64,000 nt of DNA from assembly GCF_008001015.1 (NCBI RefSeq), contig NZ_CP042862.1, forward strand, positions 248,001 through 312,000, written 5' to 3'. Positions 1 to 64,000 of the stretch are shown piece after piece. Under the pieces are notes generated by a model, which was not told where the DNA came from, did no database searches, and worked only from the letters and a program-made list of their open reading frames with translations. Position numbers and translations under genes: made by a program. This DNA comes from Serinicoccus profundi. GTDB lineage: Bacteria > Actinomycetota > Actinomycetes > Actinomycetales > Dermatophilaceae. How positions within the stretch are numbered: position 1 is the stretch's first letter; the number at the start of each line of letters is the position of its first letter.

Positions 1-809
1 CCGGCCAGCACCAGCGGGATGGTCAGCCACTGACCCATGTTGAGGCCGGTCGCCTCGGCGAAGTCCGACAGCTGGGCGTCCGGCTCCCGGAAGAACTCGA
101 CGATGAACCGCGCCAGCCCGATGCCGATCGCGAACACGCCGGCGAGCAGGCCGGGACGCCAGCGCGCCCGGGTGCGCCAGAAGAGCCAGAAGAGGACGAT
201 GACGAGCAACGCGCCCTCGAGCGCTGCTTCATACAGCTGGCTGGGGTGACGCGCCTGCTCGCCGGCGCCGGGGAAGACCATGGCCCACGGGACGTCGCTG
301 GGGCGGCCCCACAGCTCGCCGTTGATGAAGTTGGCGATCCGGCCGAGCATCATGCCGATCGGCACGTTGACGGCGATGTAGTCGGTGACGCGCAGGGGGT
401 CCAGCTTGTGCCGCCAGCTGAACCACGCCATGGCCACGAGCACGCCGATGAGGCCTCCGTGGAAGCTCATCCCGCCGTTCCAGGGCTGCAGGACCTCCCA
501 CGACGTCCAGAGCGAGGGGTTGTAGAAGGTGGCGTAGCCGAGCCGGCCGCCGATGATGATGCCGAAGGTCAGGCCGATGATGAGGTCGTCCACCTGGGTG
601 GGCGTGATGGGGCTGCCGGGGGCCTTGGCCATGCGGTTGAAGTGCCAGTAGCCGAGCAGGATCCCGAGGACGTAGGCCAGCGCGTAGTAGCGCAGCGTGA
701 AGAAGCCCAGGTCGATCCCCGGCGAGAGCCCGAGGTCCTCCCAGCGCAGCGGCGAGTCGTCGCCAGCGGCACTCGCGGCGAGCAGGGCCAGGTCGGTCAG
801 GAGCGGCAC
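1..809 (-). CDS. lgt: Prolipoprotein diacylglyceryl transferase, C-terminus cut by window edge
   Basis: Lgt moves a diacylglyceryl group from phosphatidylglycerol to the lipobox cysteine of prolipoproteins in the cytoplasmic membrane. About 269 residues are visible, reading off the start of the window. The family signature G-R-I-A-N-F-I-N-G-E lies at residues 156-165, with the invariant Arg, Asn and Glu present. The SFHGG motif has its catalytic-loop His at residue 117. Several hydrophobic segments alternate with short loops as expected. The start is a GTG at 809; no in-frame ATG lies just upstream, so the exact start is uncertain. The gene runs away from its neighbour at 854 on the same strand, 44 bases downstream of that stop. 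Confidence 0.95.
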   Translation of the reverse strand, partial: MPLLTDLALLAASAAGDDSPLRWEDLGLSPGIDLGFFTLRYYALAYVLGILLGYWHFNRMAKAPGSPITPTQVDDLIIGLTFGIIIGGRLGYATFYNPSLWTSWEVLQPWNGGMSFHGGLIGVLVAMAWFSWRHKLDPLRVTDYIAVNVPIGMMLGRIANFINGELWGRPSDVPWAMVFPGAGEQARHPSQLYEAALEGALLVIVLFWLFWRTRARWRPGLLAGVFAIGIGLARFIVEFFREPDAQLSDFAEATGLNMGQWLTIPLVLA

Positions 810-853
810 GCCCGTGACGATAGTCGGTGCTCCTGGGTATGCCGCCGCTCCGG

Positions 854-1915
854 TCAGGTGCCGAAGGCCGCGAGCACCGCGGCCCGGGGGACGTCGGCCA
901 CCGACGCGTGCTGCCAGCGGGGCTGGCGGTCCTTGTCGACGAGCTGGGCGCGGACGCCCTCGGCGAAGTCGGGGTGGGCCGCGAAGACGGGGCCCAGCCG
1001 CAGGTCCTGGGCGAGCACCTCGGGGATGCTCATCCTCGCCGCGCGGCGCAGTGCCTCGAGGGCCACCGCCACCGAGTGGGGTGAGCGGGCGCTGATGAGC
1101 TCGGCCGCCTGGTGCGCCTGGGGCGCAGTGTGCTCGCGCAGCCGGCGCAGGATCTCGGCAGGATCGTCGCCGCGGTAACACTCATCGATCCACGGCCGCT
1201 GATGCTCCAGCCAGGAGGTCTCAGCCTCCTCCCCGCCCACCCGGGCGGCCAGTGACCGGGCGTCCTGCGTCGGGTCCTCGCGCAGGGCGGCGAGGACCTG
1301 CTCCTTGACCGTCGACGGCACGAGGGCGTCGGCCATGCCCACGAGCAGGGCGTCCGCGCCCCCGACCGGGGCGCCGGTGAGCGCGACGTGGGTGCCGGTC
1401 TCGCCGGGGGCCCGGGAGAGCGGGTGCAGCCCCGCCACGTCGGGGAAGAAGCCGATGATGACCTCAGGCATCGCGAGCTGGGTCCGCTCGGTCACGAGGC
1501 GCACCGACCCGTGGGCCGAGACGCCGACACCCCCGCCCATGACGATGCCGTCCATCCAGGCGACGTAGGGCTTGGGGTAGTCCGCGACGAGCGCGTCGAC
1601 GGCATACTCCGCCTCCCAGTAGTCCACCGCCTCCTGCGACCGGCCGGCGAGGATCGCCTCGCGCAGCGCCCGGACGTCACCGCCGGCGCAGAGCCCGCGC
1701 TCACCGGCGCCGTCGAGCACGACCGCCGCGATCCGGTCGTCGTCGGCCCAGCGCCGCAGCTGGTGCAGGAGGGAGTCCACGCTGGCCCGGTCGAGGGCGT
1801 TGATGGCGCGGGGGCGGTTGAGCCGCACCCGCCCGAGGGGCCCGTCGACGGCATACACCACCTCCTCGCCGTGGCCCTCAGCCGGATGCCAGGTCAGGGA
1901 GGCGTCGTCGCGCAT
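854..1915 (-). CDS. Enoyl-CoA hydratase/isomerase family protein, 3-hydroxyisobutyryl-CoA hydrolase-like
   Basis: This 353-residue crotonase-fold protein matches the 3-hydroxyisobutyryl-CoA hydrolase branch, which acts in valine breakdown. The CoA-binding and oxyanion-hole segments are visible as CAGGDVRAL (near 76-84) and MGGGVGVSAHG (near 126-136). The two residues known as catalytic in the HIBCH subgroup are kept: Glu151 in A-M-P-E and Asp159 in F-F-P-D. Length fits the family. Enoyl-CoA hydratase activity is possible, but the FPD motif and the longer C-terminal half favour the hydrolase. It may be cotranscribed with lgt downstream. Confidence 0.85.
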   Translation of the reverse strand: MRDDASLTWHPAEGHGEEVVYAVDGPLGRVRLNRPRAINALDRASVDSLLHQLRRWADDDRIAAVVLDGAGERGLCAGGDVRALREAILAGRSQEAVDYWEAEYAVDALVADYPKPYVAWMDGIVMGGGVGVSAHGSVRLVTERTQLAMPEVIIGFFPDVAGLHPLSRAPGETGTHVALTGAPVGGADALLVGMADALVPSTVKEQVLAALREDPTQDARSLAARVGGEEAETSWLEHQRPWIDECYRGDDPAEILRRLREHTAPQAHQAAELISARSPHSVAVALEALRRAARMSIPEVLAQDLRLGPVFAAHPDFAEGVRAQLVDKDRQPRWQHASVADVPRAAVLAAFGT

Positions 1916-1939
1916 GCGTCGAGGCTCTCACGACGCACG

Positions 1940-1945
1940 TAGACT
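1940..1945 (+). promoter_or_regulatory. Candidate -10 element for the DUF5926 gene
   Basis: TAGACT fits the actinobacterial TAnnnT -10 pattern and ends 9 bases before the ATG at 1954. Transcription would start at or next to the start codon, so a leaderless or nearly leaderless mRNA is inferred. No purine-rich ribosome site is visible in between. Confidence 0.5.
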
Positions 1946-1953
1946 CGCCCGCT

Positions 1954-2862
1954 ATGGGTAAGGCATCACGCAAGAAGCGGCAGTCCGGCGCCAAGGACGC
2001 GCAGAGCACGGCGCGCCCGGCGCCCTTCGTCTCCCGGCCCTTCGAGGGTCTGGCCAGGGAGAGCGAGTGGGTGGCGATGCGGGAGATCCTGCCGGCCGCC
2101 ACCGCCCCGGTCACCGTGACCGTGCCGGAGGGCACGGCCGTCGCCGGGCGCGAGGTGCCTGCCGGTGAGCACCAGGTCACGCTCGTCACGGTCCTGCCGG
2201 CCGCGATGCCGGCGATCCACCGCGACAACGGCGAGGTGCTCGTCGCGCTGCAGTCCCGCACGAGCAGCGGCGACGCCTCCCGCGACATCGTCGCGGCCAC
2301 CCTCACGGCCCTGGCCAGCGACCCCGGCACGTCGGTCAACTCGGTCCGCCCCGCGACGAGCGAGACGCCGAGGCTGCAGGACGTGCTGGCCGACGGCCAG
2401 GAGCTCGAGCTCGAGGTGCACGAGGACTTCGGCTTCTGGCTGGGCGAGAACGCGAGCGAGGAGATGACCGCCGCGCTGGAGCAGATGAACGAGACGGCCG
2501 TGCCGATGGCGCGCGTCGAGGGCGTGCCGAGCGCCTTCTGGTGCCACATGTCGGGCCGGTCCTACATCCGCTGGATCCTCTCCGAGGACGAGGACACCGC
2601 GGTGCAGGCGCTCGCCCGCCTGCAGGCCGCGGGCGAGCACACGCTCGGCGAGGGCACCGACCTCATCGGCGCCTTCCGCGCCTGCGGCGTGCTCGTGCCC
2701 GTCCTCGAGGTGCCCGCCGACAGTGGCGCCGCGGACCACGCCGAGGCGCTGACCGCGCTGCAGGAGAGGTATGCCGCCGCCCTCGCCCAGGACGCACCGC
2801 TCACCGAGCCGGAGCGCCGGGCCAAGAGCGCCCTGGTCTCCCGCCAGGTCACGCTGCGCTGA
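1954..2862 (+). CDS. DUF5926 family protein
   Basis: A 302-residue protein with the highly basic N-terminus (MGKASRKKRQ) and the F-x-x-R-P-F-E-G-L segment that I recall as typical of the actinobacterial DUF5926 family. Some members carry misleading older annotations such as topoisomerase or SecA-like. No membrane segment or signal peptide is visible. The middle of the protein is acidic (residues 145-175) and the C-terminus is basic. Function is unknown. The basic tail at the N-terminus could bind nucleic acid, which is inference only. A glycosyltransferase gene follows after 5 bases, so the two are probably cotranscribed. Confidence 0.85.
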   Translation: MGKASRKKRQSGAKDAQSTARPAPFVSRPFEGLARESEWVAMREILPAATAPVTVTVPEGTAVAGREVPAGEHQVTLVTVLPAAMPAIHRDNGEVLVALQSRTSSGDASRDIVAATLTALASDPGTSVNSVRPATSETPRLQDVLADGQELELEVHEDFGFWLGENASEEMTAALEQMNETAVPMARVEGVPSAFWCHMSGRSYIRWILSEDEDTAVQALARLQAAGEHTLGEGTDLIGAFRACGVLVPVLEVPADSGAADHAEALTALQERYAAALAQDAPLTEPERRAKSALVSRQVTLR

Positions 2863-2867
2863 CCGCC

Positions 2868-3797
2868 ATGACCGCGTCGCAGCCGGTGGAGGGCGTCCCT
2901 CAGGAGCTCGTCGTCGCCGTCGTCCCGGCCAAGGACGAGGAGGCGCGCATCGGCGCGACCCTGGCGGCGCTGCGCCTGCTGCCGCAGGTCGGTGCTGTCG
3001 TGGTCGTCGACGACGGGTCGAGCGACCAGACCGCGCACGTCGCCGAGTGGGCCGGGCAGGTCGAGGTCGTGCGGCACGAACGCAACCGCGGCAAGGCCGC
3101 CGCCATGACCACGGGGGTGGCCCGGGCGCAGGAGATCATGCCCGGCGCGCCGGTGCTCTTCGTCGACGCCGACCTCGAGGAGACGGCCGTCGAGCTAGGG
3201 CCGATCATCACGCCCGTGCTCGTCGGGATGGCCGAGATGACGATCGCCGTGCTCCCGCCGCAGCAGGGCGCTGCAGGTCTGGGGCTCGTCGTGCGGGCCG
3301 CGACCGCCGGCATCCGGCAGCTCACCGGCTGGGAGCCGACCCAGCCCTTGTCCGGCCAGCGCTGCCTCACCCGGGAGGCGTTGCTCGACGCGATGCCGTT
3401 GGCTCGCGGGTGGGGGGTCGAGGTCGGCCTGACGGTCGACGTCATCCGCTCGGGTGGGCGCGTGCTGGAGATCCCGTGCGAGGTACGGCACCGCGCCACC
3501 GGCCGCGACCTCGCCTCCCAGACCCACCGGGCCCGCCAGCTCGCCGACGTCTCGCTGGCCCTCGCCGAACGCTCCGGCGTGCCCGACAAGGTGCGCGAGG
3601 GCGGGATCGAGGGCAGCCGGATCGCCCGCGAGCAGGGGTCGAGGCTTGCCCAGACCGCACGCGAGCGGGGCGTGCCCCTGGCCCGCCGGACCGCCAGCCA
3701 GGTCAACGAGCAGGTGCAGCGGCACGGCCGCCCGCTGCTCGACCGCGCCCGCGCCGCCTACGAGGACCGCGCCCGCAAGCAGCACCCCGACGCCTGA
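2868..3797 (+). CDS. Family 2 glycosyltransferase
   Basis: A 309-residue GT-A fold glycosyltransferase. The visible motifs are P-A-K-D-E-E (20-25), V-V-D-D-G-S-S-D-Q-T (46-55) for nucleotide sugar binding, the N-R-G-K-A-A-A segment near 73-79, and the metal-binding D-A-D at 100-102. The ATG at 2868 sits 5 bases after the preceding stop; the same frame is open further upstream inside the DUF5926 gene, but those starts would overlap it extensively. The layout resembles glucosyl-3-phosphoglycerate synthases and dolichol-phosphate-mannose synthase-like enzymes, but donor and acceptor cannot be read from sequence. The last 80 residues are rich in Arg, Glu and Gln and may be helical. A hairpin repeat array follows the stop. 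Confidence 0.9.
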   Translation: MTASQPVEGVPQELVVAVVPAKDEEARIGATLAALRLLPQVGAVVVVDDGSSDQTAHVAEWAGQVEVVRHERNRGKAAAMTTGVARAQEIMPGAPVLFVDADLEETAVELGPIITPVLVGMAEMTIAVLPPQQGAAGLGLVVRAATAGIRQLTGWEPTQPLSGQRCLTREALLDAMPLARGWGVEVGLTVDVIRSGGRVLEIPCEVRHRATGRDLASQTHRARQLADVSLALAERSGVPDKVREGGIEGSRIAREQGSRLAQTARERGVPLARRTASQVNEQVQRHGRPLLDRARAAYEDRARKQHPDA

Positions 3798-3928
3798 CGG
3801 CGCGCCCGGCGCGCTCGGCGAGACCGGCAGGCCCGCCGCGCTCGGCGGGCCCAGTCCTGCTCGGCAGGCTCGGCGTGCTCGGCGGGCCCAGTCCCATCAG
3901 GGCGCTGCCGCCCTTGACCGGCATATCT

Positions 3929-4358
3929 GTGGTGGCTGCGGGTCGCTGGGGCGACCCACACCCACCACGGTCACCGCTCGCCACGCTCAGCCCCGCCACG
4001 CCCGGCCCGGCCCATGGCGTCCTGCCTGCTCAGGTAGTCCATCTGGGCCCTTCCCGTCCTGCGCCATCGTCGGGAGCCTGTGTCTGGTGGCTGCGGGTCG
4101 CTGGGGCGACCCACGCCCACCACGGTCAGCCCGCGAAGGCCCTTGCCATCGCTGCTCCGTCTCCGGTGGAGCCGGTGCGTGGTGGCTGCGGGTCGCTGGG
4201 GCGACCCACGCCCACCACGGTCATCCCCGTCGGCCACGGTCAGTGCGCCGCCACAGCCGGTCCGTCCGCCGAGGCCCTTGCCCTCCCTGCTCCGTCTGCG
4301 GTGGAGCCGGTGCGTGGTGGCTGCGGGTCGCTGGGGCGACCCATACCCACCACGGTCA
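3929..4358. repeat. Four copies of a 45-bp REP-like hairpin between convergent genes
   Basis: Copies lie at 3929-3973, 4085-4128, 4179-4223 and 4314-4358. Each can fold into a two-part hairpin: outer arms GTGGTGG/CCACCAC (the second copy has only TGGTGG), a 4/4 internal loop, inner arms GGGTCGC/GCGACCC and a TGGG loop. Copies 3 and 4 share a longer unit of about 88 bp beginning near 4135 and 4270. All four face the same way. The array fills most of 3798-4389, which lies between a + gene and a - gene that converge, so it could terminate transcription from both sides. I see no gene in this interval. Short open frames reading through the repeats are by-products of the repeat. Confidence 0.85.
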
Positions 4359-4389
4359 GCCCCGCCCGGCGGGCTCGGTGCGCTCGGTC

Positions 4390-6570
4390 TCAGTCGCCGG
4401 GCCCTCCGGTGGCCTCAGCGCGTCCAGGGCCACGGCCGACCGTGGTCGTGCTCGCCCACAGGGCGATGCCGGCTGCGAGGAGGATGGTCAGGCAGAGGGC
4501 GACCGCGGCGATGCCGGAGTCGTTGAGGAGCCAGGCCACCGCCATACCCACCACTCCCGCAGAGGCCACGGGGGCGACTCCCGGCTCGCGCCACAGCCTC
4601 TCGGCCCACGCCGGCCGCCGCACCACCACCCAGGCGAGGCCCGCGAGCACGACGACAGCGAGCCAGGACAGGGGGTAGCTCACGAGGATCCCGAGGCTCT
4701 GGTCGAGCTTGCGGGTGACGATCCCCAGGGCCTCACCGTCGAGCACCGCCTGCACGAAGGCACCGAGGTGGGTCCGCTGCTCCGGGCCACGCAGCCAGTC
4801 GAGCACCATCGCCAGCACCGCCAGCGCGGCCGCCGCCCCCGCGACCAGCAGCAACGACCGCCACGTCCAGCGGACTCCGAGCGCCGCCAGCAGCACGAGA
4901 CCCGTGACCACCGCCGTCGCCGGCACGCTGCCGAAGTCGGCCCCCGCTGCCGGGGCGGCGCCCAGCACGAGCGTGCCCCCACCGAGCAGGGCGACCGCCA
5001 GCGCCGCACCCCGGCGCGGCAGCCAGCTCAGCACCGCGGCCAGCAGCACCAGGAGGGCGCCGAGCACGATGCCGAAGCCGACGTTGCCCTGACCGTAGAA
5101 CCGCCCCGCCGTCACCGGCTGCAGTCCCAGCACGCTGACCAGCCCCAGGCGGGAGGACCAGAGGGTGTCGACGCCGAGCACGACCAGCGTCACCGTCGCC
5201 ACGACGGCGGGCGGCAGGAGCGGGCTCGCGTGGCCTCGGGCGGTCAGCCGGGCTACCCCGACGATCGCGACCGCCATGACGAGAATCGTCAGGACCAGCG
5301 CCGGCCAGGGCTGCCCGGCCTGCCACCACGGAAGCACGCCGGCGAGGAAGGCCGCCGCAGGCGCCGCCATGACCGTCGTCGCGACGAACCCCAGGAGGGA
5401 TCGACGTCGTCGGCCGGTCGAGACCCTCTGCCGTGACCGCGCAGATCGGTCCAGTAGACCGGCGACCACCAGCGCGGGCAGGAGCACCACCGCCAGCGCT
5501 CCGAGGACCCACGGGGCCAGCGACTTCGCCAGGCTGATGCCCTCGGCGAGCTCGGCGGCGGAGTCGGACGGGGCGGCCGGAGTCGGGTCGGTCACGGCCT
5601 CGACCGGGTCCCCGGGGAGGTCGTCTTCAGGGGGTATGCCGGTCAGCGAGAGCAGCGTCGGCGTCAGGTCGACGAGCTGCACCAGTCCGCTCTGCCGCGT
5701 GGAGCCGGACGTGAGCAGCGTGGCCTCGGACGTGTCCTGACCGGCGGGGCCCTGCTCGGGGTCGGGCCCCTCGGACCCTGAGGTGCGCGCGATGGCCCGG
5801 GACGCGTCCTGGCCGGCCTCACCCGGCGCGGCACCGGCCCCGCCCTGACCGGAGACGAGCAGCACCTGGGCGTCGGCCCGCCCGGCGGTGTGGCCCATAC
5901 CGCTCACCAGCAGGGTGGTCCCCGGCGGCGCGTCCGCGATCAGGTCGGCCAGCGCCGCGTCGGTCTCCGCGAGGCGCCCGGAGCGATCACCCTCGAGGAG
6001 GGCGATCGACGCGACAAGGTGGAGCTCGCAGCCGGGGTCGAGGGTCGGCCGGGAGAGCAGGCCGGTCCGCTCCGTGTCGAGGACGGGCCTGCCGGCCGCA
6101 TCCGCCGAGGCGGTGAGGCCGTAGGTCGCGACGCACCCTCCCTCGGCCTCCACCGGGCCGGTGAGCTCGGCGAGGTCGGGCTCGGGGCCGCCTCGAGCAC
6201 CCCAGGGCGCGTCGGCCTCGAGGTCGCACCCGAGCGGCTCGAGGTCGGTCCGGGAGCCCGCGCCCATCGTCAGCCACGCGTCGGCCGCGCACGTCACCTC
6301 GTCGGGCCCGCGCACGACCAGGGCCGCGCTCCCGCCCGTGTCCGCCAGGCCCTGCAGGGTGGGGGTGGATTCGTCGATGAGGTCCCAGGTCAGGCCGGGT
6401 ATGCCCACGAGCACCACCGGCCCCTGCGACGTCGGCAGCGCCCGGGCCTGCGGTGCCTGCGCCGGGGCGACGCCCAGCAGAGCGGCCACCGCGGCCAGGC
6501 ACCAGGACCCGAGGACCGCCGCCACCAGCGCCCACGTGAGCTGCTGCTGCGGCCGGCCGGCGTCCACCAT
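4390..6570 (-). CDS. Large membrane protein with extracytoplasmic alkaline-phosphatase/sulfatase-like domain
   Basis: A 726-residue protein. An N-terminal hydrophobic segment (residues about 12-33) is followed by a roughly 330-residue soluble domain and then about ten membrane segments to the C-terminus. The soluble part has features of the alkaline phosphatase superfamily: V-V-L-V-G-I-P-G-L near its start, V-S-G-M-G-H-T in the middle, and V-D-L-T-P-T-L-L-S-L-T-G-I-P at its end. A low-complexity Gly/Ser/Gln-rich insert of about 50 residues lies before that last motif. The enzyme could act on a phosphorylated or lipid-linked envelope substrate, but none can be named. The ATG at 6570 is chosen because the hydrophobic segment follows at once; an upstream extension has no family character. 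Confidence 0.75.
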   Translation of the reverse strand: MVDAGRPQQQLTWALVAAVLGSWCLAAVAALLGVAPAQAPQARALPTSQGPVVLVGIPGLTWDLIDESTPTLQGLADTGGSAALVVRGPDEVTCAADAWLTMGAGSRTDLEPLGCDLEADAPWGARGGPEPDLAELTGPVEAEGGCVATYGLTASADAAGRPVLDTERTGLLSRPTLDPGCELHLVASIALLEGDRSGRLAETDAALADLIADAPPGTTLLVSGMGHTAGRADAQVLLVSGQGGAGAAPGEAGQDASRAIARTSGSEGPDPEQGPAGQDTSEATLLTSGSTRQSGLVQLVDLTPTLLSLTGIPPEDDLPGDPVEAVTDPTPAAPSDSAAELAEGISLAKSLAPWVLGALAVVLLPALVVAGLLDRSARSRQRVSTGRRRRSLLGFVATTVMAAPAAAFLAGVLPWWQAGQPWPALVLTILVMAVAIVGVARLTARGHASPLLPPAVVATVTLVVLGVDTLWSSRLGLVSVLGLQPVTAGRFYGQGNVGFGIVLGALLVLLAAVLSWLPRRGAALAVALLGGGTLVLGAAPAAGADFGSVPATAVVTGLVLLAALGVRWTWRSLLLVAGAAAALAVLAMVLDWLRGPEQRTHLGAFVQAVLDGEALGIVTRKLDQSLGILVSYPLSWLAVVVLAGLAWVVVRRPAWAERLWREPGVAPVASAGVVGMAVAWLLNDSGIAAVALCLTILLAAGIALWASTTTVGRGPGRAEATGGPGD

Positions 6571-6619
6571 GGCTGCATGGTCCCACGAGAGCCAGACGGC
6601 CGACCGGACGTGGGCTCGC

Positions 6620-6707
6620 GCACGCTCGTGCATCTGCCCGTGCAGTTCCTCGTGACATCCACGTGTCCAGGCGCACCCGTGTGTCACAGGGTTCTGCACG
6701 AGCGTGC
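6620..6707. repeat. Widely spaced perfect 13-bp inverted repeat in a divergent promoter region
   Basis: GCACGCTCGTGCA at 6620-6632 is the exact reverse complement of 6695-6707, with 62 bases between. Each arm is itself partly self-complementary. The pair lies between the divergent starts at 6570 and 6822. A regulator binding both arms, or looping, is possible but unproven. The rest of 6571-6821 holds no gene I can support. Confidence 0.55.
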
Positions 6708-6809
6708 CCGGCGACGGCGTGAGCGGGCGCGCTACGGAGCAGCCCGGGGTATGCCGCGGCGCCAGGGGAGTGCAGCGGGTGGCGCGCCGGGGGCGAGTGG
6801 GGGACGGCA

Positions 6810-6815
6810 TACCCT
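6810..6815 (+). promoter_or_regulatory. Candidate -10 element for the DUF4446 gene
   Basis: TACCCT ends 7 bases before the GTG at 6822, so the predicted transcript starts at the start codon (leaderless). The element overlaps a copy of the over-represented GGCATACC motif. Confidence 0.5.
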
Positions 6816-6821
6816 GAGCGC

Positions 6822-7277
6822 GTGGACCCTGCGAGCGTTGACCCCGAGCTGGTGGCGTGGATCGCCGGGGCGGTCGCGGTGGTCGCGCTGCTCCTGGCGG
6901 CCGTCGCCTGGCGGCGCCTGCGGGTCGTCGACCGGCGCCTGACCCAGCTCGTCGAGGCCGGCGCCCCCACGACGCCGGAGCGCGAGCGGATCGAGGCGCT
7001 CGAGGGTGAGCTCGGGCGGCTGCGTGGCGATCTGGGGCAGGCGCTGCGGCACGTGGCGGTGGTGCGTTATGACGCGTTCGGCGACATGGGTGGGCGGATG
7101 AGCTTCTCGGCCGCCGTCGTCGACGACACCGGGGACGGCATGGTCATCAGCTCGATCCACGCCCGTGGCGAGAGCCGCACCTATGCCAAGGGCATCGTCG
7201 GAGGGGACTCCGAGATCGTGCTCACCCCGGAGGAGCGGCAGGCGCTCGACGCCGCCCGCACCGGTCGCGACGACTGA
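6822..7277 (+). CDS. DUF4446 family membrane-anchored protein
   Basis: A 151-residue protein with one N-terminal membrane segment (about 13-30), a short coiled-coil-like stretch (about 55-75) and the conserved C-terminal block V-R-Y-D-A-F-G-D-M-G-G-R-M-S-F-S typical of DUF4446. The GTG start at 6822 lies 7 bases after a -10-like TACCCT. Members are widespread in Gram-positive bacteria and no activity is known to me. The soluble C-terminal domain should face the cytoplasm if the segment acts as an uncleaved anchor. Confidence 0.85.
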   Translation: MDPASVDPELVAWIAGAVAVVALLLAAVAWRRLRVVDRRLTQLVEAGAPTTPERERIEALEGELGRLRGDLGQALRHVAVVRYDAFGDMGGRMSFSAAVVDDTGDGMVISSIHARGESRTYAKGIVGGDSEIVLTPEERQALDAARTGRDD

Positions 7278-7351
7278 CCCACCTGGTCAGCGCACGACCG
7301 CGCGGCCCGCGACGACCGCGCGGCACGCACGTTCCTCAGGACCTCAGGGCC

Positions 7352-8416
7352 TCAGGAAGACCTCGAGCTCAGGGCGTCGATGTCGCGCCGCAGCTCGGAC
7401 TCCGAGGCGTCGGGTAGCCGCACGACGAGGCTGCCCGGGTCGACCTGGACCCGGATCGCGAGCGCCGACCCGATCGTGTCGCCGTCGATCTCCAGCTCGA
7501 CCGGCTTGTCCGACAGGACGCGCACCTCGGCGCCCTGGAAGTGCTCCACCCGGCGGTGCCCGATGCGCTTGCGGCTGGTCAGCTGGGCGATCGTGGCGGC
7601 CCACCCGATGACCCCCTCCGGCGACAGCAGGACGGTGTCGATCGACCCGTCGTCGGCCACCGCGTCGGGCAGCAGCGCCATGCCGCCCTGCAGCTCACCG
7701 ACATTGCCGACCATGACCGAGCGCACCCGGCGGTGCACCGACTCCGCGCCGTCGATCCGCAGGTCGACGGTGAACTGCGGGCCCTTGAGGTGCCGCAGAC
7801 CGGCGACGAGGTAGGCCAGCCAGCCGACCCGGGCCTTGAGCTTCTCCGGCACCGACGCCATGACCTCGGCGTCGAAGCCCAGGCCCGCCATGACGAGGAA
7901 GCGGTGCTCCTCCCGGACGTCCTCGTCGTCCCGGTCGTCCACGGCGTCGTCGAAGTCGATGTTGCGCGACGGGTCGTCCTCGTCCGCGAGCCGGTCGGCG
8001 AGCTGGGCCGAGGTCGGCCGGATGAGCTCCAGCAGGCACGTGTCGATCGCCGTGTCGGTCCCGGTCAGGGCGACCTCGAGCGCCTTGTCGAGCGAGTCGA
8101 TCGGCAGGTCGAGGTTGCGGGCGAGCAGGTTGCCGGTGCCGCCGGGCAGCAGACCGAGGGGTATGCCGGTCCCCACCAGCTCGGCACCGACCGTGCGGAC
8201 CGTGCCGTCCCCACCGAGCGGGCAGACGAGGTCGACCCCGGCCGCGATGGCCTCCCGGGTCTGACCGACCCCAGGGTCCTCCGCGGTCGTCTCCAGCCAG
8301 AGCAGGTCGCTCCACCCGTGCGTCTCGCAGGCGGCCTCGACCTGACGCCGTACGGCAGCGACGTCCTCGAACTTCGTGGGGTTGACGATGACTGCGGCAC
8401 GGCGCACAGAATCCAT
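7352..8416 (-). CDS. Diacylglycerol kinase family protein, YegS/LCB5-like lipid kinase
   Basis: A 354-residue protein with the diacylglycerol kinase catalytic domain, which phosphorylates lipid hydroxyls with ATP. Visible motifs are V-N-P-T-K at 11-15, G-G-D-G-T at 68-72 (nucleotide loop) and P-G-G-T-G-N-L-L-A-R-N at 91-101. A strongly acidic insert lies at about 145-170, rich in Asp and Glu, and is not part of the core fold. The C-terminal half has the G-x-G-x-D-A block followed by a beta-rich domain typical of YegS. It may recycle diacylglycerol released by phospholipid-consuming reactions; the substrate is inferred. Confidence 0.9.
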   Translation of the reverse strand: MDSVRRAAVIVNPTKFEDVAAVRRQVEAACETHGWSDLLWLETTAEDPGVGQTREAIAAGVDLVCPLGGDGTVRTVGAELVGTGIPLGLLPGGTGNLLARNLDLPIDSLDKALEVALTGTDTAIDTCLLELIRPTSAQLADRLADEDDPSRNIDFDDAVDDRDDEDVREEHRFLVMAGLGFDAEVMASVPEKLKARVGWLAYLVAGLRHLKGPQFTVDLRIDGAESVHRRVRSVMVGNVGELQGGMALLPDAVADDGSIDTVLLSPEGVIGWAATIAQLTSRKRIGHRRVEHFQGAEVRVLSDKPVELEIDGDTIGSALAIRVQVDPGSLVVRLPDASESELRRDIDALSSRSS

Positions 8417-8440
8417 GCCGTGACCCTAGCGACCCGACAG

Positions 8441-8446
8441 TAGGCT
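8441..8446 (+). promoter_or_regulatory. Candidate -10 element for serS
   Basis: TAGGCT ends 7 bases before the serS ATG at 8453. No Shine-Dalgarno sequence is present in the short gap, so the mRNA is probably leaderless. Confidence 0.55.
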
Positions 8447-8452
8447 TGCCGC

Positions 8453-9733
8453 ATGATCGACCTCCGTGAGCTCCGCGCCGACCCCGACCGCGTCCGCACC
8501 AGCCAGCAGGCCCGGGGCGAGGACCCCTCCGTGGTGGACCAGGTGCTCTCCGCGGATGAGACGCACCGGAGGTCGCTGGCCGAGTTCGAGGCGGCACGGG
8601 CGGAGCAGAAGGCTTTCGGCAAGAAGGTCGCCCAGGCCCAGGGCGAGGAGAAGCAGGCCCTCCTCGCGGAGGTGAAGGACCTCTCCGCGCGGGTCAAGAC
8701 CCTGGAGGCCCAGGCCGCCGAGGCCGCCACCACCCGCGACGAGGCCATGCGCCGCATCGGCAACGTCATCATCGAGGGCGTCCCGGTGGGCGGCGAGGAC
8801 GACTTCGTCACCCTCGAGGAGGTCGGCACGCCCCGTGACTTCGCGGCCGAGGGCTTCGAGCCGCAGGACCACCTGGCCCTCGGCGAGGGCCTGGGGGCCA
8901 TCGATACGGCCCGCGGGGCCAAGGTCTCCGGCGCCCGGTTCTACTACCTGCTGGGCGACGGCGCACGCCTCGAGCAGGCGCTCATGGGCCTGGCGCAGCA
9001 GATCGCCCAGGAGGAGGGCTTCGTCCCGGCGATCGTCCCCAACCTGGTGCGCCCCGAGATCATGGGCGGAGCAGGCTACCTCGACGCCCACGCGGACGAG
9101 GTCTACCGCCTCGAGGCCGACGACCTCTACCTCATCGGCACCTCCGAGGTGGCGCTCGCGGGACTGCACGCCGACGAGATCCTCGACCTCGCCGACGGGC
9201 CGCGGCGGTATGTCGCGACCTCCACCTGCTACCGGCGCGAGGCCGGGTCCTACGGCAAGGACACCAAGGGCATCTTCCGGGTGCACCAGTTCACCAAGAC
9301 CGAGATGTTCGTCTACTGCCGCGTCGAGGACGCCGAGGCCGAGCACCAGAACCTCCTGCGCATCGAGCGCCGTCTGCTGGACGCCCTCGAGCTGCCCTAC
9401 CGGATCATCGACGTCGCCGCGGGCGACCTCGGTGGCCCGGCGGCGCGCAAGTTCGACTGCGAGGCGTGGGTGCCGACGCAGGGCAAGTACCGCGAGCTCA
9501 CCTCGACCTCGAACTGCACGACCTTCCAGGCGCGCCGTCTCGGCACCCGCGAGCGCGACCCGAACGGCTCGGCCACCCGTGCGGTCGCCACGCTCAACGG
9601 CACCGTCGCGACGAGCACCCGCCCGATCGTGGCCTTGCTGGAGAACCACCAACAGGCCGACGGCTCGGTGCGCGTGCCGGCGGCGCTGCAGCCCTTCCTC
9701 GGCGGTCGCGAGGTGCTCACCCCCGGGGGCTGA
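8453..9733 (+). CDS. serS: Seryl-tRNA synthetase
   Basis: A 426-residue class II synthetase that charges tRNA-Ser with serine in the cytoplasm. Residues about 1-105 form the long antiparallel coiled-coil arm that contacts the tRNA, rich in Ala, Glu and Lys. The catalytic domain shows the motif 2 region ([11 protein letters not shown]) and motif 3 (N-G-T-V-A-T-S-T-R) followed by the usual ending A-L-Q-P-F-L-G-G. Length is normal for bacterial SerRS. The start is fixed by homology of the N-terminal M-I-D-L-R and by the -10 element just upstream. It is a single-copy housekeeping gene with no T-box or other leader visible. Confidence 0.97.
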
Positions 9734-9858
9734 CGCCCCAGCGGGCTGAGCGCCCCGGGGGCTGAGCCCACGGCATACCCCTGGCCCCGGCGGTCGACCC
9801 GACCAGGCACCGGCCCGATCTCCGTCGCGCGGCGGAGGCGGCGCGGGTGCGCGCTGCC

Positions 9859-9864
9859 TAGGGT
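9859..9864 (+). promoter_or_regulatory. Candidate -10 element for the two-component operon
   Basis: TAGGGT would place the transcript start near 9871. That excludes the GTG at 9865 as a start codon and supports the ATG at 9901, which has GGAGGAGG at 9887-9894. Confidence 0.5.
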
Positions 9865-9900
9865 GTGACGCGTGAGGAGCATCGACGGAGGAGGTGCCGC

Positions 9901-11337
9901 ATGATCGAGGCGGTCGAGCGGTGGTTCGGCGTCGACGAGCGCTGGGAGCGACCCCTGCCCCCTCCGCGCGAGCTGCGTACCGACGTGCGCTGGGCCCTCG
10001 TGGCGCTGCTGACGGTCGTCCTGTCGCACGAGCTCACCCGCTCCGTGGGGATGCTCGAGAACGAGACCTGGGGCCCCGTCTGGCAGTACGTCGGCATCGT
10101 CTCGCTGTGCGCCCTCCTCGTGGTGCGACGCCGCTTCCCGGTCGCCGTGACGCTCGCGGCGGGCACGCACATGATCCTCATGTCGCTGGTCATGCCGATG
10201 ACGATGTCGCAGCTCCCGGCGCAGATGGCCTACTTCCTGCTGATCTTCTCGGGGATGGCGTGGGCCCGGAACCGCCGCGCCGTGATGTATGCCGTGACCG
10301 CCGTGGTCCTCATGCTCGTCCTGCTCTACGCCTGGACGTATGCCCTCGGCTCGGGGGTCGAGCAGATCCTCGAGTCCTTCGACACGAGCGAGGCCGAGGA
10401 CGCCGGCCCGTTCTCCCCGGTCGTGGCGGTCGTCATCTTCTCCATCCTCGGCAATGTCATCTTCTTCGGCTTCGCCATCGGCCTGGGCCAGGTCGCCTGG
10501 CGGGGCGCGATGCGGCAGGCGCAGGTGGAGGAGCAGGCCGCGACGATCCGCACGCAGACGGCCCAGCTCACCGACCAGGCGGTCGTGGCCGAGCGCCTGC
10601 GCATCGCCCGCGAGCTGCACGACGTCGTCGCCCACCACGTGTCGGTCATGGGGGTGCAGGCCGCGGCCGCCCGCCGGGTCATGGAGCGTGACCCGGACGC
10701 CGCCCGGACGGCGTTGACCGCGATCGAGCAGGCCTCGCGCGACGGGGTGGGGCAGATGCGTGACCTCCTCGGCACCCTCCGGGCGACCGGGGAGGGGGCC
10801 GACGACGAGACGGCGGTCGGAGGCGCCGATCCCGGCCAGGCGCCGTCGAGCGACCGGGCGCCGCAGCCCACCCTCGCGGCCCTGCCCGCGCTGATCGAGC
10901 AGGCCAGCACACCGCTGTGCGAGGTCACCGGACACCTCGTGGAGTCCGCGCCGGGTGCGGCCGACCGGGTCCCGCCGCCGCTGCAGCTGTCGGCCTACCG
11001 CATCGTCCAGGAAGGACTGGCCAACGTGCGCCGCCACTCCACCGCCCGGCACGCGAGCGCCACGGTGCGCGTCGACGAGGCCGCCGGGACGGTCGAGGTC
11101 GAGGTCGTCGACGACGGGTCGCCGCGCGTGGGCACCTCCGGCACCGGTCTGGGGCTGCAGGGTATGCGCGAGCGCGCCGCCCACCTGGGCGGCGGGGTCG
11201 AGGCGGGTCCCCGCTCCGGGAGCGCGGGGTGGCGGGTGCGCGTGTGGTTGCCCCTCGACGGCCACCGGCCCAGCCGGCGCCCGGGCCGCGCCGCCGCCGA
11301 CCAGGCCGCCGACGCGCAGATGAAGGTCGCCCCGTGA
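9901..11337 (+). CDS. Sensor histidine kinase, NarL/HisKA_3 type
   Basis: A 478-residue membrane kinase. About five to six hydrophobic segments occupy residues 30-205. The dimerisation domain carries the phospho-acceptor His240 in R-E-L-H-D-V-V. The ATPase domain has the N box (V-Q-E-G-L-A-N), the D-D-G block and G-T-G-L-G-L-Q-G-M-R. The ATG at 9901 is preceded at 6 bases by GGAGGAGG, the best ribosome site in the area. The response regulator and an ABC-2 exporter follow, an arrangement often seen where the kinase senses a membrane-active compound and switches on an exporter. The ligand is unknown. Confidence 0.93.
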   Translation: MIEAVERWFGVDERWERPLPPPRELRTDVRWALVALLTVVLSHELTRSVGMLENETWGPVWQYVGIVSLCALLVVRRRFPVAVTLAAGTHMILMSLVMPMTMSQLPAQMAYFLLIFSGMAWARNRRAVMYAVTAVVLMLVLLYAWTYALGSGVEQILESFDTSEAEDAGPFSPVVAVVIFSILGNVIFFGFAIGLGQVAWRGAMRQAQVEEQAATIRTQTAQLTDQAVVAERLRIARELHDVVAHHVSVMGVQAAAARRVMERDPDAARTALTAIEQASRDGVGQMRDLLGTLRATGEGADDETAVGGADPGQAPSSDRAPQPTLAALPALIEQASTPLCEVTGHLVESAPGAADRVPPPLQLSAYRIVQEGLANVRRHSTARHASATVRVDEAAGTVEVEVVDDGSPRVGTSGTGLGLQGMRERAAHLGGGVEAGPRSGSAGWRVRVWLPLDGHRPSRRPGRAAADQAADAQMKVAP

Positions 11338-11392
11338 GCCGCGGCATACCGCAGCGCCACCCGATTTCCGCCGCCGACCGGAGGGCCACCTG

Positions 11393-12088
11393 ATGACCGC
11401 CACCCCGCTGCGGGTCCTGCTCGTCGACGACCAGCCGCTGCTGCTCCAGGGTTTCGCGATGATCCTGTCGACCGAGCCCGACGTGGAGGTGGTCGCCCAG
11501 GCCGCCAACGGCCACGAGGCGCTCGCCGCGGTGGCCACCCACGCCCCTGACGTTGTGCTCATGGACGTCCAGATGCCCGTGCTCGACGGCATCGAGGCGA
11601 CCCGGCGCATCGTCGCCGAGCACCCGCAGGTCAAGGTCGTCATCCTCACGACCTTCGACCGCGACGACTATCTCTTCGACGCCCTCGACGCCGGGGCCAG
11701 CGGCTTCCTGCTCAAGAATGCCGAGGCCGACGACCTCGTCGAGGCCATCCGGGCCGCGGCCGACGGGCACGCGCTCCTGGCTCCCGAGGTCACCATGCGG
11801 GTCATCGGCCGGATGGCCCAGGGCGGCCGCGGTGCCGACGCCGACCCGCCGATCGACCCGCGGGCCGCCCTGCCCCAGCTCACCGAGCGGGAGCGCGAGG
11901 TGCTGCAGATGATGGCCCGGGGCCTGTCCAACGCCGAGATCGCGGCGGAGGCCTTCGTCAGCGAGGCCACGGTCAAGACCCACGTCTCCAACGTGCTGGC
12001 CAAGCTGCTCGTCCGCGACCGGGTGCAGGCCGTCATCGCGGCCTACGAGGCCGGCCTCGTCCGCCCCGGGTGCCTCCCTCCGTCGTGA
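11393..12088 (+). CDS. LuxR/NarL family response regulator
   Basis: A 231-residue regulator with a receiver domain (about 5-125) and a C-terminal LuxR-type helix-turn-helix (about 165-225). Asp58 in V-L-M-D-V-Q-M-P is the expected phosphorylation site; the acidic pair is at D-D-Q near the N-terminus and the conserved Lys is in F-L-L-K. The DNA-binding half shows L-T-E-R-E-R-E-V-L and S-E-A-T-V-K-T-H-V-S. It pairs with the kinase 55 bases upstream and probably controls the ABC genes that start at 12198. Confidence 0.95.
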   Translation: MTATPLRVLLVDDQPLLLQGFAMILSTEPDVEVVAQAANGHEALAAVATHAPDVVLMDVQMPVLDGIEATRRIVAEHPQVKVVILTTFDRDDYLFDALDAGASGFLLKNAEADDLVEAIRAAADGHALLAPEVTMRVIGRMAQGGRGADADPPIDPRAALPQLTEREREVLQMMARGLSNAEIAAEAFVSEATVKTHVSNVLAKLLVRDRVQAVIAAYEAGLVRPGCLPPS

Positions 12089-12141
12089 GGGGGAGGCGAG
12101 GATCGGCGGTGCGACCGATGCCCCGCCGCGGGCTCGCGGAC

Positions 12142-12177
12142 TAGCGTCGTCGGCATACCCGCGCACCCTGCGGTGCG
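12142..12177 (+). promoter_or_regulatory. Candidate promoter -10 and short leader hairpin before the ABC exporter genes
   Basis: TAGCGT at 12142-12147 fits a -10 element. The inferred leader carries a 6-bp hairpin (CGCACC at 12162-12167, CTGC loop, GGTGCG at 12172-12177) and then AAAGGGGAC before the GTG at 12198. This is a separate promoter candidate from that of the kinase, so the response regulator could act here. Confidence 0.4.
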
Positions 12178-12197
12178 GACGACGAAAGGGGACTGCA

Positions 12198-13079
12198 GTG
12201 CTGGAGCTGCACGAGTTGAGCCGGAGCTTTGGCGAGCACCTCGCCGTGGACGGGGTGAGCTTCACCGTCTCCGATGCGCGGATGGTGGGCTTCGTCGGCG
12301 GCAACGGGGCCGGCAAGACCACGACGATGCGGATGATCATGGGTGTGCTCGCGCCCAGCGCCGGCGAGGTGCACTGGGACGGGGTCCCGGTCACGCGGGC
12401 CGACCGGATGCGCTTCGGCTACATGCCCGAGGAGCGGGGGCTCTACCCCAAGCAGCCGGTGCTCGGCCAGCTGACCTATCTCGGCCAGCTGCACGGGATG
12501 TCGCAGAACGAGGCGCGTGAGCGCTCCGAGGAGCTGCTCGTGCGCTTCGGTCTCGGCGAGCGGCTCAAGAGCAAGGTCGAGACGCTCTCCCTCGGCAACC
12601 AGCAGCGGGCGCAAATCATCGCCTCGGTGCTCGGGCAGCCCAAGATGCTCGTGCTCGACGAGCCGTTCAGCGGGCTGGACCCGGCGGCCGTCGACCAGAT
12701 GAGCGCGTTGCTGCGTGAGCACACCGCCTCCGGCACCCCGGTGCTCTTCTCCTCCCACCAGCTCGACCTCGTCGACCGCCTCTGCGACTCGATCGTCGTG
12801 CTCCACGGCGGCCGGGTGGTGGCGCAGGGCACCTCCGAGGAGCTGCGGGCCAACGCCCCGCTGCGCTACCGGCTCACCATGGCCGGCGACACCGGCTGGG
12901 TCCGGGGCGCCGCCGGGGTGCAGGTCATCGATCTCGACGGCCCCAGCGTCCTCGTGCAGCCCGACGACGACGGTGCCGCCGAACGCCTGCTCACCGATGC
13001 CGTCGCCCGGGGCGGGGTGCGCGAGTTCAGCCGCATCCGCCCGACCCTGTCCGAGATCTACCGAGAGGTGGCAGCATGA
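12198..13079 (+). CDS. ABC transporter ATP-binding protein, NatA-like
   Basis: A 293-residue ATPase of the drug/sodium exporter class. Walker A is G-G-N-G-A-G-K-T-T at 34-42, the signature is L-S-L-G-N-Q-Q, and Walker B is V-L-D-E-P-F-S-G-L-D followed by the switch His in S-S-H-Q. The D-E-R... replacement helix and the C-terminal accessory domain (about 220-293) are those of DrrA/NatA-type proteins. The GTG start at 12198 follows AAAGGGGAC. The stop overlaps the permease start by 4 bases (ATGA). Confidence 0.93.
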   Translation: MLELHELSRSFGEHLAVDGVSFTVSDARMVGFVGGNGAGKTTTMRMIMGVLAPSAGEVHWDGVPVTRADRMRFGYMPEERGLYPKQPVLGQLTYLGQLHGMSQNEARERSEELLVRFGLGERLKSKVETLSLGNQQRAQIIASVLGQPKMLVLDEPFSGLDPAAVDQMSALLREHTASGTPVLFSSHQLDLVDRLCDSIVVLHGGRVVAQGTSEELRANAPLRYRLTMAGDTGWVRGAAGVQVIDLDGPSVLVQPDDDGAAERLLTDAVARGGVREFSRIRPTLSEIYREVAA

Positions 13080-14257
13080 GTGCCCGCGCCCCCTGGACCC
13101 TGGTCGCCGGCCGTGAGATCCAGGTCAAGCTCACCGACAAGAACTTCCTCATCGGCACCGGGCTGACCATCCTGCTGCTCCTGGCCGCGATGATCGTCCC
13201 GACCTTCTTCAGCGGCTCGGGCGCCAACTACGAGGTGGCTGTCACCGACGCGCAGGGCACCGCCCTCGTCGAGGAGCTGGAGACCACCCTGCAGGAGGAG
13301 TCGGCCGAGTCCTCGGCGACGCCGGTGACGGTCGCCGACCGCGCCGCGGCGGAGACCGCCGTGCTGGAGGGCGACGTCGACGCCGCGCTCGTGGCGGGGG
13401 AGGACTCGTGGGAGCTGCTCTCCGACGGGCCCGACACCGGCGGGCTCGGCTCGGCGCTGGCCGAGCAGGTCCGCACCGACGCCCTGGCCGACAACGCCGC
13501 CAGTGCCGGCACGACGGTCGAGGCTCTGACGGCCGGCACCGAGCTCACCACCGTGGACGTCGCGGAGGAGGAGGGGGGTATGCCGCCGATCGTCGCCTAC
13601 GCCATGGGCTTCGCCTTCGCGATGTTCTTCTACTTCGCCGCGATCATGTTCGGGATGCAGATCGCCAACAGCGTGGTCGAGGAGAAGCAGTCGCGGATCA
13701 TCGAGATCCTCGCCGCCAAGATCCCCACGAGGCAGTTGCTGCTGGGCAAGGTCCTGGGCAACACCGTGCTGGCCTTCGGTCAGCTGGCCCTCATCGCCGC
13801 GGTGAGCCTCATCGGGCTGACCTTCCTCGATCTCGACGTCGCACTGCCCGGGCTGGCGGGGGCGATCGGGTGGTATCTCCCGTTCTTCCTCCTCGGCTTC
13901 CTCGCGCTGGCCTGCGTGTGGGCCGCCGCCGGGTCGCTGGCCTCGCGCACCGAGGACCTGCAGCAGACGACGATGCCGTTGACGATGTTCCTCGTCATCC
14001 TCTTCATCGCCGGCCTCAACCTGGAGGGCGCCGCACGGCAGATCTTCTCCTTCATCCCCGTCGCCTCGACCCTGGTCATGCCCATGCGGATCCTCGAGGG
14101 CGACACCGAGCTGTGGGAGCCGATCCTCGCGCTGGTCCTCGTCGTCGGCTTCTGCGCCCTGACCATCGCCTTCGGTGCGCGGCTCTACGAGCGGGCGCTG
14201 CTGCATACCTCGGGCAGCCTGTCCTGGCGCAAGGCCATGACCTTGGCCAAGGACTGA
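13076..14257 (+). CDS. ABC-2 type permease, NatB-like
   Basis: A 393-residue permease with one N-terminal membrane segment (about 25-45), a large external domain (about 50-170), and five or six further segments from about 175 to 375. This is the topology of NatB-type ABC-2 permeases. The segment between the second and third helices contains V-V-E-E-K-Q-S-R-I-I-E-I-L, a family hallmark that couples to the ATPase. It forms an exporter with the protein at 12198; substrate unknown, possibly an antimicrobial or ion given the two-component system upstream. Confidence 0.92.
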   Translation: MSARAPWTLVAGREIQVKLTDKNFLIGTGLTILLLLAAMIVPTFFSGSGANYEVAVTDAQGTALVEELETTLQEESAESSATPVTVADRAAAETAVLEGDVDAALVAGEDSWELLSDGPDTGGLGSALAEQVRTDALADNAASAGTTVEALTAGTELTTVDVAEEEGGMPPIVAYAMGFAFAMFFYFAAIMFGMQIANSVVEEKQSRIIEILAAKIPTRQLLLGKVLGNTVLAFGQLALIAAVSLIGLTFLDLDVALPGLAGAIGWYLPFFLLGFLALACVWAAAGSLASRTEDLQQTTMPLTMFLVILFIAGLNLEGAARQIFSFIPVASTLVMPMRILEGDTELWEPILALVLVVGFCALTIAFGARLYERALLHTSGSLSWRKAMTLAKD

Positions 14258-14282
14258 CCGGCGCCGCGGTCGCGCGGATCGC

Positions 14283-14288
14283 TAGGCT
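14283..14288 (+). promoter_or_regulatory. Candidate -10 element for the HAD hydrolase gene
   Basis: TAGGCT ends 7 bases before the GTG at 14295. The sequence is the same as the -10 candidate of serS and predicts a leaderless mRNA. Confidence 0.5.
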
Positions 14289-14294
14289 GGCGGG

Positions 14295-15146
14295 GTGAGC
14301 ACGCCCGAGCAGACCGACCCCGCCAGCCCGACCGCGTCGCCGCTGCTCGTGGCCCTCGACGTCGACGGGACGATCGTGCACCACGACGGCCACCTGGCGG
14401 CGCGGGTGGCCCGGGCGGTGCGGGCCCTGGACGACCTGCCGCACGTCACCGTCGTCATCGCGACCGGCCGGTCCGTGCTCTCGACGCGACCGGTGATGGA
14501 GGCGCTCGGCCTCGACACGACGGGCCGCCCCGCCGTCTGCTCCAACGGCGCGGTGACGATCGCCGCGACGCCGGGGCAGGGCGAGGGCTACGAGGTCGTC
14601 GACCTCGTCACCTTCGACCCGGCGCCCGCCATCGCCCTGGTCCACACCCACCTGCCGACGGCACTGGTCGCCGTCGAGGAGGTCGGCGTCGGGTTCAAGG
14701 TGAGCACGCCCTTCCCGCCCGGGGAGCTGTGGGGCGAGGAGCGGGTGGTGCCGGTCGAGGAGCTCACGGCGCGGCCGGCGACGCGGGTGACCTTCCGCGA
14801 GCCGACGCTCAGCTCGGAGGACTTCACCGCGCTCGTCGAGCGGATCGGTCTGCACGGCGTGTCCTACGCCGTCGGCTACAGCGCCTGGCTCGACCTCGCC
14901 CCCGAGGGCGTCTCCAAGGCGTCGGCGCTGGAGATCGTGCGCCGCCGGCTCGGCATCGAGCCGCACCGGACGGTCGCCGTGGGTGACCAGCGCAACGACC
15001 TGGAGATGCTGCACTGGGCCGCCGTGGGGTATGCCATGGGCCAGGCCCCCGAGGAGGTGCTCCGGATCGCCGACCGCACCACGGGGTCGGTCGAGGAGGA
15101 CGGGCTCGCGGACGCCCTCGACGAGGTCCTCGCCGAGCTGGCCTGA
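14295..15146 (+). CDS. HAD family hydrolase, Cof-like phosphatase
   Basis: A 283-residue phosphatase of the Cof subfamily (HAD class IIB). Motif 1 is D-V-D-G-T with nucleophile Asp22 and general acid Asp24. Motif 2 is A-T-G-R-S. The last motif is G-D-Q-R-N-D-L-E-M-L near residue 230, whose acidic residues bind magnesium. Such enzymes hydrolyse sugar phosphates and similar small metabolites, and sequence does not fix the substrate. It lies 2 bases before a SpoU methyltransferase gene, so the two are likely cotranscribed. Confidence 0.92.
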   Translation: MSTPEQTDPASPTASPLLVALDVDGTIVHHDGHLAARVARAVRALDDLPHVTVVIATGRSVLSTRPVMEALGLDTTGRPAVCSNGAVTIAATPGQGEGYEVVDLVTFDPAPAIALVHTHLPTALVAVEEVGVGFKVSTPFPPGELWGEERVVPVEELTARPATRVTFREPTLSSEDFTALVERIGLHGVSYAVGYSAWLDLAPEGVSKASALEIVRRRLGIEPHRTVAVGDQRNDLEMLHWAAVGYAMGQAPEEVLRIADRTTGSVEEDGLADALDEVLAELA

Positions 15147-15148
15147 GG

Positions 15149-15940
15149 ATGCTCATCACCTCGCCCGCCAACCCGCGGGTCAAGGCGATCGCCGGGCTGC
15201 GGCGCCGGCGGGTCCGTGAGCAGGAGCGCCGCACCGTCGTGGAGGGTCGCGACGAGCTGGCGCTGGCCCTCGACGCGGGCGTCGTGCCCGAGCTCCTGCT
15301 GCTCTGCCCCGACCTCATGGCTGACGGGGTCCTCGCCGACGTGCTGGCGCGCGCCGAGGCCCTGGGGGTCGAGACGGTGCACGCGTCGCGGGCGGCCTTC
15401 GAGAAGGCGGCCTACCGCGAGGGACCGGACGGCGTGCTCGCGGTCGTGCCGACCCTGCAGCGCCGGCCCGAGGAGCTCACCCTGCCCGACGACGCGCTCG
15501 TGCTCGTCTGCGAGGGGGTCGAGAAGCCGGGCAACCTCGGGGCGATGCTGCGCACGGCCGACGCCGCCGGGGTGGACGCCGTGGTCGCCGCCGACCCGGT
15601 GACGGACTGGGGCAACCCCAACACCGTGCGCGCCTCCAAGGGCACCGTCTTCTCCGTGCCGGTCGCCGCCGCCAGCGCCGAGGCGACTCTCGCGTGGCTG
15701 GATGGGCACGGCATACCCCTCGTCGCGGCGACGCCCGACACGGCCACCGTGCACACGGACGTCGACTACCGCGGCCCGGTCGCCATCGCGGTCGGGACGG
15801 AGAGCACCGGGCTCACCGAGGCGCTCCTGGAGCGGGCCGCCCACCGCGTGCGGATCCCCATGGCCGGGCGGGTCAACTCGCTCAACGTCGCGACATCGGC
15901 GGCGATCATCGTCTACGAGGCGGTTCGTCAGCGGGGGTGA
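15149..15940 (+). CDS. TrmH/SpoU family RNA 2'-O-methyltransferase
   Basis: A 263-residue SPOUT methyltransferase that methylates a ribose 2'-hydroxyl in rRNA or tRNA using AdoMet. Residues about 1-95 form the L30e-like substrate-binding domain. The catalytic domain shows G-V-E-K-P-G-N-L-G-A-M-L-R-T (motif 1), G-T-E-S-T-G-L (motif 2) and I-P-M-A-G-R-V-N-S-L-N-V-A-T-S (motif 3), which form the trefoil knot. The architecture is like the thiostrepton-resistance and YsgA-like enzymes; the modified nucleotide is not known. Gap to the preceding gene is 2 bases. Confidence 0.93.
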   Translation: MLITSPANPRVKAIAGLRRRRVREQERRTVVEGRDELALALDAGVVPELLLLCPDLMADGVLADVLARAEALGVETVHASRAAFEKAAYREGPDGVLAVVPTLQRRPEELTLPDDALVLVCEGVEKPGNLGAMLRTADAAGVDAVVAADPVTDWGNPNTVRASKGTVFSVPVAAASAEATLAWLDGHGIPLVAATPDTATVHTDVDYRGPVAIAVGTESTGLTEALLERAAHRVRIPMAGRVNSLNVATSAAIIVYEAVRQRG

Positions 15941-15947
15941 GGTCGAT

Positions 15948-15972
15948 GACATGCCCGAAACACGGGTATGTC
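15948..15972. promoter_or_regulatory. Possible operator: 9-bp inverted repeat before the glyoxalase-like gene
   Basis: GACATGCCC at 15948-15956 and GGGTATGTC at 15964-15972 are inverted copies with one mismatch and a 7-base spacer. The element ends 3 bases before the ATG at 15976. It would block transcription or translation of that gene if bound or folded. The left half lies just after the preceding stop. Confidence 0.4.
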
Positions 15973-15975
15973 ACG

Positions 15976-16632
15976 ATGAGCGACATGCGTATCGACCACG
16001 TGAGTTATGCGGCGGGTCCCGACGGTCTGCACGCCACGGCACAACGCCTGGCGGAGCAGCTCGGGGTCAGGCCGCACGACGGCGGTGTGCATCCTCGCTT
16101 CGGTACCCGCAACATCGTCCTCCCGCTCGCCGACGCGCGGTACGTCGAGGTGGTCGAGGTGCTCGACCACCCCGCCTCCGACAAGGCGCCCTTCGGGCAG
16201 GCCGTCCGGGCGCGCTCCGGCAACGGCGGTGGCTGGATGGCCTGGGTCGTCGCCGTCGAGGACCTCTCGACCGTCGAGGAGCGGCTGGGTCGGCCCTCCG
16301 TCGAAGGTCACCGGCACACGCCCGAGGGCATCCAGTTGCAGTGGCGGCAGATCGGCATCAAGAACGTCATCGACCACGGCAACCTGCCCTTCTTCGTGCG
16401 CTGGGAGTCCCCGGCCGAGCACCACCCCTCGCGCCTGGCGGAGTCGAGCACCCGACTGACCGGGCTCACCCTCGGTGGCGACTTCCCGGACGTCCGCGAG
16501 TGGCTGGGCCTCAGCGAGCAGCCGACCGGCGGCTTCGAGAGCTCCATCGAGTTCGGCTTCCTCGAGGACGACGACTGCCCGTGCCTCACCGAGGTCACCT
16601 TCGAGACGCCGCAGGGCGCCGTCACCATCTGA
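15976..16632 (+). CDS. VOC/glyoxalase-like domain protein
   Basis: A 218-residue cytoplasmic protein starting M-S-D-M-R-I-D-H-V-S-Y-A, the typical first strand of a glyoxalase-like (vicinal oxygen chelate) fold. Two half-domains are suggested, the second beginning near residue 155 (L-T-G-L-T-L-G-G). His residues at the start of strand 1 and in the middle could bind metal, but a full metal triad is not clear. This length and spacing match a family of actinobacterial proteins annotated only as VOC family. ATG starts at 15976 and 15985 are both possible. The stop codon touches the first unit of a 32-bp repeat array. Confidence 0.75.
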   Translation: MSDMRIDHVSYAAGPDGLHATAQRLAEQLGVRPHDGGVHPRFGTRNIVLPLADARYVEVVEVLDHPASDKAPFGQAVRARSGNGGGWMAWVVAVEDLSTVEERLGRPSVEGHRHTPEGIQLQWRQIGIKNVIDHGNLPFFVRWESPAEHHPSRLAESSTRLTGLTLGGDFPDVREWLGLSEQPTGGFESSIEFGFLEDDDCPCLTEVTFETPQGAVTI

Positions 16633-16759
16633 CCGAGCGCCGCAGATGGTCGCGCTCAGCCCCACCGAGCGCCGCAGATGGTCGCGCTCAGCCTCACCGG
16701 GCGCCGCAGATGGTCGCTCTCGGCCCCACCGGGCGCCGCAGATGGTCGCGCTCGTTCCC
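16632..16759. repeat. Array of four 32-bp hairpin repeats (family A)
   Basis: Units start at 16632, 16664, 16696 and 16728, an exact 32-base period. The core of each contains GAGCGC or GGGCGC, then CGCAGATGGTC, then GCGCTC or GCTCTC, so units can form a 5-6 bp hairpin around an 11-base loop. The first unit begins on the last base of the preceding stop codon. The same family occurs at 55849-55976, 56805-56859 and, inside a coding sequence, at 34744-34801. Confidence 0.9.
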
Positions 16760-16763
16760 CCTC

Positions 16764-16782
16764 CACGAGCTCGTGCACGAGC
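16764..16782. terminator. Overlapping perfect palindromes after copA, possible terminator
   Basis: CACGAGCTCGTG (16764-16775) and GCTCGTGCACGAGC (16769-16782) are perfect and mutually exclusive palindromes. They lie 13 bases beyond the copA stop. No T-run follows, as is usual in high-GC genomes, so termination is inferred from position only. Confidence 0.4.
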
Positions 16783-16795
16783 GTGAGGGCCCGAG

Positions 16796-19000
<2,205 letters not shown>

Positions 19001-19028
19001 CGGCTCCTCCTGGAGCGGGTGGGGTGGG

Positions 19029-19268
19029 TCAGACGGTGGCGGTGTAGCCGGCCTCTTCGACAGCGGCGCTCGCGGCGGAGAGCTCGAGCGGACCGTCGGA
19101 GACGACGAAGACCTCGGTGTCGCCGCCCTTGACGAGGTCGTCGACGCGCACCTCGAGGACGTTGTCGATCGCGGTCAGCTCTTCGGTGACCGAGGAGACA
19201 CAGTGCCCGCAGGTCATGCCGGAGACGACGATCTTGGTGGTCTGGTTCTGCAGGGGGGTGTCGGTCAT
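19029..19268 (-). CDS. copZ: Copper chaperone, heavy-metal-associated domain
   Basis: A 79-residue single-domain HMA protein. The Cu(I)-binding motif is G-M-T-C-G-H-C (near residues 17-23), and the ending E-E-A-G-Y-T matches CopZ and the CopA N-terminal domain. It should shuttle copper to CopA. The ATG at 19268 is chosen because AGGAGA lies 7 bases upstream; a longer frame open to 19316 has no ribosome site. It sits between csoR and copA on the same strand. Confidence 0.92.
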   Translation of the reverse strand: MTDTPLQNQTTKIVVSGMTCGHCVSSVTEELTAIDNVLEVRVDDLVKGGDTEVFVVSDGPLELSAASAAVEEAGYTATV

Positions 19269-19347
19269 GGTGATCTCCTGTGTGTGGGTGATGGGGTATG
19301 CCGTGCGCTCAGGCACGCTAGGACGCGCGGCTGGGTGGGGGCTGATC

Positions 19348-19635
19348 TCAGCTGCGGACGAGCCGCGCGATGGCGGCGGAGGCTTCGCGGACCTTCTCGT
19401 CCTTGGCCTCCTCCGACTCCTTGGCCGCGTCGACGACGCAGTGGCTGATGTGGTCCTCGAGCAGGCCGAGGCTCACCGCCTGGAGCGCCTTGGTGGCGGC
19501 GCTCACCTGCGTGAGGACGTCGATGCAGTAGGTGTCGTCCTCGACCATCCGGGCGATCCCGCGCACCTGACCTTCGATGCGGCGCAGACGCTTGAGGTAG
19601 TCCTCTTGGGAGCCGGTGTATCCGTTCACAGCCAT
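19348..19635 (-). CDS. csoR: Copper-sensing transcriptional repressor
   Basis: A 95-residue all-helical repressor of the CsoR/RcnR family. The Cu(I) ligands are kept: Cys37, His62 and Cys66, equal to the C-H-C triad of the Mycobacterium tuberculosis protein. The N-terminal block Y-L-K-R-L-R-R-I-E-G-Q-V-R-G is the DNA-contact helix. The ATG at 19635 lies 9 bases from a palindromic operator and 6 bases from a TATGCT -10, so the mRNA is probably leaderless. It should repress its own operon with copZ and copA until copper binds. The upstream remnant gene happens to be open in the same frame, but that is not part of CsoR. Confidence 0.95.
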   Translation of the reverse strand: MAVNGYTGSQEDYLKRLRRIEGQVRGIARMVEDDTYCIDVLTQVSAATKALQAVSLGLLEDHISHCVVDAAKESEEAKDEKVREASAAIARLVRS

Positions 19636-19639
19636 GGCA

Positions 19640-19661
19640 ACAGCATACCCCCTATGGGTAT
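19640..19661 (-). promoter_or_regulatory. CsoR operator and csoR promoter
   Basis: ATACCC at 19645-19650 and GGGTAT at 19656-19661 form a perfect inverted repeat with a 5-base spacer, the form known for CsoR boxes. On the minus strand it overlaps a TATGCT -10 that ends 6 bases before the csoR ATG, and sits between that and a TTGCGG -35-like hexamer. Bound CsoR would therefore cover the promoter spacer. Confidence 0.8.
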
Positions 19662-19679
19662 TCCCGCAAGTGCGCGTAT

Positions 19680-19963
19680 CAACGGTCGGGGTGGGGTGCG
19701 GCACCTCTCGAACGTAGCGGTCGCCAGCCCAGCCGTCGGGCTCGGCGACCCGGCCGACATACCGAAACCCTAGACGGCGGGCGACGCCGGCTGAGGCGTG
19801 GTTGCCGGGGTCGCAGCGGATGAGGAACCGGAGGACCGGGGCTTGCGTCAGCGCGAGCTCCATCGCGGCCACCACCGCCGCGGTGGGAGTGGGCGACGAG
19901 GTCGTCCGGGGTGAGGGGGCTCAGCCGGACTGCGGGGCCTGCGACGGAGGCGACGTCGCTCAC
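19680..19963 (-). pseudogene. Remnant of a GNAT acetyltransferase gene with internal deletion and frameshift
   Basis: A GTG at 19963 overlaps the preceding stop (GTGA) and opens a frame with A-V-R-L-S-P-L-T-P-D-D-L-V-A, the usual N-terminus of GNAT proteins that modify a small substrate. Only about 25 residues remain. From about 19890 a different frame carries A-A-V-V-A-A-M-E-L and C-D-P-G-N-H-A-S-A-G-V-A-R-R-L-G-F, the classical C-terminal acetyl-CoA region. The 100 or so residues between are missing. The second frame runs without a stop into csoR. The gene is therefore broken by a deletion and by loss of its end at the csoR promoter. Confidence 0.75.
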
Positions 19964-20433
19964 CCCTCGGCGTGCTCCCGCTCGGCGATCTCCTTGATGG
20001 CGGCCAGGGTTCGGGGCATGTCGTCGCGGGCAGAGCCCGTGCGCTGCGCGATCTGGGCCTGCGCGTCGTCGCCGTACTGCTTCTGGAAGAACTCCTGCCC
20101 CGCCTCGGTGAACTCCCACGTCTGCGTCATGCGCGTGCCGACCTCGTGCTCGGCGAGCAGGTAACCCCAGCGCACGAATCCCTGGCCGACCTCCCACGCG
20201 AACTCCTCGCCGGGCTCCGCCGCGACGACGGTCGAGGTCGTGTTCCACTGCCGGGCCGGCGTCTCGTTGTCGCCGGTGAAGCGCGCCCCGACCCCGCGCT
20301 GCTGCGGGTCCTCCCACGTGCAGCTCCGACAGGTCGGGCTCCACTCTCCGGTGCGGGTGACATCGCTGACCAGCCGGTATACCGCCTCTACGGGGGCGTT
20401 GACTGCGACGGTCTCCTGGTGGGTGAGCTCCAT
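19960..20433 (-). CDS. SRPBCC family protein (polyketide cyclase/START-like fold)
   Basis: A 157-residue protein beginning with the pattern V-A-V-N-A-P-V-E-A-V-Y-R-L-V-S-D-V, typical of the SRPBCC fold that forms a deep hydrophobic pocket. A pair of cysteines occurs at S-P-T-C-R-S-C-T-W. The W-G-Y-L-L-A-E-H block in the second half is common in actinobacterial members. Function is unknown; the family binds lipids and other hydrophobic ligands. The ATG at 20433 is preferred to one further upstream because the first beta strand starts there. The stop overlaps the GTG of the broken GNAT gene. Confidence 0.82.
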   Translation of the reverse strand: MELTHQETVAVNAPVEAVYRLVSDVTRTGEWSPTCRSCTWEDPQQRGVGARFTGDNETPARQWNTTSTVVAAEPGEEFAWEVGQGFVRWGYLLAEHEVGTRMTQTWEFTEAGQEFFQKQYGDDAQAQIAQRTGSARDDMPRTLAAIKEIAEREHAEG

Positions 20434-20499
20434 GGGACGACGGTAACGCGCTCGGGTCACGGCCGAGTCGGCGGTGCGCACGTGGGCCGGGAGTGGCGG

Positions 20500-21393
20500 T
20501 CAGGGCTTCAGCCTCGCCGCCGCCCCGGCGAGGTCGGGCTCCGCCCGAGTGGTGAGGGCGTACAACGCATAGCCGATCGGTGAGGCGTCCCACAGGTGCC
20601 TGGCCTGCGCGACCATCCCGGGGTATGCCTGCCCGCCAGCCTGCGCGTAGGCGGCGATGCTGGCTTGCACCATCTCCTCGCCGGCAGCGCCGTACTGCGC
20701 GGCCAGGTCTCGCGCGGGGTCGTCGACGCGGGCGGTGGTCCAGTCCAGGACCCCCGTGATCGTGCCGTGGTCGTCGAGCAGGACGTGTGCGGGGTAGATC
20801 TCCCCGTGCGTCATCACCGTCCGCTCGGGCCAGCAGGAGTCGTCGTCGAGCCAGGCGTCCCAGGTGTCGGACAGGGAGGGTGCCACGGTGAACTCCTCAC
20901 GCACTCGCCCGATGTCAGCCGCCCAGGAGTCGCGGACCTGAGTCGGCGTGCGCACCTCCACCCCGGCGCTCGCCGCCTGCTCCGCGGTGATGGAGTGCAG
21001 GCGCGCCAGCAGGCGACCGAGATGCTCGGCATACCCCCGGTCGGCAGGGTCCATGTGCCAGACGGGTTGCTTGTCCGGGGTCAGCGTCAGCCCGGGTGTT
21101 CCGGGTAGAGCGGGGTAGGCGATGAGGTCGGCCGCACACACCCGCCAGTCCGGGACGGCGACCTGGTGGGCCGCCAGGACTGGGCCGACGAGGCCGAGGA
21201 TCCGGCTCTCGGCCGCCATGCCCTCCGACACATCGGTGCGACGGGGCACGCGGAGGACCCAGCGCTCGCCGGTGGGCGTCTGGGCCATCACGACGCGGTA
21301 GTCCAAGCCCGCCTCGCTCAGGGTCGCGCCCTCGGCCTGCAGCTCGAGGCCGTGGGTCGCCGCGAGGGTCAGGACGGTGTCGGTGATGCTCAT
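20500..21393 (-). CDS. Macrolide 2'-phosphotransferase-like kinase with altered catalytic motif
   Basis: A 297-residue aminoglycoside/macrolide kinase fold protein, closest in layout to Mph enzymes that inactivate macrolides with GTP. The N-lobe Lys-equivalent region is G-E-R-W-V-L-R-V-P-R. The Brenner motif reads H-G-E-I-Y-P-A-H where Mph proteins have H-G-D-L-H-P-G-H. The next metal-binding motif, V-L-D-W-T, is intact. The Asp-to-Glu change at the catalytic base is read directly from the codon. The protein may still act, may use another substrate, or may be inactive. Whether it affects macrolides cannot be told from sequence. Confidence 0.75.
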   Translation of the reverse strand: MSITDTVLTLAATHGLELQAEGATLSEAGLDYRVVMAQTPTGERWVLRVPRRTDVSEGMAAESRILGLVGPVLAAHQVAVPDWRVCAADLIAYPALPGTPGLTLTPDKQPVWHMDPADRGYAEHLGRLLARLHSITAEQAASAGVEVRTPTQVRDSWAADIGRVREEFTVAPSLSDTWDAWLDDDSCWPERTVMTHGEIYPAHVLLDDHGTITGVLDWTTARVDDPARDLAAQYGAAGEEMVQASIAAYAQAGGQAYPGMVAQARHLWDASPIGYALYALTTRAEPDLAGAAARLKP

Positions 21394-21536
21394 GTCGGCA
21401 CGTTCTCACTCAGCGGGGGCGCCGGCCAGCGCTTTGTGGCCCGGCGCTGCTCGTGTCGGTCCGCTTCAGCACCCACACCCTCGTCGGCGAGGCGCTGGAC
21501 AGCTACGTCTGACCAAGGGCCTGCGGGCGGTCGCGA

Positions 21537-21542
21537 TAGCCT
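21537..21542 (+). promoter_or_regulatory. Candidate -10 element for the PPOX-fold gene
   Basis: TAGCCT ends 6 bases before the ATG at 21548, consistent with a leaderless transcript. Confidence 0.5.
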
Positions 21543-21547
21543 CTCGT

Positions 21548-22063
21548 ATGCCGATCACCAACCCGTGGCTCGCGGGGCCAAGCCCCGACCGTGATCTCCC
21601 GCGCGAGCAGCTCGAGGAGCGCATCCTCAACCTGCTCTCGACCCACAACCTCGCTGTCATCGCCACCGTCAACCGGAATGGGAGCCCCGCGGCCACGCCT
21701 GTGCGCTACTTCAGCCTGGGGTTTGAGATCTTCTACACGAGCTGGAACACCTCGGTGAAGTCGGGCAACCTTCGTCGTGACCCGAGGGTGTCCGCAGGGA
21801 TCGCCGCGCCGCTGGTCGGGCAGGCCAGCAGCCGAGGCGCTCAGCTGTTCGGCACCGCGAGGACACTCGAACGCGGCGACCCCGAGGTGGAGCCCTACTG
21901 GGACGCGGTGCGCTGGCAGGCCGACCATGTCGAGCGGGGAAAGCCCGTCGATGAGCCACCCATGGACCCGCTGACCATCATCACGCCCACGCGCATCCTC
22001 TACACCGAGCAATGGTTGAGGCGCACCGGGTACCGGCCTCGGCAGACGTGGCGACCCGAGTGA
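21548..22063 (+). CDS. Pyridoxamine 5'-phosphate oxidase-fold protein (PPOX class)
   Basis: A 171-residue flavin or F420-binding split-barrel protein. The first strand region N-L-A-V-I-A-T-V-N-R-N-G-S-P-A-A-T-P-V is typical of PPOX-class oxidoreductases, and S-G-N-L-R-R-D-P-R-V corresponds to the cofactor-binding turn. Many actinobacterial homologs use F420, but the cofactor cannot be decided here. The start is fixed by the -10 element 6 bases upstream. A convergent cold-shock gene ends 45 bases after the stop. Confidence 0.85.
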   Translation: MPITNPWLAGPSPDRDLPREQLEERILNLLSTHNLAVIATVNRNGSPAATPVRYFSLGFEIFYTSWNTSVKSGNLRRDPRVSAGIAAPLVGQASSRGAQLFGTARTLERGDPEVEPYWDAVRWQADHVERGKPVDEPPMDPLTIITPTRILYTEQWLRRTGYRPRQTWRPE

Positions 22064-22108
22064 CCCGTGCCGGCCCGCGGCCGCTCCTGGCGGGATCGTC
22101 CGCCCGGC

Positions 22109-23053
22109 TCAGATGCGTTCGACGCGGTCGGCCTGCGGCCCTCGGTCGCTCTGCCGCACCTGGTAGCGGACGCGGTCGCCGGCATACAGCTCGTCCTCGT
22201 TGCGCAGCACCGACACGTGCACGAAGAGGTCAGCGCCGCCCGCGTCCGGGGTGATGAAGCCGAAGCCCCGCTCCGGGTCGTAGCGCACGACCACGCCCTG
22301 GCCGCCGCGGGCCGGGGGGCCGGAGGACTCCCGCGGTCCCGATCGACCTCGGCTCGTCGACCTCGCGGGTCCGCCCCGGGGTGCCGAGCCGTGCACCAGG
22401 CGCACGTCGCGAGCCTGCGGACCCCTCTCGCCCTCGACGACGTCATACGTCACCCGGTCTCCCTCATCCAGCACGGGGAGTCCGTCGGCCAGCGCGCGGA
22501 CGTGCACGAAGACGTCGGGGCCGCCCGACTCAGGCGTGATGAAGCCGAAGCCCTTGTCCTCGTCGAACCACGACACGGTGCCGTCCGCCCCGTCCGACGT
22601 CTCGGCCTGCTGCTCGGCCTGGTCGCCCAGGGGGAGCAGGTGGTCGGCCTGCGGTCCCTTCTCCCCGTCGACGACGAGGAAGGCCACCCGCTGGCCCTCC
22701 GAGACGACGCCGTCGCCCACGATGGCCGAGCTGTGCAGGAAGATCTCGTCACCACCACCGTCGGGCGTGATGAAGCCATACCCCTTGCCAGGCTCGTACC
22801 AGGAGACGGTGCCGAGCACGCCCAGCGGTGCGTCGGCGGACCGGTCGGCCGTGACGCGGACGCTGCGCGCCTGCGGGCCACGGTCCCCCTCGCCGATCTC
22901 GAACTCGACGACCTGCCCCTCGCGGAGCAGCTTCATCGCGTCGTCACTGATGATCTCTGACGCGTGCACGTAGAGGTCCTCTGCCTCCTCGCCGAGGGCG
23001 ATGAAGCCGAAGCCCCGGTCGGCATCGAACCAGCGAACGGTTCCCTCGGTCAC
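22109..23053 (-). CDS. Protein with four tandem cold-shock domains
   Basis: A 314-residue cytoplasmic protein made of four cold-shock domains in a row, at about 2-67, 75-137, 151-215 and 247-314. Each has an RNP1-like core (R-G-F-G-F-I, K-G-Y-G-F-I, K-G-F-G-F-I, R-G-F-G-F-I) and an RNP2-like core (L-Y-V-H, I-F-L-H, V-F-V-H, L-F-V-H). Each ends G-P-Q-A. The 30-residue linker before the fourth domain is rich in Gly, Arg, Pro and Ser. Bacterial cold-shock proteins normally have one domain, so this should bind longer single-stranded RNA or DNA with higher affinity. The GTG start at 23053 follows AAGGAG by 7 bases. Confidence 0.92.
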
Positions 23054-23152
23054 GGCTGACTCCTTGTCGCTTGTGCGGTCGGCATCCGCCCATTGTCCCT
23101 GACGAGGGCGTGGCGCGCGCCTCGCAGGGGGAGCGGGCGGTGCTATCGCAGT

Positions 23153-23180
23153 AGTAGTGACGGTCCTACTCGGGTAGCAT
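23153..23180 (+). promoter_or_regulatory. Candidate mazEF promoter with inverted repeat
   Basis: AGTAG at 23153-23157 and CTACT at 23166-23170 form an inverted repeat that could be the autoregulatory MazE site. TAGCAT at 23175-23180 fits a -10 and ends 7 bases before the mazE ATG, so the mRNA may be leaderless. Confidence 0.5.
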
Positions 23181-23186
23181 CGATCC

Positions 23187-23417
23187 ATGAAGCTGAGCGT
23201 GAGTCTGACCGCAGAGGACCTCGCTGCCCTGGACCGGTATGTCGAACAGGCTGGTCTGGGGTCGCGTTCGGCGGCAGTCCAGCAGGCCATCCGCCGGTTG
23301 GAGGATCCACTGCTGGAGTCGGACTATGCCGCCGCGTGGGAGGAGTGGGTCGCTGCTGGGGACGAGGACGCGTGGGCCGCTGCGTCCGCAGACGGCGTCG
23401 CCGATGCTGCGCAGTGA
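23187..23417 (+). CDS. mazE: MazE-like antitoxin, ribbon-helix-helix type
   Basis: A 76-residue protein whose first 45 residues fit a ribbon-helix-helix DNA-binding domain ([18 protein letters not shown]). The acidic C-terminal tail, rich in Ala, Asp, Glu and Trp, is the usual toxin-neutralising part. It overlaps the toxin gene by 14 bases and should repress the shared promoter together with the toxin. A palindrome just upstream could be its site. Confidence 0.85.
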
Positions 23418-23751
23418 GATCTGCCTGGTCGACCTCGAGCCAGCGCGCGGAAGCGAGGCGAACAAGCGCCGCCCGGCGGTGCTCGTGAGCAACGACCGCG
23501 CCAACACCACCGCCCAGCGACTCGGTCGCGGCGTGGTCACCGTCGTGCCCGTCACCAGCAACGTGGAGCGCATCTTCCCCTTCCAGGTGCTGCTCCCGAT
23601 GGAGGAGACGGGGCTGCCCGTGGACTCCAAGGCCCAGGCTGAGCAGGTCCGCTCGGTCGCCGTCGAACGGATCGGTCCCGCCATCGGCCGGGTCCCGTCT
23701 CGACTGATGGCTGCCCTCGATGAGGCGTTACGGCTCCATCTGCAGCTCTGA
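23404..23751 (+). CDS. mazF: MazF/PemK-family endoribonuclease toxin
   Basis: A 115-residue toxin of the MazF/PemK barrel fold, which cuts single-stranded RNA at short motifs. The family features are [22 protein letters not shown] near residues 9-30, the V-V-P-V-T-S strand, and the [10 protein letters not shown] segment with the conserved Gln and Arg. The ATG at 23404 overlaps the antitoxin stop by 14 bases, giving the usual antitoxin-first order. Its target sequence cannot be inferred. Confidence 0.92.
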
Positions 23752-23769
23752 CAGCGCGGGCGGCGGCGG

Positions 23770-24525
23770 TCAGCTGCGAGCGGGTGTGGAGAGGACGTCC
23801 AGGTCTCGCACGGCATACCGGTGGTGCTCCCACTCCTCCTCCAGGATGGTGCGTATGCAGGAGAGGACTGTCTCCGCGTGGTCCGGGGAATGGGGATTCT
23901 TGCGAGGCTCGGTGAGGATCTCGGAGGTGGTGGTGGCGAGGAACTCGCTCACCATGGCCTGCCGGCTCTCGCGCGCCTCCATGACCTCGGCGAACGACGG
24001 GGTCTCATCGGAGAAGGCGGTGGTGTCGTAGGCGTCGCTGTCGTGATCGTCGTTGGGCAGGCCGGCCGGGTGATAGGGCTGGGTATGCCCCAGGACGGCC
24101 TTGCCGAGCCAGGTGTCGGTCGCCATGACGAGGTGGCGGAGCGTCTGGGCCAACGACCACTCGCCGTCGACCGAGGCGTCAACGGTGTCGGCGGGCATCG
24201 AGGTGGCGCGGTCGAGGGTCGCCGCCCAGGTCCGTTGGACTGCGGCCCAGGCGGCGCGCAGGCCTTCGGGGTCCTCGGCCGTACGTAGTTCCCTGCCCGG
24301 GAAGCGAGCGTTGAGCTCGGCGTCGACCATCGGCACGACGTCGACGCCGTTGACGAGGAGGCTGCTGTCGCCCTCCAGCAACCAGGGGGAGTCGATCTCC
24401 ATCCCGGCGACGTCACTGCCGCGGACGACGACGTCCCCCAGGACGCAGCCCACGAATCGCGAGCCCCGCAGGCTCCTGTTGGTGAAGGTCCTGTCCCGGA
24501 GGCTCTCCGGTTCGCTGGCGCTCAT
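23770..24525 (-). CDS. DinB family protein with N-terminal pentapeptide-like repeats
   Basis: A 251-residue protein. The first 60 residues contain R-F-V-G-C-V-L-G-D-V-V-V-R-G-S-D pentapeptide-like strands and G-V-D-V-V-P-M-V-D-A-E-L. From about 85 it is a DinB four-helix domain, with the possible metal-binding His at T-L-R-H-L-V and a second at E-W-E-H-H. Family members act as thiol-dependent S-transferases or hydrolases in some cases; this one has no known function. It lies convergent to mazF (18 bases) and 35 bases downstream of the pnkp stop. Confidence 0.8.
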   Translation of the reverse strand: MSASEPESLRDRTFTNRSLRGSRFVGCVLGDVVVRGSDVAGMEIDSPWLLEGDSSLLVNGVDVVPMVDAELNARFPGRELRTAEDPEGLRAAWAAVQRTWAATLDRATSMPADTVDASVDGEWSLAQTLRHLVMATDTWLGKAVLGHTQPYHPAGLPNDDHDSDAYDTTAFSDETPSFAEVMEARESRQAMVSEFLATTTSEILTEPRKNPHSPDHAETVLSCIRTILEEEWEHHRYAVRDLDVLSTPARS

Positions 24526-24560
24526 GAGGCAAACCTGCCACAGCGCGCCCGTGCGAGGGG

Positions 24561-27083
24561 TCAGAGTCGTGGGTCGACCGGCTCGGATTCCAGAGCGAGG
24601 ATGGCGAAGACCGCTTGGTGCACCTTCCACAGCGGGGCGTGGTCGACGAAGGCGGTGAGCGCATCGAGGCCGAGGCCGTGTTCGCGCCGGGCGAGCTGCC
24701 GCTTCTTTCCCAGATTCCGCTCGCGCAGGAGCGAGAGCGAGTCGGTGTAGTCGGGCCCGTAGATGATGCGCAGGTATTCGCGGCCGCGGACCTTGATGCC
24801 CGGTTGCACCGAGGCGTCGGTGAGGTGGGCCGGCTTCACGACCATTCCTTCTCCGCCGCCGGCAGTCAGGTCGTGCCACCACTGGATGGCCGCGTCGCGC
24901 TCCTCCCGGGAAGCGAGGTCGACGAAGCAGTGGCGGGTCGGGGTGATGAGGTCACCGCCGAGCGTGGCGAGCTCGGCGAGGTGCCACTCGTGCGGTTCGG
25001 TCAGCGCCAGAGCGCGTCCCTCTGCCGCCAGGATCTGGAAGGGCGCCAGCGTGATGCCGTCCAGGCCGTGCGTGGGCCGAACGTAGGCGGCGTAGGCGTC
25101 CCGGAACTTCGTGGCGTTCGCGAGGCGGCGCTCCGCCTGATCCGTGAGATCCCTGACGTCCAGGCCGCGGGCTGCGGCCTGCTCGAGGACGGAGAGCGCC
25201 TCCGGCAGGGCGTGGGTGGCTGCCGCCCCGACGGAGGCGTACTGCGTCTTGATCAGGTCGAGCGCCTTGGCCGACCAGGGGAGAAGCTCGCAGTCGAGAG
25301 CGAGCCAGTCAGTGTCCAGCGACTCGAACAACGGTCGGGCCGAGAGGCGGAGCCGTTCGAGGATCTCGGTGGTGTCCGCGAAGAAGGGGCGCCCGGTGCG
25401 GGTGTACAACGCGCCCGTCGTGCCGTCGCTGGTGCCGAACCGCCGCTCGGCGGCCCGGCCGTCCTTGGCGATGACCGCGATGGCGCGCGAGCCCATGTGC
25501 TTCTCCTCGCACACGACGCGCGTGACGCCCCATCCGGCATACTCCTCGAACGCCTGCTCCGGGTGCTCGAGGAATCCCTCCTCCGCGGAGGTGGCGACGG
25601 GCGACATCGTGGGGGGTAGGTAGATCAGCCAGCGGGGGTCGACGGCGAACCGGCTCATCACCTCCAGGGCGGCGGCGGCGTTCTCCTCAGGAATCTTGAC
25701 CTTGCCGGCGTGGGTCGTCTCCAGCCAGCGGGTGCCGGCGACGTCGCCGATGCGCAGCACCGTGGGCTCGCGGTCCCCGGCGGGGGATGTGAGGGGTCGG
25801 GCCGGTTCGTACCACTGCTGCTCGGCCGGCACCGAGACGATCTCCCGCTCGGGGTAGCGCAGCGCGGTGAGCGCGCCGCCGAAGACGACGCCGGTGTCGA
25901 GGCAGATGGTGTTGTTGACCCATTCCGCTTCAGGGACGGGAGTGTGGCCGTAGACGACCATGGCTTTCCCGCGGTACTCCTGCGCCCACGGGTAGCGCAC
26001 GGGCAGACCGTACTCGTCGGTCTCCCCGGTGGTGTCTCCGTAGAGCGCGAAGGCGCGGACTCGCCCCGAGGACCGACCGTGGTATGCCTCCTTCAGCCCG
26101 GCGTGGGCGACCACGAGGTTTCCCTCGTCGAGGACGTAGTGGCTGATCAGCCCGTCCAGGAAGCTCATCGTCCGGGCGCGGAAGTCGTCGGGCTCCTGCT
26201 CGAGCTGGGCGAGGGACTCGGCCAGACCGTGGGAGACGGTCACCTTCGACCCACGCAGGGCGCGTAGCAGCTTGGCCTCGTGGTTGCCCGAGACGCACAG
26301 GGCGTTGCCGGAGCCGACCATGCCCATGACCAGTCGCAGCACGCCGACCGTGTCCGGCCCGCGGTCGACCAGGTCTCCGACGAAGATGGCCTGCCGGCCC
26401 TGCGGGTGGGAGGCTCCGACCGCGACACCGGCCTCGTCCACAGCGATGTCCCAGCCCAGCCTGGTGAGCAGGCTGCGCAGCTCCGAGGCGCACCCGTGGA
26501 CGTCGCCGACGATGTCGAAGGGGCCGTGCAGGTCCGTGCGGTCGTTCCACGGACGCTCCCGCACGATCCGGACCGCGTCGACCTCCTCGGTGCCGCGCAG
26601 GACGTGGACCCGCCGGAACCCCTCCTTGCGCAGCTTGCCGAGGGACCGCTGCAGGTCCCGGTGCTGACGGGCGATGACGTGTCGGCCGAAGTCCCGGTCC
26701 GGCCGGGCCGCGTTGCGTTCGACCGCCGCCGACTCGGGCACGTCCAGCACGATGGCGTCCACGAGGACGTCGTGGCTCTTGGCGAGCGTGACCAGCGAGG
26801 CACGGGCGGCCCGCTGGACGTTGGTGGCGTCGACCACGGTCAGCAGCCCTCGGCGCAGCCTGGTGCCGACGATGTAGTGCAGCACGTCGAACGCATCGGG
26901 GGTGGCCGACTGGTCGTTCTCGTCATTGGCGACCAGGCCACGGCAGAAGTCGCTGGAGAGGACCTCCGTCGCCGCGAAGTGGGTCCGGGCGAAGGTCGAC
27001 TTCCCACTGCCTGACACGCCGATCAGCACCACGAGGCCCATGGCTGGGACGGTGACGGTGTGCCCGTCCGAGAGGTCAGACAT
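24561..27083 (-). CDS. pnkp: Polynucleotide kinase-phosphatase-ligase of bacterial RNA repair
   Basis: An 840-residue three-domain RNA-repair enzyme. The 5' kinase has the P-loop G-V-S-G-S-G-K-S at 22-29. The metallophosphatase, which heals 2',3'-cyclic phosphate ends, has G-D-V-H-G at 193-197, F-V-G-D-L-V-D-R-G-P, S-G-N-H-E and A-H-A-G-L. The ligase/adenylyltransferase domain has its nucleotidyl Lys528 in E-E-K-H-M-G. The start overlaps the stop of hen1 by 8 bases. Known members of this family seal RNA only together with Hen1, after it methylates the 3' end. Cleaved tRNA from ribotoxins is the likely substrate, by analogy. Confidence 0.95.
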   Translation of the reverse strand: MSDLSDGHTVTVPAMGLVVLIGVSGSGKSTFARTHFAATEVLSSDFCRGLVANDENDQSATPDAFDVLHYIVGTRLRRGLLTVVDATNVQRAARASLVTLAKSHDVLVDAIVLDVPESAAVERNAARPDRDFGRHVIARQHRDLQRSLGKLRKEGFRRVHVLRGTEEVDAVRIVRERPWNDRTDLHGPFDIVGDVHGCASELRSLLTRLGWDIAVDEAGVAVGASHPQGRQAIFVGDLVDRGPDTVGVLRLVMGMVGSGNALCVSGNHEAKLLRALRGSKVTVSHGLAESLAQLEQEPDDFRARTMSFLDGLISHYVLDEGNLVVAHAGLKEAYHGRSSGRVRAFALYGDTTGETDEYGLPVRYPWAQEYRGKAMVVYGHTPVPEAEWVNNTICLDTGVVFGGALTALRYPEREIVSVPAEQQWYEPARPLTSPAGDREPTVLRIGDVAGTRWLETTHAGKVKIPEENAAAALEVMSRFAVDPRWLIYLPPTMSPVATSAEEGFLEHPEQAFEEYAGWGVTRVVCEEKHMGSRAIAVIAKDGRAAERRFGTSDGTTGALYTRTGRPFFADTTEILERLRLSARPLFESLDTDWLALDCELLPWSAKALDLIKTQYASVGAAATHALPEALSVLEQAAARGLDVRDLTDQAERRLANATKFRDAYAAYVRPTHGLDGITLAPFQILAAEGRALALTEPHEWHLAELATLGGDLITPTRHCFVDLASREERDAAIQWWHDLTAGGGEGMVVKPAHLTDASVQPGIKVRGREYLRIIYGPDYTDSLSLLRERNLGKKRQLARREHGLGLDALTAFVDHAPLWKVHQAVFAILALESEPVDPRL

Positions 27084-28488
27084 CGCGACTCTCCTGACGG
27101 GTGAAGATCGCCATCTGGGTCGGGGCGCCGAGCGTCTCGTCGACCTCTCCGATGCCGCGACGCTCCACCGTGTAGCCATGAGTCTCGGCGACGCGCTCGG
27201 ACCAGTCGGTGAACTCCGAGCGGCTCCACTCGAACCGGTGGTCAGGGTGCCGCATCCCCACCAACCCTTCGTAGAGGACGTTGTAGTCGCTGTTCGGGGT
27301 CGTCACGACGACAAGGCCTGGCCGTGCTGCGCCCCACACGACACGTTCCAGCGCGCCCAGCCGCGAGGGGTCGACGTGCTCGACGACCTCCATCAGGACA
27401 GCCGCATCGAACCCGGCGAACCGGTCGTCCTCGTAGGTCAGGGCGCTCTGGAACACCTGTATGCGTTCGGCCTGTCGCTCGCTCATCTGCTCCAGTCGCA
27501 GACGCGCGGCGGCATGGTGCAGAGACCGTGTCGACACGTCCGACCCGGCGACCCGGGTGAAGGCCCCGGTCTTCATGAGTCGGTCCAGGAACTGCCCGGA
27601 GCCGCACCCCAGGTCGATGACCGACTGTGCACCGGCGGCGAGCATGACCTCGAGGACGGCGGCGTGCCGCTGCGCGTTGAGCGGCAGGCGCTTCTCCTCC
27701 GGCTGCCGGACCTCTTCGTCCTCGACCGGGTCCACCACCTCGGCGAGGTCGTCCCCGAGCTCGGCCAGGCGGGCGAGGGCCACCCGCCGTAGGGCGCCGG
27801 CCCTGCCGAGGTAGCGGCGGGTGATGAGATCCCGTTCGGGGTGGGTCGGCAGCCAGCCCTCGCCCGAGTGCATGAGCTTGTCGACCTCGTCCGGGCCCTG
27901 CCAGTAGTGCTTCGACTCATCCAGGACCGGAAGGAGGACGTGCAGCTGGTTGAGTGCGTCGGCCAGACGCACGTCGCCCACGAGACGCAGGCGGACATAC
28001 CTCGAGCTTCCCCACTCAGGGAATGCGTCGTCCAGCGGTATGGGGAGCGCCTCCACGGTCCACCCCAGGGGCTCGAAGAGGCGGTGCGCGATGGGCGGCC
28101 CACCGCGGCACGGCAGCACCGGGATGGTGATCTCCAGCGGGATCGGGCGGTCGGCAACTTCCTGTCGGGAGCCGCCTCGCCCGCTGCGGGCGGTGCTGAA
28201 GACCTTGGCCAACGCGACGGCGAGCAATGAGGACGCCGCATACGGGCGGTCGTTGACGTACTGCGCGAGGCTGAAGTCCGGAGAGTCTTTGCCGCGGGAG
28301 CGTGCCAACCGGACCGGGTCGACGTCCAGCATGAGGGCGACCGTGCACTTGTGGTCATTCGCCTCGGGATAGAAGACCGTGGCGGTGCCGAAGGACTGCT
28401 CGAAATGCTGCACCCGGTCAGGATGCTTGTGCAGGAGGAATCCCAGATCGGTTGCCGGCTGGTGCGTCGTCGCCACGGTCAGGAGCAC
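27076..28488 (-). CDS. hen1: 3'-terminal RNA ribose 2'-O-methyltransferase
   Basis: A 470-residue protein. The N-terminal half starts with the typical L-L-T-V-A-T-T and G-F-L-L-H-K-H-P-D-R-V-Q, the bacterial-specific domain that supports ligation by Pnkp. The C-terminal half (from about 285) is a methyltransferase with D-L-G-C-G-S-G-Q (AdoMet) and M-E-V-V-E-H-V-D, the metal site unique to Hen1. It methylates the 2'-OH of the broken RNA end so that the repaired RNA resists a second cut. The GTG at 28488 is chosen by agreement with the family N-terminus. The gene overlaps pnkp by 8 bases. Confidence 0.95.
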   Translation of the reverse strand: MLLTVATTHQPATDLGFLLHKHPDRVQHFEQSFGTATVFYPEANDHKCTVALMLDVDPVRLARSRGKDSPDFSLAQYVNDRPYAASSLLAVALAKVFSTARSGRGGSRQEVADRPIPLEITIPVLPCRGGPPIAHRLFEPLGWTVEALPIPLDDAFPEWGSSRYVRLRLVGDVRLADALNQLHVLLPVLDESKHYWQGPDEVDKLMHSGEGWLPTHPERDLITRRYLGRAGALRRVALARLAELGDDLAEVVDPVEDEEVRQPEEKRLPLNAQRHAAVLEVMLAAGAQSVIDLGCGSGQFLDRLMKTGAFTRVAGSDVSTRSLHHAAARLRLEQMSERQAERIQVFQSALTYEDDRFAGFDAAVLMEVVEHVDPSRLGALERVVWGAARPGLVVVTTPNSDYNVLYEGLVGMRHPDHRFEWSRSEFTDWSERVAETHGYTVERRGIGEVDETLGAPTQMAIFTRQESRDV

Positions 28489-28588
28489 GTGGCCAGTCTG
28501 CCCGAGAATCGGCCGCACAGGGCGGCTGGCCACGCGGCGGCGGGAAGGGCACCGCTGGGCCACGAGGTCGAGCCAGGGTTGCGGACGT

Positions 28589-28981
28589 TCAGTGCGTCTG
28601 ACCGTGGAGGTGGATGACAGCGTGATGACCGCCGCTGTCGAGCTTGGCGTCGCACGTATGGAGCGGCGCCCCTAGCGCCTCGGCCGTCGCGATGTAGGCC
28701 GCGTCGTAGCTCGTGTACTGATGCCGAAGGCTCCAGATCCGCTCGGCCAACGGCGCCGCTGCCTGTCTGTCGATGACGAAGTCGAAGTGGACGTCGAGAG
28801 CGGCGCCGGCCGCGTGCTCGCCGAGTTTGCGACCCAGCACGAGACCGCGCAGAACTGAGAGGACTTCGACGTCCAAGATATGGGGCGCCGCGACCTCGCC
28901 AGCCAACGCGGCGAGCAGCTTCTCATCGACATCGCGACCCACCAAGGCCTCGACCATGGCCGAGGCGTCGATGACGATCAC
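28589..28981 (-). CDS. vapC: PIN-domain ribonuclease toxin
   Basis: A 130-residue PIN-domain protein. The acidic active site is visible as I-D-A-S near the start, E in D-V-E-V-L-S-V-L, and Y-D-A-A-Y in the C-terminal half; a final Asp is in H-T-C-D-A-K. VapC toxins cut initiator tRNA, other tRNAs or the sarcin-ricin loop, and the target here is unknown. The start overlaps the antitoxin stop by 4 bases. It lies 100 bases upstream of hen1 on the same strand, so transcription could continue into the RNA-repair genes. Confidence 0.92.
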   Translation of the reverse strand: MIVIDASAMVEALVGRDVDEKLLAALAGEVAAPHILDVEVLSVLRGLVLGRKLGEHAAGAALDVHFDFVIDRQAAAPLAERIWSLRHQYTSYDAAYIATAEALGAPLHTCDAKLDSGGHHAVIHLHGQTH

Positions 28982-29205
28982 CGACGCGACTCTCCGAGCG
29001 CCTGGACGATGTCTGCGCCGGTGGGCCCCTCGCTGCGGTCGAGATCGGCTAGTCGTCGGGCCACTTCGGCGTTCGTGGGCCGGGAGGCGATGCGGCGGAG
29101 CTCAGCCACGACATACGCGGACAACGACTTGCCCTCGGCGGCAGCGCGCTCCTTCAGCGTCTCTGCCACGTCAGCGGGCACGTCACGGACGTAGAGCGTC
29201 GTCAT
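28978..29205 (-). CDS. vapB: VapB-like antitoxin, FitA/ribbon-helix-helix type
   Basis: A 75-residue antitoxin. The N-terminus T-T-L-Y-V-R-D-V-P-A-D-V fits the ribbon strand of FitA-type antitoxins, followed by two helices (L-K-E-R-A-A-A-E-G-K-S-L-S-A-Y-V). The C-terminal third should wrap the toxin. It stands first in the pair and overlaps vapC by ATGA. Confidence 0.88.
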   Translation of the reverse strand: MTTLYVRDVPADVAETLKERAAAEGKSLSAYVVAELRRIASRPTNAEVARRLADLDRSEGPTGADIVQALGESRR

Positions 29206-29285
29206 GGGGCCATGCTAGCAATGTGCAAGCGTTGCTGGAGCGCAGGTGGGCGAGCCCTTCCTCAGCGTTGCCTCGTTGTCCTGGG

Positions 29286-29909
29286 TCACGACTGGCGAAT
29301 GACGTCCCATTCATAGAGCTGGCGGTCGCGACCAAGCCGCATGAGCGTGAGAGTGGGCGTGGCAGTAAGAGTGTCACCTTTGTCTGCCAGCACCGGGGAG
29401 AGGGCGTCCACCACATCGCGTGGGTCGCTGACCGAGTTGCAGTAGGCCAGGGTGACGTGAGGCGCAAAGTTGCCCCATCTGCGAGGCCCCAGGGTGCGAT
29501 CGACGGCTTGGCGTTGTGTTCGGTTCAGCTCAGCGAGCCAGGGCGGCGTGGCTGCGGTCAGCATGAACCCCTCATCAACGACGAGAGTCCTGTCGAAGAG
29601 GAGTTCCTTCGAGCCAGCCCCGACCCACGTCTCGAACACGATCTCGGCCACCTCGTCGAGCTCTGCCTTCGTGACCTCGTCGGTGAAACCGACGCCATTC
29701 ATGGTGAGGTGGAGCCCCTCCAGCGGCACGGGGTCAAGGGCCGGAAGAGCATCCAACGCTGGGCGCGTGTCCTCTGCTAGATCGAGAATCGCCGGGGCTT
29801 GCTCCATGGTGAGGTGAAAGGTGTACATGCGACGCCCCACTGCCCAGCCGGGACGCCAGTGCCAATGAGAACGCATCGTGGTCAAACCCTCGGCGATGTC
29901 GATCTGCAT
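29286..29909 (-). CDS. 2'-5' RNA ligase/2H phosphoesterase family protein
   Basis: A 207-residue protein with the two H-x-T motifs of the 2H superfamily: L-H-L-T near residue 66 and P-H-V-T-L-A-Y near 150. Enzymes of this fold open 2',3'-cyclic phosphates or join RNA halves with 2'-5' bonds. The start at 29909 is open; a second ATG at 29876 (M-R-S-H-W-H-W-R-P-G-W) matches related actinobacterial N-termini and may be the true one. No strong ribosome site supports either. The gene precedes vapBC and hen1-pnkp on the same strand, which suggests an RNA-end-processing role, though this is context only. Confidence 0.82.
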   Translation of the reverse strand: MQIDIAEGLTTMRSHWHWRPGWAVGRRMYTFHLTMEQAPAILDLAEDTRPALDALPALDPVPLEGLHLTMNGVGFTDEVTKAELDEVAEIVFETWVGAGSKELLFDRTLVVDEGFMLTAATPPWLAELNRTQRQAVDRTLGPRRWGNFAPHVTLAYCNSVSDPRDVVDALSPVLADKGDTLTATPTLTLMRLGRDRQLYEWDVIRQS

Positions 29910-29923
29910 CCACCCATCATGGA

Positions 29924-30178
29924 TCAGCTCGAGGATGGGTCCAGCGTGTGACTCGGCGTGGTCACGGCCCGCTGCGGTATGCGTCCTGTGTGGCCGAGCA
30001 CTTGCCGCTGGATCTCGCTGACACTCAGAGCCCCAGCGAGGACAACCTCGCCGTCAACGCCCAGGTGATCACCTGGGACGTGCCACGATCGAATCTGCTC
30101 CGCAGTGACTTCTGTGCTGAGCGGACGACCAGCGTGCCGACGAATCGTCTCCTTCAGCGGGTACCTCCGGTCACTCAG
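29924..30178 (-). CDS. Possible 84-residue protein with a CTG start, unassigned
   Basis: An open frame follows the RNase stop in a CTGA overlap, the same geometry as the ATGA and GTGA overlaps nearby. It has no in-frame ATG, GTG or TTG near its beginning, so if real it would need CTG. The translation is of normal composition and includes R-R-H-A-G-R-P and S-W-H-V-P-G-D-H-L. I recognise no family. It could also be the end of a decayed gene. The rest of 29910-30174 holds nothing else that I can support; the forward frame there has no family character. Confidence 0.3.
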   Translation of the reverse strand: MSDRRYPLKETIRRHAGRPLSTEVTAEQIRSWHVPGDHLGVDGEVVLAGALSVSEIQRQVLGHTGRIPQRAVTTPSHTLDPSSS

Positions 30179-30780
30179 GGCGCGAACTCGCAGAAGCTCT
30201 CGTAGTGGTCGTCGGTGTAGTACCAGACCTCGGGGTCCACCTCGCCGCCGCCGGTCACGACCCGCTTGGCGCCACGGTGGTTCAGGCCGGGCGTCTCGAC
30301 GGTGAACTCCTGGTAGTAGCCGCGGGACTCATCCGGCAGGTAGCCCTCGTCGTTGCGGAAGGTCGAGCCGTCCTTGCCTGGGTAGTCGTAGGGTCCGCCG
30401 GCCTCGACGTCGTCGACGACCGGGTCCAGCTCCACGGGGAGGATGCCGTCGGTGCAGGCGTCGATGGCGTCCCAGTCGCGGGTGTCGATCCCGACCGGGC
30501 CGTCACCCGAGCCGTCTGCCGGTCCGGCATCCGAAGGCTCCGGCCCGGACGACGGGGTCGGCTGTGCTTCGCCCGTGTGCTCAGACTCGGCCGGCTCTTC
30601 AGCACTGGAGTCACCCGATGGCTCGTCGTCCAGCGTCGCGAACGTGCCCGTGCTGCTCGGTTCGGCGCCGCCCTCGCTGCCCTGGTCGGTCTGCCGGCCC
30701 GTCTGGCCGAGCATCAACCACAGGACGAGCGCGGCCAGCAGGACCAGCGCCCCGATCGAGACCGGCCGGGAGAGCCTCAT
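30175..30780 (-). CDS. Exported or membrane-anchored guanyl-specific ribonuclease (RNase Sa/barnase family)
   Basis: A 201-residue protein with an N-terminal hydrophobic segment (about 8-26), a 90-residue low-complexity acidic linker rich in Ser, Glu, Pro and Gly, and a C-terminal microbial RNase domain. The match to RNase Sa is clear: G-Y-Y-Q-E-F-T-V (general base Glu), H-R-G-A-K-R-V-V-T-G (both active-site Arg positions) and Y-T-D-D-H-Y (general acid His). It should cut RNA after G outside the membrane. The start overlaps the barstar-like gene by ATGA, so the inhibitor is made first. No lipobox is evident. Confidence 0.85.
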   Translation of the reverse strand: MRLSRPVSIGALVLLAALVLWLMLGQTGRQTDQGSEGGAEPSSTGTFATLDDEPSGDSSAEEPAESEHTGEAQPTPSSGPEPSDAGPADGSGDGPVGIDTRDWDAIDACTDGILPVELDPVVDDVEAGGPYDYPGKDGSTFRNDEGYLPDESRGYYQEFTVETPGLNHRGAKRVVTGGGEVDPEVWYYTDDHYESFCEFAP

Positions 30781-31157
30781 CCCTGCTCGCCCTGCTCGCC
30801 CCGGTCGCCCCGGTCGTCCTCCGGTCCCAGCGCCACGACGGCCAGCGCCTCGGCGTCGTCGAGGATCTCCGACAGGATCCACCAGGCCCGCCCGTCGCTG
30901 GCGGCGAGCGCCCCGGCCTCCCGCCACAGCAGCGCGACGTCACGCCCCTCCCACAGCTCGCGCAGGTCGCGCAGCGCGTCGGCCATCGCATCGAGGTTGC
31001 GCTCCGCCGGAGCGGGCAGCCGCAACGCCTCGGCGAGCTGCGCCTGCGTCTCCCGCAGACCACCGCCGCGCGGCGTCGTCACCTCCGTGACGGCATACCC
31101 CGAGCGAGCGAAGTGCGCCTGCGCGTCCTCGAAGCGCTCCGCGGCGAGGATGATCAC
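30777..31157 (-). CDS. Barstar-like RNase inhibitor
   Basis: A 126-residue protein. The region L-R-L-P-A-P-A-E-R-N-L-D-A-M-A-D-A-L-R-D-L fits the barstar signature (leucine-proline turn followed by N-L-D-A and a helix), then a beta strand and another helix. Barstar proteins block barnase-type RNases inside the cell. The GTG at 31157 overlaps the purB stop (GTGA) and the gene overlaps the RNase start (ATGA), so inhibitor and nuclease are translationally coupled. The C-terminal tail is rich in Gly, Asp and Gln. Membership is inferred from pattern and context; no structure check was possible. Confidence 0.8.
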   Translation of the reverse strand: MIILAAERFEDAQAHFARSGYAVTEVTTPRGGGLRETQAQLAEALRLPAPAERNLDAMADALRDLRELWEGRDVALLWREAGALAASDGRAWWILSEILDDAEALAVVALGPEDDRGDRGEQGEQG

Positions 31158-32632
31158 GCGTCGCCCAGGTGCTCGACGAGCCGCGGCGCGAGGCCGACGT
31201 AGGTCGCCGGGGTGAGCGCGACCAGCCGCTCCTCCTCCTGCTCCGGCAGCCCCAGGCCGCGGACGAACTCGACCAGGTCGGCCTGCCCGATCCGGCGCCC
31301 CCGGGTGAGCTCCTTGAGCCGCTCGTAGGGGTTGGTCATCCCCTCCACGCCGCGGGCCGCGAGCGCCCGCATCACAGACTGGATCGGCTCGGCCAGCACC
31401 TCCCAGTTGGCGTCGAGGTCGGCTGCCATCGCGGCGGGCACGGCATCCAGCCCGGCGAGGCCACGGCTGACGTTGTCGAGAGCCAGCAGGCTGTGCCCCA
31501 GCGCGGTGCCGATGTTGCGCTGCATCGAGGAGTCGGTGAGGTCGCGCTGCAGGCGGCTCGTCACCAGCGTCGAGGCGAGCACGTCGAGCAGCGCGTTGCT
31601 GACCTCCAGGTTGGCCTCGGCGTTCTCGAAGCGGATGGGGTTGACCTTGTGCGGCATCGTGCTCGAGCCGACCGTCCCCTGGCCCCGCACCTGCGCGAAG
31701 TAGCCCATCGAGATGTAGGTCCACATGTCGGTCGCCAGGTTGTGCAGGATCCGGTTGAACCGCGCGACGTCGGCATACAGCTCGGCCTGCCAGTCGTGGC
31801 TCTCGATCTGCGTGGTGAGCGGGTTCCACTCCAGCCCGAGGTGCTCGACGAAGGTGCGGCTCACCCGCTCCCAGTCCGCGCCCGGCACCGCCTCGACGTG
31901 CGCGCCGTAGGTGCCGGTCGCGCCGTTGAGCTTGCCGAGGTATGCCGCACCCTCCACCCTGCGCAGCTGCCGCGTCAGGCGGTGGGTCAGGACGGCGAGC
32001 TCCTTGCCCATGGTCGTCGGCGTCGCCGGCTGGCCGTGGGTGTGGGCGAGCAGCGGCATCTCGGCGAGGTCGCGCGCCATACCGGCCAGCTGGTCGACCA
32101 GGGCCTGGGCCTTCGGCAGCCAGACCTGGGTGATCGCGCCCTGGACCATGAGGGCGTAGGAGGTGTTGTTGACGTCCTCGCTGGTGCAGGCGAAGTGGAC
32201 CAGCTCGGCCAGGGCCTCGGTGCGGGCGGGTGCGACTCCCTCGGTGCCAGCGCTGCTGCCGTCGCTCTCGCCGGCTCCGAGGATCTCCGCGAGCCGGCGG
32301 CGCAGGAAGTACTCGATCGCCTTGACGTCGTGGACCGTCTCGGCCTCGATCGCCCTGAGCTCCTCGATGGTGGCGGCGTCGAAGTCGACGACCAGGTCAC
32401 GCAGCGCTTCCTGCTCGGGCTCGCTCAGCGACGGTGCGCCCTGGACGACCTGCTCGGTGACCAGATGGATGAGCCACTCGACCTCGACGTGCAGGCGGGC
32501 CCGGTTGAGCGCGGCCTCGGAGAGGTGGTCGACCAGGGGAGCCACCGCGCCGCGGTACCGCCCGTCCAGGGCGCCCAGCGCGGGGGCGGGGTCGATCTCG
32601 GCGAGGGGCGTGCGGGCAGCGGGAAGCGGCAT
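31154..32632 (-). CDS. purB: Adenylosuccinate lyase
   Basis: A 492-residue lyase of the fumarase/aspartase superfamily that splits SAICAR and adenylosuccinate in purine synthesis. The signature loop G-S-S-T-M-P-H-K-V-N-P-I-R-F-E-N carries the catalytic Ser region, T-S-E-D-V-N-N and H-T-H-G-Q-P carry the substrate and acid-base residues. It belongs to the E. coli-like type, slightly longer. The ATG at 32632 starts M-P-L-P-A-A; an upstream in-frame start is not supported. Its stop overlaps the barstar-like gene, so purB drives expression of the RNase pair. Confidence 0.96.
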   Translation of the reverse strand: MPLPAARTPLAEIDPAPALGALDGRYRGAVAPLVDHLSEAALNRARLHVEVEWLIHLVTEQVVQGAPSLSEPEQEALRDLVVDFDAATIEELRAIEAETVHDVKAIEYFLRRRLAEILGAGESDGSSAGTEGVAPARTEALAELVHFACTSEDVNNTSYALMVQGAITQVWLPKAQALVDQLAGMARDLAEMPLLAHTHGQPATPTTMGKELAVLTHRLTRQLRRVEGAAYLGKLNGATGTYGAHVEAVPGADWERVSRTFVEHLGLEWNPLTTQIESHDWQAELYADVARFNRILHNLATDMWTYISMGYFAQVRGQGTVGSSTMPHKVNPIRFENAEANLEVSNALLDVLASTLVTSRLQRDLTDSSMQRNIGTALGHSLLALDNVSRGLAGLDAVPAAMAADLDANWEVLAEPIQSVMRALAARGVEGMTNPYERLKELTRGRRIGQADLVEFVRGLGLPEQEEERLVALTPATYVGLAPRLVEHLGDA

Positions 32633-32698
32633 ACGCCCATCTTGGCAGGACGTGCTGAGGACGCCGAAACGATGTGCCATGACACGCGACGGGGCTGC

Positions 32699-32743
32699 GT
32701 CAACGAATTATTGACAGATGCGGGACGTCAACATACTGTTGAC
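32699..32743 (+). promoter_or_regulatory. Leaderless promoter covered by two GTCAAC-N5-GTTGAC operators
   Basis: TTGACA at 32711-32716 and TACTGT at 32734-32739 are separated by 17 bases and end 7 bases before the ATG at 32746. Two operator-like inverted repeats lie 28 bases apart: GTCAAC/ATTGAC at 32699-32715, overlapping the -35, and a perfect GTCAAC/GTTGAC at 32727-32743, covering the -10 and start. A repressor binding here would shut the promoter. Confidence 0.7.
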
Positions 32744-32745
32744 AC

Positions 32746-33036
32746 ATGAACTCCACGCCCGCTGACGCCATGTCCCGCTTCCGCCTCGGCGCCGGATGGG
32801 TCGCGATCGTCCTCGGCTTCGTCACCTTCTGGCTCAGCCGGGTCGTCGACTCAGGCTTCGTCCACGGCTTCTTCCAGGGCGCCACCCTGGCGCTGATGAT
32901 CAGCGGCGCGTACCTGTTCGGCGCAGCGCTGTGGCACCGGCGTAGCCGCGGCCAGACCGAGGACGACCAGCACTGGCTGCCCAGCCGTGACGGTGCCGCC
33001 GACCCGACCGGCCCCGAGACCCGGGACCCGCGGTGA
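32746..33036 (+). CDS. Small membrane protein, two hydrophobic segments
   Basis: A 96-residue protein with two likely membrane helices (about 17-33 and 40-62) joined by a short loop and a charged C-terminal tail ending in a Pro/Asp/Arg-rich stretch. No family recognised. It starts exactly where a strong promoter predicts transcription to begin. Its stop overlaps the GTG of the next gene (GTGA), so the two form an operon. The second gene encodes a helix-turn-helix protein, so this could be a small regulatory pair. Confidence 0.75.
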   Translation: MNSTPADAMSRFRLGAGWVAIVLGFVTFWLSRVVDSGFVHGFFQGATLALMISGAYLFGAALWHRRSRGQTEDDQHWLPSRDGAADPTGPETRDPR

Positions 33037-33641
33037 GCCAGGTGCACCCCGAGGGTGACCTCGCCGCCCAGATCGGGCACATCATCCTCGACGAGGGCCC
33101 CGGTCCGGACGATCGGACGCTGGACGACGACGACCACCTGCGCCTGGTGCGCCGCGCCGCGTTGGCTCATCAGGTCAGCGGTGAGCTGCTGCAGCAGGCG
33201 GTGACCGCAGCCCGGTCCGGCGGTCAGAGCTGGGCCACCCTCGGTCAGGAGCTGGGGTTGAGCAGGCAGGGCGCCCAGCAGCGTTTCGGCGGCTCGGGCC
33301 GACCGGCCAAGGACGAGGACACCGCCAGCGACACCGCCAGCGACGCCGCGGGGATCGGCGCCGGGGAGGCCGAGGAGCGTTGGCTCGGGCCGGTGACCGC
33401 CTTCGACGAGCTCGGCGAGCTGGAGCTGGCCGGGCAGCTGGGCTGGCACACCGTCGAGGCCGGGATGTTCCGGCACCGGATGGTCCGGACGGCGACCCGC
33501 TGGGAGCATTGCAGGGTGGTGTGGAGTCGGCTCACCTCGAGCTACCTCACCGATGGGTGGCAGATCGGTGCCCGCGCGTTCCCGTGGCTCTACCTCGTGC
33601 GGGACACCGGCATACCGGTGGAGGAAGCCGACGCCGGCTGA
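33033..33641 (+). CDS. Helix-turn-helix protein of unknown function
   Basis: A 202-residue protein. Residues about 64-85 carry S-W-A-T-L-G-Q-E-L-G-L-S-R-Q-G-A-Q-Q-R-F, a helix-turn-helix of a type frequent in actinobacterial proteins. An Asp/Ser/Ala-rich linker (about 92-112) leads to a C-terminal region rich in Trp, Arg and aromatic residues (L-A-G-Q-L-G-W-H-T and C-R-V-V-W-S-R) that I do not recognise. It is coupled to the membrane protein upstream. It is a candidate for the repressor that binds the paired operators before the operon, but this is inference. Confidence 0.7.
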   Translation: MSQVHPEGDLAAQIGHIILDEGPGPDDRTLDDDDHLRLVRRAALAHQVSGELLQQAVTAARSGGQSWATLGQELGLSRQGAQQRFGGSGRPAKDEDTASDTASDAAGIGAGEAEERWLGPVTAFDELGELELAGQLGWHTVEAGMFRHRMVRTATRWEHCRVVWSRLTSSYLTDGWQIGARAFPWLYLVRDTGIPVEEADAG

Positions 33642-33661
33642 GGGTCAGGAGGCGGTCGGGG

Positions 33662-34000
33662 TCAGCGCCTCTTGGCGTCCGGGTCGATCTCGTCGGCGTT
33701 GACGTAGTCACCGGTGACGCGGTCGCGGTGCTCACGCGCGATGCGGGTGGCCTCCTCGGCCTCGGTGTGCAGCTTGTCCGCGCGGACCTGCGCCTCCCGG
33801 GCCTTGCCCTGCAGCTCGCGGGCACGGTCCTCGGCCGTCTCGGCATACGACTCCCCGGACTGCGCCTTCTCCCGAAGCCCGGCCGCCTCCTGGCGGGCGG
33901 CGTCGAGCCGCTTCTTGCGGGCGATCATCGCCCACGCGGTCAGCGCTGCGATGACGACGACCGCGATGACGACGATCCAGACGATGGTGGTTTGGTCCAT
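33662..34000 (-). CDS. Membrane-anchored coiled-coil protein
   Basis: A 112-residue protein with one N-terminal membrane segment (about 6-24) and then a long helical, heptad-rich region of Ala, Glu, Arg and Lys (about 27-98). It ends in a basic tail (D-A-K-R-R). The pattern is that of a cytoplasmic coiled coil tethered to the membrane. No family is recognised. It starts at the ATG at 34000, 10 bases from the end of the cydDC reading frame on the same strand, so it may be cotranscribed. Confidence 0.65.
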   Translation of the reverse strand: MDQTTIVWIVVIAVVVIAALTAWAMIARKKRLDAARQEAAGLREKAQSGESYAETAEDRARELQGKAREAQVRADKLHTEAEEATRIAREHRDRVTGDYVNADEIDPDAKRR

Positions 34001-34010
34001 GCCCCGCAAC

Positions 34011-37000
34011 CTAGCCGATCGCCAGGGGGGCCGCACGGTGTGACGACGTCCGACCGGAGCCCGTCGGCGCTGCCACAACGACCTCGTCCCACCGGCCCGC
34101 AGGTGGGGTCGTGTGACTCACGAGGACGAGCGAGGCGCGAGCGTCGAGGTGTCGGAGCAGGCCGCCGAGGGCCCGCTGGGCCGTCGCGTCGTCGAGGTGG
34201 GCGGTCGGCTCGTCGAGGAGCACGACCGGCCGCCGCGACACGAGGGCCCGCGCGAGGGAGAGGCGGCTGCGCTCGCCGCCGGAGAGCCCGGTCAGGGGAG
34301 TGTCGAGCCCGTCCGGCAGAGTGGCGAACCACGAGTCCAGGTCGACCGCCCGCAGCGCCGCGAGCAGCTCGGCATCGGTCGCCTCGCCGTCGGCCGCCAG
34401 CAGCAGGTTGGCGCGCACAGACCCGGCGAAGGCGTGCGGCTCGTCGTCGACCAGGGCGATGAGGCGCCGGGTCTGGTCGAGGTCCAGGCTGCGCGCATCC
34501 TCCGAGGATGGGTGATCGGCTGCGGCATGACCGGCCACGGTGTAGCTCCCGCCCGCGGGGTCCAGGTGGCGGGCGAGGACGGCGAGCGCGGTCGACTTGC
34601 CCGCGCCATTGGCACCGCTCAGCAGTATGCGGTCGCCCGGCTTCACGGTGAGGTCGAGCGGGTGCAGGTCGGGTGGGGTGACCAGCGGGGTGTCTCGCGG
34701 AGTGGCTCCCCAGCGCGCCGAGACGCCATACAACCCCAGCGTGGGGGCAACCATCTGCGACGCTCGGTGGGGGTAGATCGCGACCATCTGCGGCGCTCGG
34801 TGGGGGGAGGGGGCGACGGCGGGTTCCTGGTCCACGAGCTGCTGCAGGCGCCGACCGGCCGACCGGGCCCGCGCCCGGGCGCCCGCGATCTCGGGCACCC
34901 CGGCCCAGGCGTCGGCGAGGGCCAGGGGCACGAGGGCAACGAGCGCGGCATACGGGCCGCTCAGCGTTCCCTCCGCCCGGGCGCTCCACGCCAGCAGCAC
35001 GACGACCGCCGCGGTGGCCGCCACGACCAGCCAGCTGGCCGCCAGCCCCGCCGCGCGCGCCCGGGTGAGCCGCGCCTCGCTCCGGCGCTGCGCGCGCTCG
35101 GCGTCGAGCAGGGTAGCAGCAGCGGTGAGGGGTCGCGGCGGATCCCGGCCACGGCCTGGACGGAGAGAAGGTTCTCGGTGAGCGCCGTCGCGGCGTCGCG
35201 CACCCGGCCGCGCTCGCGGACCGCCGCGTCCTGCGCGGGGCGTTCGACGGCATACCCGAGCAGGTCGACCAGCGCGACGACGACGCCACCGAGCGCGATC
35301 ACCAGACCGGCGACCGGCAGGTGCCAGGCGGCGATGAGCGCACCGGCGAGCGTCGCGAGGAGCGTCGAGGCCGCCGGGACGCTCACCCGGACGTGCTCGT
35401 CGACGACGTCGTCGAGGTCCCGCGCGGCGGCGGTGAGCACGGTGCTGCGGCTGCGCGCGCCGAGGCGGGCGGGGGTGAGCGGGATGAGAGCGGCGAAGAG
35501 CTCGGCCCGGCGTCGCGAGAGGTCGTCGAGGGCGACGTCGTGGCTGACGACCCGCTCGGCGTAGCGGAAGACCGGGCGGAAGATCCCGAACGCCCGCACC
35601 CCCACGATCGCCACGAGCAGCGTCATGACGACGGGCATGGTCGAGGCCTGCACGATGAGCCACCCCGACGTCGCGGTGAGGGCGACGCCGCAGCTGACCG
35701 AGGCCCCGCCGAGCAGGCAGGCGAGGGTGAGCCCGCGGCGGCCCCCGGGGACGGCGATCGGCCGGACCACGCCGGGCGCGGCGCCGGTGGCCGCGTCGGG
35801 GCGGTCAGCCTGGTGCACGAACGGTGCTGCGGGGTCGTCGCCAGGGCGACCGGAGTGCAGCACCGTTCCTACACCACCGTCCAGGGACCACCGCTCCGAG
35901 GTGAGGGCCACGAGCGCCGGGTCGTGGGTCACCACGATGACGCGACGTCGCCGGGCGAGGTCGGCGATGACGCCCTGGAGGAGGGGTATGTCGTGCGCCG
36001 CCACGTTGGCCGTCGGCTCGTCGAGCAGGAGCAGCGGCGCCGGTGAGAGCGTGGCGCGGGCCAGTGCCAGGCGGGCCCGCTGACCGGCGGACAGGCCGAG
36101 ACCGTCGTCGCCGAGGCGGGTGTCCAGCCCCTGGCGGTCGGCGAGCTGACCCCACAACCTCACCGCGGTGAGAGCCTCGACCATCGCGTCGTCGTCGGCC
36201 GCGGGGGCGGCCAGCGCCAGGGCGTCGCGGACCGTGCCGGGCAGCAGCAGCGGGCGCTGGGTCGCCAGGTGTGCCGAGGGTGCCGTGACCTGCCCGGTCG
36301 CTGGCGTGCGGAGCCCGGCGAGCAGCTCGAGCACCGTCGTCTTGCCGGCCCCGCTCGGGCCGGTCAGCACGGTCAGCCCGGGGGTGGCCGGGGTGGTGAG
36401 CGACACCTTTGTGAGGGTCTGCGCCCGGCCGGGGTGGGCGTACCCGACGGCGGCCAGGCGGATCGGGGCGGTGCCGTCCGGGATCGTCGGGGCGCGGACG
36501 TCGGCCCGGTCCGTGGGCGGACGCTCTGCGGCCGGGGTGTGGTTGGTGTCGCTCGCGGCGGCCTCGTTGCCCCGGTCACTCTGGCCGCCCTCGTCGGCCC
36601 GGTCGCCCCCGAGCACCCCGTCCGCCTCGAGGTCGGTGAGCACCTGCGCCCCGTCGGCGGCGTTGTGGAACTCCGCCCCGACGCGGCGGATGGGCCAGTA
36701 GGCCTCGGGCGCGAGCAGGATCGCGGTGAGCCCGACGACGAGGTCCATGCCGCCGTAGGCCAGTCGCAGCCCGACCGCCACCGCCACCATCGCGACCGAG
36801 ATCGTCGCCAGCAGCTCCAGCGCGGCGGTCGACAGGAAGGCCGTGCGCAGCGTCGCCACGCTGGCCCGCCGGTGCCGCTCCCCGACCTCCCGCACGACCT
36901 CGACCTGGGCCCGCGCCCGCCCGTAGGCCACCAGCGTCGGCAGCCCGCGCATGACGTCGAGGAAGTGCCCGGCCAGCAGCTCCATCGCGCCCCACCGCCG

Positions 37001-37558
37001 CTGTGTCTCATCGCGCGTGTGCAGCCCGATGAGCGCCGCGAAGACCGGCAGCAGCGGCAGGGTCAGCACGACGATGAGCGCGCTCCACGGGTCGATGACC
37101 ACGAGGGCGAGCACCGCCAGCGCCGGCACCACGGCGGCGGAGACGAGCGCGGGGAGGTAGCGAGCGACATACGGCTCCAACGCCGCGACGCCCTCACCGG
37201 CGCGCGTGACCGCGACCTGGGTGCGCGGACGCCCCTCGACCGGGCGCCCCAGCCAGTGCCGCAGCAGCGCCTCGCGGACGATCCCGACCACGCGCAGCCC
37301 GGCCCGTCGCGCCACGACCTCGCCGAGCGCCGCGAGCGCTCCCCGCGCTCCGATGAGGACCACGAGCCAGGTGAGGTATGCCGTGACCTCGCCCCGCGTG
37401 CCCCGCACCACCGCGCCGACGACGAGGGCGAGGGTCATCGCCTGCGCGATCGCGACGATCCCGGACAGGACGCCGACGACGGAGAGCCCGAGCACGGGGC
37501 CGCGGGTCGCGGGCAGGGCCCGCAGCAGGGCGGGGTCGACCGGTCGCACGTCGCTCAC
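34011..37558 (-). CDS. cydDC: Fused CydD-CydC thiol/heme ABC exporter, one-base frameshift as read
   Basis: One gene would encode CydD and CydC in a single chain of about 1180 residues. The first half (from 37558) has membrane segments, Walker A G-P-S-G-A-G-K-T-T, signature L-S-A-G-Q and Walker B L-L-D-E-P-T-A. The second half has another membrane domain, G-A-N-G-A-G-K-S-T, L-S-G-G-E and L-L-D-E-P-T-A-H. As read, the frame breaks at a G-run (35129-35132 on the + strand); one added base there restores R-D-P-L-T-A-A-A-T-L-L-D-A-E-R. The total length, 3548, is one short of a multiple of 3. CydDC exports cysteine and glutathione and is needed to assemble cytochrome bd. Confidence 0.85.
34744..34801 (-). 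repeat. Two family-A repeats inside the cydC reading frame
   Basis: On the minus strand, repeat units start at 34801 and 34768. Their spacing is 33 bases, not the 32 of intergenic arrays, so the frame is kept. They encode H-R-A-P-Q-M-V-A and H-R-A-S-Q-M-V-A in the linker between the CydC membrane domain and its ATPase domain. The family is the same as at 16632-16759 and 55849-55976. Confidence 0.85.
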
Positions 37559-37588
37559 GCCGCCCTTCGCTGTCGTCCTTCGGTCATG

Positions 37589-38674
37589 TCAGCGACCCGC
37601 CCCGACCTGCTCGTCGACGACCGCCGCGTGGTGCACCTCGGTGGGGATGTGGTGTCCGGAGACGCGCTTGCGGAAGGTCCAGTAGCTCCACGCGGTGTAG
37701 ATGAGCATGATCGGCGTGAAGACGAGCGCGACCACCGTCATGATGCCGAGGGTCTTCTGGCTGGAGCTCGCGTTCTGCGCCGTCAGCGACCAGGCGGGGT
37801 CGAGGCTGGAGGGCATCACGTCGGGGAAGAGCGCGAGGAAGAGCGAGGTCGTCGCCACCGCGATCGCCACGAAGGTGCCGGTGAAGGCCCAGCCCTCGCG
37901 ACCCCGGGTCGCCGCCAGCAGCCCGGCGACGAGCGCCACCGCCGCGACGCCGGCGGCCACCCAGGACCACGGGGTCCCGGTCTGCGAGTGCACGATCCCG
38001 AGCCAGGCGACCGCCAGCACCGCCGCGACGACGCCGAGCCGCAGGGCGAGCGCGCGGGCGTCGTGGCGCAGCCGGCCGTCGGTCTTGAGCGCGACGAAGA
38101 TCGCGCCGTGGGTGAGGAAGAGCGCGAGCGTGGTGAGGCCGCCGAGCAGCGCGGTCGGGCCGAGAAGGTTCCAGAAGCCGCCGACATACTCCATCTCGGC
38201 GTCGATCGGCACGCCCAGCACGATGTTGGTGAAGGCCACGCCCCACAGCAGCGCCGGCACGAGCGACCCGGCGACGACCATCGCGTCCATCCGCGCCCGC
38301 CAGGTCGGCGAGTCGATCTTGCCGCGGTACTCCAGCCCCACGCCGCGCAGGATCAGCCCGACCAGGATGAGCAGCAGCGGCAGGTAGAACCCGGAGAAGA
38401 GCGTGGCATACCAGTGCGGGAAGGCCGCGAAGATCGCGCCGCCCGCGGTGAGCAGCCACACCTCGTTGCCGTCCCAGAACGGCCCGATCGCCGAGAGCAT
38501 CTGCCGCTTGCGCGTCTCCCCGGTATGCCGCACCTCACCGTCCGTGGACGCGCCGGTCTCGTCTCTTCCGAGCACGGGCAGCAGCATGCCGACGCCGTAG
38601 TCGAAGCCCTCGAGGCAGAAGTAGCCGATCCACAGGACGGCGATGAGGATGAACCAGATCGTGGTGAGCTCCAT
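37589..38674 (-). CDS. cydB: Cytochrome bd oxidase subunit II
   Basis: A 361-residue membrane subunit of the bd quinol oxidase. Eight to nine hydrophobic segments run along the chain. The N-terminal block M-E-L-T-T-I-W-F and F-D-Y-G-V-G-M-L-L are typical of CydB, as is W-D-G-N-E-V-W-L-L. CydB stabilises the heme centres in CydA. The start is at the ATG 38674, 13 bases after the cydA stop. The order is cydA-cydB-cydDC. Confidence 0.95.
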   Translation of the reverse strand: MELTTIWFILIAVLWIGYFCLEGFDYGVGMLLPVLGRDETGASTDGEVRHTGETRKRQMLSAIGPFWDGNEVWLLTAGGAIFAAFPHWYATLFSGFYLPLLLILVGLILRGVGLEYRGKIDSPTWRARMDAMVVAGSLVPALLWGVAFTNIVLGVPIDAEMEYVGGFWNLLGPTALLGGLTTLALFLTHGAIFVALKTDGRLRHDARALALRLGVVAAVLAVAWLGIVHSQTGTPWSWVAAGVAAVALVAGLLAATRGREGWAFTGTFVAIAVATTSLFLALFPDVMPSSLDPAWSLTAQNASSSQKTLGIMTVVALVFTPIMLIYTAWSYWTFRKRVSGHHIPTEVHHAAVVDEQVGAGR

Positions 38675-38687
38675 GACGCAGGGCCTC

Positions 38688-40151
38688 TCAGTAGGTGAAG
38701 ACGAAGGCGTCGTCGTCGTCGCGGGTGCGGGGGTCGTAGGACGCGTCCTCGGGCACCTGCTCGGCGCCGGCCCGGCCGTAGCGCAGGGTGAGGCCGACCT
38801 CGACGACGGCGAGCACGCCATACAGGAGGGTGAAGACGATGAGCGAGGTGAGGACCTCGCCGGCGGTCGTCCCGGGGGAGACGCCGGTGCGGGTCGTCAT
38901 GAGCCCCATGACCAGCCAGGGCTGGCGGCCCGTCTCGGTGAAGATCCAGCCGAAGGAGTTGGCGAAGAGCGGCAGGAAGAGGACGCCCGCCGCGGCATAC
39001 CCCCAGATGCGGTGGCTGAGTCGGGGCACCTCGGTCCCGTTGCCCCGACCGCGCAGGACCCACAGGACGACCGCGGCGATGCCCATGGCGGCCAGCCCGA
39101 GCCCGATCATGAGCCGGAAGCTCCAGTAGGCCAGCGGGATGACCGGGCGGTAGTCTTCGGCGGCCGTCAGCTCGGACCCGGAGTAGGTGAGCTCGTAGCG
39201 CTCCTGGATGTGGTCGATGCCCTCGACGGCGCCGTCGAGGGTGCCGGTCGCGAGATAGGAGAGCAGTTTGGGGACGGTGAGCGCCCAGACCTCCTCCTCC
39301 CCGTCGAGGGTGCCGACGGTGATGATCGAGAAGGGGGCGCCCTCGCCCTCGGGGACGTCCTCGTAGAGCGCCTCGGCGGCGGCCATCTTCATCGGCTGCA
39401 CCTCGGTCATGATCTTGCCCTGGATGTCGCCGGTGATCGCCGACCCGGCCCCGGCGAGGAGGACGGTGACGGCCCCGAGCCGGGCCGCGCGGCGGTACAT
39501 CACCCGGTCGGTGCGCGGCGTCGCCTCCCGCCACAGGTGCCAGAGCGCGAAGGCGAGGACGAATGCGCCGCCGGTCATGTAGGCCGCGGTGATGACGTGC
39601 GGGAAGGTCACGAGCTGCACCTTGTTGGTGAGGATCGCGAGGAAGTCGGTGAGTTCGGCACGGCCGGTGTCGGGGTTGATCGCGTAGCCGACGGGGTTCT
39701 GCATGAAGGAGTTGGCGGCGAGGATGAAGTAGGACGACAGCAGGGTGCCGATGTGGACCAGCCAGATCGCGGCGGCGTGCAGCTTCTCCGGGATCCGGCC
39801 CCAGCCGAAGATCCACAGGCCGAGGAAGGTCGACTCGAGGAAGAACGCGAGCAGCGCCTCGATCGCGAGCGGCGCCCCGAAGATGTCGCCGACGAAGCGC
39901 GAGTAGTCCGACCAGTTCATCCCGAACTGGAACTCCTGCACGATCCCGGTGACCAGGCCGAGCGCGAAATTGATCGTGAAGAGCTTGCCGTAGAACTTCG
40001 TCAGGCGAAGCCACTGCGGGTTGCGGGTGCGCAGCCACTGCGTCTGCATGATCGCGACGAGCAGGCTGAGCCCGATCGTGATCGGCACGAAGAAGTAGTG
40101 GTAGACGGTCGTGATGCCGAACTGCCAGCGGGCCAGATCGAGTGCGTCCAC
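38688..40151 (-). CDS. cydA: Cytochrome bd oxidase subunit I
   Basis: A 487-residue heme-carrying subunit that oxidises quinol and reduces oxygen to water. The N-terminal His18 in V-Y-H-Y-F-F matches the heme d/b595 ligand; F-P-H-V-I-T carries a second conserved His, and S-F-R-L-M-I-G includes the Met ligand region. The quinol (Q) loop near 245-330 is short, as in the Gram-positive type. It heads a cydABDC operon, behind an imperfect dyad at 40178-40212. A bd oxidase suits growth at low oxygen or under oxidative or nitrosative stress. Confidence 0.96.
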   Translation of the reverse strand: MDALDLARWQFGITTVYHYFFVPITIGLSLLVAIMQTQWLRTRNPQWLRLTKFYGKLFTINFALGLVTGIVQEFQFGMNWSDYSRFVGDIFGAPLAIEALLAFFLESTFLGLWIFGWGRIPEKLHAAAIWLVHIGTLLSSYFILAANSFMQNPVGYAINPDTGRAELTDFLAILTNKVQLVTFPHVITAAYMTGGAFVLAFALWHLWREATPRTDRVMYRRAARLGAVTVLLAGAGSAITGDIQGKIMTEVQPMKMAAAEALYEDVPEGEGAPFSIITVGTLDGEEEVWALTVPKLLSYLATGTLDGAVEGIDHIQERYELTYSGSELTAAEDYRPVIPLAYWSFRLMIGLGLAAMGIAAVVLWVLRGRGNGTEVPRLSHRIWGYAAAGVLFLPLFANSFGWIFTETGRQPWLVMGLMTTRTGVSPGTTAGEVLTSLIVFTLLYGVLAVVEVGLTLRYGRAGAEQVPEDASYDPRTRDDDDAFVFTY

Positions 40152-40177
40152 GGGAACCTCGGGGGATGCGACGAAAA

Positions 40178-40212
40178 CTACGTGACGTCGTACATCTTAC
40201 GTCGTGTCGTAG
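40178..40212 (-). promoter_or_regulatory. Imperfect 14-7-14 dyad upstream of cydA, candidate operator
   Basis: Two 14-base arms match at 10 of 14 positions around a 7-base spacer. Each arm is itself a near-palindrome of the form TACG-N6-CGTA. The element lies 26 bases before the cydA start. The nearest regulator gene is BlaI-like, at 41106. The stretch 40152-40234 holds no gene. Confidence 0.5.
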
Positions 40213-40234
40213 ACGATCGAGGCCCGGGGACTGC

Positions 40235-41091
40235 TCAGCTGAGGGTGAGAAGCATCACCACGGCGGCGGGGAGCGCGAGCGTCGCCAGTGCCAGGAGGCT
40301 CACCGCGATGCGGGTATGCCGTGGCGCGGGCGGGTGCGTGAGGAGCCTGACCCGGGCGGTCACCTCGGGGGTGCCGGCCGTGGCCATGGCGACCAGGGCG
40401 CGGGCGAGATCGGTCGGGCCGGTGCGCTGTTCGGCGATCCGGTCGGCGAGCGCCTCGGCCAGCAGGTGCACCTCGGCGAGGGCCGCGTCCACCCGCAGCT
40501 GGCGGGGCACCGCCTCGTGGAGCACCGTGAAGAGCTCCAGCAGCAGGTCGTGCCGGGCGTCGAGGTGACCCTGCTCGTGCGCCAGGACGGCGCGCAGCTC
40601 GGGAGTGCCGAGCCGGTCGAGGGCGGCGCGGGTGAGGACGATGCGGTCCCCGCGGCCGGGCAGGCAGTAGGCGCTGGGGTTGCCCTGGGCGAGGACCGTC
40701 ACGTCGGGCCGGGCGACAGCGGCGGCGGTGCGGGCCGGGGCGCCCTCGAGGTGCTCGCCCACGAGGTCCACGAGCTCGCGGTGCTGGGTGCGGCGGCGGC
40801 GCAGGTCGGTGCCGACCCGGTGCCCGGAGACGAGCAGGCGCACGAGCATCGCGCCGGAGAGCGTCAGGGCGAGGCCGAGGAGCAGCGGCTGGGACAGGCC
40901 GGTGGTCAGCACCGCGACCGGTGCGGCGAGCAGGGCGCAGAGCACCCCGGCGAGGCTCACCGACTGCCAGAGCAGCAGGGCCGGCCCCGGCATGGAGCGC
41001 AGGGCGGTCCACCGCGGGAGCAGCCGGGGGCGAGCAGGACGAGCGCGAGGGCGGCCGCCACGACCGCGGCGGTGAGCAGCGGCCCGGGCAC
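40235..41091 (-). CDS. M56 family zinc metallopeptidase, one-base frameshift as read
   Basis: A BlaR1/M56-type membrane peptidase of about 285 residues with hydrophobic segments at both ends and the zinc motif H-E-Q-G-H. In the antirepressor branch such enzymes act with BlaI. The part from 40993 is a clear frame. The GTG at 41091 starts the expected first helix, but the frames do not join: one base is missing in a G-run at 41026-41030 (+ strand). Adding one base gives L-A-P-R-L-L-P-R-W and a protein of normal length. Without the repair the protein would start inside, at 40993, lacking its first helix. It lies 14 bases after blaI. Confidence 0.75.
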
Positions 41092-41105
41092 GGCGGGGGG
41101 AGGGC

Positions 41106-41495
41106 TCAGGCGCGGCGGCGCTCGACCTCGGCCAGCGCGGCCCGCAGGTCGTCGAGCTCGCCCGGGCTGGCGTCGTCGAGGAAGTGCAGCATGGCGGCGG
41201 TGCGGTCCGCCTTGACCGAGTCCAGGGTCGAGCGCAGCGCGCTGGCGGCCAGCTCCTCGCGGCTCGCGGCGGCGGCGTAGCGCCAGGCCCGCCCGTCGCG
41301 GGCGCGGTCGGCGATCCCCTTCTTGGACAGGCGGTCCAGCACGGTCATGATCGTCGTGTAGGCGAGCTCCTTGTGGTGCTCGCGTCGCTCCAGGTGGTCC
41401 AGGACGTCACGGACCGACAGCCCCGGTCCCTCGGACCAGAGGATGTCCATCACGGCGCGCTCCAGGTCGCCGAGAGAGGTGCTGCGTAGCGGCAT
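41106..41495 (-). CDS. BlaI/MecI/CopY family transcriptional repressor
   Basis: A 129-residue winged-helix repressor. The motif L-E-R-A-V-M-D-I-L-W begins the family, and the recognition helix lies in Y-T-T-I-M-T-V-L-D-R-L. In staphylococci and mycobacteria such proteins are released when the M56 partner or another protease cleaves them. The gene is followed after 14 bases by the M56 peptidase. The cyd operator upstream of cydA lies less than 1 kb away, so control of the bd oxidase is plausible but unproven. Confidence 0.9.
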   Translation of the reverse strand: MPLRSTSLGDLERAVMDILWSEGPGLSVRDVLDHLERREHHKELAYTTIMTVLDRLSKKGIADRARDGRAWRYAAAASREELAASALRSTLDSVKADRTAAMLHFLDDASPGELDDLRAALAEVERRRA

Positions 41496-41568
41496 ACGTC
41501 GAAGGGTACGCCTCCCACCTGACGCTCCTGGGCGACCTGCGCCGGTCCCATGGGGTGCGGGTATGCCC

Positions 41569-42594
41569 TCAGTCGGGGTAGCCCTTGGGGTTGGCCTGCT
41601 GCCAGCGCCACGTGTCGGCGCACATGTCCTCGACCGACCTCAAGGCGCGCCAGCCCAGCTCGGACTGCGCGAGGGAGGGGTCGGCATACGAGCTCGCGAT
41701 GTCGCCCGGGCGCCGCTCGACGATGTCGTAGGGGATCTGCCGCCCGCTCGCGCGCTCGAAGGCCGCGACCAGCTCGAGGACGGAGGTGCCGCGGCCGGTG
41801 CCGAGGTTCCACACCGACAAGGCCCGCTCGTGGGTGCTGATCCACTCCAGCGCCGCGACGTGGCCCTCGGCGAGGTCCTCGACGTGGATGTAGTCGCGCA
41901 CCCCGGTGCCGTCGACGGTGTCGTAGTCGTCGCCGAAGACGGACAGCCTGTCGCGGCGCCCGACGGCGACCTGCGCGATGAACGGCATGAGGTTGTTGGG
42001 GATGTCCGAGGGGTCCTCGCCGATGCGGCCCGAGGGGTGCGCCCCCACCGGGTTGAAGTAGCGCAGCAGCGCGACGCGCAGCTGGGGGTAGGCGTGGGTC
42101 ACGTCGCGCAAGATCTGCTCGTTCATGACCTTGGTCCAGCCGTAGGGGTTGGTCGCCGAGGTCGGCAGGGTCTCGGTCATCGGGACCGGCGCGTCCTCGC
42201 CGTAGACCGTGGCGCTGGAGGAGAAGACGAGGTAGGGCACGTCGCGGGCGACCATCGCCTCGACCAGGCGCAGCGTGGCCCCGATGTTGTTGCGGTAGTA
42301 GTCGATCGGCTTCGCGACCGACTCGCCCACGGCCTTGAACGCCGCGAAGTGGATCACCGCGTCGAACCTCTCCTGGGCGAGCAGCGCGTCGAGCTTGTCG
42401 CCGTCGGCGAGGTCGAAGGCGTGCACCGTGACGGGTATGCCGGCCAACTCCTCGAGGCGGGGCGTCACCGAGGGCTTGCTGTTGGAGAAGTCGTCGACGA
42501 CGACGACCTCGTGCCCGGCCCGGGCCAGGGCGATGACGGTGTGGGAGCCGATGTAGCCGGCGCCGCCGGTGACGAGAACGCGCATACCCCTCAT
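41569..42594 (-). CDS. galE: UDP-glucose 4-epimerase
   Basis: A 341-residue extended short-chain dehydrogenase that interconverts UDP-glucose and UDP-galactose with bound NAD. The NAD motif G-G-A-G-Y-I-G begins at residue 10. The catalytic Ser/Tyr/Lys region is S-S-S-A-T-V-Y-G and N-P-Y-G-W-T-K. The end G-W-R-A-L-R-S-V-E-D-M is family-typical. Two in-frame ATGs, at 42594 and 42585, are possible; the second is preceded closely by GAGGGG. The stop lies 73 bases past the blaI start. No sugar-utilisation genes are nearby, so a cell-wall or capsule role is likely. Confidence 0.94.
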   Translation of the reverse strand: MRGMRVLVTGGAGYIGSHTVIALARAGHEVVVVDDFSNSKPSVTPRLEELAGIPVTVHAFDLADGDKLDALLAQERFDAVIHFAAFKAVGESVAKPIDYYRNNIGATLRLVEAMVARDVPYLVFSSSATVYGEDAPVPMTETLPTSATNPYGWTKVMNEQILRDVTHAYPQLRVALLRYFNPVGAHPSGRIGEDPSDIPNNLMPFIAQVAVGRRDRLSVFGDDYDTVDGTGVRDYIHVEDLAEGHVAALEWISTHERALSVWNLGTGRGTSVLELVAAFERASGRQIPYDIVERRPGDIASSYADPSLAQSELGWRALRSVEDMCADTWRWQQANPKGYPD

Positions 42595-42738
42595 CGTGTC
42601 AGACCCGGGGCTCGTCGGTCAGGTGGTCGCGGGGACGCTGGACGGTCGCCGGTGGTCGACGGTTGTCGCCGTCGAAGCGATGAGTACGGGTGCGCTCGTC
42701 GGTCACAGGGAGGACACCCATCGACGACAGGAGTACCC

Positions 42739-43350
42739 ATGGCAGCACCGACATCACAGATCCGGGCGATGACGGCGGATCAGCGCCGCGCGACCCTGAC
42801 CCTGCTCAGGTCCCTCACCCCGGCCCAGTGGCAGCAGCCCTCCGCGTGCGAGGGGTGGACCATCCAGGAGCTGGTGGCGCACCTGACGCTCCCCTTCGGA
42901 CGGCAGAGCCGGGTGCTGCGCGAGACGGTGAGGGCGCGGGGCGACTTCGACCTGGCAGCCGACCGGATGGCTCGTCAGGACGCCGCGTCGAGGTCACCCG
43001 AGGACCTGGTGACGCAGCTCGCCGACCACGTCGACCACCCGTGGCGTCCCCCGGGCGGGGGCCCCGCCGGCGCGCTCTCGCACGACGTCATCCACTCCTA
43101 CGACCTCACCCTCGCCCTGGGTCTCGACCCGGTGGTGACGCCCGAGCGGGCCGGCGTCGTGCTGTCGGCCTTCCGCCCGGCCCACCTGCGGGGCTTCGGC
43201 GTCGACCTGCGTCGCACCCGCTTCGAGGCCACCGATGCCGACCTCGCCATCGGCGCGGAGCGCGAACGCGCCGAGCGGGTCGTGGCCGCGCCGGTGCTCG
43301 ACCTCATCCCGCTGGCGACCGGTCGCCCCGTGGCGCCATCTCCGGGGTGA
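42739..43350 (+). CDS. Maleylpyruvate isomerase/mycothiol-dependent family protein (TIGR03083-like)
   Basis: A 203-residue protein with the DinB/MDMPI four-helix fold. The block L-T-P-A-Q-W-Q-Q-P-S-A-C-E-G-W-T-I-Q-E-L-V-A-H-L is the family N-terminal motif, with the metal-binding His in V-A-H-L. Further His are in H-D-V-I-H. Members often use mycothiol or act as unknown metal-dependent enzymes. The ATG at 42739 follows AGGAG at a good distance. The last 47 bases overlap the convergent MFS gene end (43304-43350). Confidence 0.82.
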   Translation: MAAPTSQIRAMTADQRRATLTLLRSLTPAQWQQPSACEGWTIQELVAHLTLPFGRQSRVLRETVRARGDFDLAADRMARQDAASRSPEDLVTQLADHVDHPWRPPGGGPAGALSHDVIHSYDLTLALGLDPVVTPERAGVVLSAFRPAHLRGFGVDLRRTRFEATDADLAIGAERERAERVVAAPVLDLIPLATGRPVAPSPG

Positions 43351-44569
43351 GGGACGACGTCAGGGCGCGCCAGGGGAGCGCGAGGGGTGAGAGGAGGAGG
43401 ACCACCCCGGCGGTCGCGATCGCCACGCGGGTCGAGGTGGCCACCGCGAGCAGCCCCAGCAGGGTGACCCCGAGGGGCTGGGCGACCCGGGCGCTGATCG
43501 ACCAGGCCGCCGACGTGCGCGACATGAGGGCGTCCGGCACGGAGTCCATCCGGTGCGCGACGAAGAGCGGGTTGAAGGCGCCTGCTGCCAGCAGGAGGAG
43601 CGTGTCGCAGACCACGATGAGACCGAGCCCGGCCCAGCCGGTGGGCGCCAGCGCGATCGGCAGGATGAAGAACGTCCGGGCGGTGCCCAGGCCGAGCAGG
43701 GCGCGACCCCGGCCGAGTCGGCGCTCGATCCTCGGCGCGAGCATGGCCCCGAGAATCCCGCCGAGGCAGGGCAGGCCGAGCGCCAGGCCGTACTGCCAGG
43801 GGCTGAGGTCGAGGTCGCGCAGCATGAGCACCGTGATGAGCGGTGAGGCGCCGATGATCACGGCGCCGAAGACGAGGGCGTTGACGAACAACAGGCGCAG
43901 GGTGTCCTCGCCCCAGATGACCCGCCACCCGGTGAGCAGCTCGCGACGCCAGTGGTGGTCCGCGGCCCTCGCGGGAGGCTCCGGCTCGGGGGTGCGCAGG
44001 CGGGTGATGCCCGCAGCCGCGAGCACGAGCGCCGCCGCGTTGATCGCCACGGTCACGGTCGCGCCGACGACGCCGAGGAGGGCGCCACCCAGGGTCGGGC
44101 CGGCCGAGGCCGCGATCCAGGAGGTGGTGTCAAGCCACCCGGCGGCCGAGGTGCGCCCCTCCCTCGGGACCAGCGCCTTGAGGTGCGCCGACCCGGCGCT
44201 GGACTCCACGACGAGGCCGAGCGAGGTCACCGCGGCGACGAGCAGCAGGTGGACGTAGATGAGCGAACCGAGGAGGTGGGCGACCGGCAACGACAGCAGG
44301 GCCGCGGCCCGGACGAGGTCGGCGCCGATCATCACCGGACGCTTGCGGCGGTGCTCGACCCAGGGCCCGACGGGCAGGGCCAGGACGGCGCTCGCGATGC
44401 CGGCGACGGCCACCAGCAGGGAGACCTGCAGGTCGGAGACGTCGAGCACGGTCACCGCGATGAAGGGCAGCGCACCGACCGCCACCGCGGACCCGGCCTG
44501 GCTGGCGGCGGTGGCAGCCCACAGACGACGGAAGTCCGCCCCCCAGGACGGCGTCGTCGGTGGGGCCAT
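43304..44569 (-). CDS. Major facilitator superfamily transporter
   Basis: A 421-residue transporter with about twelve hydrophobic segments. The MFS loop between helices 2 and 3 is visible as G-P-W-V-E-H-R-R-K-R-P-V. The overall pattern fits drug-export-like MFS proteins of the MdfA/enterobactin-exporter type, but the substrate is unknown. Its 3' end overlaps the convergent gene at 42739-43350 by 47 bases, so transcripts would be antisense there. Confidence 0.88.
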   Translation of the reverse strand: MAPPTTPSWGADFRRLWAATAASQAGSAVAVGALPFIAVTVLDVSDLQVSLLVAVAGIASAVLALPVGPWVEHRRKRPVMIGADLVRAAALLSLPVAHLLGSLIYVHLLLVAAVTSLGLVVESSAGSAHLKALVPREGRTSAAGWLDTTSWIAASAGPTLGGALLGVVGATVTVAINAAALVLAAAGITRLRTPEPEPPARAADHHWRRELLTGWRVIWGEDTLRLLFVNALVFGAVIIGASPLITVLMLRDLDLSPWQYGLALGLPCLGGILGAMLAPRIERRLGRGRALLGLGTARTFFILPIALAPTGWAGLGLIVVCDTLLLLAAGAFNPLFVAHRMDSVPDALMSRTSAAWSISARVAQPLGVTLLGLLAVATSTRVAIATAGVVLLLSPLALPWRALTSSLTPEMAPRGDRSPAG

Positions 44570-44648
44570 CCCCGGACCCTAGGCGACCTCACCGACAGAC
44601 CTGCCCCGACCTGGCCGGGCGTGGCAGGTCAGGGCCGGTGAGGGCTCG

Positions 44649-45245
44649 TCAGGGCCGGAGCAGCCTGGGGTCGAGCCGCTGCTTGGGGTAGCCGGAGACC
44701 ACCACGGCGCCGAACATCATGTCGTGCACCGTGCGGTGCTTGGCGTCCCTGAGGGGCCACAGGGTGTTGACGATGAGGAAGAGCGAGACCGTCATCGCGC
44801 TGAGGAACCACAGGAGCCCCGAGCGCAGCACTCCCACCAGACCTCCAAGGGTCGAACCGTCGTGCTCCCGCAGCACCTTGAGACCGAGCACCGCCTTGCC
44901 CGGCGACTGACCCCGGGATCCGTTGAGCCAGCCGAGGTAGCCCACGCAGCCGAACCACGCGAGTCCGGCGAGGTCGTCCAACGGGTCGATGAAGGCGGAC
45001 CCCACGCCGAGGAGGATGAGAAAGCCGACGACGAGCGACGCGTCGATGGCTGTCGCGGCCACCCGCTCACCCCAGTCGGCATACCGGAGTTGTGCGGGAG
45101 CTGGCGGCCCGGACGGGACGTCCTCGGGGCCGCCGGGGCGGCGCGCTCCGGGCACGTAGGGCGGGATCGGCGGCGGGGTGTCCCACGGGGGCGCGTCGGT
45201 GGGGCCGTCCGACCGGTCGCGGTCGGGTGGTGGTGGCCAGCTCAT
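44649..45245 (-). CDS. RDD family membrane protein
   Basis: A 198-residue protein. The first 60 residues are Pro/Gly/Asp-rich and cytosolic. The RDD domain follows with about three hydrophobic segments; the name-giving Arg is in W-G-E-R-V-A-A-T-A-I-D. The GQ-S-P-G-K-A-V-L-G-L-K-V block and H-R-T-V-H-D near the end are typical. Function is unknown for most members. The ATG at 45245 opens with M-S-W-P-P-P-P; a TATCCT -10 and GGGAGG lie in its leader on the minus strand. Confidence 0.88.
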   Translation of the reverse strand: MSWPPPPDRDRSDGPTDAPPWDTPPPIPPYVPGARRPGGPEDVPSGPPAPAQLRYADWGERVAATAIDASLVVGFLILLGVGSAFIDPLDDLAGLAWFGCVGYLGWLNGSRGQSPGKAVLGLKVLREHDGSTLGGLVGVLRSGLLWFLSAMTVSLFLIVNTLWPLRDAKHRTVHDMMFGAVVVSGYPKQRLDPRLLRP

Positions 45246-45409
45246 GCGGTGCCTCCCGAGGTGTGTGCGTGTCGAGGATAGAACCCCAAGGGCGCCGGGC
45301 GCGCGGCAGATGGCAGCGATGGGGTCCTGGTGCACCGACAGTCTCCGGCCCGACCTCCGGCCCGAGCGCCCTCCCCGGAAACTCGGGGGCGTGCGGCGCG
45401 GCCCTGGCA

Positions 45410-45415
45410 TACCCT
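45410..45415 (+). promoter_or_regulatory. Candidate -10 element for the nucleoside deaminase gene
   Basis: TACCCT ends 8 bases before the GTG at 45423 and overlaps a GGCATACC motif, as at 6810. Leaderless transcription is inferred. The rest of 45246-45422 holds no gene. Confidence 0.45.
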
Positions 45416-45422
45416 CGCTGTC

Positions 45423-45923
45423 GTGACCGACGGCTCCAGCATCACCGACATCGACCGCACCCACCTGACCAGCGCCGTCGACCTCGCCGAGGCGGCGCTG
45501 GAGGCGGGCGACGAGCCCTTCGGCTCGGTGCTGGTCTCGCCCGACGGGGAGGTGCTCGTCGAGGACCACAACCACGTCTCGGGCGGTGACCACACGCAGC
45601 ACCCGGAGTTCGCGATCGCCCGGTGGGCCGCGCAGCACCTGTCGCCGGAGGATCGCGCGGCGAGCACGGTCTACACCTCAGGTGAGCACTGCCCCATGTG
45701 CGCGGCCGCGCACGGCTGGGTCGGGCTCGGGCGGATCGTCTACGCCTCGTCCACTGAGCAGCTGACCGGCTGGCGGCAAGCGCTCGATATGCCGCCCGGC
45801 CCGGTCGCGCCGCTGCCGATCACCGCGGTGGTGCCGGGTGCCGTCGTCGCCGGGCCCGATCCCGAGTTCTCCGACCGGGTGCGCGAGCTGCATACCCGGC
45901 AGGCCGGGAGGGGAGCGGTATGA
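45423..45923 (+). CDS. Nucleoside deaminase of the cytidine/guanine deaminase-like superfamily
   Basis: A 166-residue zinc hydrolase. The zinc and proton-shuttle motif is H-P-E-F-A, and the second half of the site is G-E-H-C-P-M-C-A-A-A-H. This layout matches guanine/cytosine deaminase-like proteins, as well as tRNA adenosine deaminases, so the substrate is not fixed. The start at GTG 45423 is set by the -10 element upstream. The gene overlaps the following SDR gene by 4 bases. Confidence 0.87.
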   Translation: MTDGSSITDIDRTHLTSAVDLAEAALEAGDEPFGSVLVSPDGEVLVEDHNHVSGGDHTQHPEFAIARWAAQHLSPEDRAASTVYTSGEHCPMCAAAHGWVGLGRIVYASSTEQLTGWRQALDMPPGPVAPLPITAVVPGAVVAGPDPEFSDRVRELHTRQAGRGAV

Positions 45924-46687
45924 CGCGGGGCACCGTCCTGCTCACCGGCGTCGGTCGCCGACGTGGCATCGCGGCCGGTCTGGCCGTGGCGCTCGCGCGG
46001 GCGGGCTGGGACCTCGCGCTCAGCCACTGGCCGGACTACGACGGTCGGGTCGGCCTCGAGCACGGCGCGGACGACGCCGAGACCATCGCGCAGGAGTGCC
46101 GGGAGCTCGGCGCCGACGTGCTGCTGCTGCCCGCCGACCTGGCCGACCCGCAGGTGCCCGAGCAGCTCGTGCGTGCGGCCAACGCGCGGGGCGACCTCAC
46201 GGCGATCGTCATGTCGCACGCCGAGAGCGTGGACAGCGCCATCCGCACGACGACCGTGGAGAGCTGGGACCGCCACTTCGCGGTCAACGCGCGGGCAGCT
46301 TGGCTGCTCCTCAAAGCGTTCGCCGAGCACCTGCCGAGCGACGTCCGTGAGCGTGGCGCGGCCCGGGTCGTCGCCCTGACCAGCGACCACACGGCGCACA
46401 ACCTGCCGTACGGCGCGAGCAAGGGCGCCCTCGACCGCACGATCGTCGCCGCCGCGCACGAGCTGGCCGACCTGGGGGTGCGCGCCAATGTCATCAACCC
46501 CGGGCCGATCGACACGGGCTGGATGGACGACGAGATCCGCGCCGCCGTCACCGCCCAGACGCCGCTGGGGAGGCTCGGCACGCCGCAGGACACCGCCGAC
46601 CTCGTGTGTTTCCTGCTGTCCGAGGCCGGCGGGTGGATCACCGGCCAGGTGCTCTACAGCAACGGCGGCTTCCGCACCGCGGACTGA
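45920..46687 (+). CDS. Short-chain dehydrogenase/reductase
   Basis: A 255-residue classical SDR. The N-terminal cofactor motif is T-G-V-G-R-R-R-G-I-A, a variant of T-G-x-x-x-G-x-G. The catalytic Tyr-Lys pair is in P-Y-G-A-S-K-G, and N-P-G-P-I-D-T-G follows as expected. It should reduce or oxidise a small carbonyl or alcohol with NAD(P). The insertion S-H-W-P-D-Y-D-G-R-V after the first strand is like that in 3-ketoacyl reductase-like enzymes. It overlaps the deaminase stop (ATGA). Confidence 0.9.
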   Translation: MTRGTVLLTGVGRRRGIAAGLAVALARAGWDLALSHWPDYDGRVGLEHGADDAETIAQECRELGADVLLLPADLADPQVPEQLVRAANARGDLTAIVMSHAESVDSAIRTTTVESWDRHFAVNARAAWLLLKAFAEHLPSDVRERGAARVVALTSDHTAHNLPYGASKGALDRTIVAAAHELADLGVRANVINPGPIDTGWMDDEIRAAVTAQTPLGRLGTPQDTADLVCFLLSEAGGWITGQVLYSNGGFRTAD

Positions 46688-46719
46688 CCACCCGGGGCGT
46701 CGAGGGCCTGCGGAGGCCG

Positions 46720-47275
46720 CCGCGCGCCGGTCCCAGCGCCCGACTCGATCACGCTCGTCACATCGGCCGCATCGACCACTGGGTGCCAGGTTGTGGGGAT
46801 GTGCGCGGCGAAACGAGTCGCGCAGATCCTGATAACCCGGCAGCGGGGTGCGGCTGGTGCACGTGGTGCGACGGTGAGGCTGTGGCCGACGGCGGAGCTG
46901 CCCGAGCGTGGGCCGGGGGCGAGCCGTGTGCTGGCCGCCCATGACCGTGGAGGGAGCGCGGGGTAGGGGGCGGCGGGGTGCGTTGCGGCGCTCTGCGGGG
47001 TGCGGTGCGGCGGCGTGATGGGCGGTGGGGTTGGGGTCGGCGTGCGTATGCCGCGCGCCGGTCCGCAGCGCCCTGCTCGATCACGCTCGTCACATCGGCC
47101 GCATCGACCACTGGGTGCCAGGTTGTGGGGATGCGCGCGGCGAAACGAGTCGCGCAGATCCTGATATCCCGGCAGCGGGGTGCGGCTGGTGCACGTGGTG
47201 CGACGGTGAGGCTGTGGCTGGCGGCGGAGCTGCCCGAGCCGTGCGCTGGCCGCCCGAGCCGTGCGCTGGCCGCCC
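46720..47275. repeat. Duplicated segment of about 190 bp (two copies) and short tandem repeats
   Basis: Copies at about 46720-46905 and 47051-47240 are almost identical over their core, which begins TCGATCACGCTCGTCACATC. Copy 2 runs into a 21-base tandem (GAGCCGTGCGCTGGCCGCCC type) near 47231-47275. The interval 46688-47438 has no gene that I can support. The reverse strand of the copies reads L-R-D-S-F-R-R-A-H-P-H-N-L-A-P-S and C-G-R-C, without a start or family. A structured RNA or a relic of a small mobile sequence are both possible. Confidence 0.8.
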
Positions 47276-47310
47276 GAGCCGAGAGCGGAGCGCGTGGTCT
47301 GGGGCGCGAA

Positions 47311-47413
47311 GTACGTCGGTCGGCGTGCAGCTCGACCAGGTGGTCGGCGGTGGCGTGGTCGACGCGCGCTACACCCGTCGGCCGGCGTGAAGCTCGACCA
47401 GGTGGTCGGCGGT
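47311..47413 (-). pseudogene. Two decayed copies of the 3' end of the ABC ATPase gene
   Basis: On the minus strand, 47369-47413 reads A-D-H-L-V-E-L-H-A-G-R-R-V-stop and 47311-47352 reads a similar A-D-H-L-V-E-L-H-A-D-R-R end. These echo the end of the real gene at 47439 (A-D-Q-V-V-E-L-H-D-G-R-R-V-stop). They are either partial duplications or remnants of related ATPase genes once present here. Confidence 0.6.
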
Positions 47414-47438
47414 GCCGTGGGTGACTAGCGGGAAAGCG

Positions 47439-48158
47439 CTACACCCGTCGGCCGTCGTGGAGCTCGACCACCTGGTCGGCGCGGCCCATGAGCACCGGGT
47501 CGTGGGTGGAGACCACCGAGGCGATCCCACGCTCATGGGTCAGCCGGACGAGGAGGTCCATGATCATGGCGCCGGTGTCGGAGTCGAGCTGGCCGGTCGG
47601 CTCGTCGGCGATGAGGATGTCCGGGTCACTCACCAGCGCCCGGGCGATGCCGACCCGTTGCTGCTGCCCGCCGGAGAGCTCGTAGGGCCGCTGCCTCGTG
47701 TGGCGTGCCAGACCGACGAGCTCGAGAGCCTCCTCGACCCGTCGGGCACGCTCGGCTACCGGTGTCTTCTGCAACCGCAGCGGCACCTCGACGTTCTCCG
47801 CCGCCGACAGCACCGGCACCAGCCCGAAGCTCTGGAAGACGTAGCCGATCCGCTCCCGGCGCACCGCCAGCACCTCCTTCTCCGCCAGCGCCGACAGGAC
47901 CCACCCGTCGTCGAGGAGCACCTCTCCGGACGTCGGCCGGTCGAGTCCGCCGAGAAGGTTGAGCAGGGTCGTCTTGCCGGACCCGGACGGGCCGCGGACC
48001 ACGGTGAGCCGCCCCGCAGGCACTTCGAGGCCGACGCCTGCGAGGGCGTGCACCTCCGTCGCGCCCGCGCCGAAGGTGCGGTGGAGGTCGACCCCGCGCA
48101 GCACCGGACCGGTGCTCGCCACGACGTCGTCGTCCCGGTATGCCGTCTGCTCACTCAT
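47439..48158 (-). CDS. ABC transporter ATP-binding protein, MacB/LolD-like
   Basis: A 239-residue ATPase. Walker A is G-P-S-G-S-G-K-T-T, the Q-loop is V-F-Q-S-F, the signature L-S-G-G-Q-Q-Q and Walker B L-I-A-D-E-P-T-G-Q-L-D. This is the pattern of ATPases that work with FtsX-like permeases. It is the last gene of a four-gene operon beginning at 55765; start and preceding stop overlap by 8 bases. It could pair with either of the two permeases. Confidence 0.92.
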   Translation of the reverse strand: MSEQTAYRDDDVVASTGPVLRGVDLHRTFGAGATEVHALAGVGLEVPAGRLTVVRGPSGSGKTTLLNLLGGLDRPTSGEVLLDDGWVLSALAEKEVLAVRRERIGYVFQSFGLVPVLSAAENVEVPLRLQKTPVAERARRVEEALELVGLARHTRQRPYELSGGQQQRVGIARALVSDPDILIADEPTGQLDSDTGAMIMDLLVRLTHERGIASVVSTHDPVLMGRADQVVELHDGRRV

Positions 48159-49383
48159 CGTCGTCCTCCCGTGCGGATGTCGCCCGTCCTGGCTGGTCGG
48201 CTCCACTGCCCGCTTGCCCTGGCTGGTCGGCTGCATCAGCGTCCCCACCCGAACGGTCGGGTGCGCCCGCCATCTGGTCGGGGGCAGCACCAGAAGGGTC
48301 GGCGTCATCACGCACCCGCCCCGTCTGATGCTCCTCGTCATCGGGCCAGACCTGCACGTGCGTGTCCTCGTGCTCGAGCCGCACGCGATCGCGGAGGCCC
48401 AGCCCCTCGACGTGCGCCTTGGGCAGCTGGATACGGCCGGCCCGGTCGATGACGGTGTACTCCCGCGCGACCTGCCGCTGCTCGCCCGAGGCGTCGGTGA
48501 CGACATACCGCAGCACCTCGGTCGAGGTCCGCCCGTCCCGGATCGCGACGGTGCGCCGGACGTGGTCGGACACGGTGGGGTCGTGGGTGACGATGAGCAC
48601 CGTGGTGCCGAGCCGCCCGGCGGCGTCGCGCATGACCTCCAGGACCTGTGCGGAGGCCGTGTCGTCGAGCTCCCCGGTGGGCTCGTCGGCGAGCAGGACG
48701 GCGGGCGAGTTGGCCAGGGCGGTGGCGATTGCCACCCGCTGCTGCTGGCCGCCGGACAGCTCGCCGGGCCGGCGTCCCGCGCAGTCGGGGATGTCGAGGA
48801 GCTCGAGCAGCTCACCGACGCGCTCGCGGCGCGCCCGGCGGCCGGAGATGACCATGGGGAGGCTGACGTTCTCGGCGGCGGTGAGGAAGGGGAGCAGGTT
48901 GCGGGAGGTCTGCTGCCAGACGAACCCGACCGTATGACGCTGGTAGTCCACCCGCTGCCCCCGGCTCATCGACAGCAGGTCGACCCCGGCGACGCGCGCC
49001 CGACCACCGGTCGGACGATCCAGTCCGGAGAGGATGCCCAGCAGCGTCGACTTGCCGGAGCCGCTCGCGCCGACGAGCGCGACGACGTCCCCGGGGTCGA
49101 CGACGAGGTTGAGCCCCTGCAGGGCCTGCACCTCCACGCCCTCCGTGGAGTAGATGCGGACGAGGTCCTCGCACCAGATGTCCGGGCCCTGGTGCTCGCG
49201 CACCGCGGAGAGGCCGGAGTGCTCACCGGTGGCGGGTGCAGAGTCGGAGCTGCCGCGGCCCGGATGGTCGCGACCCGCACGAGCCCTACCTCCGGGATCC
49301 GTGTCCGGGTGGACCGGACCAGCGGAACTCTGCCCCGCTGGGTCTCGGTGCTCGGTGCTGACGTGACGGTCGATGGTGCTCAT
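48151..49383 (-). CDS. ABC ATPase fused to a C-terminal AbrB/SpoVT-like domain
   Basis: A 410-residue protein. Residues about 70-290 form the ATPase: G-A-S-G-S-G-K-S-T, V-W-Q-Q-T, L-S-G-G-Q-Q-Q and L-L-A-D-E-P-T-G-E-L-D. After it, about 300-345, comes R-E-Y-T-V-I-D-R-A-G-R-I-Q-L-P-K followed by L-G-L-R-D-R-V-R-L, the swapped-hairpin beta pattern of AbrB/SpoVT. The last 65 residues are disordered, rich in Asp, Gly, Ala and Gln. The N-terminal 65 residues are low complexity also. The extra domain may bind a protein partner or DNA. The gene overlaps the downstream ATPase and upstream permease. Confidence 0.87.
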   Translation of the reverse strand: MSTIDRHVSTEHRDPAGQSSAGPVHPDTDPGGRARAGRDHPGRGSSDSAPATGEHSGLSAVREHQGPDIWCEDLVRIYSTEGVEVQALQGLNLVVDPGDVVALVGASGSGKSTLLGILSGLDRPTGGRARVAGVDLLSMSRGQRVDYQRHTVGFVWQQTSRNLLPFLTAAENVSLPMVISGRRARRERVGELLELLDIPDCAGRRPGELSGGQQQRVAIATALANSPAVLLADEPTGELDDTASAQVLEVMRDAAGRLGTTVLIVTHDPTVSDHVRRTVAIRDGRTSTEVLRYVVTDASGEQRQVAREYTVIDRAGRIQLPKAHVEGLGLRDRVRLEHEDTHVQVWPDDEEHQTGRVRDDADPSGAAPDQMAGAPDRSGGDADAADQPGQAGSGADQPGRATSAREDDDE

Positions 49384-52169
49384 CTTTCCTCCCCCACGCG
49401 CAGCGCCTGCGCGAGGTTGGTGCGCCCGGCGAGCCAGGCGCTGACGGTGACGGCGATCAGGACGGTGAGGACGACGGCGGCCAGCACGGCCGCGAGCAGG
49501 GGCAGGTCGAGGTAGAGGTCGGGCTGTCGGCTGCCGCCGGTGAGGCCGGTGAGATCCAGCCCCCGCAGCAGGACCCAGGGGACCCCGAGCCCCAGCACCG
49601 AGCCGACCGCGACAGAGGTCACCAGCAGCGGCGCGAGCTCCCAGGCCGTGAGGGCCCGGGTCTGGCCGGGCGCCAGGCCGAGGGTGCGCAGGGTGGCGAG
49701 CAGGCGGGAGCGGGCGCCCGAGCCCATGAGCTGGACGACGACCACGGCGAGGACGGTGAGCAGGGCGGAGACGACGGTCGCCCCGACGAAGAGCTGGCGC
49801 AGGCCGACCGTGACCGGCGCCTCGGTGAAGGCCTCCAGTCGGGAGGTCACGGTCGTCACCACCCCTCCGGTGCCGATGATCTGACCCACCCCGGCAGCGA
49901 CCTCCTCGGGATCGGCGCCGTCGGCGACCCCGATGAGCGTCGTCGTCGCCCGGGGCATCGTGCCTCCTGCCTCGACCCAGCGGTCGCCGTCGACCAGCAC
50001 TCCCGGCCCGGTCACGCGGATCCCCGACAGCTGGTCGAGGTGCCCGAGGACCTCCACGTCCCCGAGACCGGAGACGGTGACCGCCTCGGGGTCCTCGGGC
50101 ACGGCCTCGTCGGCGCCCCGCAGCGTGATCACCCCGGGTATGCCGTCGCTCTCGTAGAACTCCGGCGGTGGTCCGGGGATGAGCTCGGAGGAGGCATACA
50201 CCTGCCTGACCTCGGGCTCGACCACCCAGATCCGGACGGGGGTGCGCTCCCCGTCGACGACCAGGCTCGCGGTGGACCCGCTGTCGGCGACCCCGCCGAC
50301 GGCGGTGACGCCCTCCACCCCGCGGATCTCCTCCCGCAGCTCCTCGGTGAGGACCGGCCCGTTGAGGCGTACCGGCGCGCCGTTGTCCTCCCAGGCGGCG
50401 ATCTGCGCGCCCCGGGTGACCGTGGAGAGCAGCACCGCGCTGATGAGGGCGACCGCCGTGCCGAGCACGACGGCGAGCGTGGGGACGAGGCCGCCCGCCG
50501 GGTCGCGCAGGGCCCGCGCCGCCCCGAGGAAGGGGGTGAGTCCGGGGCGACCACGCAGCGCGGCGGTGAGTGCTGCCAGCGGCAAGGGGTAGAGGCGCAG
50601 CGTGATGACGCAGGCCGCGAGGGCGAGCAGGACCGGCGTGGCGGCGGCGAGCACGTCGATGCCGGTCGCGCCGGCGTCGTCACCCCGTGCCTCCCGGCCG
50701 AGGAGTCGCCAGGTGGCCACCCCGGCGAGCCCGACGACCACCACCTCGACGACCCAGCGCCACCGGCTGCGGCTGCGACCGGCCAGGTCCTGTCGCTGCT
50801 GGAGCAGTGACGCGTCGTCGAGCGAGGTGGCCAGGGCGAGCGAGGGGATGACCGCGACAAGGACCGTGACGAGCCACTGCCACCACGGGGTCGGTCCCGG
50901 CACGAGGAGCATCGCCGCGGCGTGCCCCACGAGGGCCGCCGGCACCCCCAGGAGCAGCCCCTCGACGGCGATGAGCCGACGCAGCTGCGAGGGCGCCGCC
51001 CCCCGTGCCAGGGCCAGGGCGATCGCCGACCGTCGCCGGTGGACGACGAGCCGTGCACCGAGGGCGGCGACGGCGAGGGCGACCCCCAGCGGACCCGCCG
51101 CGATGACCGCCAGCAGCGAGCTCGTGGCCCGCTGCTGGCTCGCGATCCGCTCCAGCGCCTGCGTCAGCTCGGTGGTGAACAGCGGGATCTGGGGGCTGCC
51201 GGCGTCGAGGATCTCCTCGGCGCTGGCGAAGGTGTGCTGCTCGGCGAGGAAGCCGTTGACCTGCCCGGTGAGAGCCTCGACCTGGCCCGTGGTGCCGGTC
51301 ACGGCAGTGGGGTCGACGGGGTACCAGACCCGCATGCGGACCGAGGCCGGCGGACCGACGGCGCCGCGGTTGTCGGGGGAGAGGAAGCCGGTGAGCAGGG
51401 CCTCCGCGCCGAGGTTGGGGTCGTAGAGCGTGCCCATGACGGCCCCGTTGTCGACGTGCTGCCACCGCGGGTCGTCGGGGTCGCGGGGGACGTAGGTGCC
51501 GCTCAGCACGAGGTCGGTGCCGGGCAACGGGTCACCCACGCCCAGCTGCAGCTCCTGCGCCGTCTCGGCGAGGACGACGATGGGCACCGGCGCGTCCTCC
51601 TCCGGCTGCTCCGGCGTGTCCTGACGGTCCTCCCTGCCGCGGAGGGTCGGGGTCTCGCCCACGACGAGCTCCGGCCAGTCGCCGTCGACCAGCTCCACGT
51701 GCCCGCGCAGGTCGGGGTCGACGGCCAGGCTCAGCGTCGCGGTGTAGTAGCCCGTCTCGACCTCCGGGTCGAAGGGGACGTCGGACTCCAGACGCGCCAG
51801 GAACTGCGGCGACCCGAGGACGTCACGCAACGGCTCGGGCTGCTGGGTGCGGACGCGTTCGGCCCCCTCGCGCAGCGGTGCCCAGCCGTCGGCCGAGGGG
51901 TCGCCCGTGAGGTCCTCGGCGCTGCCGTAGATGACGGTCCGCTGCCAGTCGCCGCGCAGGTCGCGCTGCGCCGCGGAGAGCGCGGTGATCTCCTCGGTCA
52001 GCTGGCGGCCCTGGACGTCGATGAGCCCGCGGGGGGCGGCGGTGAGCAGCAGCGCGACCACGCCGACGAGCACGGCCAGACCGACCGACACCCACGGGTC
52101 GGTGGCGAACTGCCGCCGGGCCAGGCGCCCGGCCCCGGTGCTCGGAGGTATGCCGTGGCGCGGGGTCAC
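49380..52169 (-). CDS. FtsX-like permease, 929 residues
   Basis: A large permease of the MacB/FtsX class. An N-terminal membrane segment lies at about 30-50 and a large external domain at about 60-340. Membrane segments follow in two FtsX modules, the first near 345-540 and the second near 790-920. It should work with the ATPases at 47439 and 48151. Members export lipoproteins, peptides, or act in cell-wall signalling. The stop overlaps the next start (ATGA). Confidence 0.9.
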   Translation of the reverse strand: MTPRHGIPPSTGAGRLARRQFATDPWVSVGLAVLVGVVALLLTAAPRGLIDVQGRQLTEEITALSAAQRDLRGDWQRTVIYGSAEDLTGDPSADGWAPLREGAERVRTQQPEPLRDVLGSPQFLARLESDVPFDPEVETGYYTATLSLAVDPDLRGHVELVDGDWPELVVGETPTLRGREDRQDTPEQPEEDAPVPIVVLAETAQELQLGVGDPLPGTDLVLSGTYVPRDPDDPRWQHVDNGAVMGTLYDPNLGAEALLTGFLSPDNRGAVGPPASVRMRVWYPVDPTAVTGTTGQVEALTGQVNGFLAEQHTFASAEEILDAGSPQIPLFTTELTQALERIASQQRATSSLLAVIAAGPLGVALAVAALGARLVVHRRRSAIALALARGAAPSQLRRLIAVEGLLLGVPAALVGHAAAMLLVPGPTPWWQWLVTVLVAVIPSLALATSLDDASLLQQRQDLAGRSRSRWRWVVEVVVVGLAGVATWRLLGREARGDDAGATGIDVLAAATPVLLALAACVITLRLYPLPLAALTAALRGRPGLTPFLGAARALRDPAGGLVPTLAVVLGTAVALISAVLLSTVTRGAQIAAWEDNGAPVRLNGPVLTEELREEIRGVEGVTAVGGVADSGSTASLVVDGERTPVRIWVVEPEVRQVYASSELIPGPPPEFYESDGIPGVITLRGADEAVPEDPEAVTVSGLGDVEVLGHLDQLSGIRVTGPGVLVDGDRWVEAGGTMPRATTTLIGVADGADPEEVAAGVGQIIGTGGVVTTVTSRLEAFTEAPVTVGLRQLFVGATVVSALLTVLAVVVVQLMGSGARSRLLATLRTLGLAPGQTRALTAWELAPLLVTSVAVGSVLGLGVPWVLLRGLDLTGLTGGSRQPDLYLDLPLLAAVLAAVVLTVLIAVTVSAWLAGRTNLAQALRVGEER

Positions 52170-55100
52170 CGGATCTCCTCCCGGTAGTCACGGTCCAGCG
52201 CCTGGGCGCGCACCCGTCGGGCCAGGACGGCGAGCAGGGCCAGCAGACCGACCAGGGTCGTGCCGAGGAGCACCGCCCACGGCGTGGACTCGAGCCGCAG
52301 GGCAGCGGGCAGCCGGAGCCGTCCGGGGGCCGTCGTCGAGGTGGCCAGCTCGGGCACCACCGCGGTGCCCACGACCCACCCGGCGGCCAGGCCGAAGACG
52401 ACGGCCAGGAGCACCACCCCGCCGAGCTCGAGGGCGCGCGAGCGCGCCTGCGCGGCGGGCGGCATACCGAGGGCGCGGAGCACGGCGACCTCCGGCCGAC
52501 GGGCGGACAGCAGCGTCGCCGCCACCGCGGCGACCCCGGTGAGGGCCAGCAGGACCGCACCGGCGGAGGCGACCCAGAAGACGAGGCGTGCGGCGCTGGT
52601 CGCATCGGTCACCGACACCGAGCCGGGTCCGGTGACCGCACGCAGGTCCTGGCGCTGGGCCAGCGCGGACACGGCGGCTGCCGGGTCGCCGCTGGCGTCC
52701 GCCCAGACCTGGTCGGGCCACGGCAAGGAGCGTTGCTGCTCGGCGAGCAGCGAGGCGACGACGCGCACGTCGGCCAGGGCGGCGACCGTGCCGCGTTGCC
52801 CTGGCAGGGCGTCGACGACGGCGCTCACCTCGGCCGGCAGTCGGCCCCCGGCCACGGAGAGGGTCAACGGATCACCCGGGGCGAGGGCGGCCGCGGAGGC
52901 GACCTCGGTGGTGATGGCGACCGGCACCGAGCCCGACGCGGGCGTCTCCTCCGGCGGTCCGCCGTCCAAGCTCCCGGCCACCGCGGCACCGCTGAACTCG
53001 GCGCCGGGCGCGAGCACCACCTCCGCGGCCAGGCCCGACCGCACCTCCGGCCACTGCACGCGCCACGTCGCCGCAGACGTGTCGTACCACGTCGGGATGC
53101 GCTCCTCGTTGGTCTCGACGGAAGAGATTAAGGCCGTGCCCTCGTCACCGACGAAGCCCTGATCGGGCTCGACGGTCGTGCGGTAGGTCGCGTCCTCCAC
53201 CGCCTCGGCGGCGGCGACGAGCGGCGCGACCTGCTCGGCCGACAGGGCCCCGGTGCTGCCCCACCCGCCGTCGGCCAGGATCGGCTCACCCCCGGCCCGG
53301 AGCCGCAGATCGACGCCCAGGCTGGTGGAGCCCTCGTAGAACATCTGCTCCTGGCCCGGCTGGTCCGCGGCCACCTCGACGGTCACCGCCTCGACCGTGT
53401 GCTCCCGCCCGGCGGGCAGGGTGAAGGTCACCGACTCCTGCGTCGTGCCCGGGCTCGCCGTGAAGTCGCTGAGCGTCTCGGGGTCGTAGTCGAGGGTCGG
53501 TCCGGGCGCCTGGACGAACTCGGAGGTGACCGTGGCGCTGAGCCCGGTGGCGACGTCCTCGACGAGCAGGGAGACCCGCAGCGGCACCGGCGCAGCAGCC
53601 GCCTCCACGACGCCGTCGAGGCGTTGGGTGACGCGCTCGGCGAGCGGCGGCGCCTCAGGGACCTCGGTCTCCCCCTCCGGGATGTCGGTGCCCTGCTCCG
53701 CAGCGATCTCGTCCAGCTGCTCCTCGACGCGGACGATGTCGTCGAGCCGGGCGATCTCCCAGCGGTCGGCGGTGCGCTCGGTCGAGAGCGTGAGCTCGAG
53801 CTCCTGCGCGCCGGGGGGAACGGCGATCGGCGTGCGCTGCTGCTGCTCGCCATCGGTGGCGATCAGCTCCTCCAGGCCGCTCGGCACGACTCCTGCCGGT
53901 ATGCCGTCGGGCACGTTGGCGACGGCCGCGAGAGCCTGAGTGTCGGCCAGGGTCAGGGGCACCGGCACGTCGCCGATCCGGGCGCTGTCCTCCACCCAGA
54001 CCAGTGCGGCGGAGGAGACCTCCGGCAGCTCGGTCAGGTCGGGGGGAGGATCGGCCAAGGTGCTGGCCGACCGTGGCGCCGGGGGCCGCACGAGGTCGGC
54101 GCGCAGCTCGGCGCCCTCGCTCACCGCGGCCAGGTCGTCGCGCAGCTGGGCGCTGGTGCCGGAGTAGAGCGCCGCGAGCGTCGTCGAGCCCGCGGCGAGG
54201 ACGACGAGGACGACGGGCACGGCATACACCTGCAGGTGCCGGCTGACCTGCGCGGAGGCGAGGTGGTGGGTGGCGGTGCGCGAGGGGCGGGTGGCGACCT
54301 CGAGCAGCCGGGTGAGCGGGCCGAGGAGGGCCATGGCGGCGACGGCGCTCGCGGCCAGGAGCAGGGCCGGGGCGGCCCCGGCCACCAGGTCGGTGCCCAG
54401 CGTGCCGTCCTCGGCGCGGGTCAGGGGGGAACCCGCCCGGCGCAGCTGCCACCAGCTCAGCGCTGCGGCAGCCAGGACGACCACCACGACGGCGATGGTC
54501 GTGGCCGCACGGGCGCGGCCGGACCGGTCGGCGACCGCCTCCCCACCGGAGAGCCGCCGGGCCTGCAGTGCGGCGATGACGGCCAGCGCCAGCGAGATGC
54601 CGACGAGGGTCGTCAGGGCGGTCAGGACGAGCCGACCGAGCAGCTCCTCACCCCCGGGCACGGCCTGCATCACCGCCCAGGCGAGGCCGGCGCCGAGGAC
54701 GGTGCCGACAGCGGCGACGACGACGGACTCCAGCAGGCCGGTCAGCAGGACCTGCTGCCGGGAGGCGCCGCGGGCGACGAGGAGCTGGGCCTGCGGCGCC
54801 CGCGTCGCGGCGAGGAGCCGGGCGAGTTGCACGACCGCCAGACCGGTGACCAGCACGAGGACCGAGAGCGGGATGACCCCGAGGGCCCGGGCGGTGGCGA
54901 GGTTGGTCGAGGCCTGCGCGGCGGTCGGGGCGAGGTCGCCCTCCACCTGGATGCCGCGGACGGCGACGCCCTCGGCCTCGCGCAGGTCGAACCGGAGGTT
55001 CTCGGCCCCGGCGGCCAGCACGGCGAGGTCGTCGGGCTGGATCTGCGCGCTCTCGGGGCGGACCGGCCAGCGCACGAACGGTGACCCCACCTGCTGGGCG

Positions 55101-55765
55101 AGTTCCTCGTCGACGACGAGAGGGCCCCGGGTCGCCTCCTCGTCGGCCACGCCGGTGCGGGTGAGCTCGTCGCCGAACCAGAACGCGTCGTCGGCCCGGA
55201 GCGGCTGCCACGTGGCCGAGACCTGGACAGCGCGGTCCGCGACGACGAGCACGTCGCCGACCTCGACGCCCCAGGCCTGCGCGGCCCCGACGTGCAGAGC
55301 GCCCTGGGCGGGGGCATCCGTGGAGCCGTCCCCGCCGGTCTGCGGCCAGGCGCCGTCGAGCAGCGTGACGAGCTCGTCGGGGGTCTGCCCGACGGCGAGG
55401 TCCGGGCCACCCATGACGACGAGATCACCGTCGAGCTCGGAGCCCGCTGCGCTCACCGGGCGGGGCTCGCTGACGACGAGCCGGCCGATGCTCACCGGAG
55501 CGGGGGCGAAGGCGTCGGTGATCGTCGCGCGGGCCCGGGTGTCCTGCTCCTGCGGCTCCTCGGCCAGCCGGGTCTGCACCTGCACCCCGGTCTCGGTGGG
55601 CTCACCCTGCGTGAGCGCGGCCCGCGCGGCGGTACTCGCCGCCGCCTGCGAGTAGCCCACCGTGCCCGCGATGATGGCGCTCGTCACCGTCACGAGTGCG
55701 AGCAACGTGAGGAGCAGCCCCCACGAGGACCGCGCCCGCGCCCTCGCGAAGCTGCCCCACGTCAT
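52166..55765 (-). CDS. FtsX-like permease, 1199 residues
   Basis: First gene of the operon. It has an N-terminal segment (about 15-40), an external domain, two FtsX-like modules (about 310-540 and 1050-1190) and a long external region of about 500 residues between them. The external region has low sequence complexity, rich in Ala, Val, Glu and Thr. The size suggests a specialised exporter or sensor. Pairing with the 929-residue permease as a heterodimer is likely from the shared operon. The preceding 203 bases (55766-55968) contain a hairpin array and no gene. Confidence 0.9.
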   Translation of the reverse strand: MTWGSFARARARSSWGLLLTLLALVTVTSAIIAGTVGYSQAAASTAARAALTQGEPTETGVQVQTRLAEEPQEQDTRARATITDAFAPAPVSIGRLVVSEPRPVSAAGSELDGDLVVMGGPDLAVGQTPDELVTLLDGAWPQTGGDGSTDAPAQGALHVGAAQAWGVEVGDVLVVADRAVQVSATWQPLRADDAFWFGDELTRTGVADEEATRGPLVVDEELAQQVGSPFVRWPVRPESAQIQPDDLAVLAAGAENLRFDLREAEGVAVRGIQVEGDLAPTAAQASTNLATARALGVIPLSVLVLVTGLAVVQLARLLAATRAPQAQLLVARGASRQQVLLTGLLESVVVAAVGTVLGAGLAWAVMQAVPGGEELLGRLVLTALTTLVGISLALAVIAALQARRLSGGEAVADRSGRARAATTIAVVVVVLAAAALSWWQLRRAGSPLTRAEDGTLGTDLVAGAAPALLLAASAVAAMALLGPLTRLLEVATRPSRTATHHLASAQVSRHLQVYAVPVVLVVLAAGSTTLAALYSGTSAQLRDDLAAVSEGAELRADLVRPPAPRSASTLADPPPDLTELPEVSSAALVWVEDSARIGDVPVPLTLADTQALAAVANVPDGIPAGVVPSGLEELIATDGEQQQRTPIAVPPGAQELELTLSTERTADRWEIARLDDIVRVEEQLDEIAAEQGTDIPEGETEVPEAPPLAERVTQRLDGVVEAAAAPVPLRVSLLVEDVATGLSATVTSEFVQAPGPTLDYDPETLSDFTASPGTTQESVTFTLPAGREHTVEAVTVEVAADQPGQEQMFYEGSTSLGVDLRLRAGGEPILADGGWGSTGALSAEQVAPLVAAAEAVEDATYRTTVEPDQGFVGDEGTALISSVETNEERIPTWYDTSAATWRVQWPEVRSGLAAEVVLAPGAEFSGAAVAGSLDGGPPEETPASGSVPVAITTEVASAAALAPGDPLTLSVAGGRLPAEVSAVVDALPGQRGTVAALADVRVVASLLAEQQRSLPWPDQVWADASGDPAAAVSALAQRQDLRAVTGPGSVSVTDATSAARLVFWVASAGAVLLALTGVAAVAATLLSARRPEVAVLRALGMPPAAQARSRALELGGVVLLAVVFGLAAGWVVGTAVVPELATSTTAPGRLRLPAALRLESTPWAVLLGTTLVGLLALLAVLARRVRAQALDRDYREEIR

Positions 55766-55848
55766 ACCCGTGGACCTTAGGCGGCGCCACCGACAGGACC
55801 AACCCCTTCCCCCACGTCAGGCGGAGGATCGTGGCCTATTCGTGACCC

Positions 55849-55976
55849 ACCGAGCGTCGCAGATGGTCGCTCTCACCCCCACCGGGCGTCGCAGATGGTC
55901 GCGCTCACCCTGACCGAGCGTCGAAGATGGTCGCTCTCGTCCTCACCGAGCGTCGCAGATGGTCCCGCTCACCCAG
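55849..55976. repeat. Array of four 32-bp hairpin repeats (family A)
   Basis: Units start at 55849, 55881, 55913 and 55945, again an exact 32-base period. Sequence is as at 16632, with T for C in GAGCGT in most units. The last unit runs into the stop codon of the gene ending at 55969. It separates two minus-strand genes. Confidence 0.9.
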
Positions 55977-56754
55977 GAGCATCGACCGGACGCGACCAGT
56001 GGAGTGCCTCCTGGACGACGCGGGTGGCGAACTCCTTCGGCAGCACCTGGTGCCCGGTGGTCGCGGCCGTGATGACGAGCTCGGCGCGGGTCTTCCGGTA
56101 GAGCGCGTGGTCGCGGACCGAGGAGATGAGCCCCAGCTGGTCCTCGAAGCTCTTGTCATGCTCGTTGGTCAGGATGGTGAACGAGGGGATGTGCCCTTCG
56201 TGGCGGAACCTCTCCCACACGTCCACGCGCTCCGGGTGGGCGGCGCGCAGCTGCGCGATGGACCCGTGGATGACGTGCTCCTCGACCTTCTTGATCGCCC
56301 CGGGGAACCAGCGCTGGAAGTCGATCTGCGGCACCTCCACGACCGCGTGGGAGTGGGTGACGGCGGCTGCGCACAGCGCCCCGAAACCGCCGAGTGACGA
56401 CCCGTAGTAGACGACGCGATCCAACGGTATGCCGCGCTGCTCCGCCTCGGCGGCCACCGTCTCTGCGATGGCGTGAATGGTGTCGTGCTGCGCATCGAGG
56501 TACCACGCGCCGTCCGGGACGGGGTTGTCGCGCAGCCCGGGATCGGCCACCGACAGCACATGGCTGCCCGCCCAGGAGCTCGCCCAGGACCAGCGGTGGA
56601 AGGCCGGGAACCTCCGGTCCTCACGCCCCGGTACGAGAGCGTTGGACATCAGCACGACCATGCCGTCGGCCTCGTCGTTCATCGACAGGTAGTCGATGTC
56701 GAGGCCACTGCTCGTCGACCGTGTCGTATACGGCAGGTGGGGCTGCGTCGTCAC
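55969..56754 (-). CDS. Alpha/beta hydrolase-like protein
   Basis: A 261-residue cytoplasmic protein with a nucleophile-elbow motif Y-Y-G-S-S-L-G-G-F-G-A-L, which fits G-x-S-x-G-G of alpha/beta hydrolases. A late His in T-G-H-Q-V-L could complete the triad. It resembles bacterial proteins in polysaccharide or lipid clusters with an unknown substrate. No signal peptide is visible. It lies between family-A repeat arrays on both sides, with the stop in the last unit of the 55849 array. Confidence 0.75.
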   Translation of the reverse strand: MTTQPHLPYTTRSTSSGLDIDYLSMNDEADGMVVLMSNALVPGREDRRFPAFHRWSWASSWAGSHVLSVADPGLRDNPVPDGAWYLDAQHDTIHAIAETVAAEAEQRGIPLDRVVYYGSSLGGFGALCAAAVTHSHAVVEVPQIDFQRWFPGAIKKVEEHVIHGSIAQLRAAHPERVDVWERFRHEGHIPSFTILTNEHDKSFEDQLGLISSVRDHALYRKTRAELVITAATTGHQVLPKEFATRVVQEALHWSRPVDAPG

Positions 56755-56804
56755 GCCCGCATGCTAGCCGTCGGCTGCCCCGCAGCCCCTGGCGAGGATC
56801 CCCC

Positions 56805-56859
56805 ACCGGGCGTCGCAGATGGTCGCGCTCACGCCCACCGAGCGCCGCAGATGGTTGCT
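56805..56859. repeat. Two units of the 32-bp hairpin repeat (family A)
   Basis: Units start at 56805 and 56837 (32-base period). The second touches the stop of paaK at 56859. The first lies 50 bases upstream of the alpha/beta hydrolase start. Confidence 0.85.
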
Positions 56860-58175
56860 CAGTCGTCCCGCTGGTCAACGATCCGGCGCGCCTTGCCGAC
56901 CGAGCGTTCCACGCCACCCTCGCCGAGCACCACGACCTGGGCGCTGGTCCCGATCCGGTCCTTGACCTGGCCCGCCAGCCGGATGGCGAGCCGCTCCCGG
57001 TCCTCGCCGCTCAGCCCCGGCTCACCCTCGACGTTGATGGTCAGCTGGTCCATCCGCCCGGGCCGGGTCAGGACGCACTGGAAGTGCGGGGTCAGCCCCG
57101 GTATGCCGAGCACCAGTTCCTCGATCTGCGTCGGGAAGACGTTGACTCCCCGCACGATCATGAGGTCGTCGCTGCGCCCGGTGATCTTGGCGAGTCGCCG
57201 CATACCGGGTCGTGCCGTGCCCGGGAGCAGCCGGGTGAGGTCGCGGGTGCGGTAGCGCAGGACAGGCATCGCCTCGCGGGTCATGGCGGTGAGGACGAGC
57301 TCGCCCTCCTCGCCGTCGGCGACCGGCTCCTCGGTGATCGGGTCGATGATCTCGGGGTAGAAGTGGTCCTCCCACAGCGTCAGACCGTCCTTGGTCTCGA
57401 CGCACTCCTGCGCCACGCCCGGCCCCATCATCTCCGAGAGACCGAAGATGTCGGTCGCGTGCATGGCGCAGCGCTGCTCGATCTCGGCGCGCATCGCCTC
57501 GGTCCACGGCTCGGCGCCGAACACACCGATCTGCAGCGAAGTGCCGGCCGGGTCGACGCCCCGCTCGACCATCGCGTCCATGAGGGAGAGGAAGTAGGAC
57601 GGCGTCACCATGATGACGCGCGGGCCGAAGTCCTCGATGAGCTGGAGCTGCTTCTCCGTCTGCCCGCCGCTCATCGGGACGACGGTGCACCCGAGCCGCT
57701 CGGCCCCGTAGTGCGCGCCGAGGCCGCCGGTGAACAGGCCGTAGCCGTAGGCGACGTGCACGAGGTCGCCCGGGCGCGTCCCGGCGGCGCGCAGCGACCG
57801 CGCGACGAGGTCGGCCCAGGTGCTGATGTCGCCCTGCGTGTAGCCGACGACGGTCGGTCGACCGGTCGTGCCGGAGCTGGCGTGAACGCGGACGCACTGC
57901 TCACGCGGGACCGCGAACATCCCGAACGGGTAGTTGGCTCGCAAGTCGGCCTTGGTGGTGAACGGCAGCAGGCGGATGTCGTCGAGGGAGGTGATGTCGT
58001 CGGGGTGGACGCCGAGCTCGTCCAGCTGGCGGCGGTAGTGGTCGACGCCGTCGTAGGCTCGGCGAACGCAGGTCTGGAGCCGCTGCAGCTGGGCGGCGCG
58101 GAGCTGGTCGACCGACCAGGTCTCCGCCTCGTCGTGCAGGTCGGGGCGTGGGCCGATGTCGGGCAGCGTCGCCAT
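56859..58175 (-). CDS. paaK: Phenylacetate-CoA ligase
   Basis: A 438-residue adenylate-forming ligase that converts phenylacetate, ATP and CoA to phenylacetyl-CoA, the first step of the phenylacetate pathway. The P-loop-like motif S-S-G-T-T-G-R-P-T is at 100-108. Y-G-A-E-R-L and F-G-L-S-E-M-M-G are typical of PaaK. The C-terminal motif for CoA ligation, D-L-M-I-V-R-G-V-N-V-F-P, is present. Length is normal. The other paa genes lie at 58787, 59280 and 63555, with other genes in between. Confidence 0.95.
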   Translation of the reverse strand: MATLPDIGPRPDLHDEAETWSVDQLRAAQLQRLQTCVRRAYDGVDHYRRQLDELGVHPDDITSLDDIRLLPFTTKADLRANYPFGMFAVPREQCVRVHASSGTTGRPTVVGYTQGDISTWADLVARSLRAAGTRPGDLVHVAYGYGLFTGGLGAHYGAERLGCTVVPMSGGQTEKQLQLIEDFGPRVIMVTPSYFLSLMDAMVERGVDPAGTSLQIGVFGAEPWTEAMRAEIEQRCAMHATDIFGLSEMMGPGVAQECVETKDGLTLWEDHFYPEIIDPITEEPVADGEEGELVLTAMTREAMPVLRYRTRDLTRLLPGTARPGMRRLAKITGRSDDLMIVRGVNVFPTQIEELVLGIPGLTPHFQCVLTRPGRMDQLTINVEGEPGLSGEDRERLAIRLAGQVKDRIGTSAQVVVLGEGGVERSVGKARRIVDQRDD

Positions 58176-58247
58176 ACGGGCAGGGTATGCCGTCGCTCGC
58201 CCCGGCCCGACAGCGCGTCGTCAGCACCTCCTCGACCCGGCTCGGTG

Positions 58248-58790
58248 TCAAGGCCGACCGGTCTGCTCGGCCTGCCGGACGTCCTGCAGGAGCCGGGGTG
58301 AGCGCCAGCGGCCCACCTCCCGGGTCCAGGAGGTCAGCGGGTAGGCGAGACGCACGACGTAGTAGTTGACGAACTCGAGGGCGGCGAACGCCCAGACGCA
58401 GAGGGTCAGCACGAGCGGGCCCGGGCCCTCGCCGCCGCGCACCAGGATCATCACCAGGCCCACCGCCAGCAGAAGCGGGTCGAGGACGCGGAAGGCACGG
58501 TATGCCCCGGCCACGCTCCGCGGCATCCTGCCCCTCCCGACCCACGATCGCCCCAGGAGCCAGTAGGCCCCGGCCTGCACCAGCACGAGGACCAGGGGGC
58601 CGAGCGCCCACCACAGGGTCGTCGCCTCCCTGCTGCTCCACCGTGGCGTCAGCGTCGACCAGGCGATGAGGCTGAAGACGCCTGCCGCGGTGAGCTCGCC
58701 GAGGCCCAGCGAGAGATAGCGTCGGCGCAGGGCCTCCCGCCTCCCCTGACCGAGAGGCACGCCCGGCGTCTCCCGACCACCGTGGGTCAC
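58248..58790 (-). CDS. Uncharacterised membrane protein between paaK and paaI
   Basis: A 180-residue protein with four likely membrane helices (about 25-45, 55-75, 95-112 and 122-142) and basic ends. No family recognised. The GTG at 58790 overlaps the paaI stop (GTGA), so it is coupled to paaI. It could be a lipid or solute membrane protein linked with the pathway, but nothing in the sequence supports a specific role. The next 72 bases up to paaK hold nothing. Confidence 0.7.
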   Translation of the reverse strand: MTHGGRETPGVPLGQGRREALRRRYLSLGLGELTAAGVFSLIAWSTLTPRWSSREATTLWWALGPLVLVLVQAGAYWLLGRSWVGRGRMPRSVAGAYRAFRVLDPLLLAVGLVMILVRGGEGPGPLVLTLCVWAFAALEFVNYYVVRLAYPLTSWTREVGRWRSPRLLQDVRQAEQTGRP

Positions 58791-59224
58791 GGGTTCGGGC
58801 GCAGGGCGCGGCTGTGCCCGCGGAACTCGGCGACGACAGCATTGTCGGTGGCGCGGCATACCGTGACATCCGTGATGCCGCTGCGGCCGGAGATGAGGCG
58901 CTCCCGGGCCGTGGCGACGAGCACGTCGCCGAGACGGGAGGGGAGGAGATAGGTGATGTCGCAGCTGGCGGCGACGGTCGTCCGGCCGGTCGCGTTGCAG
59001 GCCAGGGCGAAGGTCGAGTCGGCCAGGGTGAAGATGTAGCCGCCGTGGGCGATGTCGTGTCCGTTGACCATGGTGTCGGTGATGGTCATCCGGGTATGCG
59101 CGTGGCCGAGGTCGCCGTCGTCGTGGTGGTCGACGCCGACGTCGAGGAGCTCGATGCCGAGGGTGGCGGAGGCCTTGTCCTGCTCCCACATGCGCAGGAC
59201 GTGGGCGAGGTCGGTGCCGCTCAT
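58787..59224 (-). CDS. paaI: Hotdog-fold thioesterase of phenylacetate pathway
   Basis: A 145-residue thioesterase of the PaaI type that frees CoA from dead-end hydroxyphenylacetyl-CoA products. The signature H-G-G-Y-I-F-T-L-A-D-S-T-F-A-L-A contains the active-site Asp and Gly, and N-G-H-D-I-A-H precedes it. The start M-S-G-T-D-L is at 59224. The stop overlaps the next gene; the start is 55 bases from the paaH stop. Confidence 0.92.
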   Translation of the reverse strand: MSGTDLAHVLRMWEQDKASATLGIELLDVGVDHHDDGDLGHAHTRMTITDTMVNGHDIAHGGYIFTLADSTFALACNATGRTTVAASCDITYLLPSRLGDVLVATARERLISGRSGITDVTVCRATDNAVVAEFRGHSRALRPNP

Positions 59225-59279
59225 CGGGTGGTCCTGACCTGGATGACCGGGTGGGAGGCGTGCGTCCGCCGCATCGGGG

Positions 59280-60599
59280 TCACAGCGCCTCGCTGGCTCG
59301 GTAGCGGCCGCCGGGGTAGAGCCGGTCGAGCTCGGTGAGCTGGGCGCGCACGGTCTCGGCGCCGATCTCGGCCAGCCACTCGTGCGGGCCCTTGGGGTAG
59401 TTGGTGCCGCGCCGCATCGCGGTGTCGACGTCCCCGGCTGTCGCCTCGCCGCGATGGACGAGGTCGACCCCTTCGTTGACGAGCATGGCGAGGGTGCGCG
59501 CGACCGGGTCGGTCTGCAGCGGCCCGCCCACGAGCTTGCCGGCGAGCGCCTCATCGGGCTCAGCGTCGACCGGGCGGCCGTCGGCATACTCGAAGACGCC
59601 GCGCCCGGTCTTGCGGCCCAGCCGGCCCTCGCGGACGAGGTCGCGCTGGAAGTCGGTGGGCGCGTAGCGCGGGTCCTCACCGGTCTGCCGCCAGACGGAC
59701 TCACCCACGGCGAGGTTGACGTCCTGGCCGATGAGGTCGGTGAGCTCGAAGGGGCCCATGCGGAAGCCGGCCTCGCGCAGGGCGAGGTCGACGGTGGCCG
59801 GGTCGACCAAGCCTTCCTCGACCATGCGCTGCGCCTCGCCGTAGAACGGGCGCGCGACACGGTTGACGATGAACCCTGGCGTCGACGTGCACCGCACAGG
59901 CTCCTTGCCCCAGCGCCGCATGAGCTCGGCCGCCACGTCGAGCACGGCCGGGTCGGAGTCGTCGCCGGTGATGACCTCGACGAGAGCCATGAGCGGCGGC
60001 GGGTTGAAGAAGTGCAACCCGATGACCCGGCCAGGGTGCGCCATCGCTGGGGAGGTGCCGCCGTGCAGCGCGGCATCGTGCCCGGAGGTCGCCTCACCGG
60101 CGATGTCGTCGATGGACAGCGAGGAGGTGTTGGTCGCGAGAACCGTGCTGGAGGGCTGGCTGCTCTCCAGCTGACGGAAGATCACCCGCTTGACGTCGAG
60201 GTGCTCGACGACGGCCTCGATGACCAGGGCCACCGGCGGCACGGTCGACATGTCGCGCGTGGTGTGCGGGGTGACGCGGCCGAGGGTCGCCTTGGCGTCC
60301 GCCTCGGAGACCTTGCCCTTGGCGACGAGCTTGTCGAAGGTCTGGCGGAGCGTGGCCAGGGCCTTGTCGGCGGCGTCGGGCTGGGCGTCGACCAGGACCA
60401 CGGGATGCCCGGCCTGGGCGGCGACCTGGGCGATGCCCGCCCCCATGGCGCCCGCGCCGATGACCGCGACCCGCACCTCGCCGGGGGCGCGGAGCAGCGG
60501 GTGCGGTGACGGGGAATCGGCCGGCCCGTCGGTCCCCTCGGTCGTCGGGCTGCTGGCGCTCTGCGGTCCTGGTGCGTCGGCGTCGATCACGGCACCCAT
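59280..60599 (-). CDS. paaH: 3-hydroxyacyl-CoA dehydrogenase
   Basis: A 439-residue NAD-dependent dehydrogenase. The Rossmann motif G-A-G-A-M-G is at 48-53, preceded by a 40-residue Ser/Pro-rich extension. The catalytic His is in L-H-F-F-N-P, and N-T-S-S-L-S and P-G-F-I-V-N-R follow the family pattern. The C-terminal domain includes a duplicated dehydrogenase-like half. In the phenylacetate pathway PaaH oxidises 3-hydroxyadipyl-CoA. It is the usual fatty-acid enzyme type, so function in beta-oxidation is also possible. Confidence 0.92.
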   Translation of the reverse strand: MGAVIDADAPGPQSASSPTTEGTDGPADSPSPHPLLRAPGEVRVAVIGAGAMGAGIAQVAAQAGHPVVLVDAQPDAADKALATLRQTFDKLVAKGKVSEADAKATLGRVTPHTTRDMSTVPPVALVIEAVVEHLDVKRVIFRQLESSQPSSTVLATNTSSLSIDDIAGEATSGHDAALHGGTSPAMAHPGRVIGLHFFNPPPLMALVEVITGDDSDPAVLDVAAELMRRWGKEPVRCTSTPGFIVNRVARPFYGEAQRMVEEGLVDPATVDLALREAGFRMGPFELTDLIGQDVNLAVGESVWRQTGEDPRYAPTDFQRDLVREGRLGRKTGRGVFEYADGRPVDAEPDEALAGKLVGGPLQTDPVARTLAMLVNEGVDLVHRGEATAGDVDTAMRRGTNYPKGPHEWLAEIGAETVRAQLTELDRLYPGGRYRASEAL

Positions 60600-60719
60600 G
60601 GTGCCAGCCCTCCCGAGGCCCCATGACCGGAGTGGACGCAGCGGGCAGGCCGTGGGGCGTCGAGGGGAGTGTGGACGAGGAACAGCGCGAGTCGACGTGC
60701 GCTGACATACTCGCCTGGC

Positions 60720-61319
60720 ATGGGACTCAACATGGGACTGGTGTATGTCCGTGGCGCCGAGGTCGGGGACCTCGCAGCGATCGGGCTGGTGCCGACAGGG
60801 GAGCGGATGAGCGCCGATGTGGCGTCCACCTCGCCGGACGGTGAGCTCGTCGTGGCCCGGCCGGTCGGGGGCTGGCTGCTGCTGGTCGGGCCGGAACTGC
60901 TCCTCGGCTTCGAGGACGAGATGATCGCCCGGACCCTGGACCGTCAGGTGGTCGCGGCCATGCTGGGCAGCACGAGCGACACGTTCTCCTTCGCGCGGTG
61001 CGACCCCGATGGCACCCGCCGGCACGTGGTCGACTCCTACGGCGAGCGGGCGGTGGACGAGGGGCCGCCCCTGCCCGAGGAGGCCGGGATCGAGCGGCTG
61101 ACCGAGGACACCATCCAGGGCCTCGCGGTCGAGGTCACCGGCGTGAACTTCTGGGACTCCTTCATGGAGGAGGACTGGCAGGTGCTGTCCATGGGCGGCC
61201 AGGGCCAGGACGGCGGCGGCGACATCGCACAGAGCCGGCCGTCATCACCGACACAGCCGGTCGAGCCGACGCAGCCCCAGCCTCGCAAGGGTTTCCTCGC
61301 CCGACTCTTCGGCCGCTGA
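60720..61319 (+). CDS. Uncharacterised protein, 199 residues
   Basis: A cytoplasmic protein starting M-G-L-N-M-G-L-V-Y-V-R-G. The first 150 residues have mixed alpha/beta character, with hydrophobic strands (V-V-A-R-P-V-G-G-W-L-L-L-V-G-P-E-L-L-L-G-F). The last 40 are low complexity (Gln, Gly, Pro) and then end in a basic F-L-A-R-L-F-G-R. No family recognised. A short membrane-binding C-terminal tail is possible. The 120 bases before it hold no clear promoter. Confidence 0.7.
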   Translation: MGLNMGLVYVRGAEVGDLAAIGLVPTGERMSADVASTSPDGELVVARPVGGWLLLVGPELLLGFEDEMIARTLDRQVVAAMLGSTSDTFSFARCDPDGTRRHVVDSYGERAVDEGPPLPEEAGIERLTEDTIQGLAVEVTGVNFWDSFMEEDWQVLSMGGQGQDGGGDIAQSRPSSPTQPVEPTQPQPRKGFLARLFGR

Positions 61320-61338
61320 CCCGGATCAGGGCAGGGGC

Positions 61339-61369
61339 TTGACTCTCCCACGGTGTCAGGCCGTGGAGT
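61339..61369 (+). promoter_or_regulatory. MerR-type promoter/operator
   Basis: TTGACT at 61339-61344 is followed by a 19-base spacer and a weak TGGAGT. A CCACGG (61348-61353) and CCGTGG (61361-61366) inverted repeat with a 7-base spacer fills the long spacer. This is the geometry used by MerR regulators such as BmrR, and lies immediately before the MerR gene. Confidence 0.65.
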
Positions 61370-61379
61370 GGGGATCGCC

Positions 61380-62177
61380 ATGTTGAGTATCGGAGAGTTC
61401 GCCCGGTTGGCCGGGGTGTCGGTGCGCATGCTGCGCCACTACGACCAGCTCGCCCTGCTGCGCCCGCAGCGAGTCGACCCGCACAGTGGATACCGCTCGT
61501 ATGCCGCAGCTCAGCTCGCCCGCGCCAACCAGCTCGTCGGCCTCAAGGAGCTCGGGTTCACCCTCGAGCAGGTCGGCGTGCTGCTGGACGGCGAGCTGAG
61601 CGAGGGCGAGGTTATCGCCCTCATGCGGGCCCGTCGCGATGCGCTGCGCGAGCAGCTCGCGGCGGACCGTCACCGGCTCGCGGCCCTCGAGGCGAGGCTC
61701 CGATCGATCGAGAAGGAGAATCCCATGTCCGACTACATCGAGAAGCCGTTGCCCGCGCTCACCCTCGCCCAGCTGACCGTCCGCATCGAGGAGATGTCAG
61801 AGGTCGAGGAGGAGATGAGCAGCATGTTCCAGCGCGTCAACGCCCTGATCGGCGACCGCCCACGGCTGGGTCCCGGCGTCGCCACCTACGCGCCCGACGG
61901 TGACGGCATGATCGCGGCGGCGGCCGAACAGGTAGGGCCCGACGAGACCCCTGACGGTCTGGAGGCCGGCAGGCTCGCGGCCGTCGACAAGGCCCTGACC
62001 GTGCGGTATGCGGGCGCTGACCTGTCCGGCATCCAGCAGGCCTGGCAGGGGCTGGTCGCGGAGGTGGAGGCGCGCGGTCTCACGCCCACCGGGACCTGCC
62101 GCGAGGTGTATGACGTGACGCCGTTCGACGGTGCAGGTGCGGGGTGGTCGGTGGACCTGCAGCAGCCGGTCGCCTAG
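61380..62177 (+). CDS. MerR family regulator with GyrI-like effector domain
   Basis: A 265-residue activator. The N-terminal 70 residues fit the MerR winged helix (L-S-I-G-E-F-A-R-L-A-G-V-S-V-R-M-L-R-H-Y-D), followed by a long dimerisation helix to about 115. The second half from about 120 is a GyrI/SOUL-like ligand-binding domain as in BmrR, which senses many hydrophobic cations. The gene's own promoter has the 19-base spacer and dyad typical of MerR targets. Nearby transporters are absent, so its target may be elsewhere. Confidence 0.87.
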   Translation: MLSIGEFARLAGVSVRMLRHYDQLALLRPQRVDPHSGYRSYAAAQLARANQLVGLKELGFTLEQVGVLLDGELSEGEVIALMRARRDALREQLAADRHRLAALEARLRSIEKENPMSDYIEKPLPALTLAQLTVRIEEMSEVEEEMSSMFQRVNALIGDRPRLGPGVATYAPDGDGMIAAAAEQVGPDETPDGLEAGRLAAVDKALTVRYAGADLSGIQQAWQGLVAEVEARGLTPTGTCREVYDVTPFDGAGAGWSVDLQQPVA

Positions 62178-62194
62178 GCAGGGCGCGTCCAGAT

Positions 62195-62236
62195 GGTCCC
62201 GTGGGAGTGGGCGCATATGCCCACTTCCACGGGACC
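62195..62236. terminator. Near-perfect 18-bp hairpin (family B) after the MerR gene
   Basis: Arms at 62195-62212 and 62219-62236 match at 17 of 18 positions around the loop GCATAT. It begins 18 bases after the MerR stop. The same family lies at 63379-63479 after the next gene. No T-run follows, so terminator function is inferred. Confidence 0.65.
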
Positions 62237-62282
62237 TTCTATGCAGGGCTGTGGATGACGGACAGCCGGCGCGGACATCTGG

Positions 62283-62416
62283 GTGCAGAGTTGCCGGGAG
62301 AGGCCGTGCCACGGGGAGGTGACGTAGGGGTGCAGAGTTCCAGGGGAAGGGATGCCGTGAGGTGCAGAGCTCCAGGGGAGGGGCTGATGGTGGAGAGCTC
62401 CAGAGGGAGGGAGGCC
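62283..62416 (+). repeat. Four degenerate GTGCAGAG-type direct repeats before the DUF559 gene
   Basis: Copies begin at about 62283, 62330, 62362 and 62391. A common core is GTGCAGAGCTCCAGGGGAGG with changes. The last leads into the ribosome site of the gene at 62417. They could be regulator sites or a slippage-prone tract. The stretch 62178-62416 has no gene I can support. Confidence 0.55.
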
Positions 62417-63376
62417 ATGGGGGTGGAGAGGGCTGGGACGGGACGGACGCCGTCCGCCCGGCGTCGGGCATGGCGCCAGGAGGTAGGGCGCCAGGTGGCC
62501 CGGCGGCACGGCGGCGTCGCCAACCGTGCTGACCTGCTGCGGGCGGGACTGGCCGACCACGACGTGCGCGCCGAGGTCGATCGTGGCGTGTGGCACCGCG
62601 CCGGATGCCACACCCTCTGCATCGAGGGAGCGGCACCGCAGGGTGAGGGTCTGCTGTGGCGGGCGCTGTGGGAGTCGGGGCCGCGCGCAGTGCTGGACGG
62701 TCCCACCTCCCTCATCGCCGCCGGTCTCCTGCACTGGGAGGAGCCCCTCGTCCACGTCTGCGTGCCGCGCAACGCCACCGTCCGCGACATCCCCGGGGTG
62801 CGCTGTCACGTGGTGCGGGACATCGGCCCGACGATCCCCTTCGGCCTTCGCCGCACCAGGCCGGAGGTCGCCCTCATCCGTGCCGCCGAGTGGGCGCGCT
62901 CCGACCGGGCCGCCTCGACCCTGATCGCCATGACGGTGCAGCAGCGTCTCGTCCCTCCCGCGGCGGTCCTGGACCGGTGGTCGCAGACGCGCCGGTCCTC
63001 CCGGCGGCGCCTCCTCGACTCGGTGATCCGCGACGTCTGCGACGGGGCCCACTCGATCAACGAGCTCGACGTCGCCCAGGCGTGCCGAGCGCGCGGCATA
63101 CCTGAGCCGACTCGGCAGCAGGTCCGCAGGACCTCGACCGGGACCGTCTACCTCGATCTCTTCTGGGAGGGCTTCGGGGTGCACGCGGAGGTCCAGGGCG
63201 CGCACCATCTGTGGGGCCTGAACGGGGTGGACGACGCCGTGCGCGGCAACGCCCTGGCCGTCGGGGCGCGGGGGCTGGTGAGCCTGCAGATCCCGGTCCT
63301 GGGCTGGCGGCTGCACCCGGAGGTCTTCCTCGACCAGATCGCCGACGCGCTGCGCGCGGGAGGGTGGGCCGCTTGA
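62417..63376 (+). CDS. AbiEi-like/DUF559 protein
   Basis: A 319-residue protein. The first 75 residues form an AbiEi-type antitoxin winged-helix domain (H-G-G-V-A-N-R-A-D-L-L-R-A-G-L). The C-terminal 100 residues are DUF559-like, with the nuclease-fold pattern L-D-L-F-W-E-G-F-G-V-H-A-E-V-Q-G-A-H-H resembling Vsr-type endonucleases. No paired toxin gene is adjacent, so a type IV system is not shown. The ATG at 62417 is picked because GAGGGAGGGAGG lies just upstream. The gene is bracketed by family-B hairpins. Confidence 0.75.
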   Translation: MGVERAGTGRTPSARRRAWRQEVGRQVARRHGGVANRADLLRAGLADHDVRAEVDRGVWHRAGCHTLCIEGAAPQGEGLLWRALWESGPRAVLDGPTSLIAAGLLHWEEPLVHVCVPRNATVRDIPGVRCHVVRDIGPTIPFGLRRTRPEVALIRAAEWARSDRAASTLIAMTVQQRLVPPAAVLDRWSQTRRSSRRRLLDSVIRDVCDGAHSINELDVAQACRARGIPEPTRQQVRRTSTGTVYLDLFWEGFGVHAEVQGAHHLWGLNGVDDAVRGNALAVGARGLVSLQIPVLGWRLHPEVFLDQIADALRAGGWAA

Positions 63377-63378
63377 GG

Positions 63379-63479
63379 GTCCCGCGAAAGTCGCAGGATA
63401 TGCCGACTCCTACGGGACGCTGCGGGGTTGCTGCCGATGGTCCCGTAGGAGTTGGCAGATATCCCGACTCCCACGGGAC
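63379..63479. repeat. Two family-B inverted repeats in tandem (61-base spacing)
   Basis: Inverted repeats lie at 63379-63418 (11 of 15 arm positions paired) and 63440-63479 (14 of 16). Both have an ATAT-containing loop and are followed by GCTGCGG. They start 3 bases after the preceding stop. The first family member is at 62195-62236. Confidence 0.75.
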
Positions 63480-63554
63480 GCTGCGGCGCTGCCGCTCTCC
63501 TCACCCCGAGATGCCGTGCCGACGCGACGCCGCGACCTCGTTACCCTGAGGAGC

Positions 63555-64000
63555 ATGGCGAAGACCGCGACGACGCACCCGCTCCTGGACCAGCACGCCG
63601 AGACCATCGAGGCCGCGACGCAGGCGCTGCGGGAGCGCAGCTACTACAGCCGCTACCCGGAGTCACCGAGCCCCCGGGTGTATGGCGAGGGCTCGCCGGA
63701 GCGGGGGCAGCTCGCCCACCAGGAGACGCTCAACAAGGAGATCGACGGCCTGGCCGACCAGCCCACGACCGGGCGCAGCGTCAGCTCGGAGAAGAGCCCC
63801 TACGGCCCGACGCTGGGCGTGCGCTACCCCGAGCTCGACGTCGACGCAGCGATGGCGGCCGCTCAGGCCGCGATCCCCGCCTGGCGCGACGCCAGCGCCG
63901 AGGTCCGCGCGGCCGTGCTCACCGAGGTCGTCGAGCGCATCAACGCCCGCTCCCACGAGATGGCGCACGCCGTCATGCACACGAGCGGCCAGCCGTTCGT
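63555..64000 (+). CDS. paaN: Phenylacetic acid degradation protein PaaN, partial
   Basis: About 148 residues of an aldehyde dehydrogenase superfamily enzyme. The beginning (A-T-Q-A-L-R-E-R-S-Y-Y-S-R-Y-P-E and S-P-S-P-R-V-Y-G-E-G) matches PaaN, which oxidises the ring-cleavage aldehyde in actinobacterial phenylacetate breakdown. The window ends before the catalytic Cys and Glu. The ATG at 63555 has GAGGAG just upstream. It is on the strand opposite to paaK, paaI and paaH. Confidence 0.88.
   Translation, partial: MAKTATTHPLLDQHAETIEAATQALRERSYYSRYPESPSPRVYGEGSPERGQLAHQETLNKEIDGLADQPTTGRSVSSEKSPYGPTLGVRYPELDVDAAMAAAQAAIPAWRDASAEVRAAVLTEVVERINARSHEMAHAVMHTSGQPF

Follow-up and report, generated by a model that had tools for sequence, protein, structure and literature searches.

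The window, a stretch of 64,000 bases with a GC content of 72.5%, contains 43 exact matches to the octamer GGTATGCC or its complement GGCATACC, extending from 836 to 63102. Twenty-six copies lie on the + strand (836-843, 2768-2775, 5633-5640, 6398-6405, 6748-6755, 8160-8167, 13577-13584, 15028-15035, 19295-19302, 20622-20629, 24082-24089, 26081-26088, 31939-31946, 37375-37382, 38522-38529, 40313-40320, 41560-41567, 42434-42441, 48137-48144, 50137-50144, 52147-52154, 53898-53905, 56426-56433, 57100-57107, 58184-58191 and 58499-58506). The remaining 17 lie on the - strand (6806-6813, 9772-9779, 11343-11350, 12152-12159, 15710-15717, 21028-21035, 23812-23819, 31092-31099, 33609-33616, 35249-35256, 38405-38412, 38994-39001, 45078-45085, 45406-45413, 52461-52468, 58855-58862 and 63095-63102). 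The copies at 6748-6755 and 6806-6813 are the two arms of an inverted pair. Based on rough gene calls, 30 of the 43 copies are coding and 13 lie outside genes, in agreement with the first-pass annotation, which had described the word in coding and intergenic DNA alike.

In 100 dinucleotide shuffles of the window, used as the chance expectation, copies averaged 0.72 and never exceeded 2. Across the whole genome GGTATGCC was counted 858 times on the + strand and 837 times on the - strand (1,695 copies, ∼0.49 per kb), against 13 and 11 (24 copies) for a control word with the letters reversed. The massive over-representation claimed in the first-pass annotation is therefore real. A codon-shuffled null, proposed there as a check, was also exceeded: with synonymous codons permuted and proteins kept, 147 copies were observed vs 8.3 under the null. 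ATA codons had been described as almost confined to the motif. This was mainly right, with 12 of the 17 ATA codons of the window (rough gene calls) inside the motif and 40 of 60 in 529 kb of the source genome (4,726 Ile codons) within the core GTATGNC, and sampled relatives lacking the word are nearly free of ATA (1 of 715 Ile codons in G022, 1 of 762 in Phycicoccus HDW14 and 0 of 540 in G122); the other 20 of the 60 codons lie elsewhere. Together with the position-specific grammar of the word, the codon null and the ATA counts support the earlier view of a favoured DNA word that overrides codon usage.

The octamer of the first-pass annotation is a real word, but the word as read is GTATGNCG, with a preference for a 5' G in the source genome. 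Its core is GTATG-N-CG, in which GTATG and CG are strict and position 6 is freer, and the usual source-genome form is gGTATGCCg. One-base variants are enriched chiefly at either end of the word and, within GTATGNCG, at position 6. The word is non-palindromic, GGTATGCC differing from its complement. In a comparison with palindromes, GGTATGCC was observed 196 times vs 10.7 expected, the palindromic near-form GGCATGCC was below expectation (24 vs 47.1 expected) and GGTATACC was mildly above it (10 vs 2.4). GGTACGCC was scarce (9 observed vs 30.7 expected), and GTAC is scarce generally, at 0.53 of second-order expectation.

Gaps between copies (n = 175) had a mean of 1,740 and a standard deviation of 1,714 bases, a roughly exponential spacing. 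Leading and lagging strands were assigned by taking dnaA-dnaN at position 1 as the origin and the opposite point as the terminus. No replichore bias was found in the 529-kb sample, with 114 leading vs 112 lagging copies of GGTATGCC and 190 vs 178 of GTATGNCG, and a segregation or replication-polarity signal is disfavoured for this reason. Among neighbours less than 600 bases apart, inverted arrangements outnumbered direct ones (39 vs 16 for GGTATGCC; 90 vs 36 for GTATGNCG), and one inverted pair forms a perfect 19-bp hairpin. No bias towards gene ends was found in the source genome (p 0.66); for GTATGNCG in Terrabacter the value was p 0.03. Copies had also been suggested to form the -10 element of promoters. 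When 40 kb of the window were scanned for promoters of the E. coli sigma-70 type, one promoter-like site was obtained, at 41324-41351. It overlaps no copy, and for this promoter type the suggestion found no support in the 40 kb.

The word is conserved above its flanks yet turning over. In 8 of 9 relatives the aligned 8-mer was identical in 0.59-0.78 of word sites vs 0.21-0.29 of phase-matched flanking 8-mers; the ninth, G004, gave 0.40 vs 0.21. The word was present in all seven species at only 8 of the 40 positions alignable across the seven. At orthologous sites differing by one base, each of the eight positions was affected and the substitutions were diverse. In view of this and of the general scarcity of GTAC, an origin of the word in one mutational step, for instance by deamination of GGTACGCC, was rejected. 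The word is scarce in sampled prophage DNA. Prophages inserted inside comEC carry 1 copy in 13.1 kb (G002) and 1 copy in 14.4 kb (G017), and host DNA carries 11 copies in 32.9 kb and 11 in 32.6 kb, respectively. A source-genome stretch with transposase and TniQ genes, chosen for its word gap, has 2 copies in 32.9 kb. Sparse stretches need not be foreign, since just 6 copies lie in the region at 1-38 kb of the source genome, also chosen for its gap, which opens with dnaA-dnaN.

The source genome falls in the same genus as an Ornithinimicrobium MAG. GTATGNCG is abundant in 97 of the 163 genomes of the family. Sister genera were examined as the first-pass annotation had proposed, and many carry the word, dialects of the same grammar (GTATGNCG, GTACGNCG and GGATGCCG) or a replacement: genera g49 and g58 are without the GTATG word and carry the unrelated word CCCCTTCG. 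One genus has two dialects, with GTACGNCG in G151 (codon null) and GTATGNCG in G152 and G153 (whole-genome count). The GTATG word is absent from 12 of 12 genomes of genus g2, and near relatives without the word also include G022, G109 and G205. One 21-kb locus of M. terreus had no such word. Kribbella genomes carry 13,672-28,057 copies of GTACGNCG each. The density of this dialect is higher within coding DNA than outside it (2.77 vs 1.76 per kb in Kribbella; 1.84 vs 1.22 per kb in G151), the opposite of the GTATG dialect, for which GGTATGCC density in the source genome is 0.40 per kb in coding vs 0.53 per kb in non-coding DNA.

The source genome has adjacent, intact comEA-comEC genes. Three loci encoding T2SSE-family ATPases scored above the cut-off, two of them with a T2SSF gene alongside, and these Tad-like loci probably encode Tad/Flp pili. 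The type IV pilin N-methyl family PF07963, matched in 8 of 14 control genomes, had no match in the source genome, so that a ComP-type receptor was not seen. ComEC was found in 161 of the 163 family genomes, and because it is near-universal the competence machinery is weakly informative. Some genomes with a broken comEC keep the word: prophages split the gene in G002 and G017, an internal deletion affects it in G014, and in G176 it lies in two frames. Full-length comEC matches occur in G032, G109 and G205, where the word is absent. In HDW14 both comEC and comEA are broken and the GTATG word is missing, yet it is missing from all 12 genomes of its genus, g2; in G022, which has lost the word, comEC runs off the contig. 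Breakage of comEC was rejected as a predictor of word loss since it is not systematic. ComEA was rejected as the reader of the dialects, its C-terminal HhH domain appearing alike by eye across dialects and across word-bearing and word-less relatives.

Of the four functions suggested in the first-pass annotation (recombination, segregation, methylation or uptake signal), uptake fits best. On balance we lean towards the word, with its core GTATG-N-CG, being a DNA-uptake-sequence-like self tag of the competence system. Word-bearing DNA would be bound at the cell surface by some part of the competence machinery able to bind DNA, with a Tad/Flp pilus subunit as the first candidate. Tagged fragments would be passed preferentially to ComEA/ComEC and then recombined into the chromosome. 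The word would accumulate by molecular drive at near-match sites on both strands, at a cost in codon choice, because uptake and recombination would favour tagged alleles over untagged ones. New dialects (T to C at position 4; T to G at position 2) and unrelated words would arise when the specificity of the reader changes. We infer that the reader is part of DNA uptake, that uptake depends on the word, and that the word is kept up by drive and not by selection at each site.

Known uptake sequences offer a comparison. In PMC7811141 they are reported in two families only, Pasteurellaceae and Neisseriaceae, are scarce in new and in coding DNA, and have their accumulation explained by molecular drive. 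Neisseriaceae DUS have eight dialects with a common core within the family (PMC3630211), and some form inverted, hairpin-forming pairs (PMC2346458). As described in these sources, they resemble the word studied here in being short, non-palindromic, present on both strands in many copies, divided into dialects, arranged in part as hairpin pairs and scarce in acquired DNA (here the sampled prophages and the gap-chosen island). They differ in that the present hosts are monoderm actinobacteria with no PF07963 match, and hence no ComP seen, that the word is another one, and that uptake is so far a proposal. The about 1,500 DUS copies given for Neisseria in PMC2346458 are far below the numbers in Kribbella. 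For Pasteurellaceae the same text describes a gene-end bias of the USS, which was not found in the source genome, and a subclade with a different motif, much as GTATGNCG genera stand beside CCCCTTCG genera here; the molecular-drive explanation is shared. In the present family, unlike Pasteurellaceae, unrelated words occur together with several point dialects. The scarcity in coding DNA outlined for USS and DUS is seen for the GTATG dialect and is reversed for GTACGNCG of Kribbella and G151.

An origin resembling that of HIP1 was considered unlikely. Under this reading, which follows a model for cyanobacterial highly iterated palindromes (HIPs), a methyltransferase would recognise a portion of the word, and copies would be made and kept by mismatch repair that methylation directs. 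Cyanobacterial HIPs are, in PMC4390886, lineage-specific, replaced by alternate words, tied to methyltransferases, and biased in their deviations to the first and last bases. HIP1 is, like the present word, a genome-wide over-represented octamer replaced in some lineages. The enrichment of one-base variants of the word at its termini and at position 6 and the replacement of words between genera agree with such an origin. HIP1 is palindromic, however, and the present word is not; in addition, the one-base differences between relatives affect every one of the eight positions and are too varied to correspond to one repairable mismatch.

Slightly more improbable is a Chi-like signal, in which an intracellular recombination nuclease would read the word and switch from degradation to repair, sparing self DNA. 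Chi of E. coli is strand-biased. RecC is present in the source genome and neighbouring copies tend to lie in opposite orientation, both of which would suit such a signal. RecBCD-Chi is nevertheless disfavoured by the even leading and lagging split and by the RecC distribution, since the presence of RecC does not follow the word. RecC was found in 41 of 97 word-bearing vs 39 of 66 word-poor genomes; any association would run the other way (Fisher p 0.04, kinship uncorrected), and GTATGNCG is common to genera with RecC (g1, g38) and without it (g30, g41). PMC8022716 and PMC5993296 describe Chi and the KOPS-like AIMS as over-represented octamers presumed to be recognised by proteins that process DNA, Chi varying between lineages (PMC8022716). 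The likeness to the present word ends there for AIMS, which are defined by leading-strand abundance; no such strand bias was found in the 529-kb sample.

To the same low degree probable is a binding site for a nucleoid-associated or chromosome-organising protein whose DNA-binding domain would co-evolve with the word. Genome-wide occurrence on both strands, near-exponential spacing, conserved sites and the excess of inverted neighbours within 600 bases would be expected of it. We know of no such protein, and it poorly explains near relatives without the word (G022, G109, G205) or the turnover between species at similar regional counts. A by-product of codon or dipeptide usage, of dispersed repeats or of chance has practically no probability left: the majority of copies are in coding DNA, but the codon- and protein-preserving null refutes it, density is higher in non-coding DNA, and the flanks have no strong consensus past about one base on each side of the word, for which reason dispersed repeats were rejected.

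The uptake-tag reading has a precedent for its machinery in Micrococcus luteus, a member of the same phylum whose competence involves ComEA, ComEC and Tad/Flp pili, as in the comEA-comEC and pilus-type ATPase loci found here; a text search of the paper on that system for the term 'uptake sequence' gave no hit. Searches of the open-access literature gave no title on an actinobacterial uptake word, a search for the literal word gave none among the titles listed, and the papers listed on these taxa gave no hit for natural transformation. More tentatively, the words may well form a third independent lineage of uptake sequences, in high-GC Gram-positives and working on Tad/Flp-type competence pili in place of type IV pili, with the family G[T/G]A[T/C]GNCG in Dermatophilaceae, Kribbella and Propionibacteriaceae, the unrelated CCCCTTCG in two genera, and several switches within one family. 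This proposal is slightly weakened by the higher coding density of the Kribbella and G151 dialect. If experiments confirm it, species DNA tags such as those by which some Gram-negative bacteria recognise their own DNA ahead of uptake would have one more origin, probably with a different type of pilus. Word-bearing, dialect-switched and word-less sister genera would then serve as natural replicates for why and how uptake specificity evolves, and some soil and sediment actinobacteria might become transformable with donor DNA that has been given the matching word, which would help their genetics.

In genomes of Cellulomonas, Kineosporia and Rhodococcus, GTACGNCG exceeded its reversed control 1.7 to 3.3 times and was near the codon null in the loci sampled. 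The codon null was relied on for this dialect, because the CATG within reversed GTACGNCG makes the latter a poor control.

The word GGTATGCC occurred in the window as 43 exact copies over both strands, where dinucleotide shuffles gave 0.72. In the whole genome (one contig, 3,475,711 bases) it was counted 858 + 837 times, against 13 + 11 for the same letters read backwards, which bears out the over-representation reported in the first-pass annotation. The window and 20 stretches spread round the chromosome, of which four were picked for gaps in the genome-wide count, together make a 455-kb sample with 196 copies; a second-order Markov model, whose expectation the word itself inflates, predicts 10.7. 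A codon null, which keeps every protein and overall codon usage and permutes synonymous codons, was applied to 365 kb of coding DNA using our own uncurated gene calls from codon-position GC. GGTATGCC exceeded this codon-usage-aware null with 147 copies against 8.3, as had been proposed, and GTATGCCG was seen 178 times against 8.7. The proposed near-restriction of ATA to the word held for the most part; within 529 kb of the genome the core GTATGNC contained 40 of the 60 ATA codons and the other 20 lay elsewhere. ATA was near-absent from samples of relatives without the word (1/715, 1/762 and 0/540 Ile codons). CTAG was scarce in the own-genome sample, at 0.33 of second-order expectation, and GTAC was at 0.53.

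Enrichment of one-base variants gave a strict GTATG and a freer sixth base followed by CG; in the own genome a 5' G was also preferred and the last base was tolerated. Position 6 was enriched about equally for all four bases in genome G033, and in the Terrabacter sample only as GTATGCCG.

Among named genomes, SerRS matched an Ornithinimicrobium MAG best, at 81%. The family search, over what GTDB names Dermatophilaceae, included Terrabacter, Phycicoccus, Nostocoides, Humibacillus and Austwickia. Counts of GGTATGCC ranged from 38 to 2,180 per genome in the 30 other searched genomes of the genus, and were 3 to 111 in 22 genomes from other families of the order. With a threshold of our choosing (at least 400 copies and twice the reversed control), 97 of 163 family genomes and 29 of 48 genera were GTATGNCG-bearing. 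Variant words, or dialects, were called with the codon null over fetched stretches. GTACGNCG was assigned to G151, Kribbella and Austwickia (few copies in the last), GTACGCCG to G157, GGTACGCC to Enemella and GGATGCCG to Humibacillus and G203, more weakly to Nostocoides; a weak GGACGCCG-like dialect was called in Propioniciclava. Whole-genome counts of GTACGNCG were 8,164 in G151 and 409 in the own genome, and 13,672-28,057 (about 1.6-3.2 per kb) in each of five Kribbella-type genomes (G207-G211, one labelled Streptomyces). Within one genus the dialect of G151 differed from that of G152 and G153.

Genera g49 and g58 of the same family had no GTATGNCG and over-represented an unrelated word, CCCCTTCG, sampled in 4 of 15 g49 genomes and 1 of 3 g58 genomes (stretches L213-L224, L197-L199, L232; L227-L229). 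Pooled counts were 155 against 28.8 in g49 and 37 against 6.1 in g58. CCCCTTCG ranked top in four of these five genomes and tied with GCAGCACC in the fifth, G122. Over 320 kb of g49 DNA it was counted 205 times, in both orientations and at greater density in non-coding DNA. No clear word was found in the stretches sampled from G109, G205, G094 and G032.

Nine relatives (78-85% nucleotide identity) were compared at sites where one species carried the word. In eight of them the aligned 8-mer was identical in 0.59-0.78 of cases and in the ninth, G004, in 0.40; flanking control 8-mers in the same codon phase gave 0.21-0.29. At 40 positions alignable in seven species, the word was present in all at 8 and in one at 10. 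Word and non-word at orthologous sites were separated by single changes of many kinds. Regional copies numbered 43-47 in the seven species (64 to 80 kb fetched), while their whole-genome totals spanned 1,207 to 2,180. Another 125 site instances of relatives had no placement on the window and were set aside. Conservation above the flanks together with turnover is the pattern expected from drive or genome-level selection.

GGTATGCC density in the own genome was 0.402 per kb in coding and 0.527 per kb in non-coding DNA, and other GTATG samples showed the same direction. GTATGNCG was likewise denser in non-coding DNA except in G033 (1.78 vs 1.69), and GTACGNCG showed the opposite in G151 and Kribbella, being denser in coding DNA. 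Within the window, density was 0.42 copies per kb (6 sites) where none of the six relatives aligned, 0.81 (4 sites) where one to three did and 0.74 (33 sites) where four to six did. Window positions 26089-31091 were free of the word, and a Pnkp-type gene (AAA_33, metallophosphatase and PNKP ligase domains) lies at 24561-27179.

Two stretches were selected because the genome-wide count showed gaps. The first (L121-L122, 363501-396400, 32.9 kb) held 2 copies; the 8 genes scanned of 26 called encode a P-type ATPase, a cation-efflux protein, a Mutator-family transposase, TniQ, an oxidoreductase, an HTH protein, ResB and Hsp70. The second (L119-L120, 1-38000) held 6 copies in 38 kb and starts with dnaA-dnaN, so a gap by itself does not establish that DNA is foreign. 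The prophages lodged in comEC of G002 and G017 had 1 copy each in the 13.1 and 14.4 kb sampled, compared with 11 each in about 33 kb of host DNA.

The leading strand carried 114 copies and the lagging strand 112, when the terminus was assumed to lie across from dnaA-dnaN at position 1. Neighbours less than 600 bases apart were in opposite orientations in 39 cases and in the same orientation in 16 (0.71; window, L119-L138, L143, L173-L175), and for GTATGNCG in 90 and 36. Since the highest of 300 control words reached 0.77 (mean 0.44, sd 0.11), this lean is only suggestive. It recurred in several relatives, also with other dialects, and not in G007 (5 vs 5). An intergenic inverted pair at L133:15240-15285 forms a 19-bp perfect hairpin, possibly a terminator, and resembles the inverted DUS/USS pairs discussed as terminators in PMC2346458.

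We infer that the word probably serves as an uptake sequence kept by molecular drive, which matches most measurements. It is like known uptake sequences in abundance, strand symmetry, dialects and hairpin pairs, and in being scarce in prophage DNA and, where the GTATG dialect is concerned, in coding DNA as well; a gene-end bias was looked for and not found. A methylation-linked, HIP1-like route to the word and a recombination nuclease, AdnAB, as its reader are candidate alternatives. RecBCD reading the word as a Chi site is disfavoured.

Intact comEA (SLBB + HhH) adjoins intact comEC (805 aa) in the own genome, where three T2SSE-family ATPases scored above the cut-off and two of these have a neighbouring T2SSF gene; these loci are putatively Tad-type, and the type IV pilin N-methyl family had no match in this genome. 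Since 161 of the 163 genomes in the family have ComEC, its presence says little. Its breakage is uneven evidence on a competence-word link, and no link between the word and comEC loss was found. In Phycicoccus HDW14 comEC is split by a 44-kb insert and a frame break, comEA is broken and the GTATG word is absent, as it is from the whole genus. The word has been lost from G022, whose comEC is visible only as far as the contig end. G002, G017, G014 and G176 keep the word despite a broken comEC, which a recent loss could explain.

In three genomes comEC is split at about codon 281-286 by insertions of about 40-44 kb (L148/L149 in G017, L150/L151 in G002, L145/L146 in G064 = G187, Phycicoccus HDW14). 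A large gene of the serine-integrase type (phrog_95) sits at each junction, and endolysin or tail genes turned up in two of the insertions. The comEC pieces lie about 89 kb apart in G135 and 27 kb in G136. In these genomes the gene seems to be a recurrent site of integration.
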